Source of the DNA: Venturia oleaginea
Lineage: Eukaryota; Ascomycota; Dothideomycetes; Venturiales; Venturiaceae
DNA: 64,000 bases
Assembly (NCBI GenBank): GCA_013176395.1
Contig: JABMLP010000019.1
Coordinates: forward strand, 310,001-374,000
Direction: 5' to 3'
This document shows, in pieces, positions 1-64,000 of the stretch. Both the position numbers and the translations under genes were made by a program. The number at the start of each line of letters is the position of its first letter. Position 1 is the stretch's first letter. The notes below the pieces were generated by a model. The model was not told the origin of the DNA. It saw only the letters and a list, made by a program, of their open reading frames with translations, and made no database searches.

Positions 1-1686
1 AAGGTGTGATAAGGGTCTTGAGGAGAGACTGAGGAGAGAAGAGGAGGTGTGGACTGAAGATTGTTGTGAGGTGAAGGAGGGAGGAGAGATTGGGGTGGAA
101 ATCGTTTATTTATTAACGGCGCGTTACCAGGGCGCGCCGTGTCCGTTACCACGCCCTCACCTGGACTCGCAATGTTTGGGTCCTCACGATGCTTGGCATA
201 TTGGATCTTGGTGTTGTAAAAATACTGGACCCTGGATTTACAACAACGATGGCCAACTCGGAATCTGGACAACACCGGACCCGGAACAAATGATTGGGAG
301 CATCAGGACCGGAGGGTGTCCTACACTAACCACAATATGATGACTCGGGTAGTGAACGGGGGGGAGTAGTTCGACGGCGCCGGTCTATGGACGGGGCGCG
401 GTCTGTAAAGTGACGAAAGGCTTTCTTATCCCATAGAGTTGGGTTTTTGCAATTGTAGATAGAGATGGTGAGCACACGGCACATACGCCATTATATACCA
501 CGTAAAATCTGATTATTATTAACGTACTCCACCACCCAACCGCTCAAACCACCCAACCGCTCAAAATTTCTTGGCACGACCATCTCATGTTACGTCTCTT
601 TAATTTTTTCGCTCTCAACAATAGATTCCAAGTCCGTCGTGCTACTATCTGATTCAGAAGATAACAAAACAGCACACACAGCGAGAACTTAATTTTTTGG
701 AATTTACAGAAGTATCATCTAAAGATCATCAAAACACCTCTACCAGTGGCCGCTCCGGCCTCTAGAGGCCATCGCGCGTTCCTCAGCGTCGATGAGATAC
801 CTCTAGAGTCGCCGTCGCGGCCACGGCAGAGCAAGCACACGAATACATGAGCAAGCTACACGAACGATGCGTCCACCAAAGACAACAGCAACCATCTAGT
901 CACTGTCTCCCGGCTAGTCCATCACCCCAGATGACACTGCAACGCCCCGAGTCGACGAGTCACCGCTAGAACGGCAATACCTTCAACACAACTCAAACAC
1001 CAGACGCCCGGTGTGCAACAATCGGCACCACACACCACTGCAACGACTAGACAACCTCTCCCAACGTCTTGGCAAACCGTCCTGCTACAAGCTGTTGCCC
1101 AGAGCCTTGAGCCTCTCCCCAAACTGTTGCCTCCCAGTTATGGCATTGGCAAGAGTAGGTGCGCGACATAGTAAGTAGTAAGGACGCATAGAAGGAGCCT
1201 ATTGGCGGCAAATCCCCTCCCTGTAAGCTAGCAGACGTAGCCTTGAGCCTCTCCCCAGACTGTTGCGTCCCAGTTATGGCATTGGCAAGAGTAGGAGCGC
1301 GATATAGCAAGCAGGGAGAGCGACTAGCAGCAGGTAGGCTCCGACTATAAGACGGCAGGTCTATAGCACGATCGGCGCCATACAATACGGCAGCTACCAG
1401 ACAGCCTCGTCCACGGGCATACCCGGAGTATCACACCCAAGCAGCGAAATCACGACTACGATGGCTACTATTGTCTCCAGCATCACACAACCAAATACAC
1501 TGCCGCATAGGAATCTGGTGTAAGGCAACTTTCACAAGCAGAAACATACTTAGGGAACCCATTGGCCTTGAGGGATAAGGCGAAACAGATAGACAAAGCT
1601 GAGCATTAGAGGGAGACTGTAGGTAGAAGGATAGCGAAACACGAGGCATTGCCTCTTGAGTCTACATAGCACAGATATACTAGCAG
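1..1686. other. Gene-free left flank of the gypsy element
   Basis: I recognise no gene here. The open frames are short and overlap on both strands, which suggests degraded repeat DNA. The only clear structure is a pair of 76-bp direct repeats (1103-1178 and 1239-1314). The right edge of this stretch carries the AGCAG target site duplicated by the retrotransposon. Confidence 0.5.
1103..1314. repeat. 76-bp direct repeat, two copies 136 bp apart
   Basis: Copies at 1103-1178 and 1239-1314 share a core beginning AGCCTTGAGCCTCTCCCC and differ at only a handful of bases. The spacer is about 60 bp. This could be a local duplication in an old element or part of a larger tandem array. No coding function is evident. 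Confidence 0.8.
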
Positions 1687-1878
1687 TGTGACGGCATGGC
1701 ATGGCTGTCTTGCAGTCACGTGACTTTGTGGTCTTAGCGAGGCGCGCACGGCCACATGTGGCTATGGCGCGACTTCTACGAGTCGCCAGAGTAGATTCCT
1801 CTCTACCTAAGATTCTCTTATCACATTTAGTACTTAGAACAATAGACCTGTCTATGACCTCTTTTACTCGCCGTGACA
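1687..1878 (+). repeat. 5' LTR of the gypsy element
   Basis: This 192-bp terminal repeat pairs with 7572-7763 at 189 of 192 positions and has TG..CA ends. The base differences are T/A in CTATGGCG, A/G in GCCAGAG and T/C in CACATTT. The inferred start of the R region is near 1805, from its complementarity to the primer site just downstream. Confidence 0.96.
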
Positions 1879-1880
1879 TT

Positions 1881-1889
1881 ATCTTAGGT
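1881..1889 (+). other. Candidate self-priming primer-binding site
   Basis: ATCTTAGGT, two bases past the 5' LTR, is the exact reverse complement of ACCTAAGAT at 1805-1813 inside the LTR. Tf1/sushi-type elements prime minus-strand synthesis with the 5' end of their own transcript folded back on such a site, rather than with a tRNA. The chromodomain places this element in the right group. The match is 9 bp; the transcription start was not observed. Confidence 0.6.
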
Positions 1890-2189
1890 CATTCTTTTGC
1901 CTGGGAAGGCCATTGCACGTACGTATCGTGTATTATCCGCAACTGTTGACGCAGACACCGAAAACTGCGCAGGTCAACACGAACCTTGAGAGTCTACGAA
2001 AAGTCTCTGCACCCTCAGGCCCTACGAAAAGCCTACGAACCTTGAGACTCTTGAACAGTCTCCGAAGCCCCACGAACAGCTTCACGAACAGAGAACATTG
2101 ACGCTTTCAACACGAGAGATTGCGCTCAAAAAGAACCCGACTTGCTAGCGACAGCAGACTCCCGACCGACGAACCTTACGAACCTCACG

Positions 2190-3716
2190 ATGACTACTCT
2201 ATACGAAGGCGATACGCGCCTCACCCTGCTACGGGACAGAATTGCCAACATTGTGGAAATGGAAGACTTGGACAATGTAGTTCCTACACAAGATGATTCC
2301 AATGATGACTCTCAGACGCGATATGAACACCTTAAGTTGTTGCCAGGAACTAGGCCTCTTACGAGAACTGTGGACTTCCAAAAGGACAAGCTACCTATGC
2401 AGGCCGACGAAATCAAGGCCGCAATGCTCGCCAACCCCAATACATTTGCAGCTCAAGTTATCAAGTGGAACCGAAAAGAACAAGCCTGGACAGCACAGAT
2501 ACCGATCCTACGAGAGATTATTGAGTAGGTAGTCGACCGAGCAAAGCAACTGTACGACACCGATGTGGATTCTCTACAGACCCAGGTGACCAACATGAAA
2601 GACGACTTGGAAGTCAGCCAGATAGAAACCACCACAGCAGAGGAGCGCAATGCGGAATTGAAGTCCCGTGTTACAGACTTGGAAACACAGTTGGCTACTG
2701 CAGAAAAGCTGAAGGCAGAATGGTTCGACAAGCACCATGAGGCCTTGGTCAAGAATCAAGAGTTGACCAAGCGATTGATGAATGGAGAAGGTGGCGGCAG
2801 CCGTAGCGATTCCTTCTCGGACACAAAGAGTAGTCTCCGCCTCCCAAATCCAGATGAACTGTCAGAGAAGTCCACCGCAAAGGACTGGAAGCACTGGAAT
2901 ATGGACATGCGCAACAAGATCAGTCAGGAGAAGTACGATGATGCAGGTGCCAAAGCCTATATCCTGAATCGAGTGAAGGGAGGTGCCAAAGATGCCCTTA
3001 TAGTTCTGCATGATGCTCTGGGCATGGAACTAGATGAACTGACTGCTGAGCACATGTTTGAAGCCATGCGTGAGCGATTCCAGGACCCATTCGAACTGCG
3101 CAATGCAAAGAAGGCCTACAAGGACCTCTCAATGCGACAATACGGCGACGTCCATGAATTCAAGAACAGCTTCCTTACCCTAGCAGCGGAAGCACAGGTT
3201 CCCAAGAGTAATTATAAGGAAGACTTCTTTGACAAGTTGTACAGCAGATTGCAGGAAGGATTGGCACGAGAGGCTGATGACCCAGAAGTTACCTTTACTG
3301 TGCTTTGCAGCACTGCAGCCAGCATCTCTCGCACCTACAAGGCAGCTTATGAGAAGCGACAATCAGAGATCCAGAAGACTGCAGACAACAAGAAGGACGA
3401 CAAGAAGGCCTTTGGTACATCAGGTAATAGAGGCAACGGCAACAACAACAACAGCCAGAATAGCTCAAGGCCTGGCTCATCTGGAGGTGGATTCCCCATC
3501 CGCAATGCGCAGACCGCTGTGAATTATGGAAGCCATCGCAATTTCGGACTCGACAGAGATGAAGCCATAAAGCGTGCCAAAGAAGGACGCTGCTTCAAAT
3601 GTGGAAACGCAGGACACCTAGCTCGGGAATGCAACCAACAGCAGGTGAATGAACTGACTGCGGACACCGGCGCCTTAATCATCTCGGAACAGCCAAAAAA
3701 CTTGCAGGCCTGGTAG
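2190..3716 (+). pseudogene. Gypsy gag, interrupted by one in-frame stop
   Basis: The gag (capsid-nucleocapsid) frame runs from the ATG at 2190, in good context after a leader of about 310 bp, to TAG at 3714-3716. It is open except for TAG at 2526-2528, which follows residue Glu112; a CAG-to-TAG change would explain it. After the stop come a coiled-coil stretch, a capsid-like domain of the retrotransposon gag family, an Asn/Ser/Gly-rich linker and a C-terminal zinc knuckle (CFKCGNAGHLAREC, CX2CX4HX4C) around 3595-3636. A downstream product could begin near 2589 (first ATG after the stop is in TGACCAACATGAAAG). Loss of the N-terminus would probably inactivate particle assembly. Confidence 0.85.
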
Positions 3717-3734
3717 AAGTCACCCAACCAGGTC
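3695..3734 (+). promoter_or_regulatory. -1 ribosomal frameshift signal between gag and pro-pol
   Basis: The heptamer A AAA AAC (3695-3701) sits in the correct phase of the gag frame (CCA AAA AAC), with the gag stop 13 nt downstream. After a 5-nt spacer, bases 3707-3714 pair with 3727-3734 to form an 8-bp stem (one G-U) with a 12-nt loop. The -1 frame opens directly into the protease. Slippery heptamer, short spacer and stem is the standard retroelement arrangement for making Gag-Pol. Use in vivo is inferred. Confidence 0.7.
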
Positions 3735-6700
3735 CTTTCAATCGCGATCTCGAATTTCGATATATGGTGCAAGAACTTGACCTCTTAAAGGTCTTTGGAG
3801 GAACCCCTCTCGCTTTCGACTGCATTGTGTATTTCAACGGACTGGCCGTGAAACTGAAGGTATTGGTTGATACCGGCGCCAATGGATATGCATTTATGAA
3901 CTAGGCGACGAGCAGAGCGATTGCGACAACTGTTCCATAAGGTTGTGCGTAAACCATTGCCTCAGTCTGCAGTGGCGACAGGATATGCGAATGGAGCAAA
4001 GGAAGACATCACATATGCAACTCTACTTCACATGGAGCTGCAAGGACGACAGGAATACAATATTCCATTCCTAGAGGTTTCACTTGGGCATCACGACATC
4101 ATCTTGGGAAGGGCTTGGATGGCCCACAATCGGGTCCTACCAGACTGTGAATTGCACCGACTGATATGGAAGGGAGATGAGAGGCCTAAGGAGCAACCCA
4201 TCCAGCGACGAGTTGTTATTGACTCGAGCCCAGTCAGTATGACGGCAACTGTCTCAGCCCACACGATCAGAAAGGACATCCTGCGGAGACATAATGGAAT
4301 GGATGCTCAGGATAAGCAGTCCACTAATGGCAGAATGAGCATGCTTCGAAGGCAGGCTAGGCCAGATTCAGACAAAGTTTTATCGCAAACTATGCGGCAA
4401 TCAACGTTCCTCAGTGATTCTGAGCTCTTGGACCTAACTGACGCGAAAGTGACACGAACCTTCCGCGAGCCTACCACGCCCCAACTGGACCGTCTCTACC
4501 AACCACCATCAGTAGAAGACACTGAGGATGACGGCGATCCCAGCGATAACTACTGCGATAGCGACAGTGGTTGCTCAGACCTTTCTGACCTCTCCGACCT
4601 CGAAGACGAGCCTGACGGCACCGAAGACCTTCCTATAACTTACAATACATCATTTGAATGGGACAGGAGCAAGGCGTATAAGGCCATGGACAATGATCTA
4701 CAGAGAAAGGCACATCAGACTTTCATTGCAGAGCTAGATTTCCCTCCAAGGAACTCTGTGAACATCGACCTCAACTTAATTAGTGCTCCAGCATTTCGGT
4801 TGAATCTCAAAGATGAACAGGCAGTCGCTGGTGCAATATCTCTTCATGAGGTGGAACTGTTGATCTGTCAGAAGACTGCTGACTTCGAAAGCTCACTGCA
4901 TGACCCTGTAGCACAGCATGAGGACAGATTAAGGATTGCTCTTGCTACCATCGAAGGCAAGCTTCCTGAAGATGAAACCATTGAAATGAAGGAACTCATT
5001 GCACAGAAATTGCCAGGGAAGCACCAGCCCTTTGTGGACGTCTTCTCAGAAGCAGATTCCAATCGTCTGGCAGACCACAAGAAAGGAGTGGATCATGTTA
5101 TTGAGCTAGAAGACAAGAATGTCGTGCCTGGGTATTGCCCTCTCTACAACATGTCCCTTGATGAGTTGTTGTTTGTCAAAGAATGGCTCCTACGAAATCT
5201 AGAGTCAGGCTTCATCGAGACAAGTTCATCGCCTTTTGCATCGCCACTTCTCACTGTCAAGAAGCCGACTCCTGCGGGGGAGAAGCAGAAATACCGATTC
5301 TGCATTGATTACCGCAAACTCAATGCGCTGTCAAAAAAGGACAGGTATCCTATCCCATTGATTGGAGAAACCATGAACCGCCTATCAAAGGCCAAGGTGT
5401 TTACCAAATTGGATATCAGACAGGCGTTTCATCGCATTCGCATGGCTACCAACTCTGAAGATCTGACGACATTCCGCACCAGATATGGCAGCTTCAAATG
5501 CAAAGTTATGATGGAAGGGCTGGCCAATGGACCGGCCACCTGGCAATGGTATATGAACACAGTTCTCATGGATTACCTCGACGACTTCTGCACTGCATAC
5601 CTGGATGATATCCTCATCTACTCAGACGACCCTTTGACCCACACCGAGCATGTACACAAGGTGCTGCAACGCCTTCGGGAGGCGGGACTTCAATGCGATA
5701 TCAAGAAAAGCGAGTTCGATGTAACCGAGACCAAATATCTAGGATTCATCATTAGTACCAAGGGAATTCGCGTGGACCCTGAGAAGATAGCTGTTGTGAA
5801 GTATTGGAAACAGCCTAAGTCGGTCAAGCAGACCCAAAGCTTCATTGGCTTCTGTAACTTCTATCGCAAGTTCATCAAGGGCTTTGGCCGCATTGCCAGA
5901 CCTCTCATTCGCCTGACCCGGAAGTCAGCCAGTTTCGACTTTGACGAAGACTGCATTGATGCTTTTGAGAAACTGAAACAAGCCCTTACCACTGCACCAG
6001 TATTGGCACTGTACGATCCGTTCCGAGAAACAGTTATGGAGACAGACGCATCCGACGGCATTGTTCCAGGCCAATTATCACAGCGAGGTGATGATGGTGA
6101 GCTACACCCTGTTGCATTCTTCAGCAAGACTATGAACGTTCATGAGATGAACTACGAGATCCATGACAAGGAAATGCTAGCCCTGATTCGAGGCCTGGAA
6201 GAGTTCAATGGTGAACTAAGAGGTGTTCAAGATACCTTCACCGCCATTACTGACCACCGAGCGCTTGAGACGCAGCGATGTTGTATTACACACACATCTA
6301 CCGCATTTACGGCTTGCCAGACACCATCGTCTCGGACCGTGACCTTCGATTCATCTCGGATTTCGTCAAGGAACTGTCGGCCATCCTAGGCATCGACTGG
6401 AAATTGAGCACCGCGGAACATGCGCAGACGGATGGACAGACTGAGATTGTTAATCAGGCTTTACAGACTAATCTCCGCCATTTCGTGGATCATTATCAGA
6501 CGAATTGGTCAGAACTGTTACCCGCCATGGACTTTGCAGCAGCCACCGTACCTCACGATTCCACCGGACTGGCGCCTGCGGAACTGGAAATGGGTTTCCT
6601 ACCACGAATGCATTATGACTGGGATGCCCGCCACAAGCATCCAATGACCTCAGTACAGCGGCTCAATCGGGAAGAAGCGCAGAGTTACAGCACCCGAATG

Positions 6701-7351
6701 CATGAGGCTTGGGAGTTCGCTCGAAATCAACTTATGCAAGCGCAAGGCCGCCAGTCAGTGCAGGCCAACAAGAAAAGAAGACCTGAGGACTTCGACGTTA
6801 ATGACTATGTGTACATTACCAAGAAAGCCTGGAAGACCGATCGACCATCTGACAAATTGGATAACCCTGTGATGGGGCCTTTCAAGATTATCAAAAAGCA
6901 TTACCACAGTTGGATTGTGCAACTTCCTGCCAGCTACAAGATACACAATGTGTTCCACTCAGATCGCCTTCGAAAGGCCGAAGTGGTGTGGCTGCCAGGC
7001 CAGATCAATACCAACGACGTCAATGAATCCTACGCAGTGGACAACCATGTGGAATGGGAGGTGGAATCGATCCTTGGAAGTCGTATTCACTATCAGAAAT
7101 TGCAATACAAGGTAAGCTGGAAGGGATGGGATCCAGATGACACCTGGTACGACGCAGAAAGCTTCAAAAACTCACCTACACTACTGCGACTCTACCACAA
7201 AGACCACCCTGATAGGCCTGGACCACCTGCACGACTGGATAACTGGCAGGATGCCTTTGACCGAGAGATTGATGACCCTCCACATGATATGGATAACGCC
7301 GCAGTAGGCGGAAGGGTGACGAGAATAAGAACAAGGATGATGAAGCGTTGA
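3702..7351 (+). pseudogene. Gypsy pol (protease-RT-RNase H-integrase-chromodomain), frameshifted and deleted
   Basis: Protease is read in the -1 frame from gag; its active site DTGA is at 3869-3880. That frame hits TAG at 3902-3904, and the rest of pol continues in another frame from about 3900, so one indel broke it. The following frame holds the protease flap (HDIILGR), then RT with CIDYRKLN, TKLDIRQAFH and YLDD near 5600, then the RNase H start (TDAS). At about 6270-6285 the reading jumps from RNase H (TDHRALE) into the integrase core (GLPDTIVSDR) in yet another frame. The RNase H end, the HHCC zinc finger and the first catalytic Asp are missing, roughly 0.8-1 kb by comparison with intact relatives. 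The GPF module and a chromodomain (about 7061-7215) follow, ending with TGA at 7349-7351. Confidence 0.9.
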
Positions 7352-7556
7352 TGAAAAGGAGATTGGATGGAAGATTGATGAAAAGTTGATGGGATTGAAG
7401 ATTGATGAAAAGTTGATGGGATTTTGCTGAAATTTTTCGCTCCCTACGGTCGCCTCAGTGGACAGTAGTTTTCCGAGCAAAGGGGCGTTGACCAGGCGTT
7501 TTTTGCTTGGGATTGACCAGCCCAAACGATACCCACGGGCCTCATTTGGCCTTCTT

Positions 7557-7568
7557 AAGGGGGGGGGG
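7557..7568 (+). other. Polypurine tract for plus-strand priming
   Basis: AA followed by ten G lies three bases before the 3' LTR. This is the expected position and composition of the RNase H-resistant primer of an LTR element. Confidence 0.8.
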
Positions 7569-7571
7569 TAG

Positions 7572-7763
7572 TGTGACGGCATGGCATGGCTGTCTTGCAG
7601 TCACGTGACTTTGTGGTCTTAGCGAGGCGCGCACGGCCACATGTGGCTAAGGCGCGACTTCTACGAGTCGCCGGAGTAGATTCCTCTCTACCTAAGATTC
7701 TCTTATCACACTTAGTACTTAGAACAATAGACCTGTCTATGACCTCTTTTACTCGCCGTGACA
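7572..7763 (+). repeat. 3' LTR of the gypsy element
   Basis: Matches the 5' LTR over its full 192 bp with three substitutions, and is followed directly by the AGCAG target duplication. Between the chromodomain stop and this LTR is a stretch with a repeated GATTGATGAAAAGTTGATGG unit (near 7370-7420). Confidence 0.96.
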
Positions 7764-8048
7764 AGCAGAGTAACCAGTATCTACAAGAGCCAGCGGGCAT
7801 TTGGAGATACTGGTTAAGGGAAAAGAGAGAGGACCGAGGGGACAGCTGGTCTTGTTTCAGTGAACGGGGCGAAGTGGGGCGCGGTGGATTATATAATCTA
7901 TCACGTGTCGGCTGTCTGATGAAGTCCTCCTAACCGGACATAGCTGCGTGATTAAGCGGCTGCAACCGAGTAGGATAAAATCAATCAATCAATCAATCAA
8001 CCAGTCCCCTCTTGTGTGCCCAACGGATTCCACTCCACATCAGTCCTA
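7764..8048. other. Spacer between the gypsy and pogo elements, with hairpin and AATC microsatellite
   Basis: A perfect 12-bp inverted repeat (7771-7782 TAACCAGTATCT, 7805-7816) forms a hairpin immediately beside the retrotransposon target site. A short AATC microsatellite is at about 7978-8000. I see no gene. Confidence 0.6.
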
Positions 8049-9815
8049 ACAACAACTTGTTATCTAACCATCCTATGCAAGTCCCGCTGTCCCTGCTCTT
8101 TGGTCTTGAGGTGATCTGCAACATAATGCTCGCTGTCGTACGACGACTTCCTGATCTTGAACACTATCTCTAGAGCTATTTTCGCATCCCTCGACCAAGA
8201 ACTGACCCTGTTGAGCTTGTAAAACGCCTCCATATGCAATATATCGTCTACGATACTGTTGCTTCTGTTTTCGTCGTTGGTTCTCTGTACGAAGCTTCCT
8301 ATTCTCTTCTGAAAGTATTACTGCTGAATTCATTGCTACTTGATATCCTTTGATGAGTTGACCAATTGCTTGACAACTTGGGCTCTGAGATTGGCGATGA
8401 AGAAGATTTCGGACGAGCTGAGCCTGCTGCTCAAGCTGAGCTATCGTACGAGGAGTTTCTGACGTCCACTGTGGCGCTACTCCATGGGGTGTACCTGGTG
8501 GTGAGGGCGTTTTGGTAACTGTAAGCGACGAAAGAACGCGCTGCGGGTCGTACGGAATAATTCCTGTCGCTTGAAAACCGCTCTTAATATTCTGCTCAGA
8601 GAAGATAGTAGGTCGGATGCTTGCATAGATTGATAGAAAGTCCTCTTTATCAATATGGTGGGTTCCCTGACGAACAAGCTCTTGAACTGCTTGGCCGTAG
8701 GAGCGTTTCAAAGGCGAAAAACAGCTTACATCAAGCGGCTGAAGAAGATGAGATGTGTGTGGCGGCATACAGAGTGTGATGATGTTATTCGTACGACAAT
8801 ATTCGTCAAAGTCTGGTGTTGCGTGACTGCTGTGGCCATCGAGGATAAGGAGGCGGTGGGTACCCTTCGTACGAGCTTCGGTATGAGTATTGAAGTGCTT
8901 GATCCACTCAAATCCAAGCTCATCAGTTGTCCAGTCATTTTTGCTGATAGCAATAACCCAATCGGCCGGTAACTGACGGTACCAGTTTGATTGATGTACT
9001 TTTCCAGGAAGGATAATAAACGGCGGAATTGCCCAGCCTGACGCGTTGATTCCCTCAATCGCTGTTATCCATTCATGATTCCCTGGCTGTACAACGGTTG
9101 CTCGTCCGACTGTATCTGCGCTTGTAACCACCTTTGGGGTCGCGATAACCCCCATCATAAAGCCAGTCTCGTCAAAATTGTATATATCCTCCGTAAGGAT
9201 GCCGTACGACAGACGCGTCTCTTCAACACGCTGAAACCACGCGTTGATTGTCGCTGGATCTTCGCATTTTGCACGCTGTGAATGGGATTTACGACTCCAC
9301 TTCGTACAAAGCTCCGGCTGAGCGTTGATGAAGCGGGATATCCAGTTCTTCCCGACTAATGACGGTGGAGGATTCGTACCGCGTTTTTCGAGTAAAGCGT
9401 TTGCCATTCGTCGTACGTCGATAATTTGAGGCGGAAATCCTCGTCGGTCAAGGTCTAGGTTCCACTGAACCAGAGCCTGCTCTTCATGTATTTGTAACTT
9501 TCTCTTTTGGTGGTTAGATTCGCTTCGTGGTTTACCACCTTGAAGACGAGACTGAAGTGTAGATAGAGGAATATCGTACGACGCTGAGATTTGACGTTGA
9601 CTTAAATTTGGATTCGTTTGAAAGCTCTGCTTCGCAAGAAGTAATCTAGCCTCTTTGCAAGCCGATCCGGGGGTTGGTGTTGACACTATCGCGATAATTG
9701 TACGAAGGGATTAGACTTTTTGGTTGGGTGGCCAAGTGAATGGTGAAACACGTTATGTCCTACAATTTTATATATATATTTTTTAGATCTTCACTATCGT
9801 ACAACAAGTTGTTGT
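8049..9815 (-). mobile_element. Fot1/pogo-type DNA transposon
   Basis: The transposase gene is flanked by an exact 13-bp inverted repeat, ACAACAACTTGTT at 8049-8061 and its complement at 9803-9815. TA precedes the left end (8047-8048). CA follows the right end (9816-9817), where the TA target duplication of this superfamily would be expected, so one copy may have mutated. The 1767-bp length suits a Fot1-like element. The element ends are less certain than the transposase, because the repeats diverge after 13 bp. Confidence 0.65.
8073..9686 (-). CDS. Pogo/Fot1-family transposase, DD35D
   Basis: Cut-and-paste transposase of the Tc1-mariner-pogo superfamily, 537 codons with no internal stop. 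Order: N-terminal psq-type helix-turn-helix (residues 15-50, SQRQISASYDIPLSTLQSRL), CENP-B-type helix-turn-helix (about 65-130, ending GKNWISRFINAQPEL), DDE core (about 165-380), basic coiled tail. The catalytic acids are visible as YNFDETGF, LILDGHSSH and LQPLDVSCF, with 35 residues between the second and third Asp, as in Fot1. The frame begins at a GTG (9684-9686) preceded by a stop eight codons upstream, and there is no in-frame ATG before codon 94, which would remove both DNA-binding motifs. Either the start ATG has mutated or a first exon is missing from this model. Otherwise it looks recently active. Confidence 0.9.
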   Translation of the reverse strand: MSTPTPGSACKEARLLLAKQSFQTNPNLSQRQISASYDIPLSTLQSRLQGGKPRSESNHQKRKLQIHEEQALVQWNLDLDRRGFPPQIIDVRRMANALLEKRGTNPPPSLVGKNWISRFINAQPELCTKWSRKSHSQRAKCEDPATINAWFQRVEETRLSYGILTEDIYNFDETGFMMGVIATPKVVTSADTVGRATVVQPGNHEWITAIEGINASGWAIPPFIILPGKVHQSNWYRQLPADWVIAISKNDWTTDELGFEWIKHFNTHTEARTKGTHRLLILDGHSSHATPDFDEYCRTNNIITLCMPPHTSHLLQPLDVSCFSPLKRSYGQAVQELVRQGTHHIDKEDFLSIYASIRPTIFSEQNIKSGFQATGIIPYDPQRVLSSLTVTKTPSPPGTPHGVAPQWTSETPRTIAQLEQQAQLVRNLLHRQSQSPSCQAIGQLIKGYQVAMNSAVILSEENRKLRTENQRRKQKQQYRRRYIAYGGVLQAQQGQFLVEGCENSSRDSVQDQEVVVRQRALCCRSPQDQRAGTAGLA

Positions 9816-10435
9816 CACCGCACGATCATTTGGAATCGTTTTCTTTTATCAGCTTGAAAAATTGGCCAGGGATGGAATTCTCGACAAGAAAAGCAATGGT
9901 TGGTACCATACTGAGTTGGTTTTTGAGTTTTTGGACCCAAGATTGAGAAGAGTTTGATTTTGTTGAAGTTAAAAGTGGTTTGAGTTTGAAGACCAGGAGA
10001 AAGGAGAAGAAGATAATTTAGAGGAATAGGAAAGAGAAAGTGCACGATTAGAAGATGGCGTTAAGGAGGGGTTATGACGATATTATACAGCTTTGTGTCC
10101 GGGAATGACTTGTAAGAATAGGATGAATATATCTCTGCAGAGTGGCCTTGGTAAGTTGATGTCTGTTGATTGATCGAGTTTAAAGGAGCGGAAGTTTTCA
10201 GCTGGACTGGGAACGGAACCGAGGCTTACCGAGAGGAGCCAAGCGAGGCTGAGCAGGCATCTGACTGGACCACCCCTACCAATCGGATGATCATCCATCG
10301 GCGCCTCCGAGATATATTTCTAGTCATATGGTTTATCCTAATGACGCCTAAGGAATTTGTTCTCCAAGTTCTCGTACTTCTGTTCTAATTGCTGCAAGCT
10401 ACTCCTACACCAAACATCAGAACACTCTTGCGACT
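9816..10435. other. Intergenic region upstream of the proline-rich gene
   Basis: No gene recognised. It must contain the promoter and leader of the gene starting at 10436. A purine-rich stretch lies near 9990-10060. Confidence 0.4.
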
Positions 10436-11188
10436 ATGGTTCTACTCGGCGGCCTCGAACTCCTGGCAGGCGCATATCTAATCAACGAGCACAAGAAACA
10501 AAAGAAAGAGAAGGCCCGCATGCAGGGAGAGCAGGCAAACGTCCAAACCAGCAGACCCCGTCCTTCGCGAAGACAATCAGATTCTCCAAAACGGCGAAAA
10601 CCTCACCGCGAAGATCGAAAATACAGCAGCAAGTCACCAACGCGATACGAATGCGCCGCCAAACGACGCCCTCACTGCGATGAACCAAGCAGCGCGAAAC
10701 CAACCGCTGCCATCGTCCCACCTTCATACTATCGTCCTCCTCCACCCAAGGCGCAACATTCCCCGATATTAGCATACCAGCAATCTTCATGCACACCTCC
10801 TACGTACTTTACACCTCCACCAATACCCCACTCCCCCCAAGCCGTCGCAAGACCTCTCCCCCCACCCTCCCCCATATCACCAATGGAACCAGAACACCAT
10901 TCCCACGCGCCCTTCGACGTATCCGACGGGTTCAGTCCCGAGCAGCGACAACACCAATCAATGTATGCGAATAACTACGCGTCCGTACAATATCCAGACC
11001 ATCTTGCTGAGTTGGGAGATCCGTCGTTGACGGACGAGGGTGAAGAGCAGTTTCAATATGACGATGGGTTGATTTATGATGAGAGGCGGAATCGACATGT
11101 GAGGTTTGCGCTTCCGAGGGATGGGGATGAGACGAGGCTTGAGGTTGTGCATCCGAGGGATGTGGCGCCTCCTCCTTATAGTCTTTAG
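10436..11188 (+). CDS. Hypothetical proline-rich protein with C-terminal PPPY motif
   Basis: Single-exon 250-residue protein; I do not recognise an enzyme family. The N-terminus is a short hydrophobic stretch (residues 2-17, LLGGLELLAGAYLINE) followed by a strongly basic Lys/Arg/Gln-rich segment. Residues 90-155 are Pro/Ser-rich and low complexity. The acidic second half ends in PPPYSL. PPxY motifs are ligands of WW domains such as those of Rsp5-type ubiquitin ligases, so a trafficking-adaptor or peripheral membrane role is possible but unproven. The ATG at 10436 is the first in frame and follows a pyrimidine/A-rich leader. Confidence 0.7.
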   Translation: MVLLGGLELLAGAYLINEHKKQKKEKARMQGEQANVQTSRPRPSRRQSDSPKRRKPHREDRKYSSKSPTRYECAAKRRPHCDEPSSAKPTAAIVPPSYYRPPPPKAQHSPILAYQQSSCTPPTYFTPPPIPHSPQAVARPLPPPSPISPMEPEHHSHAPFDVSDGFSPEQRQHQSMYANNYASVQYPDHLAELGDPSLTDEGEEQFQYDDGLIYDERRNRHVRFALPRDGDETRLEVVHPRDVAPPPYSL

Positions 11189-12161
11189 GTGTGCTATGGT
11201 TTTGTGGCGCTTTTTTGGCATATTTCAGCGGGTTTGGATGGCGCAGGTCTGGAGAGGTTTGATGGCTTTAGGAGATACCTAATGATGTTATGATGGATGG
11301 TGTGTATGTAGTCTTTTCGGCTGGACCGGATGAAGTACTTGGTAAAACAAACGAATACTTTTATTGTTGCGTCTTGCGTCTCATTTCTTTACTTGCCTTC
11401 TCTTTGCTTAAAACATGTACTGTAATGACAGTCCAGGTATCTAAGAGGCAGATTTCCGGAAAAGAATTTTCTGGTTTCATCCGAAAATACCCAGATCACT
11501 TAGCCTAGGTAGGTGAGCGAGTAAGTTGTGCTGTGGGGTAAGCAGAAGGTGGGGAGAGTGCAATGGTTATCTTGGATACAAGTACCTGGTCCGTATCCGC
11601 AAGGTTTTGTGTTAGCGATTGGGGTCGCAAAAGTTATTACGATGAACAAGGCTAGGGTAGGGAGGAAGAGCACTGTGAGGTTGTTTCTGGGCTCGTCTTG
11701 AAAGCTAGTACGGTGATATTACTGATAGGGGAAGAGCTTTGTTCAGGCTAGGGAAGAAAGATGAACCTATACTTAGTTGAATGCAAATATGTCTCTCCGT
11801 AGCCATGTTTTCTCTACAATTAGATAATTAGGTATACTCGTGATGCGCACTATGTGTCCGACTCTTCATCTAGCTGGCGAAGCGACGTTCAGCTCGTGAC
11901 GGAAGAAAAGCTATTGGTGTAATTGATCAAGGAGATTGCGCTAGCAAAATGGGAACTCACCGTAATGCCGTGGTTGGCATATACATCGTACGGGGAAATA
12001 CAATGAAAACAGGTGGTTTGGCTGTCAATAGTAGAACCATTAAACTACGTTATCGTACTCCAAATTCCGAGACCCCAAGTCGAGAATCAGCCAACACCAA
12101 CATATCTATCCCTGTCTATTTCCGAGCCTGCTGAAAATACCTTTCATGTCCATTAAGCAAT
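11189..12161. other. Intergenic region between convergent genes
   Basis: Nearly 1 kb between two convergent genes. I see no gene, RNA or repeat in it. It must hold the 3' UTRs and terminators of both neighbours. Confidence 0.4.
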
Positions 12162-13752
12162 CTACTTCTTGGTAGGAGCGACATTGAATCGGAAATGAAT
12201 GATATCTCCATTCTGAACAACATATGTCTTACCTTCCTGCCTGAACTTCCCCGCAGCTTTAATAGGACCAAGCGATTTACCGCCTTCACAGAAATCATGG
12301 AAATCCTGGTAAGCCACCAGCTCAGCTTTAATGAAACCGCGCTCGAAATCGCCGTGGATAACGCCAGCAGCTTGTGGTGGGAGGGTGCTTCTCTGCACGA
12401 CCCAGCATCGAACTTCTTTCTCGCCGGCTATATCGTGTTAGCGAAGCTCCCGAGCCGAGGGTAAAGACACGACCATACCTGTGAAATAGTACTGCAATCC
12501 CAATTTCGTGAATCCTTCGGTGACAATCTTGCTAATCCGACTCTTTACCTTGATCTCCTTGAAGAACTCGGCGAGCTGCTTAGGGTCATCACGTAGACTC
12601 CAGACTTTCTCTTCGAATTCGACGGAGAAGGGGATCACGTCTGTTGGCGCGCCGCCGTGTTCTGTGACCCATTCCATAATGCCGGGGAGGTATTTGTTCT
12701 TTTGGCGGAGGTAATCTTTCATGCTTAGGTTGACCAGATAAAGGATTGGTTTGGTGGTTATCAATCGAATCTTTACGGTAGTTAGCAGGGTGGAAGTGTG
12801 TCCGACGCTCTTTCAAAAGGTTGGAGATCAGAAGTGGTGATTGCAACGAACTTTTTCGTTGATCAACTCAATTTCAGCGGTCGTCCAAGCCCCGTCTCGA
12901 ACTGGCTTATCGGCTTCGAGCATCTTAAACTGTCAGCGGATAAATTTTTGGATTTTCGAGATTATGTGTAGGTATCGTTTTGATTTTTGCTGTGGTCTCA
13001 TCGAAAAGCGGCAGCATCTTGAATTTTCCGCCAGCTTTGCGCACAGTGGCCTCTTCGGCGATCTTGGTCTTCGCAAGAATGTCTGTACTTCATCAGCAAT
13101 ACACCAGCATCCAATTTCGATCTCTGACTATACCCAAGTCCTTCTTGGACAGCTCACTCTGTATGGTATCTAAAGGTGTAAGCATTTCTTCCAGAGTTGG
13201 CTTCATGAGTTTTACTCAAATCGCGCACGGGATCGACGGAGTCGTCGACGTGAAGCACTTCATCATTGTCGAATGCTCTACCATAACTTAGCGTGATCAA
13301 GATACAAAGGCTAGGAGAAAGCTACCGAACAACGTGAAACATGCCATCAACAGCCTGAATATGGGAAAGAAAGGCATTTCCAAGACCTTGCCCTTCAGAG
13401 GCTCCTTTGATTAGGCCAGCGATATCTGTCACTTGTAGGTAGGCTGGGTACTGGGATGGCGGCTTCCAGATATCACACAAGAAGTTCTAAAAATATTAGC
13501 CAGAAGATGTGTGAGCCAGGCCTCGGGACAACTCACGTATCTCTCGTCAGGTACGGGGCATCTAGCCTCATTTGGCTCGATGGTGCAGAAGGGATAATTC
13601 TCTGCCGCCGCGCTTTGGCTCGTCAGAAGGTTGAACAAAGAAGTCTTTCCCACATTGGGAAGTCCAACACAGCCCATTTTGAGGTTGTTCTTGACGCGCC
13701 CAAAGGCAACGACATTGTTGGATGTCTCTTCAGCTGCTTTTTTGGGAGGCAT
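12162..13752 (-). CDS. OLA1: Obg-like ATPase 1 (YchF/OLA1 family)
   Basis: P-loop ATPase of the universally conserved YchF/OLA1 group, a cytosolic ribosome-associated and stress-related protein. Exon 1 (13537-13752) begins MPPKK and carries the Walker [10 protein letters not shown] (residues 30-38). The next exon (13326-13486) has the G3 motif DIAGL. A later exon (about 12479-12760) has [10 protein letters not shown] in place of the G4 NKxD, the signature that gives this family ATP rather than GTP preference. The last exon (12162-12427) is the TGS domain ([16 protein letters not shown]) and ends FNVAPTKK. Introns I can place: 13487-13536, 13278-13325, 12428-12478; others lie between 12760 and 13277. 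Every domain expected of the family is present, so it should be functional. Confidence 0.95.
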
Positions 13753-15290
13753 TGCGAGGTACAGAGATAATAAAAAGATGAGAAAGAAGTCCAGGTCAGA
13801 CTCGGTATCGTACGATGGAAGATACTTCCCCACTACGTATCACGTGGTGAGTATTCAGATTTCTTACTTAATTCGGAGCAGGCCGTCCATCTCCACGAGC
13901 TCACACAAGAAACTGGAGGAGGGATATTGAATACGATTACATATTTGGTTGCGGTACGGCGCGAATCAGTGAAAGAGTCGGAAATTCTTGTGACGAAGAC
14001 TCGTCCTCGCAACAGCGGTATCCAGATCCACTCCCAGTTCAAGATTTAAGCGTGGCGGCTATCTTTATGATAGATTTACCAATTACGGAATCAAGAGGAT
14101 CGTGGGAGTCGCTGCTGAATCCTAGTAGCACTACCTCTACGACCAAGAAGGCCTCGAAACAGCGACGGTCGTTCCTGATCTGGTACCTGAACTATTCCTA
14201 GCGGCGGACGGAATGTCCGATCCAGTGGCGTAGTTCTAACCGTTGTTCCTCGTTTCGTATCTCGTTCTGAGCTAGGAAGGGTAGGTCACTTTCCAAGAAG
14301 CCAAATCTTGTCGCCCGTAAGAAAGGGCAGAGACTTATCCATTTGACAATGATGAGATGGAACGAACAAGAGCTTGTGCTTTGTTTGAGCCTTCGTATAC
14401 TGTCCAGGAACAATCCACCGTCACCTGGGGTTCAAAAGACGGCACACTGCAGATAGCAGCCAAAGACATTTGTCTGCAACATCCATGAAGCACATTATAT
14501 GGAAATTGATGGAGAACTGATGACATGGACATGGCAAGGTTGGTGTTGCTCCAATTATGGGTGAACGATGGGATGATTGAAGTACACGCCAATCCGCGCG
14601 GCTAATCTTGACCCTAACCGTCTCATCTCCGTCTCAATACCACCACTTCCACTACACTCTCTGCGCCATCTCCTTTCTACACCTGAACGTTTGTTTGCCC
14701 ATCTCTGACTTGCCACAGGTAAGCATACTGTGCGGCGCGCGTCCCGCGCGGCCAGGTTATGCTCTCGTCTACATGCACCCATCGTTCTGCTCTGCGTACC
14801 ACAATCGCAAAGGACGTCGATCAATGTCATCGCCTCAGGTTTCGTTCTCCTGTCTGGGTTTCGTGCTTCGGAGCTTGTCTTGTAGTTTTGGAAATCCCCT
14901 TCACTTCTAACATGCCTGTGCTTCCAAATGTTTTCTATGCTTCCTTCCATGCCTGGTATCCTACTATTGTCGCCTATGATCTTTCCTAGCTGTCAAATAT
15001 TGTTTGTTCCGTCGTCAATCTACCTGGATGCTCTGTTGTTTTCTCTCTGTTCGCCCACCAAATCACATGGAATAGATCAAACTGGATTCAACAACAGTTC
15101 GCAATCCCAAAGCCAAGTCTGAAAGTGGTTTGACATCGGTAGAAAAGGTTCAAGCTCTGGTCCCAGCTCTCTCGGTCTTGCTGAACCATATCACTCCGGT
15201 TCCCGCCTCAGCTCCTCTACGCTCACAGTTGTTCTATTACACCAGCAAAGATCGGACCGACAAGATTGGCTGCGGAACCCGCCCTCCAAC
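13753..15290. other. Divergent intergenic region
   Basis: About 1.5 kb between the start of OLA1 (minus strand) and the membrane-protein gene (plus strand). No frame here resembles a known protein. The right half (14600-15120) is CT-rich, like a fungal promoter and 5' leader, with several short upstream frames. A missing signal-peptide exon of the next gene could lie here. Confidence 0.4.
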
Positions 15291-16580
15291 ATGGCAACCA
15301 CGACAGCACCGAGTTCAACATTGACCAGCAGCACAACTTCTGCCATCGGTGCAACCACATCATCTTCAATCTTGGGAACTACCAGCTCACTTTTGGGCAC
15401 CACAAGCTCGCTTCTTAGCACCATCACTACAGACTTGACGTTGACGAGCACTGCGCTAATATCGGAATCCTCATCCACTCCTATAATATCCGCAACAACA
15501 ACTTTCAGCGCGGCCACGACTTTTGACGCAAGCAGCACTTCTGATGTCAGTACTGCTTCCACGGCCCTGGTAAACGCTCCTGTCGTCAACAGCCAGAGCG
15601 TGAGCGCAACCAATGCCGCGAGCAGCAGCCAACCGACGCAGCTCAATCCCGAAGCCATGAATTTGAAGCCCGCTACCATTGTAGGCATTGCCATAGCAGC
15701 AGGAGGGCTCATTCTCCTCATCATTCTTGCATCGTTGTGCATTTGCTTGACGAGACGTCGGAAGATGAGATCGAATACGCCACAGATTGCATTCAAGCCG
15801 CGAAGTCCTTCAAGAGCCTCAGATGAGGAGGACCTGGAAAAATCGAGCGTCTCATCCCGTACTCATGAGGTAGGGTCAGTTGTTGACGAAATACGCCCAA
15901 AACCTCAATCGATGGGAGGGAGCACGCTTTTAGCCGTTCCTTCCGACAAACCCACGGTCGAACGCTTCTCATGGAAGGCCCAAACGGCGGAACATCTCCA
16001 CGTTACTCCCGCGGTCGAAAACAGACCATTCTCATGGTTGAAGCAAGACCAGGAACAATACCCCACAGCCGACGATAACATAACCTCCGAAGGCGTTCAA
16101 TGGCGTCCTGCAAGTGAGTTGCTCGGTCAACCACCAGTGAGAAATGGGTCGCCATTCTCCCTCCCTTCAAACATGATACGCGGCCCTCTCTCCCAAGATA
16201 GCCTCCACAGCTCCTTCGTGCCCTCAAGCGTAAACCGCCAATCTTTCTACTCCGACACAATCCTGCGCAGCCAAATAAAGCAAGCCTTCAACAACGGCGC
16301 CCGTCAATCCTTCCAATATGTCAATTCGCCCCTCTCCGACCCTGCCGCTGCTCGCTGGCGCGGCTCAGAAATGGGCAGTATCATTGACGAAAACATGGAG
16401 ACCAATTCTAGATTTTCGGGCGAGACGTTGGGAAAATTGAGGAGCGAGCATACTAGGATTCAGAATGAACGGTTTAGAATTAGCCGGTTGCAGCAGTTGG
16501 ATGAGGAAGAGGATTGGATCAGGCAGCAAATTGCTAAAGTGGAGACGAAGAGGGGGAGTGCTATTAGTAGAGCTTATTGA
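15291..16580 (+). CDS. Mid2/SKG6-like single-pass membrane protein
   Basis: A 429-residue protein with a Ser/Thr-rich, glycosylation-prone N-terminal region (1-120), one strong membrane span (about 128-153) followed by a basic stop-transfer RRRKMR, and a Ser-rich cytosolic tail of about 270 residues ending in a charged, probably helical stretch (LGKLRSEHTRIQNERFRI). This layout matches the fungal Mid2/Wsc/SKG6-type surface proteins that sense or signal wall stress; assignment rests on architecture, not on a conserved catalytic motif. The ATG at 15291 leaves no signal peptide, which is unusual for a surface protein. Either the TM works as a signal anchor or an upstream exon is missing from this model. 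Confidence 0.75.
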   Translation: MATTTAPSSTLTSSTTSAIGATTSSSILGTTSSLLGTTSSLLSTITTDLTLTSTALISESSSTPIISATTTFSAATTFDASSTSDVSTASTALVNAPVVNSQSVSATNAASSSQPTQLNPEAMNLKPATIVGIAIAAGGLILLIILASLCICLTRRRKMRSNTPQIAFKPRSPSRASDEEDLEKSSVSSRTHEVGSVVDEIRPKPQSMGGSTLLAVPSDKPTVERFSWKAQTAEHLHVTPAVENRPFSWLKQDQEQYPTADDNITSEGVQWRPASELLGQPPVRNGSPFSLPSNMIRGPLSQDSLHSSFVPSSVNRQSFYSDTILRSQIKQAFNNGARQSFQYVNSPLSDPAAARWRGSEMGSIIDENMETNSRFSGETLGKLRSEHTRIQNERFRISRLQQLDEEEDWIRQQIAKVETKRGSAISRAY

Positions 16581-17236
16581 TTGCTTGTATGATATGTAAT
16601 TGTATTAGTAGTGGAAATATGGATATGGATGTGGATATGGAGTTTTAGTGTTTTGGGTTTATCACGTACCTCATAGCTTAAGGCTTTTAATAACTTAGAT
16701 ATCGAGTTGTCAAAAGGATTAATAGAAACTTGTCGCACACACATCAAAAGAAAGCAAACCACATCAAAAACCACAATCATAACCGATCAGAAATCTTGAA
16801 GCTTTCACAGACCCCGTAGTCAAAAAGCCGACCTAACGAATAGCTTCCGCCTAGATAAGAAAGGGCACAGCTTGAACGCTCAACGACCTAAAAACAAGCC
16901 ACCCAGATCCAAACACCAGGCTAAAGGAACGAGCATGAAGTACTACATAATCCGTGACATCATCATAAGACCTACCAAAAATAGAAAGCCGTACTTGTAT
17001 CCCTCGAGTAGGACAACGGGATTGAAATCGGGAACAGACGTGTACAAAAGGGGGTACAAGTAATAGTACGCCACATACAGCAGAAAGAGTACTGCCCATT
17101 AATTACGCCTCTGCGCGTGTTACACGACAAAAGGCTCGTCGCACCTCCTAGAAACCGCACGATACGCCCAAGAAAGCCCAAGGGTTACCACAAGCCACAA
17201 AAGCGACAAAACTTAGAGACGGCTCCCCATAACCCA
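16581..17236. other. Convergent intergenic region
   Basis: Space between two genes that end towards each other. No gene or RNA recognised; a TGGATATGGATGTGGATATGG purine-rich repeat occurs near 16620, in the likely 3' UTR. Confidence 0.4.
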
Positions 17237-19267
17237 TCAAGCGCGCTCATCCTGCGGAAGAAAAAGCTTCGCAAGCAACCGGTCAAAGAAAATGGTTGTG
17301 TCGCCTTCGGTGTCGATACCATTTCTCGCCCGTCGCTCAAGATATACCCTCGCGCTCTCCACCGCTTTTCGCAAGTCCTCAACGACAGCCACCTTGGAAG
17401 GCTGCGAGTGACATTTCGGAAAGCAAGCACGATAGAATGATAAGAGTTGCTGGACACCAGTGCTCTTCTCAAACGCTTCTGGTGTCGCGATGGCGAGGGC
17501 GGAGGGGTTATCATGGGTAGTATTGTTCTGATCGGGATGGTATGAGTCGCGGGCGGCGTGGTAATGGACGCTTTCGACGGACATGAAGAGGACGGCGAAG
17601 GTGCAGATTACCAAGGGGTAGTGTGCGCAACTTTTGTCGAGGCAGTGGAGTTCGAGGGATGTGAGGACTTCCTTTAATAGTTTCGAAGCTATTTCTTTGA
17701 AGATGGGGCCGAGTTGGCTGCGGATGAAACATGGGGTGATGTCCGAGTGGTGCTTGTTCGGAAAATGGTTGTGGATGATTGCTTGGGAATGTGTACTTGG
17801 AGATACTTTGATGTCGCCGCAGATGTGGATCGTGATGAGGAGCTTCAGGACTTGACGCAGGAGCTGCTTGGATTTGGGCTGGGGTTATTTGGTTAGTAAG
17901 GGGTCAGGCGGTGGTTTGAAGTTAGGAGCTTACATTTACTAAGCTTCTGTAGAAAGGATATATCGTTTTCAGCACCTTCAAAGGCGACCTGAACAATGGG
18001 AACATCAAAAAGCTCTTTTCGTCGTCCAGAAGGGACCCGATATGCTTGTCTACAGCATCAACAAGATCCGTGGTACTGCCTGTGAGAATTGCTGGAAACA
18101 CCCAATGATCTTGTTGAAATCGTTCGGGGTTTTCGTTTAGTAGGGTCGTAGGGTTGATGACCCATGGATACACGATATGAGAGTGTCGGAACTCATTGGC
18201 GAAGAATTCTCCATGATTTGTTGCCAGCAGTTGAGCTTGGCACGTGAATGACGGCCCGAACCCAATCTCAAGATAGACGGTGAATCTGTGAGAGTCCTTA
18301 TAGACATCTGAGCCAAAAAGCCCTTTATCCTTAGGAAAGATGTTGCCGCATAGAAGAATCTCGTCGGCCAAGATTTCGAGCGACCTACCTCTGCATGGAT
18401 TGTGTACCAATTCGCACTTGTAGTAATTGATGCAGGAACGACATGGCAGTCCTTTATCGCACTTCCAATAGTGTTAGTGAAATGGCTGGAGAGGAAGACC
18501 AAAACGATTACCTTAGTTTTGCGATCACGACATGCTTGGCATGCTCCTACGTTGCGCATTTCGTGCGTGGATTTCCGTTGGTCTGTTTTCAGGGGCCCTT
18601 TCCGACCTCTCGAGTTTCTTCGTCCGAGGCTGGTATCTAGGGTCAGATGTCTAGCGCGACGACTGCTGTAGGAGCGCGCAGCGGAGATACTGGAGTGCCC
18701 TGCGATATCCACAGAGCGTTCGAATCGTTCAACAGGCGGTTCAGGTTGCTCCTCGTGTCCATCATCGAATGAAGGATTGATCTCGGGACGACGTCCTGGA
18801 AATTCCTCTGTCCACTGTTGCATTGTATGCCACGGCTGGAGAAAGGAGGTGTCATTGAACTCCTGACCACGATAGATGGCGGTCGGGAAATGAACGGTGC
18901 TCACTGATTTACCAAAGTAGGATTCAGTGTCGAGGGACGATCCATCAGAACTATGCTGGAGTGATGGGACAGTTAAAAGTGGGTCCAACTGTCCACGGAG
19001 ATTCGCAGAGTGACAGGTAGTCTGCGGCAGAGAGTGGCCGTAAGAGTCGTTCAACATGGGGATTGACCAGTTAGGAGAGAATGTCAACGGGACCATGGAA
19101 ACTGATCTCGAGAGTTGTATTTCGAGCGGGTAGACATAATCTGGGTTACTGATGAGATCGGACAAAGGATCAATGTCTTGCGATTGATCGTATACCGCTG
19201 CTTTCTCTATGTCCCAGTCTCCGTCCATGCCAAACACTTCGAATCCTGAGTCTTGTATAACGTCCAT
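17237..19267 (-). CDS. Zn2Cys6 zinc-cluster protein, probable transcription factor
   Basis: Three exons (18512-19267, 17934-18461, 17237-17878) give 641 codons in one continuous frame. The Zn2Cys6 cluster straddles intron 1: CQACRDRKTK ends exon 1 and CDKGLPCRSCINYYKC starts exon 2. All six cysteines and the usual basic loop are present, so sequence-specific DNA binding in the nucleus is expected. Unusually, the cluster sits in the middle (about residues 243-272) after a Ser/Pro-rich N-terminal region, instead of at the N-terminus. The remaining 370 residues contain helical segments but no motif I can name. The start ATG at 19265-19267 (MDVIQDSGF) is the first in frame near the end of the open region. 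Target genes cannot be told from sequence; it is about 4 kb from the polysaccharide cluster, which is not evidence of control. Confidence 0.85.
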
Positions 19268-20819
19268 GGTGTTGAGATTGGCCAGAGCGCTAAGCAAAGA
19301 TAGGTTAGGTTGATTAGTAAATTTGTAGACTGTACTGACAAGAGTGAATCCATGGCTTTCGGATGCACTTGTTGAAAGCGCACCGACGATTCGTTCAAAG
19401 TTTGCAAGGCTGCGGGCGATGGTGACCGACAGCGACGACGCCCACCTAGACAACACAAAGCGAGTGGCAGTTGCTGTGCTGCTTTGGTAGAGGACTGGAC
19501 GAAAAAGAAGATGATGAAAGGGCAGAGAGTCTATGGGTGGAGTAGCAATGAGGTGGAATAAACATCAAAAGCCACAAAACATGAGGCAGCTATCGAGTAT
19601 TAGTAGGTATTTCTTTGTACCAACGTGTACCATCGGGGCCCATTTACATTGTCGCGTGGCTCAAGGCACACACAAGGCTGATCGGTCAACTGCAGCACAT
19701 GCGAACATGGATTAGGGTAGGCAAATGTGAACTCTCTTTTCTCCGCAATTTCTTGTAATGGGGAAGAATTGATCAAATCCGCCTGTCCGGATTTGTGGTC
19801 TTATCATCCTTATCATGTCGGAGATGTAATTACTGGAGAGATTCGCTATCTTTTGCTCAGTCACTTCGGTCTGCTTCTAGCAAGTTGATGCGTCAGCCGC
19901 AACGCCCCGTGAATAACCGCAGATGCACAGTCTACTTGGGGTATTGAGCAGCCAGTATCCAGGACGTTAGTACTTTTCAGCAGACAGTCCCGCCACGATG
20001 GAATGGAATTGATCTCGTCGATTCCCCAGCTTTGTTCACTAGCCAGCTGATTGTTTTCGAACGTGAAATTGCGTTCCGCATGAAAGAGCCGATGCGTATG
20101 GATTGACACAGGACAGAGATCAATCGTTCCTGGCATTTGGTCCATGTATGCCAGCCTCACCGAGCGATGGCTGAACAGCCAGAATGGAGCGGAATCCGGG
20201 ACGATTCCCAATGGTTGTGAGTGGTTGCTGCTTTCTTGTCAGCCTGGTCACGGATCATGATTTCCAACCTTTTAAGCGATGCTCGTAGTAGCCAAGATGT
20301 ACGTGTGCTTATCACGTCGGTCGAGGCGTATACTGCAGTGTCGGGGACCTCCGTCACACTATAAGGGCAAAATTGCAAAGAGTGAGGTTTTGGGGGAATA
20401 TAGCAAGACTGGCTATGGGAGATGCCGAGGGCGAGAAGCAAGGTGTGTCATTATTGTGATTGGTGACGACCTCGGCTTTTGAGCCTCCCATCACGTGATT
20501 ATATACTGGCATCTTTCTTGTTCCGTCCGAGCCCGTCGCTTGAACATTCATCTCATAAATTCAATCTCATCATCAACCACCAATCTTCGGACATCCTCAT
20601 ACTCTTTCTTCCAGTCATATGGCTAACGAACATCTTACACGTGCAGACTCATCTTTACCTCTTCTGGTAGGCTTACGCGAAGGATGTACTATAACTCGAA
20701 GCTCTATCTAAAGCTCAACTATTTCATCTTCTCACCTGGACATTCCATCTTCTCCTGCCGTCTCTTTTCTTCCGTCTCATCAGCGCATCTTTTTCAAGGC
20801 TCCGGCTCCGGCAGCAATT
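19268..20819. other. Divergent intergenic region
   Basis: About 1.55 kb between the zinc-cluster gene (minus) and the oxidoreductase gene (plus). Frames on the minus strand around 19861-20441 are open for up to 116 codons but look unlike any family I know and lack a coherent splice model, so I do not call a gene. The stretch 20520-20815 is pyrimidine-rich, as in fungal leaders. Confidence 0.4.
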
Positions 20820-22478
20820 ATGGATGAAAGGGCTGCTATTCCCGTATCACTACCGCATACAGATCCGGTGCCTTCATATTGGCACTCCGATACTCCTTTG
20901 GATCCGGTTCACGATTCCATTTCGAGTCTAAGATCTACAGAAGTTCTTCCTAAATACGCAGATTATATTATCATCGGCAGCGGAATAAGTGGTTCGATGA
21001 TGGCATGGGGTATTTTGGATAGATTAGAGAAAGAAGGTCTTTCACACGAGAAGAAGGTTGTTATTTTGGAAGCTAGAGGAGCTGTAGGAGGAGCTACAGG
21101 ACGAAATGGTAAGATGGGAAGAATACAACAAATATCTCTTGAGCAGGTTCACCTTTACAAAATCCCTCACATTTTCTATTCGACTCAGTCGAGATGCTAA
21201 CTCGCCTTTCTCAGGAGGACATACCAAAGCTCCCGCATACAGAACGTATCCCTCCTATTCCGCATCACACTCGTCAAAAGAAGCATCGAAAATCGCCCAC
21301 ATGGAACAAGCTAATGTCAATGCCACGCACGAATTCGCTGCTACTCACAAAATCCCGTGTGAATCTCGACCATGCGCAACAATCGACATCATCTACGACA
21401 AACCAACGTTTGACGCTGGAGTTGATGCACTGGACTTGATGAAAAATGAATTAGGCGAGGATGATTCCGTCTACGCCGACTATTCAATCTTCACCGCGGA
21501 GGAAGCGAAAGCGAAATTCTTCGTGGACGGCGACGTCCAAGGAGCCTTTTCTTACTCGGCCGGAAGTGTCAATGCCTACAAGTTTGCCATTGGAGTTTTG
21601 AAACTTTGTCTCGGTAAGGGACTGAATCTGCAAACCCATACGCCAGTGCAAGGAATTTCATCCACCACTTCAGATCAAACTCCGCCTATATGGACAGCAA
21701 AGACAGAGAGAGGGGAGATCAAGACTCCAAACTTGACACTGGCGACAAATGCATACACAGCATATCTTCTACCTCGGATGCAGACGAAAATCGTACCTTT
21801 ACGAGGACAGATAACAGCACACAAACAGTCGGAAGCCTATTCGAAACTTCATCCGCAAGGTCTTCCAGGTACATATTCGATGATGTATCCAACAGGATAC
21901 GATTACATGATTCCACGTCCAGAACACCCAGACGTCCCCTCCGAACTCGTTGGCGACATTGTCATTGGCGGTGGTTTGGGGGCACTTGAGAACGAAGGCT
22001 TGAGCGAGTTCGGCACGACCGATGATTCTGTGCTAAACGAGGTAAACTCCAAATATTTACATGACTGCGTTAGTCGCTATTTCGGTCCCAATTGGGGAAA
22101 GGAAGATGGAGTAAGGATGGAGTGGACGGGTATTATGGGTATCACCGGCGATGGATTGCCATTCGTAGGACCAGTACCCGGTGGGAAGGGCTTATGGATT
22201 AGTGCCGGATTCAATGGGCATGGTCAGTACAACTCCTCTCTGCGATGTAGCAATACTAACCCGCTGAAATAGGAATGGTGATGTGCCTCAAATCGGCAGA
22301 GGCTTTGACGCATATGCTTTTCGGCGATGCGCCAGATAAATTCGATTGGTTCCCTGAATCCCTGCTGATCACGGAGAAGAGGCTTGACGAAGCTGTCTTC
22401 GAGGGTCGCGCAGGGATGACAGCGCCAGAAATCGACAAAGTATCAAATGGTGCAGTTGGACCGACATATAATATTTGA
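20820..22478 (+). CDS. FAD-dependent oxidoreductase (DAO family)
   Basis: Three exons (20820-21108, 21215-22222, 22273-22478) join in frame to 500 residues. The dinucleotide-binding motif GSGISG follows YIII near residue 48, and VVILEARGAVGGATGRNGG is the ADP-ribose/flavin segment typical of D-amino-acid oxidase-like enzymes (DAO fold, sarcosine-oxidase relatives). The C-terminal FAD contact is WISAGFNGHGM, interrupted by intron 2. Both introns have GT..AG ends, of 106 and 50 nt. The enzyme would oxidise an amine or amino acid with FAD and O2; the substrate cannot be read from the sequence. No signal peptide is visible, so it is likely cytosolic or peroxisomal, although the C-terminus (PTYNI) is not a clear PTS1. 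Confidence 0.9.
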
Positions 22479-23382
22479 TGGCATACAACGAAATTCAGGA
22501 AAATCGATGTTGTGAAATACAGCCGACACATTCTAGGAAATCGATCCGATTTTTAGGGGCACCGTATCTTTCCAAACTAATGGTCAACAGAGGTTTGGGA
22601 AAATTCGAGTTGGGAATTCCCTGAGAATTTTTTATTTTTATTTTTTTCGGGGGGGAATCGTCGCGATCGAGATTGACCCGAACGCAAGTGATCAAGCACA
22701 ACCAAGCAATGTTTTGACAGTCTTATAGAGAACACCATCGCTGGAACATGAGACCGCAACTTCACCATCCTGCCACTTCGGTCGATCTAGGTATCACAAT
22801 GTCACAAAGCCATTTCCACCCTCTGCACTACAACCTCAAACAAGTCGCGCTTACTTTTGTACAGATTTGCTTGCTGCGCATGAAACAGAATAAAGCGGCG
22901 TGATATCAATAGGACAGCAAAGGCCATGCGACTCGAAATCAGAGAGAAAGGCTTCAATTGAAAGGCGGGCCAACCGATTCAGGGCCCTTCTAAAGATGGC
23001 TACAGCAGTCCCTGATGCCAAATCAATTTCAATATCAAAATGGAGTCTCAAACAGCAAAGAAGAGATAAATGACCGTATATTTTTCGCACACAAGTGCTT
23101 ATGTTATCCGGCAGCTCCATTGAGGCTAATGACAAACCACACAAACCAGCATGTATTTCGAAATGATAAAGAACCATCCAACAAAGCAAGACACAAAAGA
23201 TTGCACTCCGCCCGCCAAGCCGCAAATATATCGTCACCAAGAATCGAAAAAAGGTGTTATACAAAAACAGCCATGTCTCATCCCAGAAGGCTAGGGAGAC
23301 AGAACAAGAAAGAATCAATCAACCCATATGTTTCAACTCGGACCCAATCCAGCCCAACCCACCAACGAACAGCCTCGCCATC
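22479..23382. other. Convergent intergenic region
   Basis: No gene recognised between the oxidoreductase and ega3 stops. A T-rich tract followed by a G-run is at 22628-22656. The short minus-strand frames here look spurious. Confidence 0.4.
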
Positions 23383-24714
23383 CTAAAGGAGAGTCGCCGT
23401 TCGGGCAATGGAACCGAGGAGGCCACCCGAGCAAGTCTGCACATATCCATCAAGACTGAGATTCTTGAGAACGGTGCTGAAACTGGAAGCCATGGTACCG
23501 GAAGCACAGAGCGCAGCCGGAAGGAGATCGGTGACTTCGTTTGGGTACTCGATATGGAAGACGGGCTTTCCGGCGTTGATCATGAGGTTGAAGATATCAC
23601 ACTCCCTGAATTCGGCACACTGTTCGTTGACGGCGAATTGGACATAGTTGAGGACTGATGGGGCGATGGCGGGTCCGTTTTTGAGACCGGTGCTGATTCC
23701 GTGGGCGGCAGCGGTGGTGGCGAGAAATTTGACAAAGTCGATTGAGTCGGCTTTGGTCAGGCCGAGGCCGTTGGTGTTGCCGTAGCCGTCGATGTTGTCC
23801 TGAATTCTCATGTTAGTTTCTCGCAGGATTCGATTGAGATGGGGAAGTCAACGTACTGGATCAATGGCATCACAGCCTTTGGAAGCGGCCAGCTCGATAC
23901 GCTTTGCCATGATTGATCGAACATTGGCACTCTTGAGGTTGAGCCAGTACTCGCCTGGCCATCCAGCAAGGGCAGAACCTTTGTCACTGGCTACGAAGCT
24001 ACCAGAGTCTGGTCGATTTGGCTCGTAGGAACCAGCGGAGAAGTAGCAGATGGACTTCTTGCCCAATCGCTTCAAGGCATCGAAAGTCTCCTTAGAGTTG
24101 TCGAAGAGATCGATGTCGAAGACATCGACGTTAGGAGTTACGGAGGTTGAGAGGGAATTGACATTAAGTTTTCGGTTGAGGATGATTTGCCATGAGGCCT
24201 TGACTGGTGGTTGCCAGAGAGATCCGCTAGCTGTCGGAGCGGCGACGGCGCTCGAGGCTGCTTTCGAAGAAGGGACAGAAGAAGCGGCTGCCGCTGTTAT
24301 TTTGGAGGAAGAAGCTGCAGCTGTTGTTCTAGAGGAAGACGCTGCAGCGTTTAGGGTAGAAACGGATGAAGTGATGGCGGCGATAGTGGCAACAGGATCG
24401 ACGGCAGTTGTAGTAGCGTAGTCCCCGGAAACGACAGATGTAGCAGCGGCCGCGGCACTGGTAGTAGTAGGACGTTTATGACGGTAGTGACGACGGGCGA
24501 TGAGATGCATCGGCAGGGGTGCCTCGTGGTGGTTGAGGCACATGTTGACACCCGTACCCACGACGAGCATCGAACAGGCAATTGCTCCACCGACAACCAC
24601 CAATTTGGTCGTAGTGGAAGATCGTGCCCACCAGGAGCTCGCAGGCGGAGGGGATCTACATCCGAATATCTCTGATTTTTCGTCGGCCAGTGGCTGGTAG
24701 AGAGCGGAAGACAT
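23383..24714 (-). CDS. ega3: Endo-alpha-1,4-galactosaminidase, GH114 (Ega3-like), type II membrane protein
   Basis: Hydrolase expected to cut alpha-1,4-linked galactosamine chains of galactosaminogalactan at the cell surface. Exons 23857-24714 and 23383-23799 join (intron GTACGT..TTCAG, 57 nt) to 424 residues: a short cytosolic tail, a membrane anchor (about 37-58), a Ser/Thr/Ala-rich stalk (80-165) and the GH114 TIM-barrel domain (172-424). Signature segments are WQIILNRKL, DVFDIDLFDNS, KSICYFSAGSYE, AIDPDNIDGYGN and GISTGLKN. The Asp residues of DPDNID and the Glu of NEQCAEF are the likely catalytic acids by analogy with the family; I cannot verify them. It lies at the left end of the putative GAG cluster, separated from agd3 by a transposon. 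Known Aspergillus Ega3 is likewise membrane-anchored. Confidence 0.92.
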
Positions 24715-26698
24715 GGTGTGCAGGGAGTGCTGATTTCGATCGACGGATTCGGGATCAAAAGAGTGTAGGGTTAGAAACGAAAACAGTTTTTACAAAAACA
24801 CCTCGCGAGGACAGTTACAAAGTGAAGGTTGATCAACAACTAAAACCGAAAACACTGCGATTGGGCTCCCATTAAAAGCAGATTCCGATTCACCTCCAAC
24901 ACGCCTTTTCACATGTGGAGATTTACTCAAGGGGGGAGCATGATGGCATTCCCAGCTCCAGATTGCAGTCTTACAAACGCACAAGCAAGGCAGCCTCGCG
25001 CTATGCCGGCAAAGAAAGACGAAAACGCTGTCCAGACGCCAAGCTACAAAACCCAGAAGCAGATTTTGATCAAGGGTGCGCGCCACACGAGACGCCTCTT
25101 CATCATGAAATCCATCCTCAAATAGTATGCCCTCATTCGAGAGAGGCATGACCCAGCCTTACACCACCAAACGCCAAGCACAAGCCACACTACGAACACA
25201 GCTCCACCACGAAGAAAAAGGAAAGAGCCCATCGTGTTTTTTCTTTGCTTCTTCCCTTCGGGTAAGACCCCTGCACCCCAGAAGATAAATTACGGGACGG
25301 CGTCAGGTCGCTTCTCTGACAACTGTTGTTCCTTACCAATCACAGATCTGGGATGACACGACGGCGCGGATCAATCGATCGGAAACGGTCTAGCCTCGTT
25401 CCTGGAAATGTGCCAAGATCGGGATCGAGACAGGCACAGCGAGTCAGAGTCGGTGGTGGGAAACAGGAACAAGGCGAAGGCTGTGATTCATGTAAGCTCA
25501 TGATGCCATATCTGTTCGACCATTAGTTCACCACCGTTTACTGTCTTGTTCTAGAACCTAGTGGCAATTGACAATACGTTGGCGTTGTTGTCGCCAGTTG
25601 GTAAGATAATTGTTTGGATAATGGCGTTGCGTGTGGCACATGATCTTGCATGTAGCCATAGTGCCATATGTGGGGCCAGGCTGATGTGGCTATAGGTTAG
25701 GATAACCTATCATAGCACATCACCTCACTTCGTTTGTTGGCATTCACGCAATGTATATAGATACATAGGGTCTGCGCTCTCATGTGCAGACAACCAACTA
25801 TCAAACTCTATCATACCAACTTACAACAAGTACTTGTTACCCATCTAATATACCTGACAACCACCTTCCTATACACCTGATAGGATCCGTGGAGATACAC
25901 CAACAATAATACTAGCTGGAAGCTTTGAGTGACATTTCGGTCTGGCCGGGCTAACTAGTTCATGTCCAGGCTTTTGTGTGGTCGCTTCCGTGGCACAAAA
26001 TTCGACAATTTGTGCCCTCTCCGGCATGAACAATCCATCCAATCCATCACATCCACCAGCTTCGCCAAGCACCCTCCCTCCGCATCAAGGGAAAGCGAAA
26101 CCGCCTTCTGGCGAGCTGGACTGGACATTTCTAAATGCGGTAGCCTTCCCAATACGGATAACGCGCGGCATTGGCAGGGGCTGGAAGAAAAGCAGGAATT
26201 CGAGTTCGATGATGAGATAATGGCAATTCACCATCGGGATGGGAAGCGATGCATGCGAAGCGATGCATGCGAAGCGATTCATAGAGAGACGAACATGAAC
26301 GACAAATCCTCTGCGGACTCGCCGAGCTCACATCCCTTGATGAACTCTTCATCGGAACATCGAATTATCGATCGCCTACGCGCCGTGGAATAGGAATGTA
26401 AATCGGAGCCGACGAATTGATCGCTTCCTCGTCTTCCCTCCCCCCAAGAAAAAGGATTGTGTAACAATCAGCTTCGCCCTACGAGTATGGGAGGAACCTG
26501 TGTAACAATCCCCCCTCCCCTTGAAGATTCCGCATGGAGCATTCGTTCGTTTGACACGTAAAATCCCCATCCCCCCTAAAAGGTGCGTAACAACCAGCCG
26601 AGATTCCTTCATGACCCCTCGCCCTATAGGGATGAGAAGAACCTGTGTAACCAAATCCCCCCTTGATAATCTTCGCATTCCGTATGGGAGTCGTAAGC
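24715..26698. other. Gene-free interval between ega3 and the Harbinger element
   Basis: About 2 kb upstream of ega3 and left of the transposon. It contains the ega3 promoter and no gene I can support. A possible 251-bp solo LTR (25578-25828: starts GTTGG, has a TATATAG box near 25755, ends ACAACA, imperfect flanks AATAC/AGTAC) is only a weak suggestion. A 14-bp tandem GAAGCGATGCATGC occurs near 26246-26280. Confidence 0.45.
26457..26698. repeat. Imperfect tandem duplication of about 120 bp
   Basis: Two related units start near 26460 and 26586. Both contain GTAACAA.CAGC, then CGCCCTA, then GAACCTGTGTAAC followed by a C-run, then a TT-rich segment with CGCAT and GGAG. The second unit ends at the Harbinger target site. 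The duplication predates or is unrelated to the insertion; its origin is unknown. Confidence 0.55.
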
Positions 26699-26701
26699 TT
26701 A

Positions 26702-26730
26702 GGGCTTATTCGAAAATGATGGATTGAGCG
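26702..26730 (+). repeat. Left terminal inverted repeat of the Harbinger element
   Basis: 29 bp starting GGGCTTATTCG, preceded by the TTA target duplication. It pairs with 31056-31084 except at positions 4 and 7. Confidence 0.95.
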
Positions 26731-26995
26731 CAGATGGATTGATTTCAACCAATCCAACCAATCTAGAGGGACGTGTTCGATTTAGCTTGATTGAAATGAA
26801 TCAAGTAGCATAAAAAATCCTGATGGATTGGATTGATTGAAATGAGCGCGGCTATTCGATATTAGCCAATCAAATGTGTGTATTTCAACCAATCCAACCA
26901 AGGCCAAAATGACCATGATTCGATTGATTACGATTTTGCCAGCATACACCTCAAAAACCTACATTTTGACCGACAGACTCTCTCACAACGTTCAG

Positions 26996-28429
26996 ATGAA
27001 CAAGAAAGACCTTCGCAAGCAGATTAGCAATGAACTTGTACGGTATATTGCTGCCAAGAAGCTTGAACAGCTGCGCAGCGAGCGTGCGGCCGTCCGACGC
27101 GCCAAAAGAGAGGCCATTCGACGTCGCAATCAACGAGTGGTATTCTACGAGGACTGATACTACGCAACGAAAAAGATCGATAAGCTGTTACAAGGACATC
27201 CAGAGAGGTTTCGGCAAGAGACTCGTCTTACTATACAGCAATTTAAGCTACTGGCGACGTGGTTGAAGGACAATACAGCTCTCTGCAACTCCAGATATGT
27301 CAGCCTGAAAGCAAAGTTAGCAATCTTCCTTTATATATGCGGACAAGGAACCACGTATCGTAATACCGGCAACCATTGGGAGCTTAATATCGACCGAATA
27401 TCCGCCTTTTCCCACGAAGTTTTGACCGCCCTCGTCATCCTTGCCGACCATAATATAGTTATGTTCAAGGAGGAGGATGACCCAGCAGTGCCACCTCAAA
27501 TTCGCGACGAGGTTGGCAAGATGTTTCCCTTTTTCAGAGACTGTGTAGGAGCGATTGACGAGACTTTGGTGTACGTCTCGGTGAAGGGCGAGGATCGAAG
27601 ACGGGAGGGTCAAGAGGGCTCGTACAGGTGTCGCAAAGGCTTTCTTGCGACAAACACACTCGGCTGTGTAGATTTCGATATAAACTTCAAGTTGGTATTT
27701 CCGGGATGGGATGGTACAGCCCACGATGCGACAGTGTTCAATGACGCGAGGCGTCAAGGCATATTTGTGACTCCAAGAGGGAGGTTTTGGCTGGCCGACG
27801 CGGGCTATACGCAAGCAGATGGTTATGGAGGGCAAGTCCTGGCACCATATATGTCAGTAAGGTATCATCTTCAAGAGTGGAGGAAGGGCAAGCAGAGACC
27901 TCAGAATATGAAGGGGCTTTTCAACTTACGGCACGCCAAACTGCGCAATGTGGTGGAGAGAGTCTATGGTGTGTTCAAAAATCGATTCCGGATCTTCCAG
28001 CAAGCTCACAATGGCTTCTCGCTGAAGACTCAGAATAAGATAATCATTGCGCTCTCTGCTGTACACAATTAGATCAACGAAAACGGCGGCAAGCCAAAGG
28101 ATGAGTGGAAGAAGATGAAGAGCGCGAAAAAAGGAAGCAGAGCTTACCGACGATACGAAGCTATCATTAGACAGCAAGAGGAAGCCCGTGTCAATGCCGT
28201 ACCTGATCGAGGACCTGTATCGCTTTCTAAGAAGGAAGGAGCGCGATATATGTATGCCAAACGCGATAAAATTGCTTCCGATATGTGGATACAGTACCAA
28301 TCGTACTTGAGGGCGCGAGGAAACGACGGAGGAGAGTCTGAATTGGGTTCCAGCGGAGACGAGGGTGATGAGAGTAATGCCGGTAGTGATTCGAGCGATG
28401 AGAGTGGCTCAGAGGACGATTCTGAATGA
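26996..28429 (+). pseudogene. PIF/Harbinger transposase (DDE_Tnp_4), two in-frame stops
   Basis: One frame runs from ATG 26996 (MNKKDLRKQ) to TGA 28427-28429, broken only by TGA at 27155-27157 and TAG at 28070-28072. CGA-to-TGA and CAG-to-TAG transitions would explain both. The middle section (27158-28069) is the nuclease: ATWLKDN helix, CVGAIDETLV, AHDATVF and WLADAGYT supply the acidic residues, and RNVVERVYGVFKNRF supplies the Glu helix. The N-terminal segment is basic and probably helical. The C-terminus after the second stop ends in a Ser/Asp/Glu-rich tail (SDSSDESGSEDD). The protein would cut and paste the element together with the Myb-like partner. It is not functional as it stands. 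Confidence 0.92.
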
Positions 28430-29220
28430 GGTTATAGAGTTATAGAAGTTTTTACGCTGTAGGTGTTGTATTATCGAAAATGATAATGGGGGAGATATAA
28501 TTACGCGCGCTCGGCCTTGCAACCTGCCCTCGAGATCCGCGCATATACAACCACCCCAACGTATGATATTGATATATACGATATTTGAAGTTGTATAATA
28601 GCTCACGCTGAAGAGAATGCAATAAAAACTATGAAATTTGATCTTGGGGCGGTCGAGATGGAAAGCTCCAAAGTTGGTGTATATATAACGGCTAAGCGGA
28701 CCCTAGTTTTACCCCAGATTCCAGGGTCCGACCAGGAACAAGTGCGGCCTCCGGAATATATATGAGATTGTACGTGAGCGCCACCAACGAAATCGCTAGA
28801 TAATTGAATAATTTTGATCGCAATTGAAAGCTGTAGTATTTCGGTACATTTTGTTACGCCAGACTTACTATCCATAAGATAACGCTGTGGTAGAATCTGG
28901 GGTTGAAAAGAGTGTATATTTTTAGAGATACGGCTAGTGTTGTGACGTCAAACATCGTGGTAAACCTCGAGTTCTCCTACGCCGCCTATCAAACTCTGTT
29001 ATACGTAAACCCCCGCCCTCGATTTCTCAACACCACGATGGTCAAATTGTAAGCGGGTTACAGCATTAAAATCGTACGGATCGAGTCTATATTCATCCAT
29101 TTGTATATATATATATATATATATATAAATTGAGCGTACCAATGTCGAGAAAAATCGATTATTCAAATACTATATCCATTAATTAACTTCTACGCCCGGC
29201 AAAGTTCTTGGTACCCGGCT
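28430..29220. other. Spacer between the two convergent Harbinger genes
   Basis: Internal non-coding part of the transposon, AT-rich, with a TA dinucleotide microsatellite at about 29104-29128. No frame of interest. Confidence 0.55.
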
Positions 29221-30822
29221 TTACGCTTGACTCAACTCTTCGAAAAACTCAACTTCTTCATCATCACCACCACTAGACTCGTTATCCTCGTCCTCCTCTA
29301 CGTCCTCAACATCCTTAGTATCCTCCTCGAGATCGCTGTTATCATCTTCCTCTGCCACTCGCCATCGCGCCCTCTTTTTACCGACTCCCGTTTGATTCAT
29401 ACTACGTTTACGAGATACACGCTCTTCTTCACGGTCATTCCAGTGCTGATCAAGTATTATAGCCCCTCCGAACTCCTTCCTTACCCACCAAGATATCATA
29501 TGAATCGGTAGATTCAAGAAGTAGTCGGCCTTCTTCTCGTCAGCGAAAAAAACCTCGTACAAACACCCTATCGCCTCCGTATTTCCCTTGAAGATCTCCA
29601 GCTTCTCTACACGTTGCATTGCGAGCCCCATCTTACTCTCGTTCTGGGCAGTAAGTGCGACGGCAAGCCTATCTAAACTAGTATCCTCATATGAATTAAA
29701 TAAGGCATTCTTCCGCAGATCTGGAGTAGCTTTTGGTTACCGTTTTTTAGGCTTCGGCGGCCCTTCCTTTGCTAACTCCTTCACCTTTGCAGCATCTCGT
29801 CCGTCGGCCAGCTTGTTATCCAAGAGCTGCGATAGAAGGTCTACGTGGTTGACGCGTAGCTTCTTGAACCTACCGCACTTTGGATAATGGAAGTAATGGT
29901 CCCTCATAGTATCTTCTGCACTAACAAGTACACCAGCCTCGATGCCCGGGTAATCCCACTCTGCGCCGCTCATATTCTTCTCCCAACCCGACGTATGCGA
30001 TCGTACATTGCCTGAGCCGTAATGTGCCTGGTAATCGGGCCACCACCGCTTCCAGTCCCCCCATTTGTTGGCCATTGTAGCAGCATCCATATCTGGTATA
30101 GTCTCATCTCGCGGGACCCGGTCAACTGCCAATCGCGCTTCCAACCATACATCATCTTTGAATGCCGCGCCGGTTTGAAGCCCTCGGTGTTTTGCCTCTA
30201 CTAAGGTCTTCAGCATAGCGAACTCGCGCTCATAAATCCCAGGATACTTGGCCTTCCGAGGCTTCCTTTGTGTCCCACCAGGCGTTTGCGAGAGTGACCG
30301 ATCGCGGTTATCGTCATCTTCGGCAGGCATTTGAGATATCTCAAAGTCGCGATCGCGATTGATATTACCGCCCTGTTGGGGGGTCTGATGGGGTCGAGGC
30401 GCCGATGAGGGCCCTAAATTGCGTGCGACCGATGGACGAGGTGTAGGTGTTCTACTCCATTCAATTGACTGCATTGCGACTGACTGACCGCGTTGCTGAG
30501 CAGAGGATTCTCGTACAGGCGTATTATAATATGGCTTCGGCGAATCCTCTGCTGTAGGATCTGGATATTGTGTCTGCGGTACGGCGTCCTCGAGGGCGGG
30601 ATCCGTTAACCCATCGTTTCCGGCATCAATATCGCTCTTCGATTGAGTAGCTTTTTTACTACCACCTCTTCCACCCTTCCTACCACGTCCTCCGCGCCCA
30701 CCACGGGCTCCTCGGGTTGCAGCAGCCTTTGCATTGGTCTCTGCAATAATATCGTCATATGTTTTTGGTGTAGATCGTGCACGAGATGGCAGACGAGGTT
30801 CTGAGGCATCAGATATCGTCAG
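29221..30822 (-). pseudogene. Harbinger Myb/SANT-like DNA-binding protein, one in-frame stop
   Basis: Second Harbinger gene, read towards the transposase. The frame is open from 30822 down to the TGA at 29221, broken only by TAA at 29737-29739 (CAA-to-TAA would explain it). The upstream end has no in-frame ATG before 30474, although sense codons continue to 30822 and include an AT-hook-like Gly/Arg stretch (GARGGRGGRGRKGGRGG), so the original start or first exon is lost or unplaced. Residues after 30474 include a trihelix/Myb-like core (WGDWKRWWPDYQAHYGSG...SGWEKN). The C-terminus is very acidic. In this superfamily the partner carries the transposase into the nucleus and to the element ends. 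Confidence 0.82.
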
Positions 30823-31055
30823 TTAAGGATGTGTTGTAGTTGGAATGAGGTAGAGAGAAGGGACTTGGTAAGTTTTTGAGACGAAATATGGAGGTGCAGT
30901 AGCAAGCAGTTTCGGTCATATTAACTAGCGATCTAGGCCATTTCTGCTCACCGCCCTTATGCAATGTTTCTAATCGAAAATCCAATCAATCATTCTCGAA
31001 CCTCTTTACATTGGTTCGATGGATTGAACTTTAGCCGCCAAAACCCAACCAATCT

Positions 31056-31084
31056 CGCTCAATCCATCATTTTCGAACAACCCC
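31056..31084 (-). repeat. Right terminal inverted repeat of the Harbinger element
   Basis: Complement of the left end with two mismatches, followed by the second TTA. Confidence 0.95.
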
Positions 31085-31087
31085 TTA

Positions 31088-31795
31088 GCCTTCTTAAACG
31101 TGTGAAATCCCAATCCATCCATCCAGCCTCACAACCCTCATGAAACATAATCTCACCCCAATCAGAACAACACCCAGCCACCCCAAGGGAAATCCAAAAA
31201 CCCAACTTCCTCCGACTCCGCGACACGCGCGACGCGCCGGTATCTCTGCATTTCGCAAAATTGGCACTTGGAATTCAGGTGTGTTGCAGTGCACCCGCGC
31301 TTCTACAATCTGTATCTATGAATACGTACACACCTGAGACGACAGCAGTCCAGCGATCCATAGAGGCAAGCGATATCTCACTCGTACATTCAGGTGTGTT
31401 GGCTGCAGCTGCGCCCGCACTTATATGTATGGATACGTGTACGTGTACATCTGAAACAGAAGGCGCGTGGAAGAACATGTCTCACAAACAGATGCGGTGT
31501 CGCACCGTTGACAACAGCGTTTTCCCGATTTATACTAGGAGGGTATGGTATGGCTGTGGCATGAAAAGGTGTCGGGAGCGTCGGATGCGGAAGCCTTGGG
31601 AATATCTAGATTCATTATCCAGATCCATTATCGAATTTCACGTCGTGAGTGAATCTTTTTCTACTACGCGGAACCCATTTTTTTTCTTGCTTTCGCCGAA
31701 AATGCCATGCCATGCCATGCTATGCTATGCTTCTAATCCCGCCCGTTACTCCACGCTTCCACGAACTCATTTAACGTCACTATCCGAGCTAACAA
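31088..31795. other. Gene-free interval between the Harbinger element and agd3
   Basis: Contains two imperfect direct repeats of about 65 bp (about 31274-31337 and 31387-31452), both starting TTCAGGTGTGTTG, and an ATGCC/ATGCT pentamer array at 31701-31731. This is the 3' side of agd3; I see no gene. Confidence 0.5.
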
Positions 31796-34051
31796 TTAAA
31801 CAGTAATTGGAGTAGCCAAAGTGTATGTAACTGGAGAACCGCTCAAAGTAACCCAAATGGTCAATTGATCAGTACCAATCTGCTCAGAGGTACCTCCAGC
31901 AGCAGAAGAAACAGCGCCGGGGAAGGAAACTGGAACAGGGACACCACACGTGTTGCCATTGGCGGTAACAGTGACGCCGGCAAGTTTGCCAGCCTCGTAG
32001 TTGTAGCTAAGGTTAGGCTTGCAAGCATCAAGAGCCATACGGTTCTTGAATTGGACGGCAGCGTCATCATGCTTGATGGAGATGATAGGCCAAGTCGTGA
32101 GTCTGGTCAATTCCTGGAGGACTGTCTCGACCCAGGTTTGGAGAAGACCGAATTTGCCCGTCTGGCTGCCGACGGTGGTTGTGGGCATGTCGGCGGAGCG
32201 CATGTTGGCCTGGTGGAACATGAATGCGTCATGTCTGAGGGCAAGCAAATGGCGGACGTTTGTGGTTCTGGCATCGTTGAGCAGGACCTGGAAATCGTTT
32301 GTACCAGCAGAGGTGGCGACCCATTCAGCAACGGTGCAGGCTGGAGTGTCACAGTTGTAGTAGATGGTGGTGGCCTTGATAATAATGTTAGCAAGGGGTA
32401 TGATTTGATACAGTATTCGCGAGACTCACCCATCGAGGCATAACGACCAACCCAGCGTATCCATTGGCCTCGACAGTGGTAATGTATGGCCAGTGCTCGT
32501 TGACAGTGTTCTCGAGAACTGGTCGGGTGTTGTCACCGACGACGTTGAAGATACCATTGTCCATCCAAGCCTTGATCACATCTCCGTTGTGGAGACCGGT
32601 AATCGCTGGTGGGATAAGTCCATTTGGAGAGAAGTGAAGCGCGGCATCGATCGAAGTCTGGTTCATCCAAGCAGCGTTAAACACGATTTCCTTGTTGGCG
32701 TCGGCAAATGTTGCGTTGTTCAATGACATGTGGGTGAAGGTGTGAGACAAATGGGCGAAGGCGTCTCTGTTTGCTGGGACCATGAACCAAGAAAGGAGGG
32801 GATCTTGAATAGCACACTCCCTAGTCCAGACGTATGAAGTGGGGGTACTTGGCCAGATGTCAGCGCCAGTTCCAATGGCCTTCACGAACTCGAGGGGGGT
32901 GTCGATTTGTTCATCATATTCGATGGCCTCGTTTGGCGTGCAGATGTTAGCACCAGTACCGGTGACTGCTGATTCGATGTCACCGTTTCCGTTGTGGCCG
33001 ACTGTGATACTGTCAGTAAGGAGGAATTGAGAGTGATGATCGCGTAGGAAGACTCACTTTCAAGGAAGTACTGAGATCCAGCTGGCAGGCGTGCGTTGAG
33101 GTTGATTTGCCATGCAGCGTGAGCGTCCATGTCCGCTGGTGTAGCCCTGTAAGAGCTTCCATTGGGGAAGAACATCTCAGTGGTCAGGTGCATATCATCG
33201 ACCTGGGTGTTGAAATAGATACGACGACGACCAACGAAAAGTCCTCTGGTCATCCAGTGAATGAAAGCATGCTGGAGAAAGTTGGAGCTCAAAGCCCAAT
33301 CGGTAGCCCAAGACTGGAAGAAGACCATCTGCTCGCGCGTGGCGAACTCGTTGATAACAGCAGCAGTCGTGGCCGTGGTGAAGGTGTTTCCGGCATCCGG
33401 CGCGTACTGTGCAATTTCGAAAGTCGTTGCTGGGTCTGTGATGGTGGCAGGGTAATGCCACATGTTGGCGGTAGAAATACCAGCACCGAGCTTCAAGTTT
33501 GCGGTTGGGAATCCAGTGGAATTGCTGATGCTGATCATTTGTTCAACACCGGCGTTACAGCATCCAGCACCAGCGATGGCAGTTGTGGTGCCATAGTTTG
33601 GTCCTGGGTAGGCATCGAGACGGACCATACGAACGTTGAAATCAGCCTGGTAGGCATAGATGGATGCCCACTGAGCGGCTGTGAGTGCAGATCCCCATCC
33701 TGCGGCTCCAAGGTCGTAAGAGACTTCACCATGGATGATGATACCGCCATAGTTTCCGGAGGTAAGAGAGCTGTTCAACGTAGGGAGTGTGATTCCGGTG
33801 GAGGGAACAAGGATGAGTTCGTATGGAATACCATAACCGAGGAGTCCGTTCACGGTTGAAGCACCAGAGGCTGCATCTCTGGCGAACACCAGAATGGTGC
33901 TGCCCACTGAGAAGGAGCGAGCGGTATCGGCAAGGGTTGCATTAAGAGTAGTGGTAGTATTAGAGGCAGTAGTAGTATTGGAAAAGGATTGGGCAGATGC
34001 CGAGCTCAACAACGTTGAAGCTGCGGTGAGCAGGAAGGATGTCCCACGCAT
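31796..34051 (-). CDS. agd3: Secreted galactosaminogalactan deacetylase, CE18 (Agd3-like)
   Basis: Three exons (33058-34051, 32430-33001, 31796-32374) join in one frame to 714 residues. An N-terminal signal peptide (MRGTSFLLTAASTLLSSASA) is followed by an Asn/Thr-rich stretch and the large secreted domain long annotated as extracellular serine-rich protein, shown in Aspergillus to deacetylate GalNAc in GAG. NodB-like metal motifs are visible: NTQVDDMHL near residue 280, SHTFTHMSLNN near 418, and late ISIKHDD. Deacetylation makes the polymer cationic and adhesive. The start at 34051 gives the signal peptide; a TTG slightly upstream would bury it. Both introns (33002-33057, 32375-32429) have GT..AG ends. 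It stands between the inserted transposon and uge3, on the same strand as uge3 and ega3. Confidence 0.93.
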
Positions 34052-35590
34052 GACTGGAAGCCGAATCGGCAAGTGAGAGCAGAAACGAAAAAACGAGTGT
34101 ACGGAATCAGAGTTCCAGGAATTAAGTTTCGAAACGAATATGAGTCGGCGAGGTAAGTCAAGGACAAGAAGAGAAGTCCGACTTAGTATCGACTTATCAA
34201 AGGCTGAAGAGCAATCTTAAAGTTCAAAGCAACGGATCTGGACAAGATTCTCGCCAAACAAGTCCAAGATCCATTTCCAGTTTCCGCTACGCCCATCCTG
34301 AGTACCGCCTGTGTGGCGGCCATAATTACATCGTTTACCATATGGGGCTTGCCGCTTCTATTGAGCATTGTGACAAAAATAAGCATAGGGGAAACGGGAC
34401 ATGTCGAATGTGCCTGGATGGCAGGCCAGGAATGAAGTCGGATCAGCCGCTCGCTACCGCGATCTTGGTGAAGAGAGTTCGCGAGCACCAAAGGGTGGAG
34501 ACGGTTCCAGGAAATTGTCACCCGGCTGCTGGCAGCCTCTGCCGGCCAATGACCCGACTCTGCCAAAAGCAGAACAAGGTGCCCTTTTTTCTTCAGGGGC
34601 AGTGGATTGCTAACCCCCTCACAAAGCTACTTCTGGAATGTTCCTCACCGTCTTGACATGGTGAACCTGACGTCGAACTCAAATTCCTGTTGTAAACGAG
34701 GAGCAGACGGCGTCCCCCGAATCATCCGAGGGATAACGAAGCACCTGGGCGGCGTCGCTGAATATCTGTTATTGAAGGCAGGGCGCATGCGAAAAAAGAT
34801 GGCATTTGGCTTGGACATTCCACTTCTACGAGCCTACAGGGCGAGGCGATGGAGGCTGAGTCCCTGAGCGGCACAAGGTCGTGGGAAGAATACCGTCTGT
34901 ACATGACAAATAGTAATGAGAATTGTCAGGATACTCGAGGCTTGACATGGGAGAAAGGGGTGAGTGGGTTGAGAAGTGTGGAGTAGTAGCGGGCCATTCG
35001 TTCATAGAAAGTTTTAGTGGCCAGGCGCTCGTCCCACCCCTTGGCCCTGGCCACTCGGGGTGGCTAAAACAGGGTGGGCGCCCATGAAAAGAAAGCAGGG
35101 AGGCGTTAAGCTCTACCACGTAGTAAAGCCTCCTGTTGCCGAATCGAAAGGTTCTACTTGAGCTGCTTTGATACGTGGAGAAATATTAAGTCGTGCATAC
35201 AGCAGACCAATTAGCGACAGTAGGCCGGGAATCTCACGATAACTTCAGAGACGACTGAATTGATATTGAAGGATAAGAATATTCGAAGAAAGCGGTTAGT
35301 GATTTGCCAGGAGCTACGTACATATTTTGCTTCTTAAGCTTTGAGATATTCCTCGGTAAGCAAAGGTGCGCAACCGAAACAACCAAGTGAAACAGGTAGA
35401 TCTAATAAAAGCAAAATAGTCAAAACAGTCAAAAGCTTGATCGCTTTGATGTATCCATCTAATAAGACAGTGATCAATCCAGATATTACAACACTCGAAC
35501 AACCGATTTAGTTTTCTAAAGCGTGACCAATCAAGGTCTTTGTTGTGAGAAACAGCAGCCATAAATGAAAATGAAAGAAATGGTGTATCA
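34052..35590. other. Intergenic region, agd3 promoter and uge3 3' side
   Basis: About 1.5 kb without a recognisable gene. The open frames are short, overlap each other and resemble no family I know. Confidence 0.4.
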
Positions 35591-36958
35591 TCAAACTTTT
35601 ACCTCCTTGGACTTGACAATGAAGTTCCATGCATCTCGCGCGCATTCATCCAATGTCTTCTCGGTTTTCCATCCGAGTTCTCGATTCACTTTCTCGGTTT
35701 CGGCAACACAGGATCCGACATCTCCAGCCCTCCTACCAACGTGAAGCACCGGAATCTTCCTCGAAGCAGCAGCCTCAAAACTTGCGATTGCTTCCGATAC
35801 AGATGCTCCTTTTCCCGTTCCTAGATTGTAGGTACGGAATGGCTGTTGATTTTCCTGGGCCACGCAAGCTGCGATGTGGCCTCGTGCCAAGTCTGTAACA
35901 TGGATGAAATCGCGAACAGGCGTTCCGTCAACTGTATCCCAGTCTGATCCGAAGATCTCCAGGGTGGGCTTTTTGCCGGTCAAGACTGAAGTGATGACCG
36001 GAAATAGATTGGTAGGCTTTTGCCTAGGGTCTTCTCCCAATAGTCCAGATTGGTGGCAACCAACGGGATTGAAGTACCGTAAAGCAGTCTAGAAGGACAT
36101 AATTAGAAACGAGCCAGTACGTGCGCGAAAGGCTAGACTTACAATGTTCCATGAAGGATCGGCGCGTGCAACATCGGCAAGGATCGCCTCGCAGAAGTAT
36201 TTGGTTCGTCCGTAAGGTGAGGTCAAACCAATCGCTCCTGAGAGTTTGACTTCATCTCCATGGATCTCGGTATGGTGGACCAGATCAGCCTCCTTTAACG
36301 GCTTGCCTTCGTTGGTCTTCTCTCCGTACACAGTTGCCGAGGACGAGAAGACAAAGTTGGTGATGTTGTGTTGCTTGAGCTGAACAAGGAAGTCGACCAA
36401 TCCACAGACGTTGTTTTGATAGTATGATAACGGTGATTGAATGGACTCCTCAACCGCCTTGAATGCGGCAAAATGAATGACGCTGGTAATCAGAGAGCGA
36501 GGTTTCGATATCGTATTCGATGGCGTGAGCGTCGATGGTGAAAAATATACTGGGGCGTCGTATTGTTTGAGGAGATATCCCATCTCACTCGTCCGGTAAT
36601 CGCAGTGGTGGAATTTCAGGTAGGGCATCCTTTGTCGTTTCGCCTTGCAGTATTCCTGCGCGAGACTTGCGACCCTCGATAGTACATCTCCGTACGAATT
36701 GCTGAGATCATCGACGACGATAACATTGTAGCCTTCCTTGAGAAGTTCCAGGGTCGTGTGAGATCCTATGAATCCGAGTCCGCCAACAACCAGTACGAAT
36801 TGAGCACTGTCATCGAGGGACAAGAAGTCCTGATTATTCACGATGTTGGGCAGAGCGGTTCCAGCTCCTAATATGGAAGCGTCCAAAGATGTCGGTGGTG
36901 AACTGGAGCCTAGGGAGACGGAAGATATAGATGCCCTCGAGGCAGAGTATGAATCCAT
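35591..36958 (-). CDS. uge3: UDP-glucose 4-epimerase (Uge3-like)
   Basis: Cytosolic NAD-dependent epimerase of the GalE type (extended SDR family) that interconverts UDP-Glc/UDP-Gal; Uge3 in Aspergillus also handles UDP-GlcNAc/UDP-GalNAc, the two GAG precursors. Exons 36143-36958 and 35591-36088 join (54-nt intron, GTAAGT..TCTAG) to 437 residues. Visible motifs: GGLGFIGSHT (59-68) for NAD, VVDDLSNS, the catalytic Ser region FSSSATVYG, and YGRTK (249-253) with the catalytic Tyr and Lys. C-terminal landmarks are ALRYFNPVGC and GTPVRDFIHVTDLA. A Ser-rich N-terminal extension of about 53 residues precedes the Rossmann fold. It is transcribed divergently from gtb3. The cluster context favours uge3 over a housekeeping galactose-pathway paralogue, but the sequence alone does not settle sugar specificity. 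Confidence 0.93.
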
Positions 36959-37683
36959 AGCGACTGAAAGAGGTGAGATGATGTGATTGAACTTTGAGAA
37001 TGAAGCTCGAACTTAATCTGAGACTGGACCTTTATCAATCTCTGCAATGCAAGTCGAATCCAGAGTGCCCGCTTTGAGCCATCGTACAGGATCGGAATCT
37101 CGCGAACATGGGCTAGACCATCGACTCCTGAAGCCCCAACTCAGGTTCCTGGCAATTCTTTTCGTGGCTGAAAATGATCTTGTTACACTCGCCACTGTAT
37201 TCTCAGCCTTCCATCTTCCGTTACCAAATTTTCGCAAGCGGCATGCCGAGCTTGGACTGTGCCGTTCCTGGTTATGGTCCAAGCGTATTTGCGGTACTTG
37301 GAGCGAGCACATCAAGCTCAAATTTAACCTTGATGAATGGAGAACAAGATTCCGCCATTGTCTCCGGCCATAACGTAAGAAGAAGTGACGCTTAACAATG
37401 GATTGCTTGGAATGTTCGGCTGGAATAGCCTCCCTCCTTGACCTGGGGCGTGCCAATAGCCTGGAGAGAGGAGGCCGAATGCATGGAAGTCGGAAGATTC
37501 TGTGCCTCACTATTGGCCATGTTTGTGAACAAGAGGCGACCCTACAATAGGACTTCAGCTGAGGTGAATACCGACGGGTAATTGCTCTGTGGTACGGAAT
37601 AAGGTGAAGAAGTCATGTCAAAGGCTACTCGTCTCGCTAAGCGGTGGTAATACACACCAGGAGGTAGTTGGCTACTAGACCCA

Positions 37684-37719
37684 GTGAGCGGGTGAGCGGG
37701 TGAGCGGGTGAGCGGGTGA
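37684..37719. repeat. GTGAGCGG microsatellite
   Basis: About four and a half head-to-tail copies of an 8-bp unit in the uge3-gtb3 intergenic region. Confidence 0.8.
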
Positions 37720-38181
37720 ACGTGGGCCGATCGCCGTTGGGAAGGTTGGTGGAGCGGAATCATCTCCATTCAGAGTCAAGCACGGCCATCCCGGGTCTCA
37801 TGCCAAGCATGCCAAGACAGAGGGTTCTTTTCGCATCCACACAATGCCATCCTCGTTTCACGACATCAGAGCAGCGTGCCATCGAACCATCGAACCTCCT
37901 CACCAGCGCACAGCCTGCACTCACCAGCCCGCCGGTTCCGAACCTCATGCTGTCCCCACTGTTTGGCCTGACTGGACCAGCGCTACCCGCTGTGTCCGCC
38001 TCCCTTTGCTGCTCCTGCGAGTCCTGCCCATGGTCACGCAGGCATCGTCTCCAGATATAGCACCATGACATCCCTTCAGCTTCCTGCTTCCCCACACCAC
38101 AGGCAAGGCATCCAATGCCGGGATCAGGGACCAGCCATGCCGGACAGTTCCTCCAATTGATTTCTAGAGCCTCCCTGCTGG

Positions 38182-38276
38182 CACTGCGTCGATATTGCTA
38201 CTGCACTGCGTCGATATTGCTACTGCACTGCGTCGATATTGCTGCTGCACTGCGTCGTTATTCCTGCTGCACAGCG
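38182..38276. repeat. 22-bp minisatellite
   Basis: Units start at 38182, 38204, 38226, 38248 and 38270 with exact 22-bp spacing. Consensus CACTGCGTCGATATTGCT, then a variable ACTG/GCTG. The last copies are more diverged. Confidence 0.9.
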
Positions 38277-39238
38277 TGCTGGCCGTGTGTACGTTTCCTA
38301 GAATGTACGTAGCATGTGTGATAACTGTCGTATTACAGCCTTGTCGATGAGTGGTTCGCATTCGTCCTTCCTGGATTGCCCCATGACGGAGTCCTCCAAA
38401 GGTGAGGTTACATTTCGAAATGCAGACCTACGATTTGACATCCATTTCCAAAAACTTCTGGCAATGTCTTGAATGCAGATTGCCACGAAGTTAACAATAT
38501 CGACCCTGCGTTGAACATGATACAATCAGATAGAGGGATAGGTTCCTTTTAAAGTATTATAGTGGTAAGCTCAAAATGTTCTAACACGACAGCTCGAGGA
38601 TCTACGAGTACCGGAGATTAATTACGGTCTTTAGCGGTCTTGATTATCACTTTGAATTCTGCTACCCCTGTACAAGGTACTCAGCCTCCCCATGGTGGAA
38701 CAGATCCGCAAATAGCTCAAAGAAAATAATGTCTGGCAAATAGCTTATGTAAGTGGTCTGTTGTTCTCTGGCGCATATGCAGCAGCGCTCGCACGGGCAT
38801 TTACAACTCAGCATTCTCAAACGAATGGATTTTCCTTCACTACCACTTCGTTTAAGGTGGATCCACCGTGGCGCACGTACAAAGGCAACTTTAGAAACAG
38901 CAGCGGAATCTTTTCTTCCCCCCGCGTCAGCACATCGACGTCTTGGCCTCCCATTCTTCCGATCTCATTCCGGGTTGTAACCCGCCCTGTGGCGTTGCAG
39001 CCTGTGTAATCATCGTCTGACCCTCTTAACAACCTGGACGTGCGATGGCGTGCGGGTTGCAGCGACACGTTCTCTTGGTTCTGTTGTCTTCGATACGAGA
39101 TCTGCTTGCATGTTGACGTCGCATCTCCCCTCGTTCATTCTCTAACTAGACAAACATTGTTCTTACCAGGCTAATTCATGTTCTCGCAAACTCTATCGCC
39201 CTAGGGTGTCCTTCTGTCGTTGAATTTTTATTTTCATT

Positions 39239-42200
39239 ATGTCCTTTCCTCCTACTCAGTTCGCTTCGGGCGATTGGGCGTCCGAAGTCTGCAATGGCAG
39301 CCAGTACCTAGTCTACTGCGACAGTGTTCTACCTACGTCTGAGCGTGTGGAGCATTGGTATCAGTGGTTGAACATTTCGTTGGCAGCGGCTACGATACTC
39401 TTACCTGTTTTATGGTGGATATCGAAAGGTTTGCGAACCTCTTGGCAGCAATGGAGGTTACGAAAACCAAGGGCGGTGCCTGTGGAGGTATATGGCGAGG
39501 GACGCCTCGTTCGACGTTCGTTCACTGACACCAATAGCAGGAAAAACACACAGATCCATTCGCCGACGAGATGGACCAGTCAGCTGTCCCGATGACCATC
39601 CTGGACCCTACGAGGATTTTGACCGATAATACCATGGCTGCGCCATACATCAAAGTCTCCCCAGATAGTAGTACCGAAAACTTCGACTATCGACCACCCA
39701 CCATGGATTTCAGTCAATACCCGAGCCCTTCGCCTAATAATTCGGTTTATATGAACTCCAATCTGGGCACATCCAATTCCAGCCTAAACTCGCAAACGGC
39801 GATGGCTCCCACAAGAACGAGCATGGTGGATCCAAACTCTTCAGCCGACAGCGTCATGTCTAGTCGGGTGCCTTCAGCCATGAGCGTGAGGGATTCACGG
39901 CCGGTATCACTCAGCCTTCGGCCCGGCAATGGCAATGACAGGGCCCGTCGCATGAGTTTTCGAGAATTGGTCGACGAAGAGCGGCAATCATCCTATGGGG
40001 CATCCGGTTTCGCAAGTCCAGCGCTGAGTTTAGTATCAGCGCGATCATCCTTCGAGTCCGATGGACCCGTCTTGCCAGGGTTCCTGCGAGCGGAAAATCG
40101 CTTGAGTATGGAATCGATAAACCTGCGACCTGAAACAGATGCGGACATTGCATTCAATCCATTACAAAATTTCGACCTGCGAATAACGCCGCTATTCACG
40201 AAGACCGGGAAAAAAGAGTCGCGTTTCTCGACCATGTCGAAGAAGGGAGCTTCCGCCAAGACTGTCCTGGCTCTCGTAGATTTGGAGGATCTGGGACCCG
40301 ACGCATTTCTGGGAGATCTGTTGGAGACGGTCCACGAATTGGACATGTTAAGAATGGAGAAAATGGCCTCTGGATTTGTGGTGAAGATACATGACGACGT
40401 CTTCCCGACTCAAACTGTGAGTCTATTGAAAGCCATGACGAAGCAGGGCGTGCAGGTCATGCTCATGTGCGACACGGATGCCGAGATCCTTCGATCCATC
40501 GACTTCGACATGCTCTTCGGGGTCATTCTCGAGAACTCGACAATACTGCCAAACGGCGAGCGCCGCGATTTCTTCCGCTCAGACAGATTGCGTGGTGTTA
40601 TGTCTCGTTGCGCAGAAATACGAGTTGAGCGCCCGACATTTTTCCTTGGCTTTCACGACCTTTGGGAGACGCGACCTACGGCTGCGGTGGTGCGACGAGC
40701 ATTCAAGCTGGCTGAATTCTTTGGTGCAACTCTGACGCACGGACCCTTCGGCCAACAGCGCCATACGAAGTTCCCGATTAGTATGAGCGGGTTCGACTAT
40801 CTGAAGGGTAAACAAATTGTGGACGTAGGTTTTCTTCACTCTTAGTTGCGAGAAATTTACTGACCCTCAGCTCTTATAGTTGCAAAAAGCGTGGGTCAAC
40901 GAGGCCAGCCAGGTGCAGCTCAACGAGGATCCCAGTCTCTCGAACGTGTTTCCCCTCTCCACGGATAAGCTGAAACGGTATGTACCCTTGGTTGAACGAC
41001 TCCTAGAACCAATGGGACTTCCCGATGATCTTGAGGCCAAGTTCGAGGAATCTGTGATAACAACGCTACCTCCTGCTGTTCTGTCTCGTGCCCCAGGACG
41101 ACGAAACTTCTGGAACCTTTCAAGCGATGGAGAAATCTTGTCACCTCTTGGATGCTATCCACTTAACAGACCCATTTCCAGAACCCAATACGACGCCATT
41201 CTCGAGAGTCAAGAGCATCTCAAGAGACTCAATATGCTCCATCAATTGGACGAGGTTGAAGTCTTGAAGCTTACAGATCGCTTGCGCACCATTCTTGGTA
41301 GCACCAAGCACTGCCATCTTGTAGATTCGTTAGTTCTTGGACTTACATTCGGACACATCACCGTGTACACAGCGTTGGACTCCGCTTTTAGTGTCCCTGG
41401 GGATGCCCATGCATGGGGTGTTTCGAACAGTGGTACCTCATCTCACCTGGACATCTTTACATCCCAGAAGACCACTAGCCTTGCTTCGACTGTTCTACAT
41501 GTTTTCCTTGCGCAACATGGGATTCCCCGCGAACAGCGCTTCCAGGAGGAGATGCTTTTGGAGGGGCCTGCTGTGGATCTCCCACTTTCTCTCAGAGCCG
41601 AGCTCCACGATTCAACAAACTCCGAACTATTGTTTGTAATGGAGCAAATCAAGGTTTCAGCCCTTGATCACCCATTCGCGATTGCAATCCAAAGAATTTG
41701 CGTCGAGAGGCTTTTAAACGACGCTTCACGAGAGGAATGGACTGAGATTCACTCCAAACGGTTCCTCGAAGGTTCCATCTCAATCCGTAAGCTTCTGCAA
41801 CTTCGTCTGGAAGAATTCGCTCGCAGAGGAGCCCGGAAACTGCCTTGTTTGGACAATCTGGAGCAATTGTACCAGTCTGTGGATTTCCTAATTTCAGACT
41901 CTCTCTTCTGGGCAGAACGTGAGAAATTGGAATCTCTCTCCGCTGCGCTTGTGGATGTATATAAGCCATCAGAAGACCCTTCCACAAGGATTGTCGACGT
42001 AAGGGCCGATCTGTTTGCCTTGATATTTTTTTGTTCGCTGAGGAAGCATGCTTTTGACAACGTTTTCCTCGAAAGTACCGACAGATGCCCGTTTTTCCTT
42101 ACCCAGCCTGACCAGGCTGGTGTCTTTTCGGAGCTCTGGGTTCTCGGATCTCAATGCGATATCTATTTTGGGATACTTCCCAGAGCGATAGGAAAGATCA

Positions 42201-45200
42201 TTTATGACCGATATCGAGCACATCTTGCACTCCACCCTCCGCCAGCCGATGCTTTCGACAAAAAGAACGTTTTCACGGCGTACTCTTTTACCCACAGCGC
42301 GGAGAACACTTCAACTATCGTCAAACCTGAAGAAAAACTGAGTCTGGCCACGCGCCTTCAGCAAAAAATGGTTTCCGTCTCAGAGACAGTGATGGAATTT
42401 GGAGCACTCTCGATCTTCTGCATGCCTGCAATAGCCGACGTCGTTTTATTGACATGGCTAGGAAGAGGGTTTTTTCTGACCGCATTCATGGACGTGGAAG
42501 ACCGTATTATGGCAGCGTATGCCCTTCTTGCCTCATTACTGTTGACCGCTGGCAATACCGGCTGGACCGGTTCAGTTGGAGGGCACTATCTCTACAATTT
42601 TGCTTTCCACAACATGAACTTCTTCCTTGTCAGCCGACTTGCCGGGGGGTTCGTGCTGTCACTACTTGTATCAATTGCTGGCTTTTTGGCCTTTTCAGTC
42701 CAAATGTCTCCACGAATAGCTGCGGTTTTCGTTGCCTATGTGATTGTGCTTTGCACATATCTCAATATTCTTGGGTGGGTCCTACTGAACATGTTGTCTG
42801 GTCGGCGAAAACTAATAAAAGAACAGAATTCTCGCCACAATGCACCGCTCCGGTGCGCCTCTAACCTCCGGGCGTACTGTACTTTGGAGAACGCTTCCGT
42901 TCCTGTTCATCTCTCCAACCGTGTCCATTTTCATTCCTCACCACGATTTGCCCATTTATTTATCGGTTCTGTACGGTTTTCTACTCCTACTTCTGATACA
43001 GTATCGGAATTTATGTCACGAATGGAACAACTGGACGAACAAGGTCCCCACCATCAAAACAGACGAAGTCATTGCATGGTACCAGACGATGCAGGCCGAT
43101 AGCGAGTACGAAACGGAGGAACTCAAGGGTGATGCGCTCTCAAAAGCCGCCACAGCTGCCTTCCAAGATGCAGTCGAAGCATTCAACTCAAAAAAGCACG
43201 ACCCTCTTGTCTCCAGAGCGGCAAAAGGGCTGCCATTCGCACTATGGCTGCTCGAGAAAGAGTCTCCCAATCCGGACAAGAATGCCAAAAAGAAGGCTAA
43301 GAAGGATGTAGATCGTTGGTCCAAGATCTGGCTGTCCAAAGTCGAGCAAGCACTTAAAAGCACTCAGCAGCTAGCTCAAGGCCTCAAAGAACACAGTGTT
43401 TTTGTGCTCTACCGATATGGCCAATATGATGTGAGTACTTGCCTTGAGACAAGTCCGCTTCGATACTGACCTTCATTCCAGATGGCGCAGAGTTTCGGTC
43501 TGTTTCTTATCGCACTCATGGATCACTGGGTCAATGTTGCAATGAGCGCACATCCTGTGACCCTAGATCCGTTCGAAAAAGACCGATCGCGATACAGTCA
43601 GGGTCTCTGCGTGTTGTTCTTTCTCATGTCCGCCATTGCTTTAGACGCCACCCTGCAGCCTTACTGGGAAGCAAACTCTAAGCTTTCAAGCGAGAAACTT
43701 GTCGACGCAGATCACGCTAGAATTGTTGCACGACAATCACAGCAACAACGAAGACGTCGGTGGGTTGACGCTTTGATCGACCTGATGAGCAAGATAGCCT
43801 GTGTCTTCGGTGTGACCACCGGTCTCGTCTGCTTGCTCACTAAGGATGCGGGCCAAATCATCATGTATTATGGATTTGTGGGCGGATATCTGGGCGTTCT
43901 TATTTTCCAGTTCAACCGGTTAGTCTTTAAGGTCATACTCGAAGAGAGACTCCTGCTAAATCTTTATAGATGCTTCACTACCAACGCAAGAGCTCACGTC
44001 ATGTCCGTCTTCGTTGGAGCCTTTGTTGGCTTTGCCACTGGTTGCGCTCTCCATGCTATCCCGGCAACTTCATCCTTTTACTACACAGATGTGTTGGCTA
44101 TGGTCATAGCATCGCTGGCCGCAACCGCTTTAACCACAGTCTGGGTTTTCGTTGACCCTGAACTCGCATCTCTTACAGTGCCTACAATAGCAACCGGTCG
44201 GCGAGGAAGCGGTGAAGAGACATTCACAGATCGGGCGATCTCCTTGCAATTTAAAATTGGCTCTGATGTTGCCGAACAGGCGCACAGGAATATTTTTGCG
44301 ACAGCAGCTATGCCTTCTGTGAGATTTTCAGATGCATCGACTGTGGCACAACGAATCACGCAGCTCCTAGACGCTGTTCCCATCAAGGCAGATCACATCT
44401 CCCCAATATCAGCATGGCCAAATCGCGTTCTTGAAACTTCTTCGAGTATGTGGAGAGAAGGAGCTGTTTCCGTTCTTCTGTCCACTCGACAGGAGTTTGA
44501 GGAGCACGATCTCGAAGATGTTTGGTCGTTTAGTGAATACCGAAGTGGTCAGCTGATCATCTCTGTGGGATTCCTTGACGCTTCGGAGCTCAATCTTTAT
44601 CAGAATCAACTACACGATAAGCTGGCATATCTGTGAGTCAATTTGCAAGCATTAACTAACTATGCTAATTACTTCAGTCTCACCGAAACAATATTGTACC
44701 ACTCGGCAACCACGATCTCCGGACTGAGTTCACGCCATGCACTAAAGGCGGAGAGTTTGTTGCGCACAGCTTCATCATTGGCTGGACGCATTGATCTTCA
44801 ACTCGCCACGGAAGATGAAGCAACCCTGATGAGGCTCCTCTCGAAGACCAACGCCGACCTCTTGAAACCGCTCTGTTTGAACTTGGACGTGAACACCGAA
44901 TGGAACAAGGTACCTGCCGGCGTCCGCAAAACCATTATTTCTCGTGTCTCTGGCAATCCTACTCCCTGGACCTCATCCATGGAGCAATGGATGAATACTG
45001 TCTCGAAAGACATTGAGCTTGAAGACTTCCACGTTGCGTTGTGCCTTCGTATTTACCAGCTTACAAAAGAGAGGTTGAAGACCTTGGCCATCGGCTCCGA
45101 CTCCAATAGCACTTCCTATGGAGCCAAGAAAATGCCTGCGGAGCTTCAATGGGAGCGCATCTCATCACCAGGGTCTGGTTTCGCGATCTTTTCCAGGTTC

Positions 45201-48200
45201 TTACTAGGAATCGTCAGCACATTCGCTACCATCTTCAAATGGGTGTCGATTTTGTCAGGCGCTGCTTCTGAGGTGGAGCGGGAACTTTGGTACGTGTTAC
45301 AAGGATTACCTCTGCATCAGATTGTCCTTGTTCCACTGTTGATCTTCTGGCGTATCTGTTGGTTGATGAAGAATACTTGGATCACCCTTCTTTTGATTTA
45401 CCGCAGACCTTCCCTTAAGAGAATCGTTCGCCTAGCAATGAGTGGGTCGTCAAGAGACCTTGTTCGCAACTCAATCGTCGTGGAGCTCCCAGAGAAGACA
45501 ATTACTGGTTTCGCTTCACACAACATTGATGGAAGAATTACTCTGGACATCTTCAATGGAGCTATGTCAGAACAACCAAAGACTTTGGAGAGCTCCATCG
45601 CACAATCCGTTTACGACGAGAATTGTAGACTGAGGTTTCGTGTGGACCAGAGGGAAGCCCAGAAGGTTCACACGACCTACTACTACGACTCGGCTTCCGG
45701 TCGCACCCCCGCTTATAAAGAGGTTGTCCAGAATGGTCGGACTTTGCAGTACCGTTACGATAAGTACGGGCGCATCGCATCTGGCAATGGTCATCTCGGT
45801 CTCGGCGACGCCATCGGGTTCACCTACCACTATCGCAAGGCTCCAAAACACAACTGCGACATCCTTCGGGCTGTTTTCCTGACTTCCAAAAAACAATCGA
45901 TGACTGTCTACTGGTCGGTTGTGGATGACAACAGCTCCGAGCAAGATGACATGGCAGTGCCATCTGAAAGAGTTCTCAGGGCGATAAAGATTGTTGGTGG
46001 AAAGAAGTTTGTCACAAAATGGACATATGAACACAAACGTGATCCCAGGACTGCCACCGAAGAAATTAGGGAAGACGGCGGAAGGATTCCAATCGCCGAG
46101 GCGCCTGTGCTGTTCGCGGGTGAGGCCGATCTATTCAAAAAGCCCTCCAATCTGTCTTTTGACTGCGACGATTTGCTTCGACATCATAGCAGAGGCCATT
46201 TGGAGCGCATGTTCGCTGCCATATCCCCAGATCAATCTTCTATGGCCAGAATTTGGTCTCGAGCTGCATCTCTTCTGCCTTTTGGTCTCTCGTACTGGAG
46301 TCGACATACCACTCACGAGCGCATCTCAACATGGAGACTGCGAGCCGAGCTCTGGACACTGTGGCTCAAGACGAACGATCTTGATGCAGTGACTGCTTGC
46401 TGGATTGACGAGCTGATCTTGAGACAAGAACCTCTGCTTTCAAGATACTGGCGTTTAAGAAATCTCGGCTTTCTCTTTGACGCGAAGCAGGCTTTAGATG
46501 ACGACATCGAGCTGATCGTCCCCGCGATTGAGATGCCTTTTGAGGTCTCCCAGACTTGTGTTCTTCCTATCAAACCTTGTGACCTTTACGCAATGGGACT
46601 GGCTAAAGATGCGACGCAAATTACCAACCGACCACAAGATTGTTACAAAGACACGAAGGACCGAATCTCTATTATATTCAATGATGTCGGTTGCTGGCCT
46701 GATGCCCCGGGGGGTGTGTCCAATTGCCGTCGTGATCTTGTCAACGGACACTCCACCATTCGAAACCATGTGCTCGCAGAGTCGGCTCACGACTACGGTA
46801 TCTCTCGCTTCCAACTTGAGAGAAACGTGCAATCCTTGAAAGCCATCCCTCTCTGGGGTCTCGATTTCAAGACTGCTCAGCACGGCATTATTGATAATCT
46901 TCTTCAATCGCAGGTCGACGAGAAGATCGATGCCACCTACGCCAAACAGGACATCGTCCAGATCTTCATTCCAGCATTGTGGATGTTCGTCAAAGGCTCT
47001 CGCACCAAGCATGCCACTCGGAAGCAGCTTCTCGAATTTAGCAACGCTATGCTCACAATGGCTGCCTACTTCGAGAAGAAAGATTACAACAAAACCTGGC
47101 GATCAAAAGAAGTTGAGACGGCTTGGGTCCAGGCCTGGCTTCACCCATACCGTGACTCTAATATACTTGACCCCTCTGAGCTTTTCGAGCTTGAGAGGCC
47201 CAGCATGGAAGATTTCCGCGAATCCCTCGCGCTCTACATGGCTTACTTCATGATATACTCCGTCAAGATTCCTGATGAATGTCCCAGAGTTTTTCAGTCA
47301 ACCCATCATGGTATTAGTTCTTTGTTCGGGATGGTGCTCAAGCACAAGAAGGGTGCAACTTTCGGATTGTGGGACCACGCTATTCTTTGGCGCGAGTGCT
47401 GTTTGAATATCTCAACAGCACAGTGCCTTCTTCCCATCTCGGTCCAAGCACAACTTCTTGCTGGTATTGGTCTGGCTGCCAGACTTGCTTATCTCCATGT
47501 CGATATCCTTCTCCCCTGCACGTCTGTGTTCAATCCGTAAGTTTCCACGCTCTTCCAAGCCTTGAACTACAAAGCTAATACTCTATGTAGCGTCTGGGAA
47601 GCAGAAATCGGCACAGACGGCGGCCTCGTCGGCCCAAAGGCTCTCTTCAACCGCAAGATTGATCCCATTGCCAATGGTATCTCCAACATGGCGAATTTTG
47701 AACCTACGACTGAGCCACTCGCCGAGCTACCCACCGTGGTGATGTTATCTAATATTCAGACAATTAAAGATGTCAAGGCTGCTGTTTTGGCTGCGGACCA
47801 CATCATCAACGACTTTGGATTCGAGGACTACCGCTTGCACATTTACGGCGCGCAGGATCGAGAACGTAAGTATCTCTCAAAAGAATTTCCAAATTCAAAT
47901 CATTATCATGGAATGTGAACGACTAACACATCGTAATTAGCCTCCTACACAATGGAGACCCTTCAAATCATTGCTGATCGAAACCTTACTGGTAAAGTCG
48001 TTCTAGCCGGTTTCGGTAATCCTAAGAAAGTTCTCAAAGACGCTTGGCTCTTCGTAAATTCCTCTCTTTCCGAAGGTCTTCCCCTCGCCATTGGAGAAGC
48101 AGCGTTAACAGGTGTTCCTATCGTTGCAACGGAAGTTGGTGGAACTTCCCTAGTCCTCACAGATCCCGATGACTCTTCGTGCAAGTACGGCGAGGTTGTC

Positions 48201-48872
48201 CCACCTAACGACCCCTTAGCTCTCGCCCGAGCTCAGATCAATGTCCTTTCCATGTCAGGACAATGGGCACAATACTCCGATGACAAAGATGACCCGCCCT
48301 ACTTACCAATCGACTTCACACCTGAGGACGTTAAGAGAATCATGAAGAGAATGTACGATAAATCTGCAGATCGACGGACACTAGGTCTCAAATGTCGAGA
48401 AGTGGTGCTGCGCAGTTTCCACGGAAATCGATACCTCCGCGAACACGAACAAATGTACTGGATCCAATGGCGCCTCGCACACATGCGCACTGACGAAACT
48501 CTCACCGCCGAAATGAACGCGAATGTTCGCTTCGGCATCCCCGCCGAGATCCGTTGCGAGACCCACGAAGACGAAGATGATGAAACGGCCGCGTTGGTGG
48601 AGGAGTACGGCAATGTTAGCAAGCAGATGCTTAAGAAATATAGGTGGCAAGATTTCGAGAAGAAAAAGGTCGTCAAGAAGAAGAACAAGAAGAAGATTGA
48701 GGAGAATGCGAGAGCGAAGAAGGGAAACTCGCTGGAAGCTTTCAGGACTGGTGGCCAAAAAAGACTTGGTTCCAAGGTCAACCTCGGTATTATGAGTCCT
48801 CAATTGACCAGAAGCCCGAGGACGAGGGATGTGGAACATGCTTGGGATCTGTGGGATACTGGAAGGAGATGA
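39239..48872 (+). CDS. gtb3: Giant membrane-spanning GT4 glycosyltransferase (Gtb3-like GAG synthase)
   Basis: Eight exons: 39239-39487, 39541-40824, 40880-42774, 42827-43430, 43482-44632, 44678-47536, 47591-47865, 47941-48872. They sum to 9249 nt, an uninterrupted frame of 3082 residues. Order: one TM near residue 44-62; a Ser/Pro-rich disordered part (100-330); an alpha/beta domain of unknown type (about 330-510); a mostly helical part; two groups of roughly six membrane spans (about 1010-1210 and 1350-1570); one or two further spans (about 1895-1970); then a C-terminal GT4 domain. In it, DVGCWPDAPGGVSNC (near 2396) is the N-lobe and EGLPLAIGEAALTG (near 2815) is the EX7E nucleotide-sugar motif of the C-lobe. 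The tail is acidic, then Lys-rich. Gtb3 is held to polymerise GAG from UDP-Gal and UDP-GalNAc at the plasma membrane. Splicing between 42774 and 42827 is needed to keep the frame. Confidence 0.9.
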
Positions 48873-49556
48873 TTGATTATACATATGGGCAATTGGGTTT
48901 TCTTTTTTTCCACACTTCTTTGCATAGCCAGGGAAAGGCATGCGGGGATTGGGTTTTTGATGCATCAGCGGGATTGGTAAAAGTGTGGGATTGTATTGGG
49001 AACTGCATTCACTTTTGGAGTTTTCGTTTTCCTTGTTTTCTGGCGTTTTAAGGGAGAGGGACAGTTCTTGTTCTTGGACTTGAAGAGTGTTTCTTATTGG
49101 GCTGAAGGATTTTTGCGCCCGGATTGCAGCATACAGCAATGGTCGCGTGAGCAGCAATAGTAATAGTAAAGAATAATACGTTACTTGGTCTTAGCCTTCT
49201 TCCTGATTGAAGAGTGGACTCCTTTCACAATGTGAATGTCACGTTCATACATCACTTCCGGGTCAGTGCAACTTTTTTTAGCGTAAGTAAGTGACCTCAT
49301 CTGAGTACCACCCTCACTATATAGCTGACTTCTACCACTCAGATCCTTCTTCCTTAACACACCGAGTACACCATCTTCAAAAGTAGATCGAGGGACAAGT
49401 CCTTCCTGGAAGAACACCGCCAAAGCTTGCCGCCAGAGCGAGAGAAGCTGGCCTTCAAAAGGCACTCACTCTCGTCAACTGAATGGTTGGTACCAATCCT
49501 TTAGTATTGGTATTGATTGCCGCTAACAAATCACTCAGGCAAACTCCTCGGAGAAT
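48873..49556. other. Intergenic region with one unassigned minus-strand frame
   Basis: A 94-codon frame at 49181-49465 (minus) opens with GTG, lacks an ATG and ends IRKKAKTK; it could be the last exon of a small gene but I cannot build the rest. Otherwise nothing is recognisable. Confidence 0.35.
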
Positions 49557-50327
49557 ATGCCTAGCGGGTCCAGCACGGTCTCAGCACTGGCCGACGAGGA
49601 ACTGGTCCACACCCTCATTTTCATGTCGAAAGAAGAGGTCGGGAAGATGAAGGTGGCAGATCTCCAACTTCGCATTCGCGGCATCAAAAGTCTGAGCTAC
49701 TTTTATACTGGTACGACAAAGAAGACCATCGTTGAGGTTTATATGAGGTGGCAAAGGTGTATGCAAGCTCTCCAGTTCCAGAACATCAACATCGAAGTTT
49801 TCCTGATGCCGACGGGTACAACGGTAGCAGGCGCTACAAACATTGCGCCAAACACAAACGTCAAGCGCTCCGGTGAACCAATGAAGAAGGAGGAAGAGAA
49901 GAAGATCAAGTTCGACAGTCCACCAAGCAAACCTCCCAGTCTTGCAGCACTTCTCAAAGCACAATCAAACACAAAGACCAAGATGGAGCAACTGGAGACC
50001 GAAGTCGAAGACATGGAAGCCAAACTGAGGAAACGTCGTGCCGACCTCTCCTCTGCAAGACTGGAAAAGGAGATGCACAAAACGGAAGTTCATAAGCTTG
50101 TCCAAGAGGTCAAGAAGAAAGTCGATGCGCGAACTTGAGCAACTATGCTGGGTTGGAACAAATTAGATCAGGAACGACGGGCTTGGGAGTTTGAGACGAA
50201 GGAGAAATGGCAGGATTATATTGACGCTCGCTGCCTTCAGGATACTCTCTCGCAATTTCAAGAGAAGGGGGGAAGATTGATAGAGTCGGAGCTGGCAGAA
50301 TTGGCGAGGTTTGAGGCGGGATGTTAA
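49557..50327 (+). pseudogene. Coiled-coil hypothetical protein, one in-frame stop
   Basis: The frame starts at ATG 49557 and is open to TGA 50136-50138 (193 residues). It then continues in the same frame for 62 more codons of similar charged sequence to TAA at 50325-50327. So either a 193-residue protein ends here or a CGA-to-TGA change truncated a 256-residue one. Residues 100-140 hold a Lys/Glu patch and PPSKPPSLAALLKAQ. After that comes a strong heptad coiled coil (MEQLETEVEDMEAKLRKRRA). No family is recognised. Similar coiled-coil frames follow downstream. Confidence 0.5.
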
Positions 50328-50551
50328 GGGTGACTGGACTTTCGGAATCGTGGCGTTGGGGATTGTGTGCTTATTTCCTCCAGATTCAATGGGTGATCTG
50401 ATCCTGGACAAAATTTGATGGGATTTGCATGATATCATTCAAAATCTTTTATGCGTTTGCTTGGTCAGCTTGTACTGCTCATGCTGGCTGTACATTGGGC
50501 GTCATCGTTCAGCACTACAGAGTCACCATCTCAAGACCTCGATTAACTCTC

Positions 50552-51083
50552 ATGATCATGGCATCCACAGTGAGTCTATACCCTCCAAAACTCTTGATCC
50601 CAAAGGACTCATTCTTCAAGCAGCTCAATGGTGGGGTTAGCACACCCACGAACGGTACGAAAAGAACCTCAGACGATTCACTCATTCACGCACAACCGGC
50701 AGCCAAGAAAATCGATCAAGAGAAAGTCCCATCTAAGTCCCCAAGCGTCCGCCTTCCCAGGCTTCTTCTCAACGAAGCTGAAGCCCAGAAGATCAAGTCT
50801 GGCAGTTAGAGGACAGTTTGGTGAAAGAGAAGAAATATGCAGCTAGGCATAAAACTGTGATTAAACAAGAATTAGAGGCAGAGACGGAGCGCGTCAAAGC
50901 TGAGATCAGAGTTGAGATTCGAGAGCTCGTTGTGTTGGAGGCTGAGGTGTCGGAGGCTGAGGTGTCGGAGGCTGAGGTGTCGGAGCTGAGGTGTCGGAGG
51001 CTGAGGTGTCGGAGGCTGAGGATTCTGCGCTGAATGGCCGAATGGTCGAGAAGAAGAGGTACATTGTGGTTCTTAGGGAATGA
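50552..51083 (+). pseudogene. Decayed coiled-coil hypothetical gene with 15-bp repeats
   Basis: The frame starts at ATG 50552 (MIMASTVSLYPPK), reaches a stop near 50807 after an LLNEAEAQKIKSG segment, and resumes in another frame (LEDSLVKEKKYAARHK) with a helical charged stretch. It then runs into a GAGGCTGAGGTGTCG array (50938-51020) coding EAEVS repeats. One array unit is 14 instead of 15 nt and shifts the frame again; the last segment closes at TGA 51081-51083. Two indels therefore separate it from an intact gene. The PSKSPSVRLPRLLL segment resembles PSKPPSLAALLKAQ of the gene just upstream, so they may be paralogues. Confidence 0.5.
50938..51020 (+). repeat. 15-bp coding minisatellite
   Basis: Five and a half copies of GAGGCTGAGGTGTCG. 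The fourth (50983-50996) has lost one G and so disrupts the reading frame. Confidence 0.9.
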
Positions 51084-51519
51084 GAGAAGGTGTATGAGGG
51101 TGATCTACTGGCTTTTGATGAGGTGACTTCGTTGCTGGTGGCGGAGTTTGGACTTGGAAGACTGCTTAAGGAGGTTTGAAATGTCTAGTTTGGACTTGTT
51201 TAGAACGTCTTTGGTCTCAGTTGTGTTGGATTGTTCTGAGCTTGATTTAGTTGAAAATATGAAGGTTGGGCCTGGGCGTTGGGAATACTTCTATCGATCA
51301 CAGTTCTTAGGTAATGCTGAAGGCTGGGTAACAGCTCTTTGAGCCCCAATAGCTGGGTAAGTATCTGACAGATAGATAAAACCCACTTCTCGTCTGAATC
51401 AAGGTCTCAACCTTACACCACTTCTCTATTTTACGATATCAGCTTCAACAAAGGTATTCATGGGTCGAAATGATATATAGGATAATGACTTATAGTTTGA
51501 ACGGGAACAGGCCACCACC

Positions 51520-52179
51520 ATGAATGACCCCAACGACTCCTCTTCCGGCAACAAGTGTCCAAGCACAATCCTCATCGAAGACGACGAGTCTATTAAGAGG
51601 GCAAAGACCGCAACCATGTCTTCCGCCGAAGAGACCATGAACGAAGTTGATGTCTTCGAGAAGCTCTTGAAAACGGAGTTTCAAAGGGCCTCGAGAGTTA
51701 CCAGAGTACAAGAAGAGCTGGGTAAAAAAACAGCGCAGCTCGACCAAGCCAAGGAGAAACTAGATCTAGCTCAGCAAGACTTCAAGTTGGCAAAGCAGGA
51801 GTCTGACCAAGTCGTCCTAGAAGAGGGTAAACGGAAGAACGCTGTCAGGGATGCAATCAATGATAAGTTGGACGAGACAAGGGGACTAAAACCGAAGGCT
51901 CGAACTCGTCTGAACCCCCATCGAGGTCAAGTGACGATTTTCACAAATCAGATCGCGAAATTGCAGAAAAGATTGACAGCATCGGAGGGGCAGGTTTCAG
52001 ATCGTATTCATGCGCATCTCAGTCACTATCAGGAATTGATGTTGGGACGGCAGAGAGAAATTGAAGAGTTGGATAGAAAAATTGGAGCGTATGAGAGTGC
52101 TCTGAAGATGCTGGATTCGGAGAATGTTGTACTGGAGGGGGTGTTGACTATCGCAATGGTGATGAAAGCAGATCTCTGA
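51520..52179 (+). CDS. Coiled-coil hypothetical protein
   Basis: Intact 219-residue frame from ATG 51520 to TGA 52177-52179. After a Ser/Asp-rich N-terminus with a KRAKTATMSS basic patch, residues 45-125 and 140-205 are charged, heptad-rich and predicted coiled coil (VQEELGKKTAQLDQAKEKLD). I recognise no domain or enzyme motif. The size, basic patch and coiled coil resemble the two damaged frames upstream, which suggests a small local family. Confidence 0.6.
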   Translation: MNDPNDSSSGNKCPSTILIEDDESIKRAKTATMSSAEETMNEVDVFEKLLKTEFQRASRVTRVQEELGKKTAQLDQAKEKLDLAQQDFKLAKQESDQVVLEEGKRKNAVRDAINDKLDETRGLKPKARTRLNPHRGQVTIFTNQIAKLQKRLTASEGQVSDRIHAHLSHYQELMLGRQREIEELDRKIGAYESALKMLDSENVVLEGVLTIAMVMKADL

Positions 52180-53311
52180 GCAGGAATACGCTGTTTGGTG
52201 AGCTATGAGGGATGGAAAGGGAGGGGAGATGTGCTATTTTATTCTGGTACTGTACCGAGATCTGGTGCCAACGGGAAATATGGGGCGACTTGTATGGGTC
52301 GAAACAGTGAAACTTGACAGGCTCACTTTGTCAGTATTATCTGGAGTTTCCGAGGAGATTTGACCTTCTTAACCCTTGAACTCGTCCTTGCAAATTTTTC
52401 TCCCTCGATGACCAACCTGAGCAACAACTCAAGACGACAATGGCATCAAACACCAAACGGCCTGGCGGGACCCTCGACAAAAACGAAGATGAAACGGAAT
52501 TGAGAAGGAGAAGGCGAGGAGACAATCGTAGCTCAATAGGTTGGTAGGTCTATAAGCCGATATGAAAGGTTGGAGAATAAGTCGATATCAAAGTGATTGC
52601 GCGGCTAAGTCTCCAATTTTTCTTAACTGACGGCCCCAGGAGTAAGCGATCGATGGCATCGAGGGTAGTAAAGATAGCATAGGACCCCCAACAACCAATA
52701 ATCTGACTGTTTAGGGATGAAACAGCTTGCGTATCTCGTGTAGCCAAAGGTCTACCCACGTCCATGACCAACCAGTATGCAAAATTGGTGACAGAGATTC
52801 ACGATCTAACTCATTTTTTCCTCAATTAAGCGGGACTGCCCGTACAATACAAGACTGCTCCCGTACCTCCTCCCGTACAGCAAGAAACCGCACTGCGGTG
52901 GCACTGCCCATCTCGTTAGCAGATCGAACCCATAAGGTGTAAAGAAGACTCAACGTTTTGAATGCAACCACCCTTGGCATTTGCATAAGTCTTATCACAC
53001 TAGCGTCAAGTCAGCCCCAAGCTTATCAGGATAAAAGGATATAAACCGTACGTTCTCAAATTTACAATCAAAAGGTGGATTGGTGCATAGTATCTGGGCT
53101 GCGACGTTTTGGAGAAGGACGAGGCTAACGAGGGTGGTAGTAAGGAAACGCATTGTTGGAGATTACGAAGATATGTAAGGAAACAAACTTGAAGGTGTTT
53201 ATCACTGAATTGCAAGACACAATAACTATACTTAAACTTATCTAGCCCACTTCTCATATCTCGGTCCGCAGATCTGGCCGCTCCCTAAGCCCTAAGCACT
53301 CTACTGTGGTA
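52180..53311. other. Intergenic region left of the mariner element
   Basis: No supported gene. A 35-codon frame begins at the ATG at 52440 and is rich in Arg, but it has no features to justify a call. Confidence 0.35.
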
Positions 53312-54599
53312 GCCGGCCGATGTATTGTTAGTATGGTGGCTTAAGCCATCGGCCAAGGGTCTTGTATATAACATGTAATGATGTATTACTTAAGCTACCA
53401 CTTCGTATGCCCACCCTGGGCATTGATTACATCTTGACATCGTGTACTCATACTAGCTACAAAATCTTGGAGTTGCAGTTCTGTTGTTGCCTCCCATGCC
53501 TCCTTCACTGCTATCCGAAGCTGGTTATAAGAAAGCTGTTTATCACCCCACTTATTTTCAACATAGTCCTTCATTAGATTCCATACTGCCTCAATTGGGT
53601 TCAAATCTGGAGAGTATGCAGGCCAGAAGATTGGTGTAATCCCTCGCTCTCTAAGCTCCTGAAAAGTCTCGCCAGCAGCATGCCCAGGAGCACCATCCTG
53701 CATAAGCTGGAGACCTGGATTTATCCGTAGTCACCCATCAATAACAAGTACCGTACGATCACAGTATGAGCGCTGGTTAATTAAACCCCAATCTTTCTCC
53801 CAGAAGAGACAAGGCCCCTTTTGGGTACCGCTAAAACAGCCCCAGAACATCCAACCACGCCGCTTCCGGATCTTATCAACTACACAAGTATTATCTAGCT
53901 CTTCACCAGATTGCCGAGTAACCTATTGCTTGCGATGCATCCCTCCTGTCACTCAAGTCTCATCAGTCCATAATATAGTATTCCATTGCTCTTGAGTCCA
54001 ATTGACGTGTGCGAGAGCCCATTCAAGGCGTATTGCTTTATTTCGTTCTGAGAGAGGAGGTTTTGCTCGAGCAACGTATCGTTTAAAGCCATGCTTTCGG
54101 AGGGCATTTCGTATAGCATAGTCTCCTACTTCCCAAGATGCAAAGGGACCAGTAGCGAGGTGGAGGTAGGACATCAACCGGTTTGTTCGTGAGTAGCGAA
54201 TAAAGGTGATAAGCTCCTCAATCTGCTCCTCTGAGAGAAAAGGATCTCGGCCTTTCCGTTTCTTTGGCGTAGTTTGTTCGGCTTGGCACGTATTCCGGAC
54301 CTGCCTCTGCGTGACTTTGAGGTGGTTGACGATGTGCTCGTAAGTCCAGCCAATATCTCGGAGGGTTCTGACTTGTAAACGCTCATCGCGTGAAAGATCT
54401 GGTTGTTTTTGGCGTACAGAGGGCATTTTGGTGGTATACACAAGCCAAGTATGCCTTTAGGAACACGTCGGTAGAGTATAAAATACAGTAACAACATATT
54501 ATCAAGTATACAGGCGAGGGGGCTCATTGGCAGCATAATATGCGCTAAAATTGTAAGCCCCCTGGCTGGTGGCGGCGTACTAACAATATATCGGCCGGC
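53312..54599 (-). mobile_element. Tc1/mariner DNA transposon, decayed
   Basis: The 1288-bp element is bounded by inverted repeats starting GCCGGCCGAT (53312-53340 and 54571-54599; first 23 bp match but for one base). TA precedes the left end (53310-53311), and CA follows the right (54600-54601), near the expected TA duplication. It carries one Tc1-like transposase with three in-frame stops. Confidence 0.9.
53395..54426 (-). pseudogene. Tc1-like DD34E transposase with three stops
   Basis: One frame from ATG 54424-54426 (MPSVRQKQPDL) to 53395 is interrupted by TGA 53953-53955, TAG 53923-53925 and TGA 53731-53733. Each could have been TGG, CAG or CGA before a G-to-A or C-to-T change. Paired helix-turn-helix (RDIGWTYEHIVNHLKVTQRQVRNTC) is at the N-terminus. 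WTDET, MQDGAPGH and SPDLNPIE give the catalytic triad, with 34 residues between the last Asp and Glu. The product would cut and paste at TA sites; this copy cannot. Confidence 0.92.
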
Positions 54600-57500
54600 C
54601 ATCACAGCATGATGCTCAGCGATTCGATAGTGTGAACCAAAATTAGAGCGAAAAGTACAATATCCCTTACTAAGTCGGATATACAATACATTGGTACATA
54701 TGGTCATCCTGCCACGTTTATTAGAAGAGAGTAACCTCCTGTGGTACGGCCCAAAGAACGTAAATTCACGTACCGTGCTTCCAAGAAACATGAGGACAAG
54801 AAACACATGATTTGCAAGTCGATCCAGACGATTTTCAAAAAAGTTCGAGTAGTTCCAGAATCGGAGAGTCTCCTCTGCGGGCATACACCCTGGCGATTTA
54901 TGCACAGGTAGAATCTGTCTCTTAACCCAGGTATTCATCGCGCTTTTAGCTACGAAAACGAGATAACAACTCTAAAATCACTCTACAACTACTCTAGAGC
55001 TACTAGGAATCTCGGGCCTAGTCTCAGCGTGGTGGAGCTACGGGACCTCTCAGACTCTACCGGTATTGTGGTTTTCGTGTGATGGAAGAATCTAAAATAA
55101 ACGTGAGTGATCGTCAAACTAGTACTTAGAATGTAAGAGTTCAACCCTCAAAGGTGTTTCGCAAGTGAGAGAAGACAGCTTGTATTTCAAGTATCTAAGT
55201 ACAAGGAAGACAGTGTAAGTACAGGAAGGATAGCTTGTATATATAATCCTCCTCTTACAAATAGATCCTTCTAGAAAGTATCTTTAAATGGAACATGACA
55301 GCTTGCAAAATAACAAGAGAACAATTGGAAATCCAGTCATGAATAAGCTAGGGAGAAGGATTCCATCCCTTAACATAGACTCGCCCACTAACGGTAAACG
55401 GTATAGAAAACACACTGGTCGTTTTCCTCAATTACTTGGAAAGAAAAGCAGTTTTATTACGGCTCGCCCTGTAGTTATAGAGTGTCCAATGAAATTCATA
55501 GGGGATAAGATAACAGGTCCTAATTAGAGCTTACAGACCTGGGCGTACCGTACGTCCGCTTTTCGAGTAATCAAGAAAACCAGCTAGTACTTTTCGTCTT
55601 GGTCGTCTGAGCACCAGTCTGACGACTACTCGCTTTTTTTTTAGATTCTTCGATTACTCACTTGAACTTCTTTGAAAGTAGGGTGGCGGAAACCTAAAAA
55701 GCGTTTCCGGAAAAAAGCGATAACGGCTTGATATGTACCAGCAAGATTCAGTCGTAAATATCATAGATATCAATACAGAGGATTTAGCTTCCCTCTTTTG
55801 TTCAGCCATATTTAGGTAGTTTCTCACCTAAATCCGGATCTGACCAGTATTCCACTATGGTAGGAATGATGGCAGCTTCTTACGCGATACATACGGATAC
55901 TTAGCGATAAGTGATGCATCAGGATATTTATCGGCGAGATTGACCAAAGAGCGGCTTTTATACCACTCTACTAAGTATTTGAAAATATAAGACAGCCAAG
56001 TATGAAAATCTTACCGTTCAAACAGGTCGCTTCACGTCGATTCGTCAATTGCACCTCAAACTTCCTATTAACATGTAACATAAAGTCCCCGGGATGATTG
56101 GAAGGTTAGTGAAACCCTTGGAAAATCCGGCGGACCCTGATCTGTCACTGCCTTAGCTGCTAAGAAAACACATTCAGTCGAGTTGCGTTTATACTCGTTG
56201 TCTCCATGAAAGTTCAACGATAACAAACCCCCGCACAGAAAAAAGGTTGCAACAGGGTTGTGGAATCTACTCCGGACGCCACAATAGACCTTGACTTCGT
56301 GAGATAAATTTGGGCAGATGCAAATAATGGAAGGAACAGGTACATCTAGCTCCCTGATATCAACAGCCAAACTCTTTAGTCCCTGGATATCTATGGTGAA
56401 TGGACGAATGCTAATACAAGACATACTAAGGAAACTTGAAGTCCACGACCGCAATTACTAATTAACTGTACTCGAACTACCACTCTAGATCGACACTATT
56501 ACATAGAACCAAGAACTGCCATAACCCACAGCTCTTAGTCCTTATACAACGATAGTATAGCCAAGACCATTGACAAGATGTCTTACACAGGAAGATAGGA
56601 CAGTTGAGCCGGACGGCGGTCATATCACTTCTCGCCGCCAATAAAAGTGACATGACCGGCTTCCTTATCGTTGTCCTTGGAATCGGTAAACCCTCTCTCG
56701 CCAATTCAAAACTTATCAAGAAGGCGGGAAACGATTCCACCTCTCCCTTTGCAACCTACTGTGGTAAATATTCCGGTGGTATCTTGAAAAGATCCTTGGC
56801 AGCAAGTAGCTGAATCCAAATCGTTACAATGCCCACATCTCCAACAAAAACTCTCCGTACACACGAGTAAACGATTTTTTCTTTCGCAGACGTTCATCTT
56901 ATCGTATCTTACTGGACTTTGTTGAACTACAACGAGTCAGCGGAATTGGATCGTTTAGATGGACAATGTAGACCAATCATCAGTACAACGACATTTGCAA
57001 AGCTAAATCGATCTACAAACCGAGCCGCAAACGCATTGGACTAGGACGATGACATGGAGTAGATGGAACACTAGTGAAGGAGAAGAAATGCTTTGTTGAA
57101 AACCTCAGGAACGATCAGGTTTGGAACGGACACCTCTGCAAGGTTTCCTTGCTTCAAAATAGTGCTGCGTAATACAATACTCACACAGACACCTGCCTAA
57201 CAAGTCATCCGACCAAACCGCTGAGCCCTTTCCGAGATCGTCTGTCTGAATCGTGTTAGTCCAAAAAGCAAAGCAAATCCGCGGAATCTACTCCTCGTCT
57301 AGGTTCGAATTGCTGATAACTATCGATGGTCGCCTTGGGCGGCGAGAGAAGTGGCAGTTGAAAGGGGGGGCGAGAATGAAATCACCTAGTGCATTAACTC
57401 GTATTTATGCTTGTGTTGATGTGAAATCCATCTCCAGGTCCGCAGGAATACTGCTCGAGACGAATGAGAACGAAAACTACGCAGTGCTTTTACTCCTGTG

Positions 57501-57674
57501 TGTTTCTGTGCCAGTATAATGATCCAATTCCAGATCCTTGGAATTACTACTCAACACAACCCAGAGTCAGTATAACATCACATCACCAACTCACAACTCA
57601 CCCACCAACCCTCGGCCCAATCGTATATAATCACCAGAAACCCTCTACCACTCTTACACCTACAACCACACAAA
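54600..57674. other. Long gene-poor, AT-rich interval
   Basis: Three kilobases with no gene I can support. Short frames on both strands look random. Near 55130-55260 an AGACAGCTTGTAT.. motif recurs, suggesting old repeat DNA. An imperfect fold-back lies at 55565-55659 (GAGTAATCAAGAA against TTCTTCGATTACTC), with inner GTCGTC/GACGAC arms. Confidence 0.4.
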
Positions 57675-58397
57675 ATGGCAAACCAAGTACGTTCCCCCCA
57701 GACATACGAAGCCCTCAACTTCCCCTCCTAACGAGCATCCGAGCCAATCGACGCCGACAACCTCTCCACCCACCTCCACCGCGTCCAGAAAGCCAACAAA
57801 AACCGCCAAAAACCGCGCTCCGAAATCCTCTCCAAAATCAGAGCAGAGCTAGCTACTGCAAAAACAGCCACAATCCCAACCCAAACCCAAGACCTCCAAA
57901 CCGCCCTGGAACAATGCAAGGAAGTAAAACCCCTCCAAATCGAAAAGTTTGACAGCAGCAAAGACCCCCGCAACCATAGCTCGTCACTCGCTACAAGCCA
58001 AGAAACGCGCCGCCAAGCAGGCAAAGGCCGATTACCGCCGGAGCATCCAATTCAGGGCCGCATATAATCATCGATGGCACTGCGGCGAGGTTGCGACGGA
58101 GGCCATGCTCGCCATGCGTACGGCGGACCAGGAAGTAAAGGCCAAGCAACGTACTGTCAAGCAGGCAGAAACTCGGCTGAATGATAGTATTGAGAAGAGG
58201 CCGAGATGGAGACGGAAACATGGAGACTCCAAAAGATCAACAGCGTGCTGGGGAAGCTCGAGACGGGAGAGGAGTTGAGCGAAGAGGACGTAGAGAAGCT
58301 AGAGGCAATTTCTAGAGCCGGAAGAAGACGGGGCTTGAAAGAATATATGAATCTGACGAATGACATGCGATTAAAGACACTGTCAAAGAAGCTGTGA
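57675..58397 (+). pseudogene. Decayed coiled-coil hypothetical gene
   Basis: Sense-like coding can be followed from ATG 57675 (MANQ), past TAA near 57729, in one frame to about 57948 (LSTHLHRVQKANKNRQK). It then continues in the next frame (RHSLQAKKRAAKQAKADYRRS..) to about 58195 and back in the first frame (METETWRLQKINSVLGKLETG) to TGA 58395-58397. Short introns do not explain the last switch, so I read it as frameshift decay. The predicted protein would be basic and helical with coiled coils, like the frames at 49.5-52.2 kb. The family is unknown. Confidence 0.5.
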
Positions 58398-58842
58398 TAT
58401 AAATAAGCAACATCGTCAAGAAAGCAATTGTGCCATCCTACGAGTGATTATCATGTTTCCAGTGGCGACTAAAACAAAAGCAACCAATGCACTCACCTCG
58501 CAAGGGAAACTAGGTACTTCTAATGTCTATGTACACAACCGTATCAGCCTCTAGCCATAAGCTACACATATTCTCAAAGAAAACCATAGAACGCGGGACG
58601 TTCCCATCAATCTGCACTCAAGCCAACGCGTTACTCCTCTGAACTTAAACTCCGACTCCAACACCTCCTTCATAACATCATTCTCTCATCAATGCAACAA
58701 TGACAACAAGAATTTTCATAAGCCACCCAATGTAAATCATAACATGAGAGAAGCGGCCACAGCGCCGTGCGAACGAAAGCAAGCGGAACCCCCAATGCAA
58801 ACAAAACGCTAATCAGAAAAGACGTATCAGCGCGATTGAGAA
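58398..58842. other. Convergent intergenic region
   Basis: Non-coding, including the 3' side of the disordered-protein gene. Nothing recognisable. Confidence 0.4.
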
Positions 58843-60477
58843 CTAAAGATCAAGACTCCACCTCCTCCTCTCGCCGAGAGACATGTTGTCTGCCTCAAGC
58901 GAGTCCTTTGGCAATGGCATCCTCGCTTCGATAACTGGGCTTTGGATGAACTTGTTACCTTGCAATGCCCTCATCTCGACCTGGTCTTGGAGTGTCCGGA
59001 GACTCAAATCCTTGACCAGCAACTCGTTTCTAGCCTGTGCCCGCCTTTCTTCTGCGTACATGGCCGCATCGTAATCTGAATCGTCTTCGAGGTCCATCTT
59101 AGTATCTTTCCTCTCTTTGCGCTTGCGAGGACTTGGGGTGTACTCGTCGACCACCTCTCCATTGCCGCCACCAACATTCAGACCCGGGCTTCGAGATGAA
59201 ACACGCTTTGGACTTGGTGTCGTTGGGGCAGTGGAGAATTCGGGTGGGGATAAGGTAGAGGAAGAGACAGGAATTGGGCTGGTGTCCTTACTTTTTCTGG
59301 GCATGGAATTCTCCGACGACCGAGAATATGCTCCAATGTTTGACCGTCCAGCAAACGCAGGTTGTAATTTTACAGGCGCAGCCGTTGACTTGGGACGATT
59401 TCCCTTGTTCGTTGGACGCAGAACCTCTGGAGAGCTCGAGCTCGAGTCGACAACATGACTTGAAGTATCGAATATGGGAATCTGGACTGGTGGTGGGCGC
59501 TTCTTGCGTTTCGAAGGTATCCGCTCGGGGTTTTCTACATCCAAAGAGCTGCTACCTCTTCCCTTGATTGGCGATGAACGTCCTGTGGATGCTGTTGTCG
59601 TGGATTTGCGACGTGGCTGGCTTGCTTCCCCATCCCCTAGAGGCGCCACTACACGCTTTACTTTGTCCTCAACCATCTTATGGCCGACCTGTCGTCCCAA
59701 GCTTCGATCCCTAGTCCTCAGACTACTATTTCCACTGGTCCCACTACCACTTCTCGATCGAGCCGTCACACCTTTTTTGCCATTCATAAAGGAAGCTGAC
59801 GGTGGCGGTTCCTTCATCCAAGCTCTTTCTTCCTTCTTCGCAGGCACTGTGCTCACAACTGGCGGGTGTAAATCGTTCACAGGCGGTGCTCGCGCAGGCA
59901 TGTAATAGATACTCGACGGTTTATCCAAGGGCTCGTCAGACCATCCGGCCACTCCAACCGAAGATCCTTTACGGCTCGTCTCTCTGTGGGCACGTGGTCG
60001 GTCCTCAACTTCTTCCAACGCCGGAAAGTAGACGAATTCCTCATCAGCACGCTGGTATCTCTTCGTGTTCCAAGAGTGGCCTGGCAAATGCACAGAGCTC
60101 ATACTCTGCGCAGGACCAAGATCGCTGAAGCTGCTCCCGGCCGTAGAGTATTGTGAGGTAGCAGTTCCCGACGTTGTAATGCCCCGACTAGCAATTGTTT
60201 CTGCTTTGGTCATCCGACGCGACGGCGGAGTGGGACCCAACACCATCTCTTCATGCCAATGTGGATTGGTCTCGAAAGGAGCAGGCTGTAGAATCATGCC
60301 GGACCCGTCGTTGTCTCTGGCTCGCTGTGATGCCTTTGCTTCTTTTAGCTTTTTCCGCCGACGAGATCTTTCGAAGCATGGCCCGCAGGACACATAGAAG
60401 AAGACAGCCGACTGGAAGCCGCGCCAGAGCCAATTGCGTTCCTCACGAACATACTGCTCCGTGTCCTTGACTACCAT
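58843..60477 (-). CDS. Conserved-looking disordered fungal protein
   Basis: Single exon of 544 codons from ATG 60475-60477. A short N-terminal hydrophobic and Cys-containing segment (RGFQSAVFFYVSCGPCF, about 19-35), followed by the basic cluster RSRRRKKLKEAK, could be a membrane or lipid anchor. The rest is Ser/Pro/Arg-rich low-complexity sequence with many SP/TP phosphorylation-type sites (TPSPKRVSSRSP). A helical acidic-basic segment (YAEERRAQARNELLVKDLSLRTLQDQ) lies close to the C-terminus, and the end is RRRWSLDL. I know no catalytic motif. The order of anchor, disorder and terminal helix suggests a peripheral membrane scaffold, but that is inference. Confidence 0.75.
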   Translation of the reverse strand: MVVKDTEQYVREERNWLWRGFQSAVFFYVSCGPCFERSRRRKKLKEAKASQRARDNDGSGMILQPAPFETNPHWHEEMVLGPTPPSRRMTKAETIASRGITTSGTATSQYSTAGSSFSDLGPAQSMSSVHLPGHSWNTKRYQRADEEFVYFPALEEVEDRPRAHRETSRKGSSVGVAGWSDEPLDKPSSIYYMPARAPPVNDLHPPVVSTVPAKKEERAWMKEPPPSASFMNGKKGVTARSRSGSGTSGNSSLRTRDRSLGRQVGHKMVEDKVKRVVAPLGDGEASQPRRKSTTTASTGRSSPIKGRGSSSLDVENPERIPSKRKKRPPPVQIPIFDTSSHVVDSSSSSPEVLRPTNKGNRPKSTAAPVKLQPAFAGRSNIGAYSRSSENSMPRKSKDTSPIPVSSSTLSPPEFSTAPTTPSPKRVSSRSPGLNVGGGNGEVVDEYTPSPRKRKERKDTKMDLEDDSDYDAAMYAEERRAQARNELLVKDLSLRTLQDQVEMRALQGNKFIQSPVIEARMPLPKDSLEADNMSLGERRRWSLDL

Positions 60478-62812
60478 TGTAGCTGCTCAGCCAGCTGGCC
60501 GGCGGGTGGAGAGGGTGTAAAGTGCGATGAGGCTCTTGGAAGGGAAGTTTGCGATGGAGAGGATGCAATCGAGTCCTTGGTAGGACTGGCGCAGTAATTT
60601 CCGACTCTCTGTGGTGGATGCTGCCAAAAGGTAACTTGATACAAGCGGCCGAGAGAGAAGAAGGGGCTCTTCTGAGGCAGTCGAACGAATGGCTCAGCCA
60701 CGGTCGCAGTGGTCGGTGATGTATGGCTTATGATTTGCTATATATCTCGTATGCTTGCGGTGCGTGGTTTGCATTATATGTAGCATTTGAATGCTGGCTG
60801 GGCGGAGAGGTACGGCGAGACTTAGTGTTCTTGCATCGGCGAGGAGAAGGCAGGTGCTCCCAGGGCTGTTTCTGAAGTAGTGGCCCCCTGCGCCGTTATT
60901 TCACGGCAGTGGCGCCAGATGGCTAGCAGAAAGTCCCCGAAGGCTCCGAAGAGTATGGGGAGAGGCAGGTGGGAGGCAGGAATTGGATGGGGAGTTTGGG
61001 ACCTTTCTTCAACGATTGTTATGGCCGGATGCTGCCGACTCCGTTCCACCATCTCGTCTCACTTCAGAGCATTGGTCGTCCGGTACCTCGACTCAGTCGA
61101 CTGTACTAGGAGTAGTACCGCCGTCGGGAAATGACGTTGTGGATCGGTATTCGGTCCCCATTCCTTCTTGTCCATCTGCTAGTCGGCCGTACTACTGTAC
61201 CTAGTACTGCAAGTTGGCCTCATGCACTGGGGGATCCCATCGCTACACTCTTTCACCACTACACGATATATACTCTTGTCATCGCATCACGTTGTGAAGA
61301 GTCCTTGGAAACCGGCTCATCAACCCCCACGCATCCTAACGTTTCAGAACGGCAACATCCTGGTTACTACCCGAAAATGAAGAAAGAGAATCTCCAGTTG
61401 ATGAGCAACTAGAAAGATCCACCTGCAGCAGTAATATATCCATCGCCTTGGCTATCGTAACTGCCAACTCATACGTGCACCACCTCACCGAATCCTCCCA
61501 CCTATACAGATCTCGTATTTCAGGCAACAGCAGCATGGACGAATGGCGAGATTTGCGTGAGCCTTGCCTGGCTAGCGTGACATTCCTACCGTCTAGAGAA
61601 AAATCCGGGAACGAGATGGGTTTCTAGAGGATGTTGGAAGAGATAGAGTGGGTATTGGATTGAAATGGATACCAGCATATCAAAGCACTGATAATTTAAT
61701 CTTGTAATGCTCCTACTTGATACTTCAATTGATGGCCGAGTTTTTGAGAGATCGGAAGGTGGATTGTGTTTTCGGTATGCTAATTAGATGTTTTGAGGGA
61801 TCATTGCTTGAATATGTAGTAACGTTTGCCTCTTCTGAAAATTGCAGCTTTTAATCCTAGCTGGTTGGAGCTGAAGGAAGTACCCTCATCGCTTTTACGG
61901 CTACGGCACGGAATTCCTGTGAGGTAAATCAGAGACCGCTGCAGTATTGGCGTGAATATATCAGAACGGGCGCTCCTTTACGTGTCGCGGCAGCTGCTTT
62001 TGGCTACATTTAGACAGGTCGGTCCATTAGTCTGACTGAAATGCGAGAGATCGACAGACTACCGATCGAATCTAGTTAGAGAGGTTAAGCTTTGAGCATG
62101 TCTAAGCCTCCGCTCGGATGTTCAACGACGCCTGTTTTTCAACCCCCAAAGATCACCATCCATCAAGATGGATTTCCAAGTCCCAATCATTGGTAGAACA
62201 AGCAAACATCATCCCTTCATCTCAAACTGATCATTCTCACATCGGACCCCCACTCAAACAAATAGATTGATGGAGGATGGAGTTTGCCTCGTCAGCTGGA
62301 ACTCACTGTTCTTGCCATGATGGGTGGTTGAAGAGTGCCGAAGATTGATTGTAGGTTGTGAGGTAGTCTGGGAAAGAAGGGGAGATGGATGTTCGAGGTC
62401 GATAGATTGATGGAGGATGGAGTGACCTGGCAGGTGTAATGAGTTGGCAGTAAGAATGGTGGTGACCCGGTGAGGATCCGAAGATGCAAAGAGATCAGGG
62501 TACTAATTGAGTGTTATGGCTGCGCCGCTAGGAAATCGATTGTCGAGCGGCACTAGCTCACACTTACAGATCGCGGATGCAGATTTGGTTGCAGGTCTTT
62601 CATATCACTCTAGCCTGACTCATAACTTTGAGAATATATCCTCGCAGTCAGTGGGCCTTGTCGTTCAAGCTTTCTCACCAGATGATACTATTTTAGGACT
62701 TCGCATTTCTCCAATACAATAATGAACGACTACTAAAACTACAAGGATCGACTCAACCACAAGCCGCTGTTTATGTCCCACAGACAAAAAACATACGCTA
62801 ATCAACCCCATT
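60478..62812. other. Intergenic region with a short direct repeat
   Basis: No gene recognised. A 22-bp sequence, ATAGATTGATGGAGGATGGAGT split over 62262-62283 and 62402-62423, occurs twice in direct orientation. The promoter of the minus-strand gene ending at 58843 is at the left edge. Confidence 0.45.
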
Positions 62813-63586
62813 TCACTCCCGCAGAGGCTTAACACCCTCCAACATCTCCAAGACTGCAAGTCCGTCAACATCTTCACAACCAGCCTTGAACTCTTTCACA
62901 CAGTCGCTCGCAAGCTCCAAATCATATCTCTTCTCCTCCAACCCATTCAAATACTGCCTCGCGGCCAAAATCTCGAGCTGGTTCTCCGCCTTCCAGCTCT
63001 TCAAAACGGGAGCGATCCTACCCATCTCATTGCGAACAGTTCCATCAAGACGACTCCTGTATTTTTTATCCTTTTCCATCAATCCGCCCAAGACTTCTTC
63101 TGCCTGGAGGTACCTTCTTTTCGCGTCAAGCTCGGAAATCACGGGCAATACTTGTGGTGCTCTTCCAAAATTGGCTCTGGAAAGGCTGTATTCACGCTTC
63201 GCCTGGAGGACCAGTCGCTTCTGCTTGTGTATGCTGTAGGCGTGGTCTTCGGACTTATCCTTGATTTCTAAAAGAAGGTCGATGATTGCTTCATTCCTGT
63301 GCGGTTTGACCAATTTCGATAGGTCGATGGGGTTGTAAATCGACGAATTTTCGTTTGAGCTGCAGGAATTTGGTGGTGGAGTCCTCGAAAGTATCGGCGA
63401 CTCAGATTCGCGACGGGATTCCAGAGCTTGTGTCTTCGATCGCAGTTTACCCAATTCGTTCCAATTTAATAATAGTGGTTCGATCGATATCTGGTCTGCA
63501 TGCTGCTCTTGCTTGCTTGGCGGTGTTGTTGAACAGCTCGTAGGGGTATCGTTTTTGACTTGCGGCCGGTTCATGATTTGTTCCAT
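62813..63586 (-). CDS. Coiled-coil hypothetical protein
   Basis: Intact 257-residue frame with ATG at 63584-63586 and TGA at 62813-62815. A Ser/Pro-rich first 70 residues is followed by a long charged helical part (residues about 100-235) with heptads (LVLQAKREYSLSRANFG; EVLGGLMEKDKKYRSRLDG). No known domain. It shares layout, not clear sequence identity, with the coiled-coil frames at 49.5-52.2 and 57.7-58.4 kb. Confidence 0.6.
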   Translation of the reverse strand: MEQIMNRPQVKNDTPTSCSTTPPSKQEQHADQISIEPLLLNWNELGKLRSKTQALESRRESESPILSRTPPPNSCSSNENSSIYNPIDLSKLVKPHRNEAIIDLLLEIKDKSEDHAYSIHKQKRLVLQAKREYSLSRANFGRAPQVLPVISELDAKRRYLQAEEVLGGLMEKDKKYRSRLDGTVRNEMGRIAPVLKSWKAENQLEILAARQYLNGLEEKRYDLELASDCVKEFKAGCEDVDGLAVLEMLEGVKPLRE

Positions 63587-64000
63587 TGCTTCGTGGACTA
63601 GGAGGAAGGCCCGGGAAAATTCCAGCTACAGGCGACAGGTCGGTGTTTGGCGTTTTTGCGCGTAGTTGGGAGTTTCGAGAGCTGAATGTGTGCATGTGAA
63701 ATTTGGTGACTTTCTCAGAAGATCCTCAAGATTGAGTTGCTTTTGAACAGATGGCGTGAACTCGCTTTGACAGCGCAGGGTGCGAGCAGATTTTGTCAAA
63801 GCGAAGATGATAAGTTTCTTCTCTACCACATACATCGATGCTCCCGATTGGAATCGAATCAGGGGGTACCACTGTTCAGATTACACTCTTTCAATCACAC
63901 ATCGAAATTCGAAAGATTTCTGGTGATCTTAACAAAATTATTACCAGGAATATGTCGATACTGATCTCGGATCAAATGCCTGCTATCAATTCCAACACCT
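63587..64000. other. Right edge of the window
   Basis: Upstream flank of the coiled-coil gene. No further feature is seen before the window ends. Confidence 0.35.

Follow-up and report, generated by a model that had tools for sequence, protein, structure and literature searches.

A probable galactosaminogalactan-type gene cluster with a second class of synthase in Venturia oleaginea

The galactosaminogalactan (GAG) cluster of Aspergillus fumigatus comprises gtb3, agd3, ega3, sph3 and uge3, and the available sections of the GAG literature describe, for each fungus, a single cluster and a single synthase. In the accessible part of PMC4817252, a GAG cluster is defined by a glycosyltransferase, an epimerase, a deacetylase and either a hydrolase or a spherulin-like protein. 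According to extracts of further reports, the Metarhizium robertsii synthase (MrGtb) shares 28% identity with A. fumigatus Gtb3 and lectin staining disappears when it is deleted, knockout of the Verticillium dahliae synthase leads to loss of GAG, and a Neurospora crassa synthase mutant loses adherence. The composition data for N. crassa in these extracts are indirect, GalNAc being absent from the soluble polysaccharide of the wild type and the synthase mutant alike. In the same extracts, both A. fumigatus and M. robertsii are said to need Sph3, deletion of MrSph in the latter removed lectin-stained GAG, and N. crassa lacking GH135 was still adherent.

The window, a stretch of 64,000 nucleotides of V. 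oleaginea, carries ega3, agd3, uge3 and gtb3 between positions 23383 and 48872, and all four frames are intact under GT..AG splice models. The features are listed below by window position.

23383..24714, minus strand: ega3-like GH114 endo-alpha-1,4-galactosaminidase, 2 exons (24714-23857, 23799-23383), 424 aa
26702..31084, no strand assigned: PIF/Harbinger-like DNA transposon with terminal inverted repeats and a TTA duplication (26699-26701 / 31085-31087)
27158-28072, plus strand: DDE_Tnp_4 ORF of the transposon (Pfam)
29221-30822, minus strand: transposon ORFs without a Pfam family (ORF list and Pfam)
31796..34051, minus strand: agd3-like CE18 deacetylase with CBM87, 3 exons (34051-33058, 33001-32430, 32374-31796), 714 aa
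35591..36958, minus strand: uge3-like UDP-sugar 4-epimerase, 2 exons (36958-36143, 36088-35591), 437 aa
39239..48872, plus strand: gtb membrane GT4 synthase, class beta (a label coined in this analysis), 3082 aa, 8 exons
Exons of gtb, plus strand (GT..AG models): 39239-39487, 39541-40824, 40880-42774, 42827-43430, 43482-44632, 44678-47536, 47591-47865, 47941-48872

The sequence-only reading had placed a GH114 hydrolase with a membrane anchor, a secreted CE18-like deacetylase, a GalE-type epimerase and a 3082-residue membrane GT4 side by side in this region, and the four genes and their positions were borne out by the splice models and Pfam domains. Ega3 matched Glyco_hydro_114 (1.3e-79), and its nearest solved structure was A. 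fumigatus Ega3 (7.5e-74). A single hydrophobic stretch (residues 34-62) is its predicted N-terminal membrane anchor. The equivalents of D189 and E247, named as Ega3 residues in the available part of PMC12054363, are retained, and with domain, catalytic pair and anchor all the features used to judge membership of the GH114 Ega3 group were present. For the deacetylase the family assignment was upheld: Agd3_CE (1.9e-179) was found together with CBM87_Agd3 and Agd3_C, and the nearest solved structure was A. fumigatus Agd3 (5.7e-253). Seven metal- or catalytic-site residues (D377, D378, H510, H514, R613, M666 and H668), named in the accessible part of PMC7229062, are retained, and the CBM87-CE18-C-terminal architecture and the CM1-CM4 residues are all present. 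The epimerase was confirmed by the Epimerase domain (1.5e-38). The length of the synthase agreed with the model, and GT4 group-1 domains and DUF3492 were detected in the 1272-residue part examined; its EX7E motif (residues 2817-2825) is retained in all three synthases of the genome. A GT4 membrane synthase, a GalE epimerase, a CE18 deacetylase and a GH114 hydrolase were thus found at one locus, the combination given for a GAG cluster in PMC4817252.

The description 'side by side' passes over a 7.1-kb gap that separates ega3 from agd3 and contains the 4.4-kb DDE transposon. The exact ends of the element and its target duplication were judged by eye from the bases, and we take it to belong to the PIF/Harbinger class from its DDE domain and target site. 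The transposase was the only domain-bearing ORF detected by Pfam among nine tested ORFs between the cluster genes, and the claim that no other cellular gene lies in between stands as far as Pfam reaches.

Four of the five enzyme families of the A. fumigatus cluster are shared by the window, and the Ega3 and Agd3 catalytic residues that were checked are common to both; the window differs in its class of synthase, in gene order and in the lack of sph3. An sph3 hidden in the window was ruled out, none being found on this contig by a whole-genome Spherulin4 scan or in the window by tblastn. The loci found in the 46-Mb genome number three for Gtb, four for Agd3, three for close Uge3 copies, ten for GH114 and five for Spherulin4. 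The five Spherulin4 loci, four of them modelled, include those on C1, C19 and C29 and the sph3 of the C2 cluster. Contigs are labelled here as C11, which holds the window cluster, and C2, C45 and C59. The C2 cluster contains all five Aspergillus genes including sph3, with gtb3 adjoining agd3, in an order that follows the A. fumigatus locus numbers (seen for four of the five genes; we assume that the agd3 number also falls within the cluster order). C45 carries a second agd3-uge3-gtb3 set with the order and strands of the window and a related synthase, but no sph3 and no GH114 match on the contig, and C59 carries an agd3-ega3 pair.

A best-match check against Aspergillus gave a divided result. 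Identity to A. fumigatus Gtb3 (P0294) was 28.0% for the window synthase and 49.7% for that of C2 (a 2509-aa model without its N-terminus). Against the solved A. fumigatus Ega3, the window protein scored 252 bits and the C2 and C59 proteins, modelled as the domain only, 290 and 288 bits (three of the ten GH114 loci scored). Higher matches for gtb3 and ega3 are therefore found elsewhere in the genome, and for both genes the test points to other copies. For agd3 the window copy ranked first, with 844 bits against 809, 778 and 775 for the other three and an identity to A. fumigatus Agd3 of 56.1% (C45, 53.6%; C59, 54.1%; C2, 53.2%; the C2 and C59 models lack their N-termini). In the Agd3 tree it was nevertheless C2, not the window copy, that grouped with A. 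fumigatus (100/99), the deep forks being poorly resolved, and an AU test left the window Agd3 joining the A. fumigatus and C2 group unrejected (p 0.24).

The synthase classes separated with 100% SH-aLRT in a 51-row tree, in which proteins of Metarhizium, Verticillium and Neurospora fell together with the window Gtb3 and outside the Aspergillus class; orthology to A. fumigatus Gtb3 was contradicted by this tree and by the 28.0% identity. The window protein is 40-44% identical over the aligned length to five class-beta rows from Metarhizium, Verticillium, Neurospora and Trichosporon, and its synthase class is common to their GAG clusters; MrGtb, VdGtb and NCU05132 themselves were assigned to class beta via relatives and the 28% figure. 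Among the 120 matches listed for the window query, the window copy gave the highest score for 49 and the C45 copy for 71; for the C2 query, C2 gave the highest score for all 120 matches listed. The C45 Gtb3 (a 2913-aa model without its N-terminus) is 47.7% identical to the window Gtb3 and groups with Tothia. Two synthase classes, about 28-29% identical, are thus spread over three clusters of one genome. By gene number in the available source, uge adjoins gtb in N. crassa as in the window; the M. robertsii, V. dahliae and N. crassa clusters, in the parts of the reports available, have a Sph/GH135 gene, unlike those of the window and C45. The Metarhizium and Verticillium knockouts would tie clusters of the class-beta type to GAG.

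The window probably holds a functional GAG-type cluster of this second class, one of three gtb-bearing clusters in the genome. We infer its activity, its product and a division of labour among the clusters as follows. Uge3 would supply UDP-Gal and UDP-GalNAc, from which the membrane synthase would polymerise and extrude an alpha-1,4 Gal/GalNAc chain. Secreted Agd3 would remove acetyl groups, giving a cationic adhesive polymer, and anchored Ega3 would trim GalN-rich stretches. Sph3, a hydrolase of the acetylated chain, may be provided in trans, either from C2 or from a different Spherulin4 locus among the five; alternatively, it may not be needed.

A direct correspondence between the window cluster and that of A. 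fumigatus, with sph3 merely lost from the former, is very improbable. The rank of its Agd3 and the AU test agree with such a reading, but the synthase identities and tree, the Ega3 scores and the five C2 genes in A. fumigatus order speak against it, and an Aspergillus-type cluster minus sph3 was rejected on the synthase class and the C2 cluster. The earlier assignment to the Aspergillus GAG cluster accordingly holds for the GAG type, on the domain and catalytic-site tests, and not for the counterpart. Against the preferred reading stand the absence of sph3, in view of the MrSph deletion though offset by the adherent N. crassa lacking GH135, the indirect N. crassa composition data, the transposon parting ega3 from the other genes and the two further clusters, and the window cluster could be silent or redundant given those two. 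A decaying or silent spare, with the polymer made by the C2 cluster, is an improbable account; the lack of sph3, the transposon, the redundancy and the length of the stem leading to the C11 synthase (0.66 and 0.63 in two trees) would fit it. Against it, every frame is intact, and identity to V. inaequalis is 89.9% for Gtb3 (85.2% to V. effusa) and 92% for Agd3. Across the roughly 1000 synthase residues compared, most conserved positions are retained: 4 of 246 beta-conserved positions are altered in the window lineage, within the 0-7 seen in six other beta clades. Of 190 positions conserved in both classes, 3 are altered, which exceeds the 0-1 of most beta clades (6 in the nematode-trapping clade) and counts against the preferred reading. 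A loss of conserved residues from the C11 synthase was not supported within that stretch. Over the aligned length, the synthases share 79.6-90.8% identity with their V. inaequalis, V. effusa or V. nashicola counterparts, and conservation to V. inaequalis is lower for C45 (81.6%) than for the window.

A further reading concerns origin and is compatible with a functional GAG-type cluster of the second class: the beta clusters may have been transferred horizontally from a Sordariomycete lineage, or be common with it, and then duplicated to C11 and C45. We regard it as possible but rather unlikely. The Venturiales beta synthases group with Sordariomycetes and Trichosporon/Vanrija (100/100), apart from eight other Dothideomycete rows, and forcing 15 Dothideomycete rows together cost 103 log units (p-AU 0.0004); a cluster transfer into Trichosporon is proposed in the available part of PMC4817252. 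The tested group, however, was defined after the tree, omitted Elasticomyces and used hand-chosen rows; the Agd3 tree lacks the grouping (Venturiales with Sordariomycetes, p 0.075), the sister support of C11 and C45 is just 83/80, and ancient duplication followed by loss fits the same pattern.

A single genome here holds both classes of synthase, spread over three clusters of which two lack Sph3. This departs from the one-cluster-one-synthase picture in the available GAG literature, and no report of two classes and three clusters in one genome was found among the open-licence papers listed. The arrangement makes it testable how the products of the classes differ and whether the clusters share Sph3 or can dispense with it. 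A more doubtful proposal is that the two anciently diverged classes (alpha on C2; beta on C11 and C45) might each produce a galactosamine polymer of distinct chemistry, used at a different stage, and that the beta clusters, which lack Sph3, either share one Sph3 or work without it.

The window genome belongs to a relative of the apple-scab fungus. Three GH114 genes are up during infection in a V. inaequalis cell-wall study whose main text contains no word starting 'galactosam', so a GAG-type polymer may be overlooked in scab fungi. The window Agd3 and Gtb3 match V. inaequalis proteins with nearly consecutive tags (EG328_006784 and EG328_006786), which suggests the same agd3-gtb3 linkage in that species.

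The locus, in which the sequence-only reading had recognised four of the five genes of the Aspergillus galactosaminogalactan (GAG) cluster, is a real GAG-type gene cluster; the description had to be amended in that it belongs to a second synthase class, is without sph3 (Spherulin4/GH135, the fifth gene of the Aspergillus cluster) and shares the genome with two other gtb-bearing clusters. Models of the four genes were rebuilt from the nucleotide sequence.

Features of the cluster in the window
24714-23383, minus strand, Ega3 (GH114), 424 aa
26702-31084, Harbinger-like DNA transposon separating ega3 from agd3 (TTA duplication, ends read by eye)
34051-31796, minus strand, Agd3 (CE18 and CBM87), 714 aa
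36958-35591, minus strand, Uge3 (GalE-type epimerase), 437 aa
39239-48872, plus strand, Gtb3 (GT4 synthase), 8 exons, 3082 aa

All 11 introns were GT..AG and 45-75 bases long, the four frames contained no internal stops, and the Pfam domains were consistent with the gene identities (for Gtb3, a 1272-residue part was searched); the claim that the four genes are present and intact was thereby borne out, and the length claimed for Gtb3 was reproduced exactly. A simple hydropathy scan gave a single hydrophobic stretch in Ega3 (residues 34-62) and 14 in Gtb3, some overlapping. Uge3 carries a cysteine at the position where UDP-GlcNAc-accepting epimerases presumably have a small residue. The EX7E motif of GT4 was conserved in all three synthases of the genome. 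In alignments, the seven residues required for Agd3 activity (D377, D378, H510, H514, R613, M666 and H668; available text of PMC7229062) were conserved in the window copy and the three other copies in the genome, and the window Ega3 retained equivalents of both D189 and E247, the residues that Ega3 employs (available text of PMC12054363).

The whole assembly (46 Mb, 61 contigs, the window being C11:310001-374000) was scanned, and the resulting counts are lower bounds. Gtb was found at at least three loci (7 matches), Agd3 at at least four (20 matches), GH114 at at least ten (18 matches, PF03537) and Spherulin4 at at least five (10 matches). The eight Uge3 matches comprised at least three close, near-full-length loci, in the window, on contig C45 (62%) and on contig C2 (56%), and two weaker ones. 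One of the 20 Agd3 matches, a weak 90-residue match at C45:95297-95530, was not repeated by a PF25115 genome scan (15 matches, same four loci).

Related loci on other contigs
C2:1667500-1687054 (about 20 kb), uge3 (minus), sph3 (plus), ega3 (minus), agd3 (minus), gtb3 (plus)
C45:1304987-1322384, agd3 (minus), uge3 (minus), gtb3 (plus)
C59:893709-898404, agd3 (plus), ega3 (plus)

These models were stop-free, several being without modelled N-termini. The genome scans gave no GH114 on C45 (PF03537) and no Spherulin4 on C11, C45 or C59. The C2 Sph3 resembles solved Sph3 proteins (2e-65). The genes on C2 follow the order that locus numbers indicate for A. fumigatus, the numbers of uge3, sph3, ega3 and gtb3 being given in the available text of PMC4817252 and the place of agd3 being assumed.

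A search with the window Gtb3 gave 446 matches and one with the C2 Gtb3 gave 493, the best 120 of each being compared. All 120 listed C2-query matches scored highest to the C2 copy; of the 120 listed for the window query, 49 scored highest to the window Gtb3 and the other 71 to that of C45. A. fumigatus Gtb3 (match P0294) shared 28.0% identity with the window copy and 29.3% with the C45 copy, as against 49.7% with the C2 copy, so the window gene could not be kept as the counterpart of Aspergillus Gtb3. In a tree of 51 chosen rows (48 of the 240 listed matches and the three copies of this genome; built by a quick method with SH-aLRT as the sole support measure), two classes were separated at 100% support, the branch between them being about 2 changes per column long. 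The one here labelled beta includes Metarhizium, Verticillium, Neurospora, Fusarium, Arthrobotrys, Trichosporon and Aureobasidium; class alpha includes Aspergillus, Penicillium, Alternaria, Cadophora and others. Matches from four named species, V. inaequalis, V. effusa, Tothia fuscella and Elasticomyces elasticus, were listed for both queries. An annotated class-beta synthase of Aureobasidium melanogenum (P0192) contains, close to its C-terminus, a segment resembling Spherulin4 (2590-2770; 33.5% to C2 Sph3), and is either a true fusion or a gene model merged with a downstream sph.

The nearest named Agd3 and Gtb3 were those of V. inaequalis (92%, and 89.9% along the aligned length), whose tags EG328_006784 (Agd3) and EG328_006786 (Gtb3) point to linkage of the two genes there as well. 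The V. effusa matches listed (P0014, P0036, P0122, P0242) included a C11-type synthase and no C11-type Agd3, and a C45-type Agd3 without a C45-type synthase; annotation gaps are possible.

From the listed window-query relatives and the 28% identity of MrGtb to Gtb3 (PMC8224951), we infer that the M. robertsii, V. dahliae and N. crassa synthases belong to class beta. As described in the available parts of the sources, lectin-stained GAG was absent in MrSph, MrUge and MrGtb mutants (PMC8224951), and knockout of the V. dahliae synthase abolished GAG (PMC13245733). In the N. crassa cluster, gene numbers place the epimerase beside the synthase, an adjacency shared with the window cluster; adherence was lost in synthase and deacetylase mutants and kept in the GH135 mutant, and GalNAc was absent from the soluble polysaccharide of the wild type and the synthase mutant and present in that of the deacetylase mutant (available text of PMC11356417). 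A GAG cluster was recorded in 28 species out of more than 250 genomes, either hydrolase or spherulin sufficing for acceptance (available text of PMC4817252). Among the papers listed from open-licence PMC (titles and abstract starts), none was seen to report two synthase classes or several clusters for a single genome. The text of a V. inaequalis study holds no words starting with 'galactosam'; its available parts describe three GH114 genes rising in mid to late infection (PMC10269774).

The beta clusters in Venturiales may have arisen by transfer or by ancient duplication. In a beta tree of 32 rows, made without the 17 alpha rows and two long unnamed ones, both Venturia beta synthases grouped with Sordariomycetes and Trichosporon/Vanrija at 100/100, and the pairing of C11 and C45 as sisters had 83/80; forcing 15 Dothideomycete rows together, a group named after the tree was seen and excluding Elasticomyces, was rejected (p-AU 0.0004). 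In an Agd3 tree of 44 rows (39 of 120 listed matches, four own and one A. fumigatus), the C2 copy joined A. fumigatus (100/99), with the window copy outside their group. On this tree, AU tests gave p 0.24 for placing the window copy within that group; for Venturiales with Sordariomycetes p was 0.075, and for Venturiales as a single clade it was 0.039. Of 246 beta-conserved positions in the stretch compared, the C11 lineage of the synthase had changed 4, as against 0-7 for six other beta clades; of 190 positions conserved across both classes it had changed 3, as against 0-1 in five of those clades and 6 in the sixth.

The transposon, a DDE_Tnp_4 element, is flanked by inverted repeats (26697-26745 and 31041-31089), and transposases 95-96% identical occur at four other loci. 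Among nine intergenic ORFs between the four genes tested by Pfam, the transposase ORF alone gave a match. Elsewhere in the window were retroelement ORFs at 2529-7351 (zinc knuckle, reverse transcriptase, RNase H, Tf2-1 SH3 and chromodomain), a DDE_1/HTH_Tnp_Tc5 transposase ORF at 8073-9710 and, left of the cluster, an FAD-dependent oxidoreductase ORF (PF01266) at 21088-22272.
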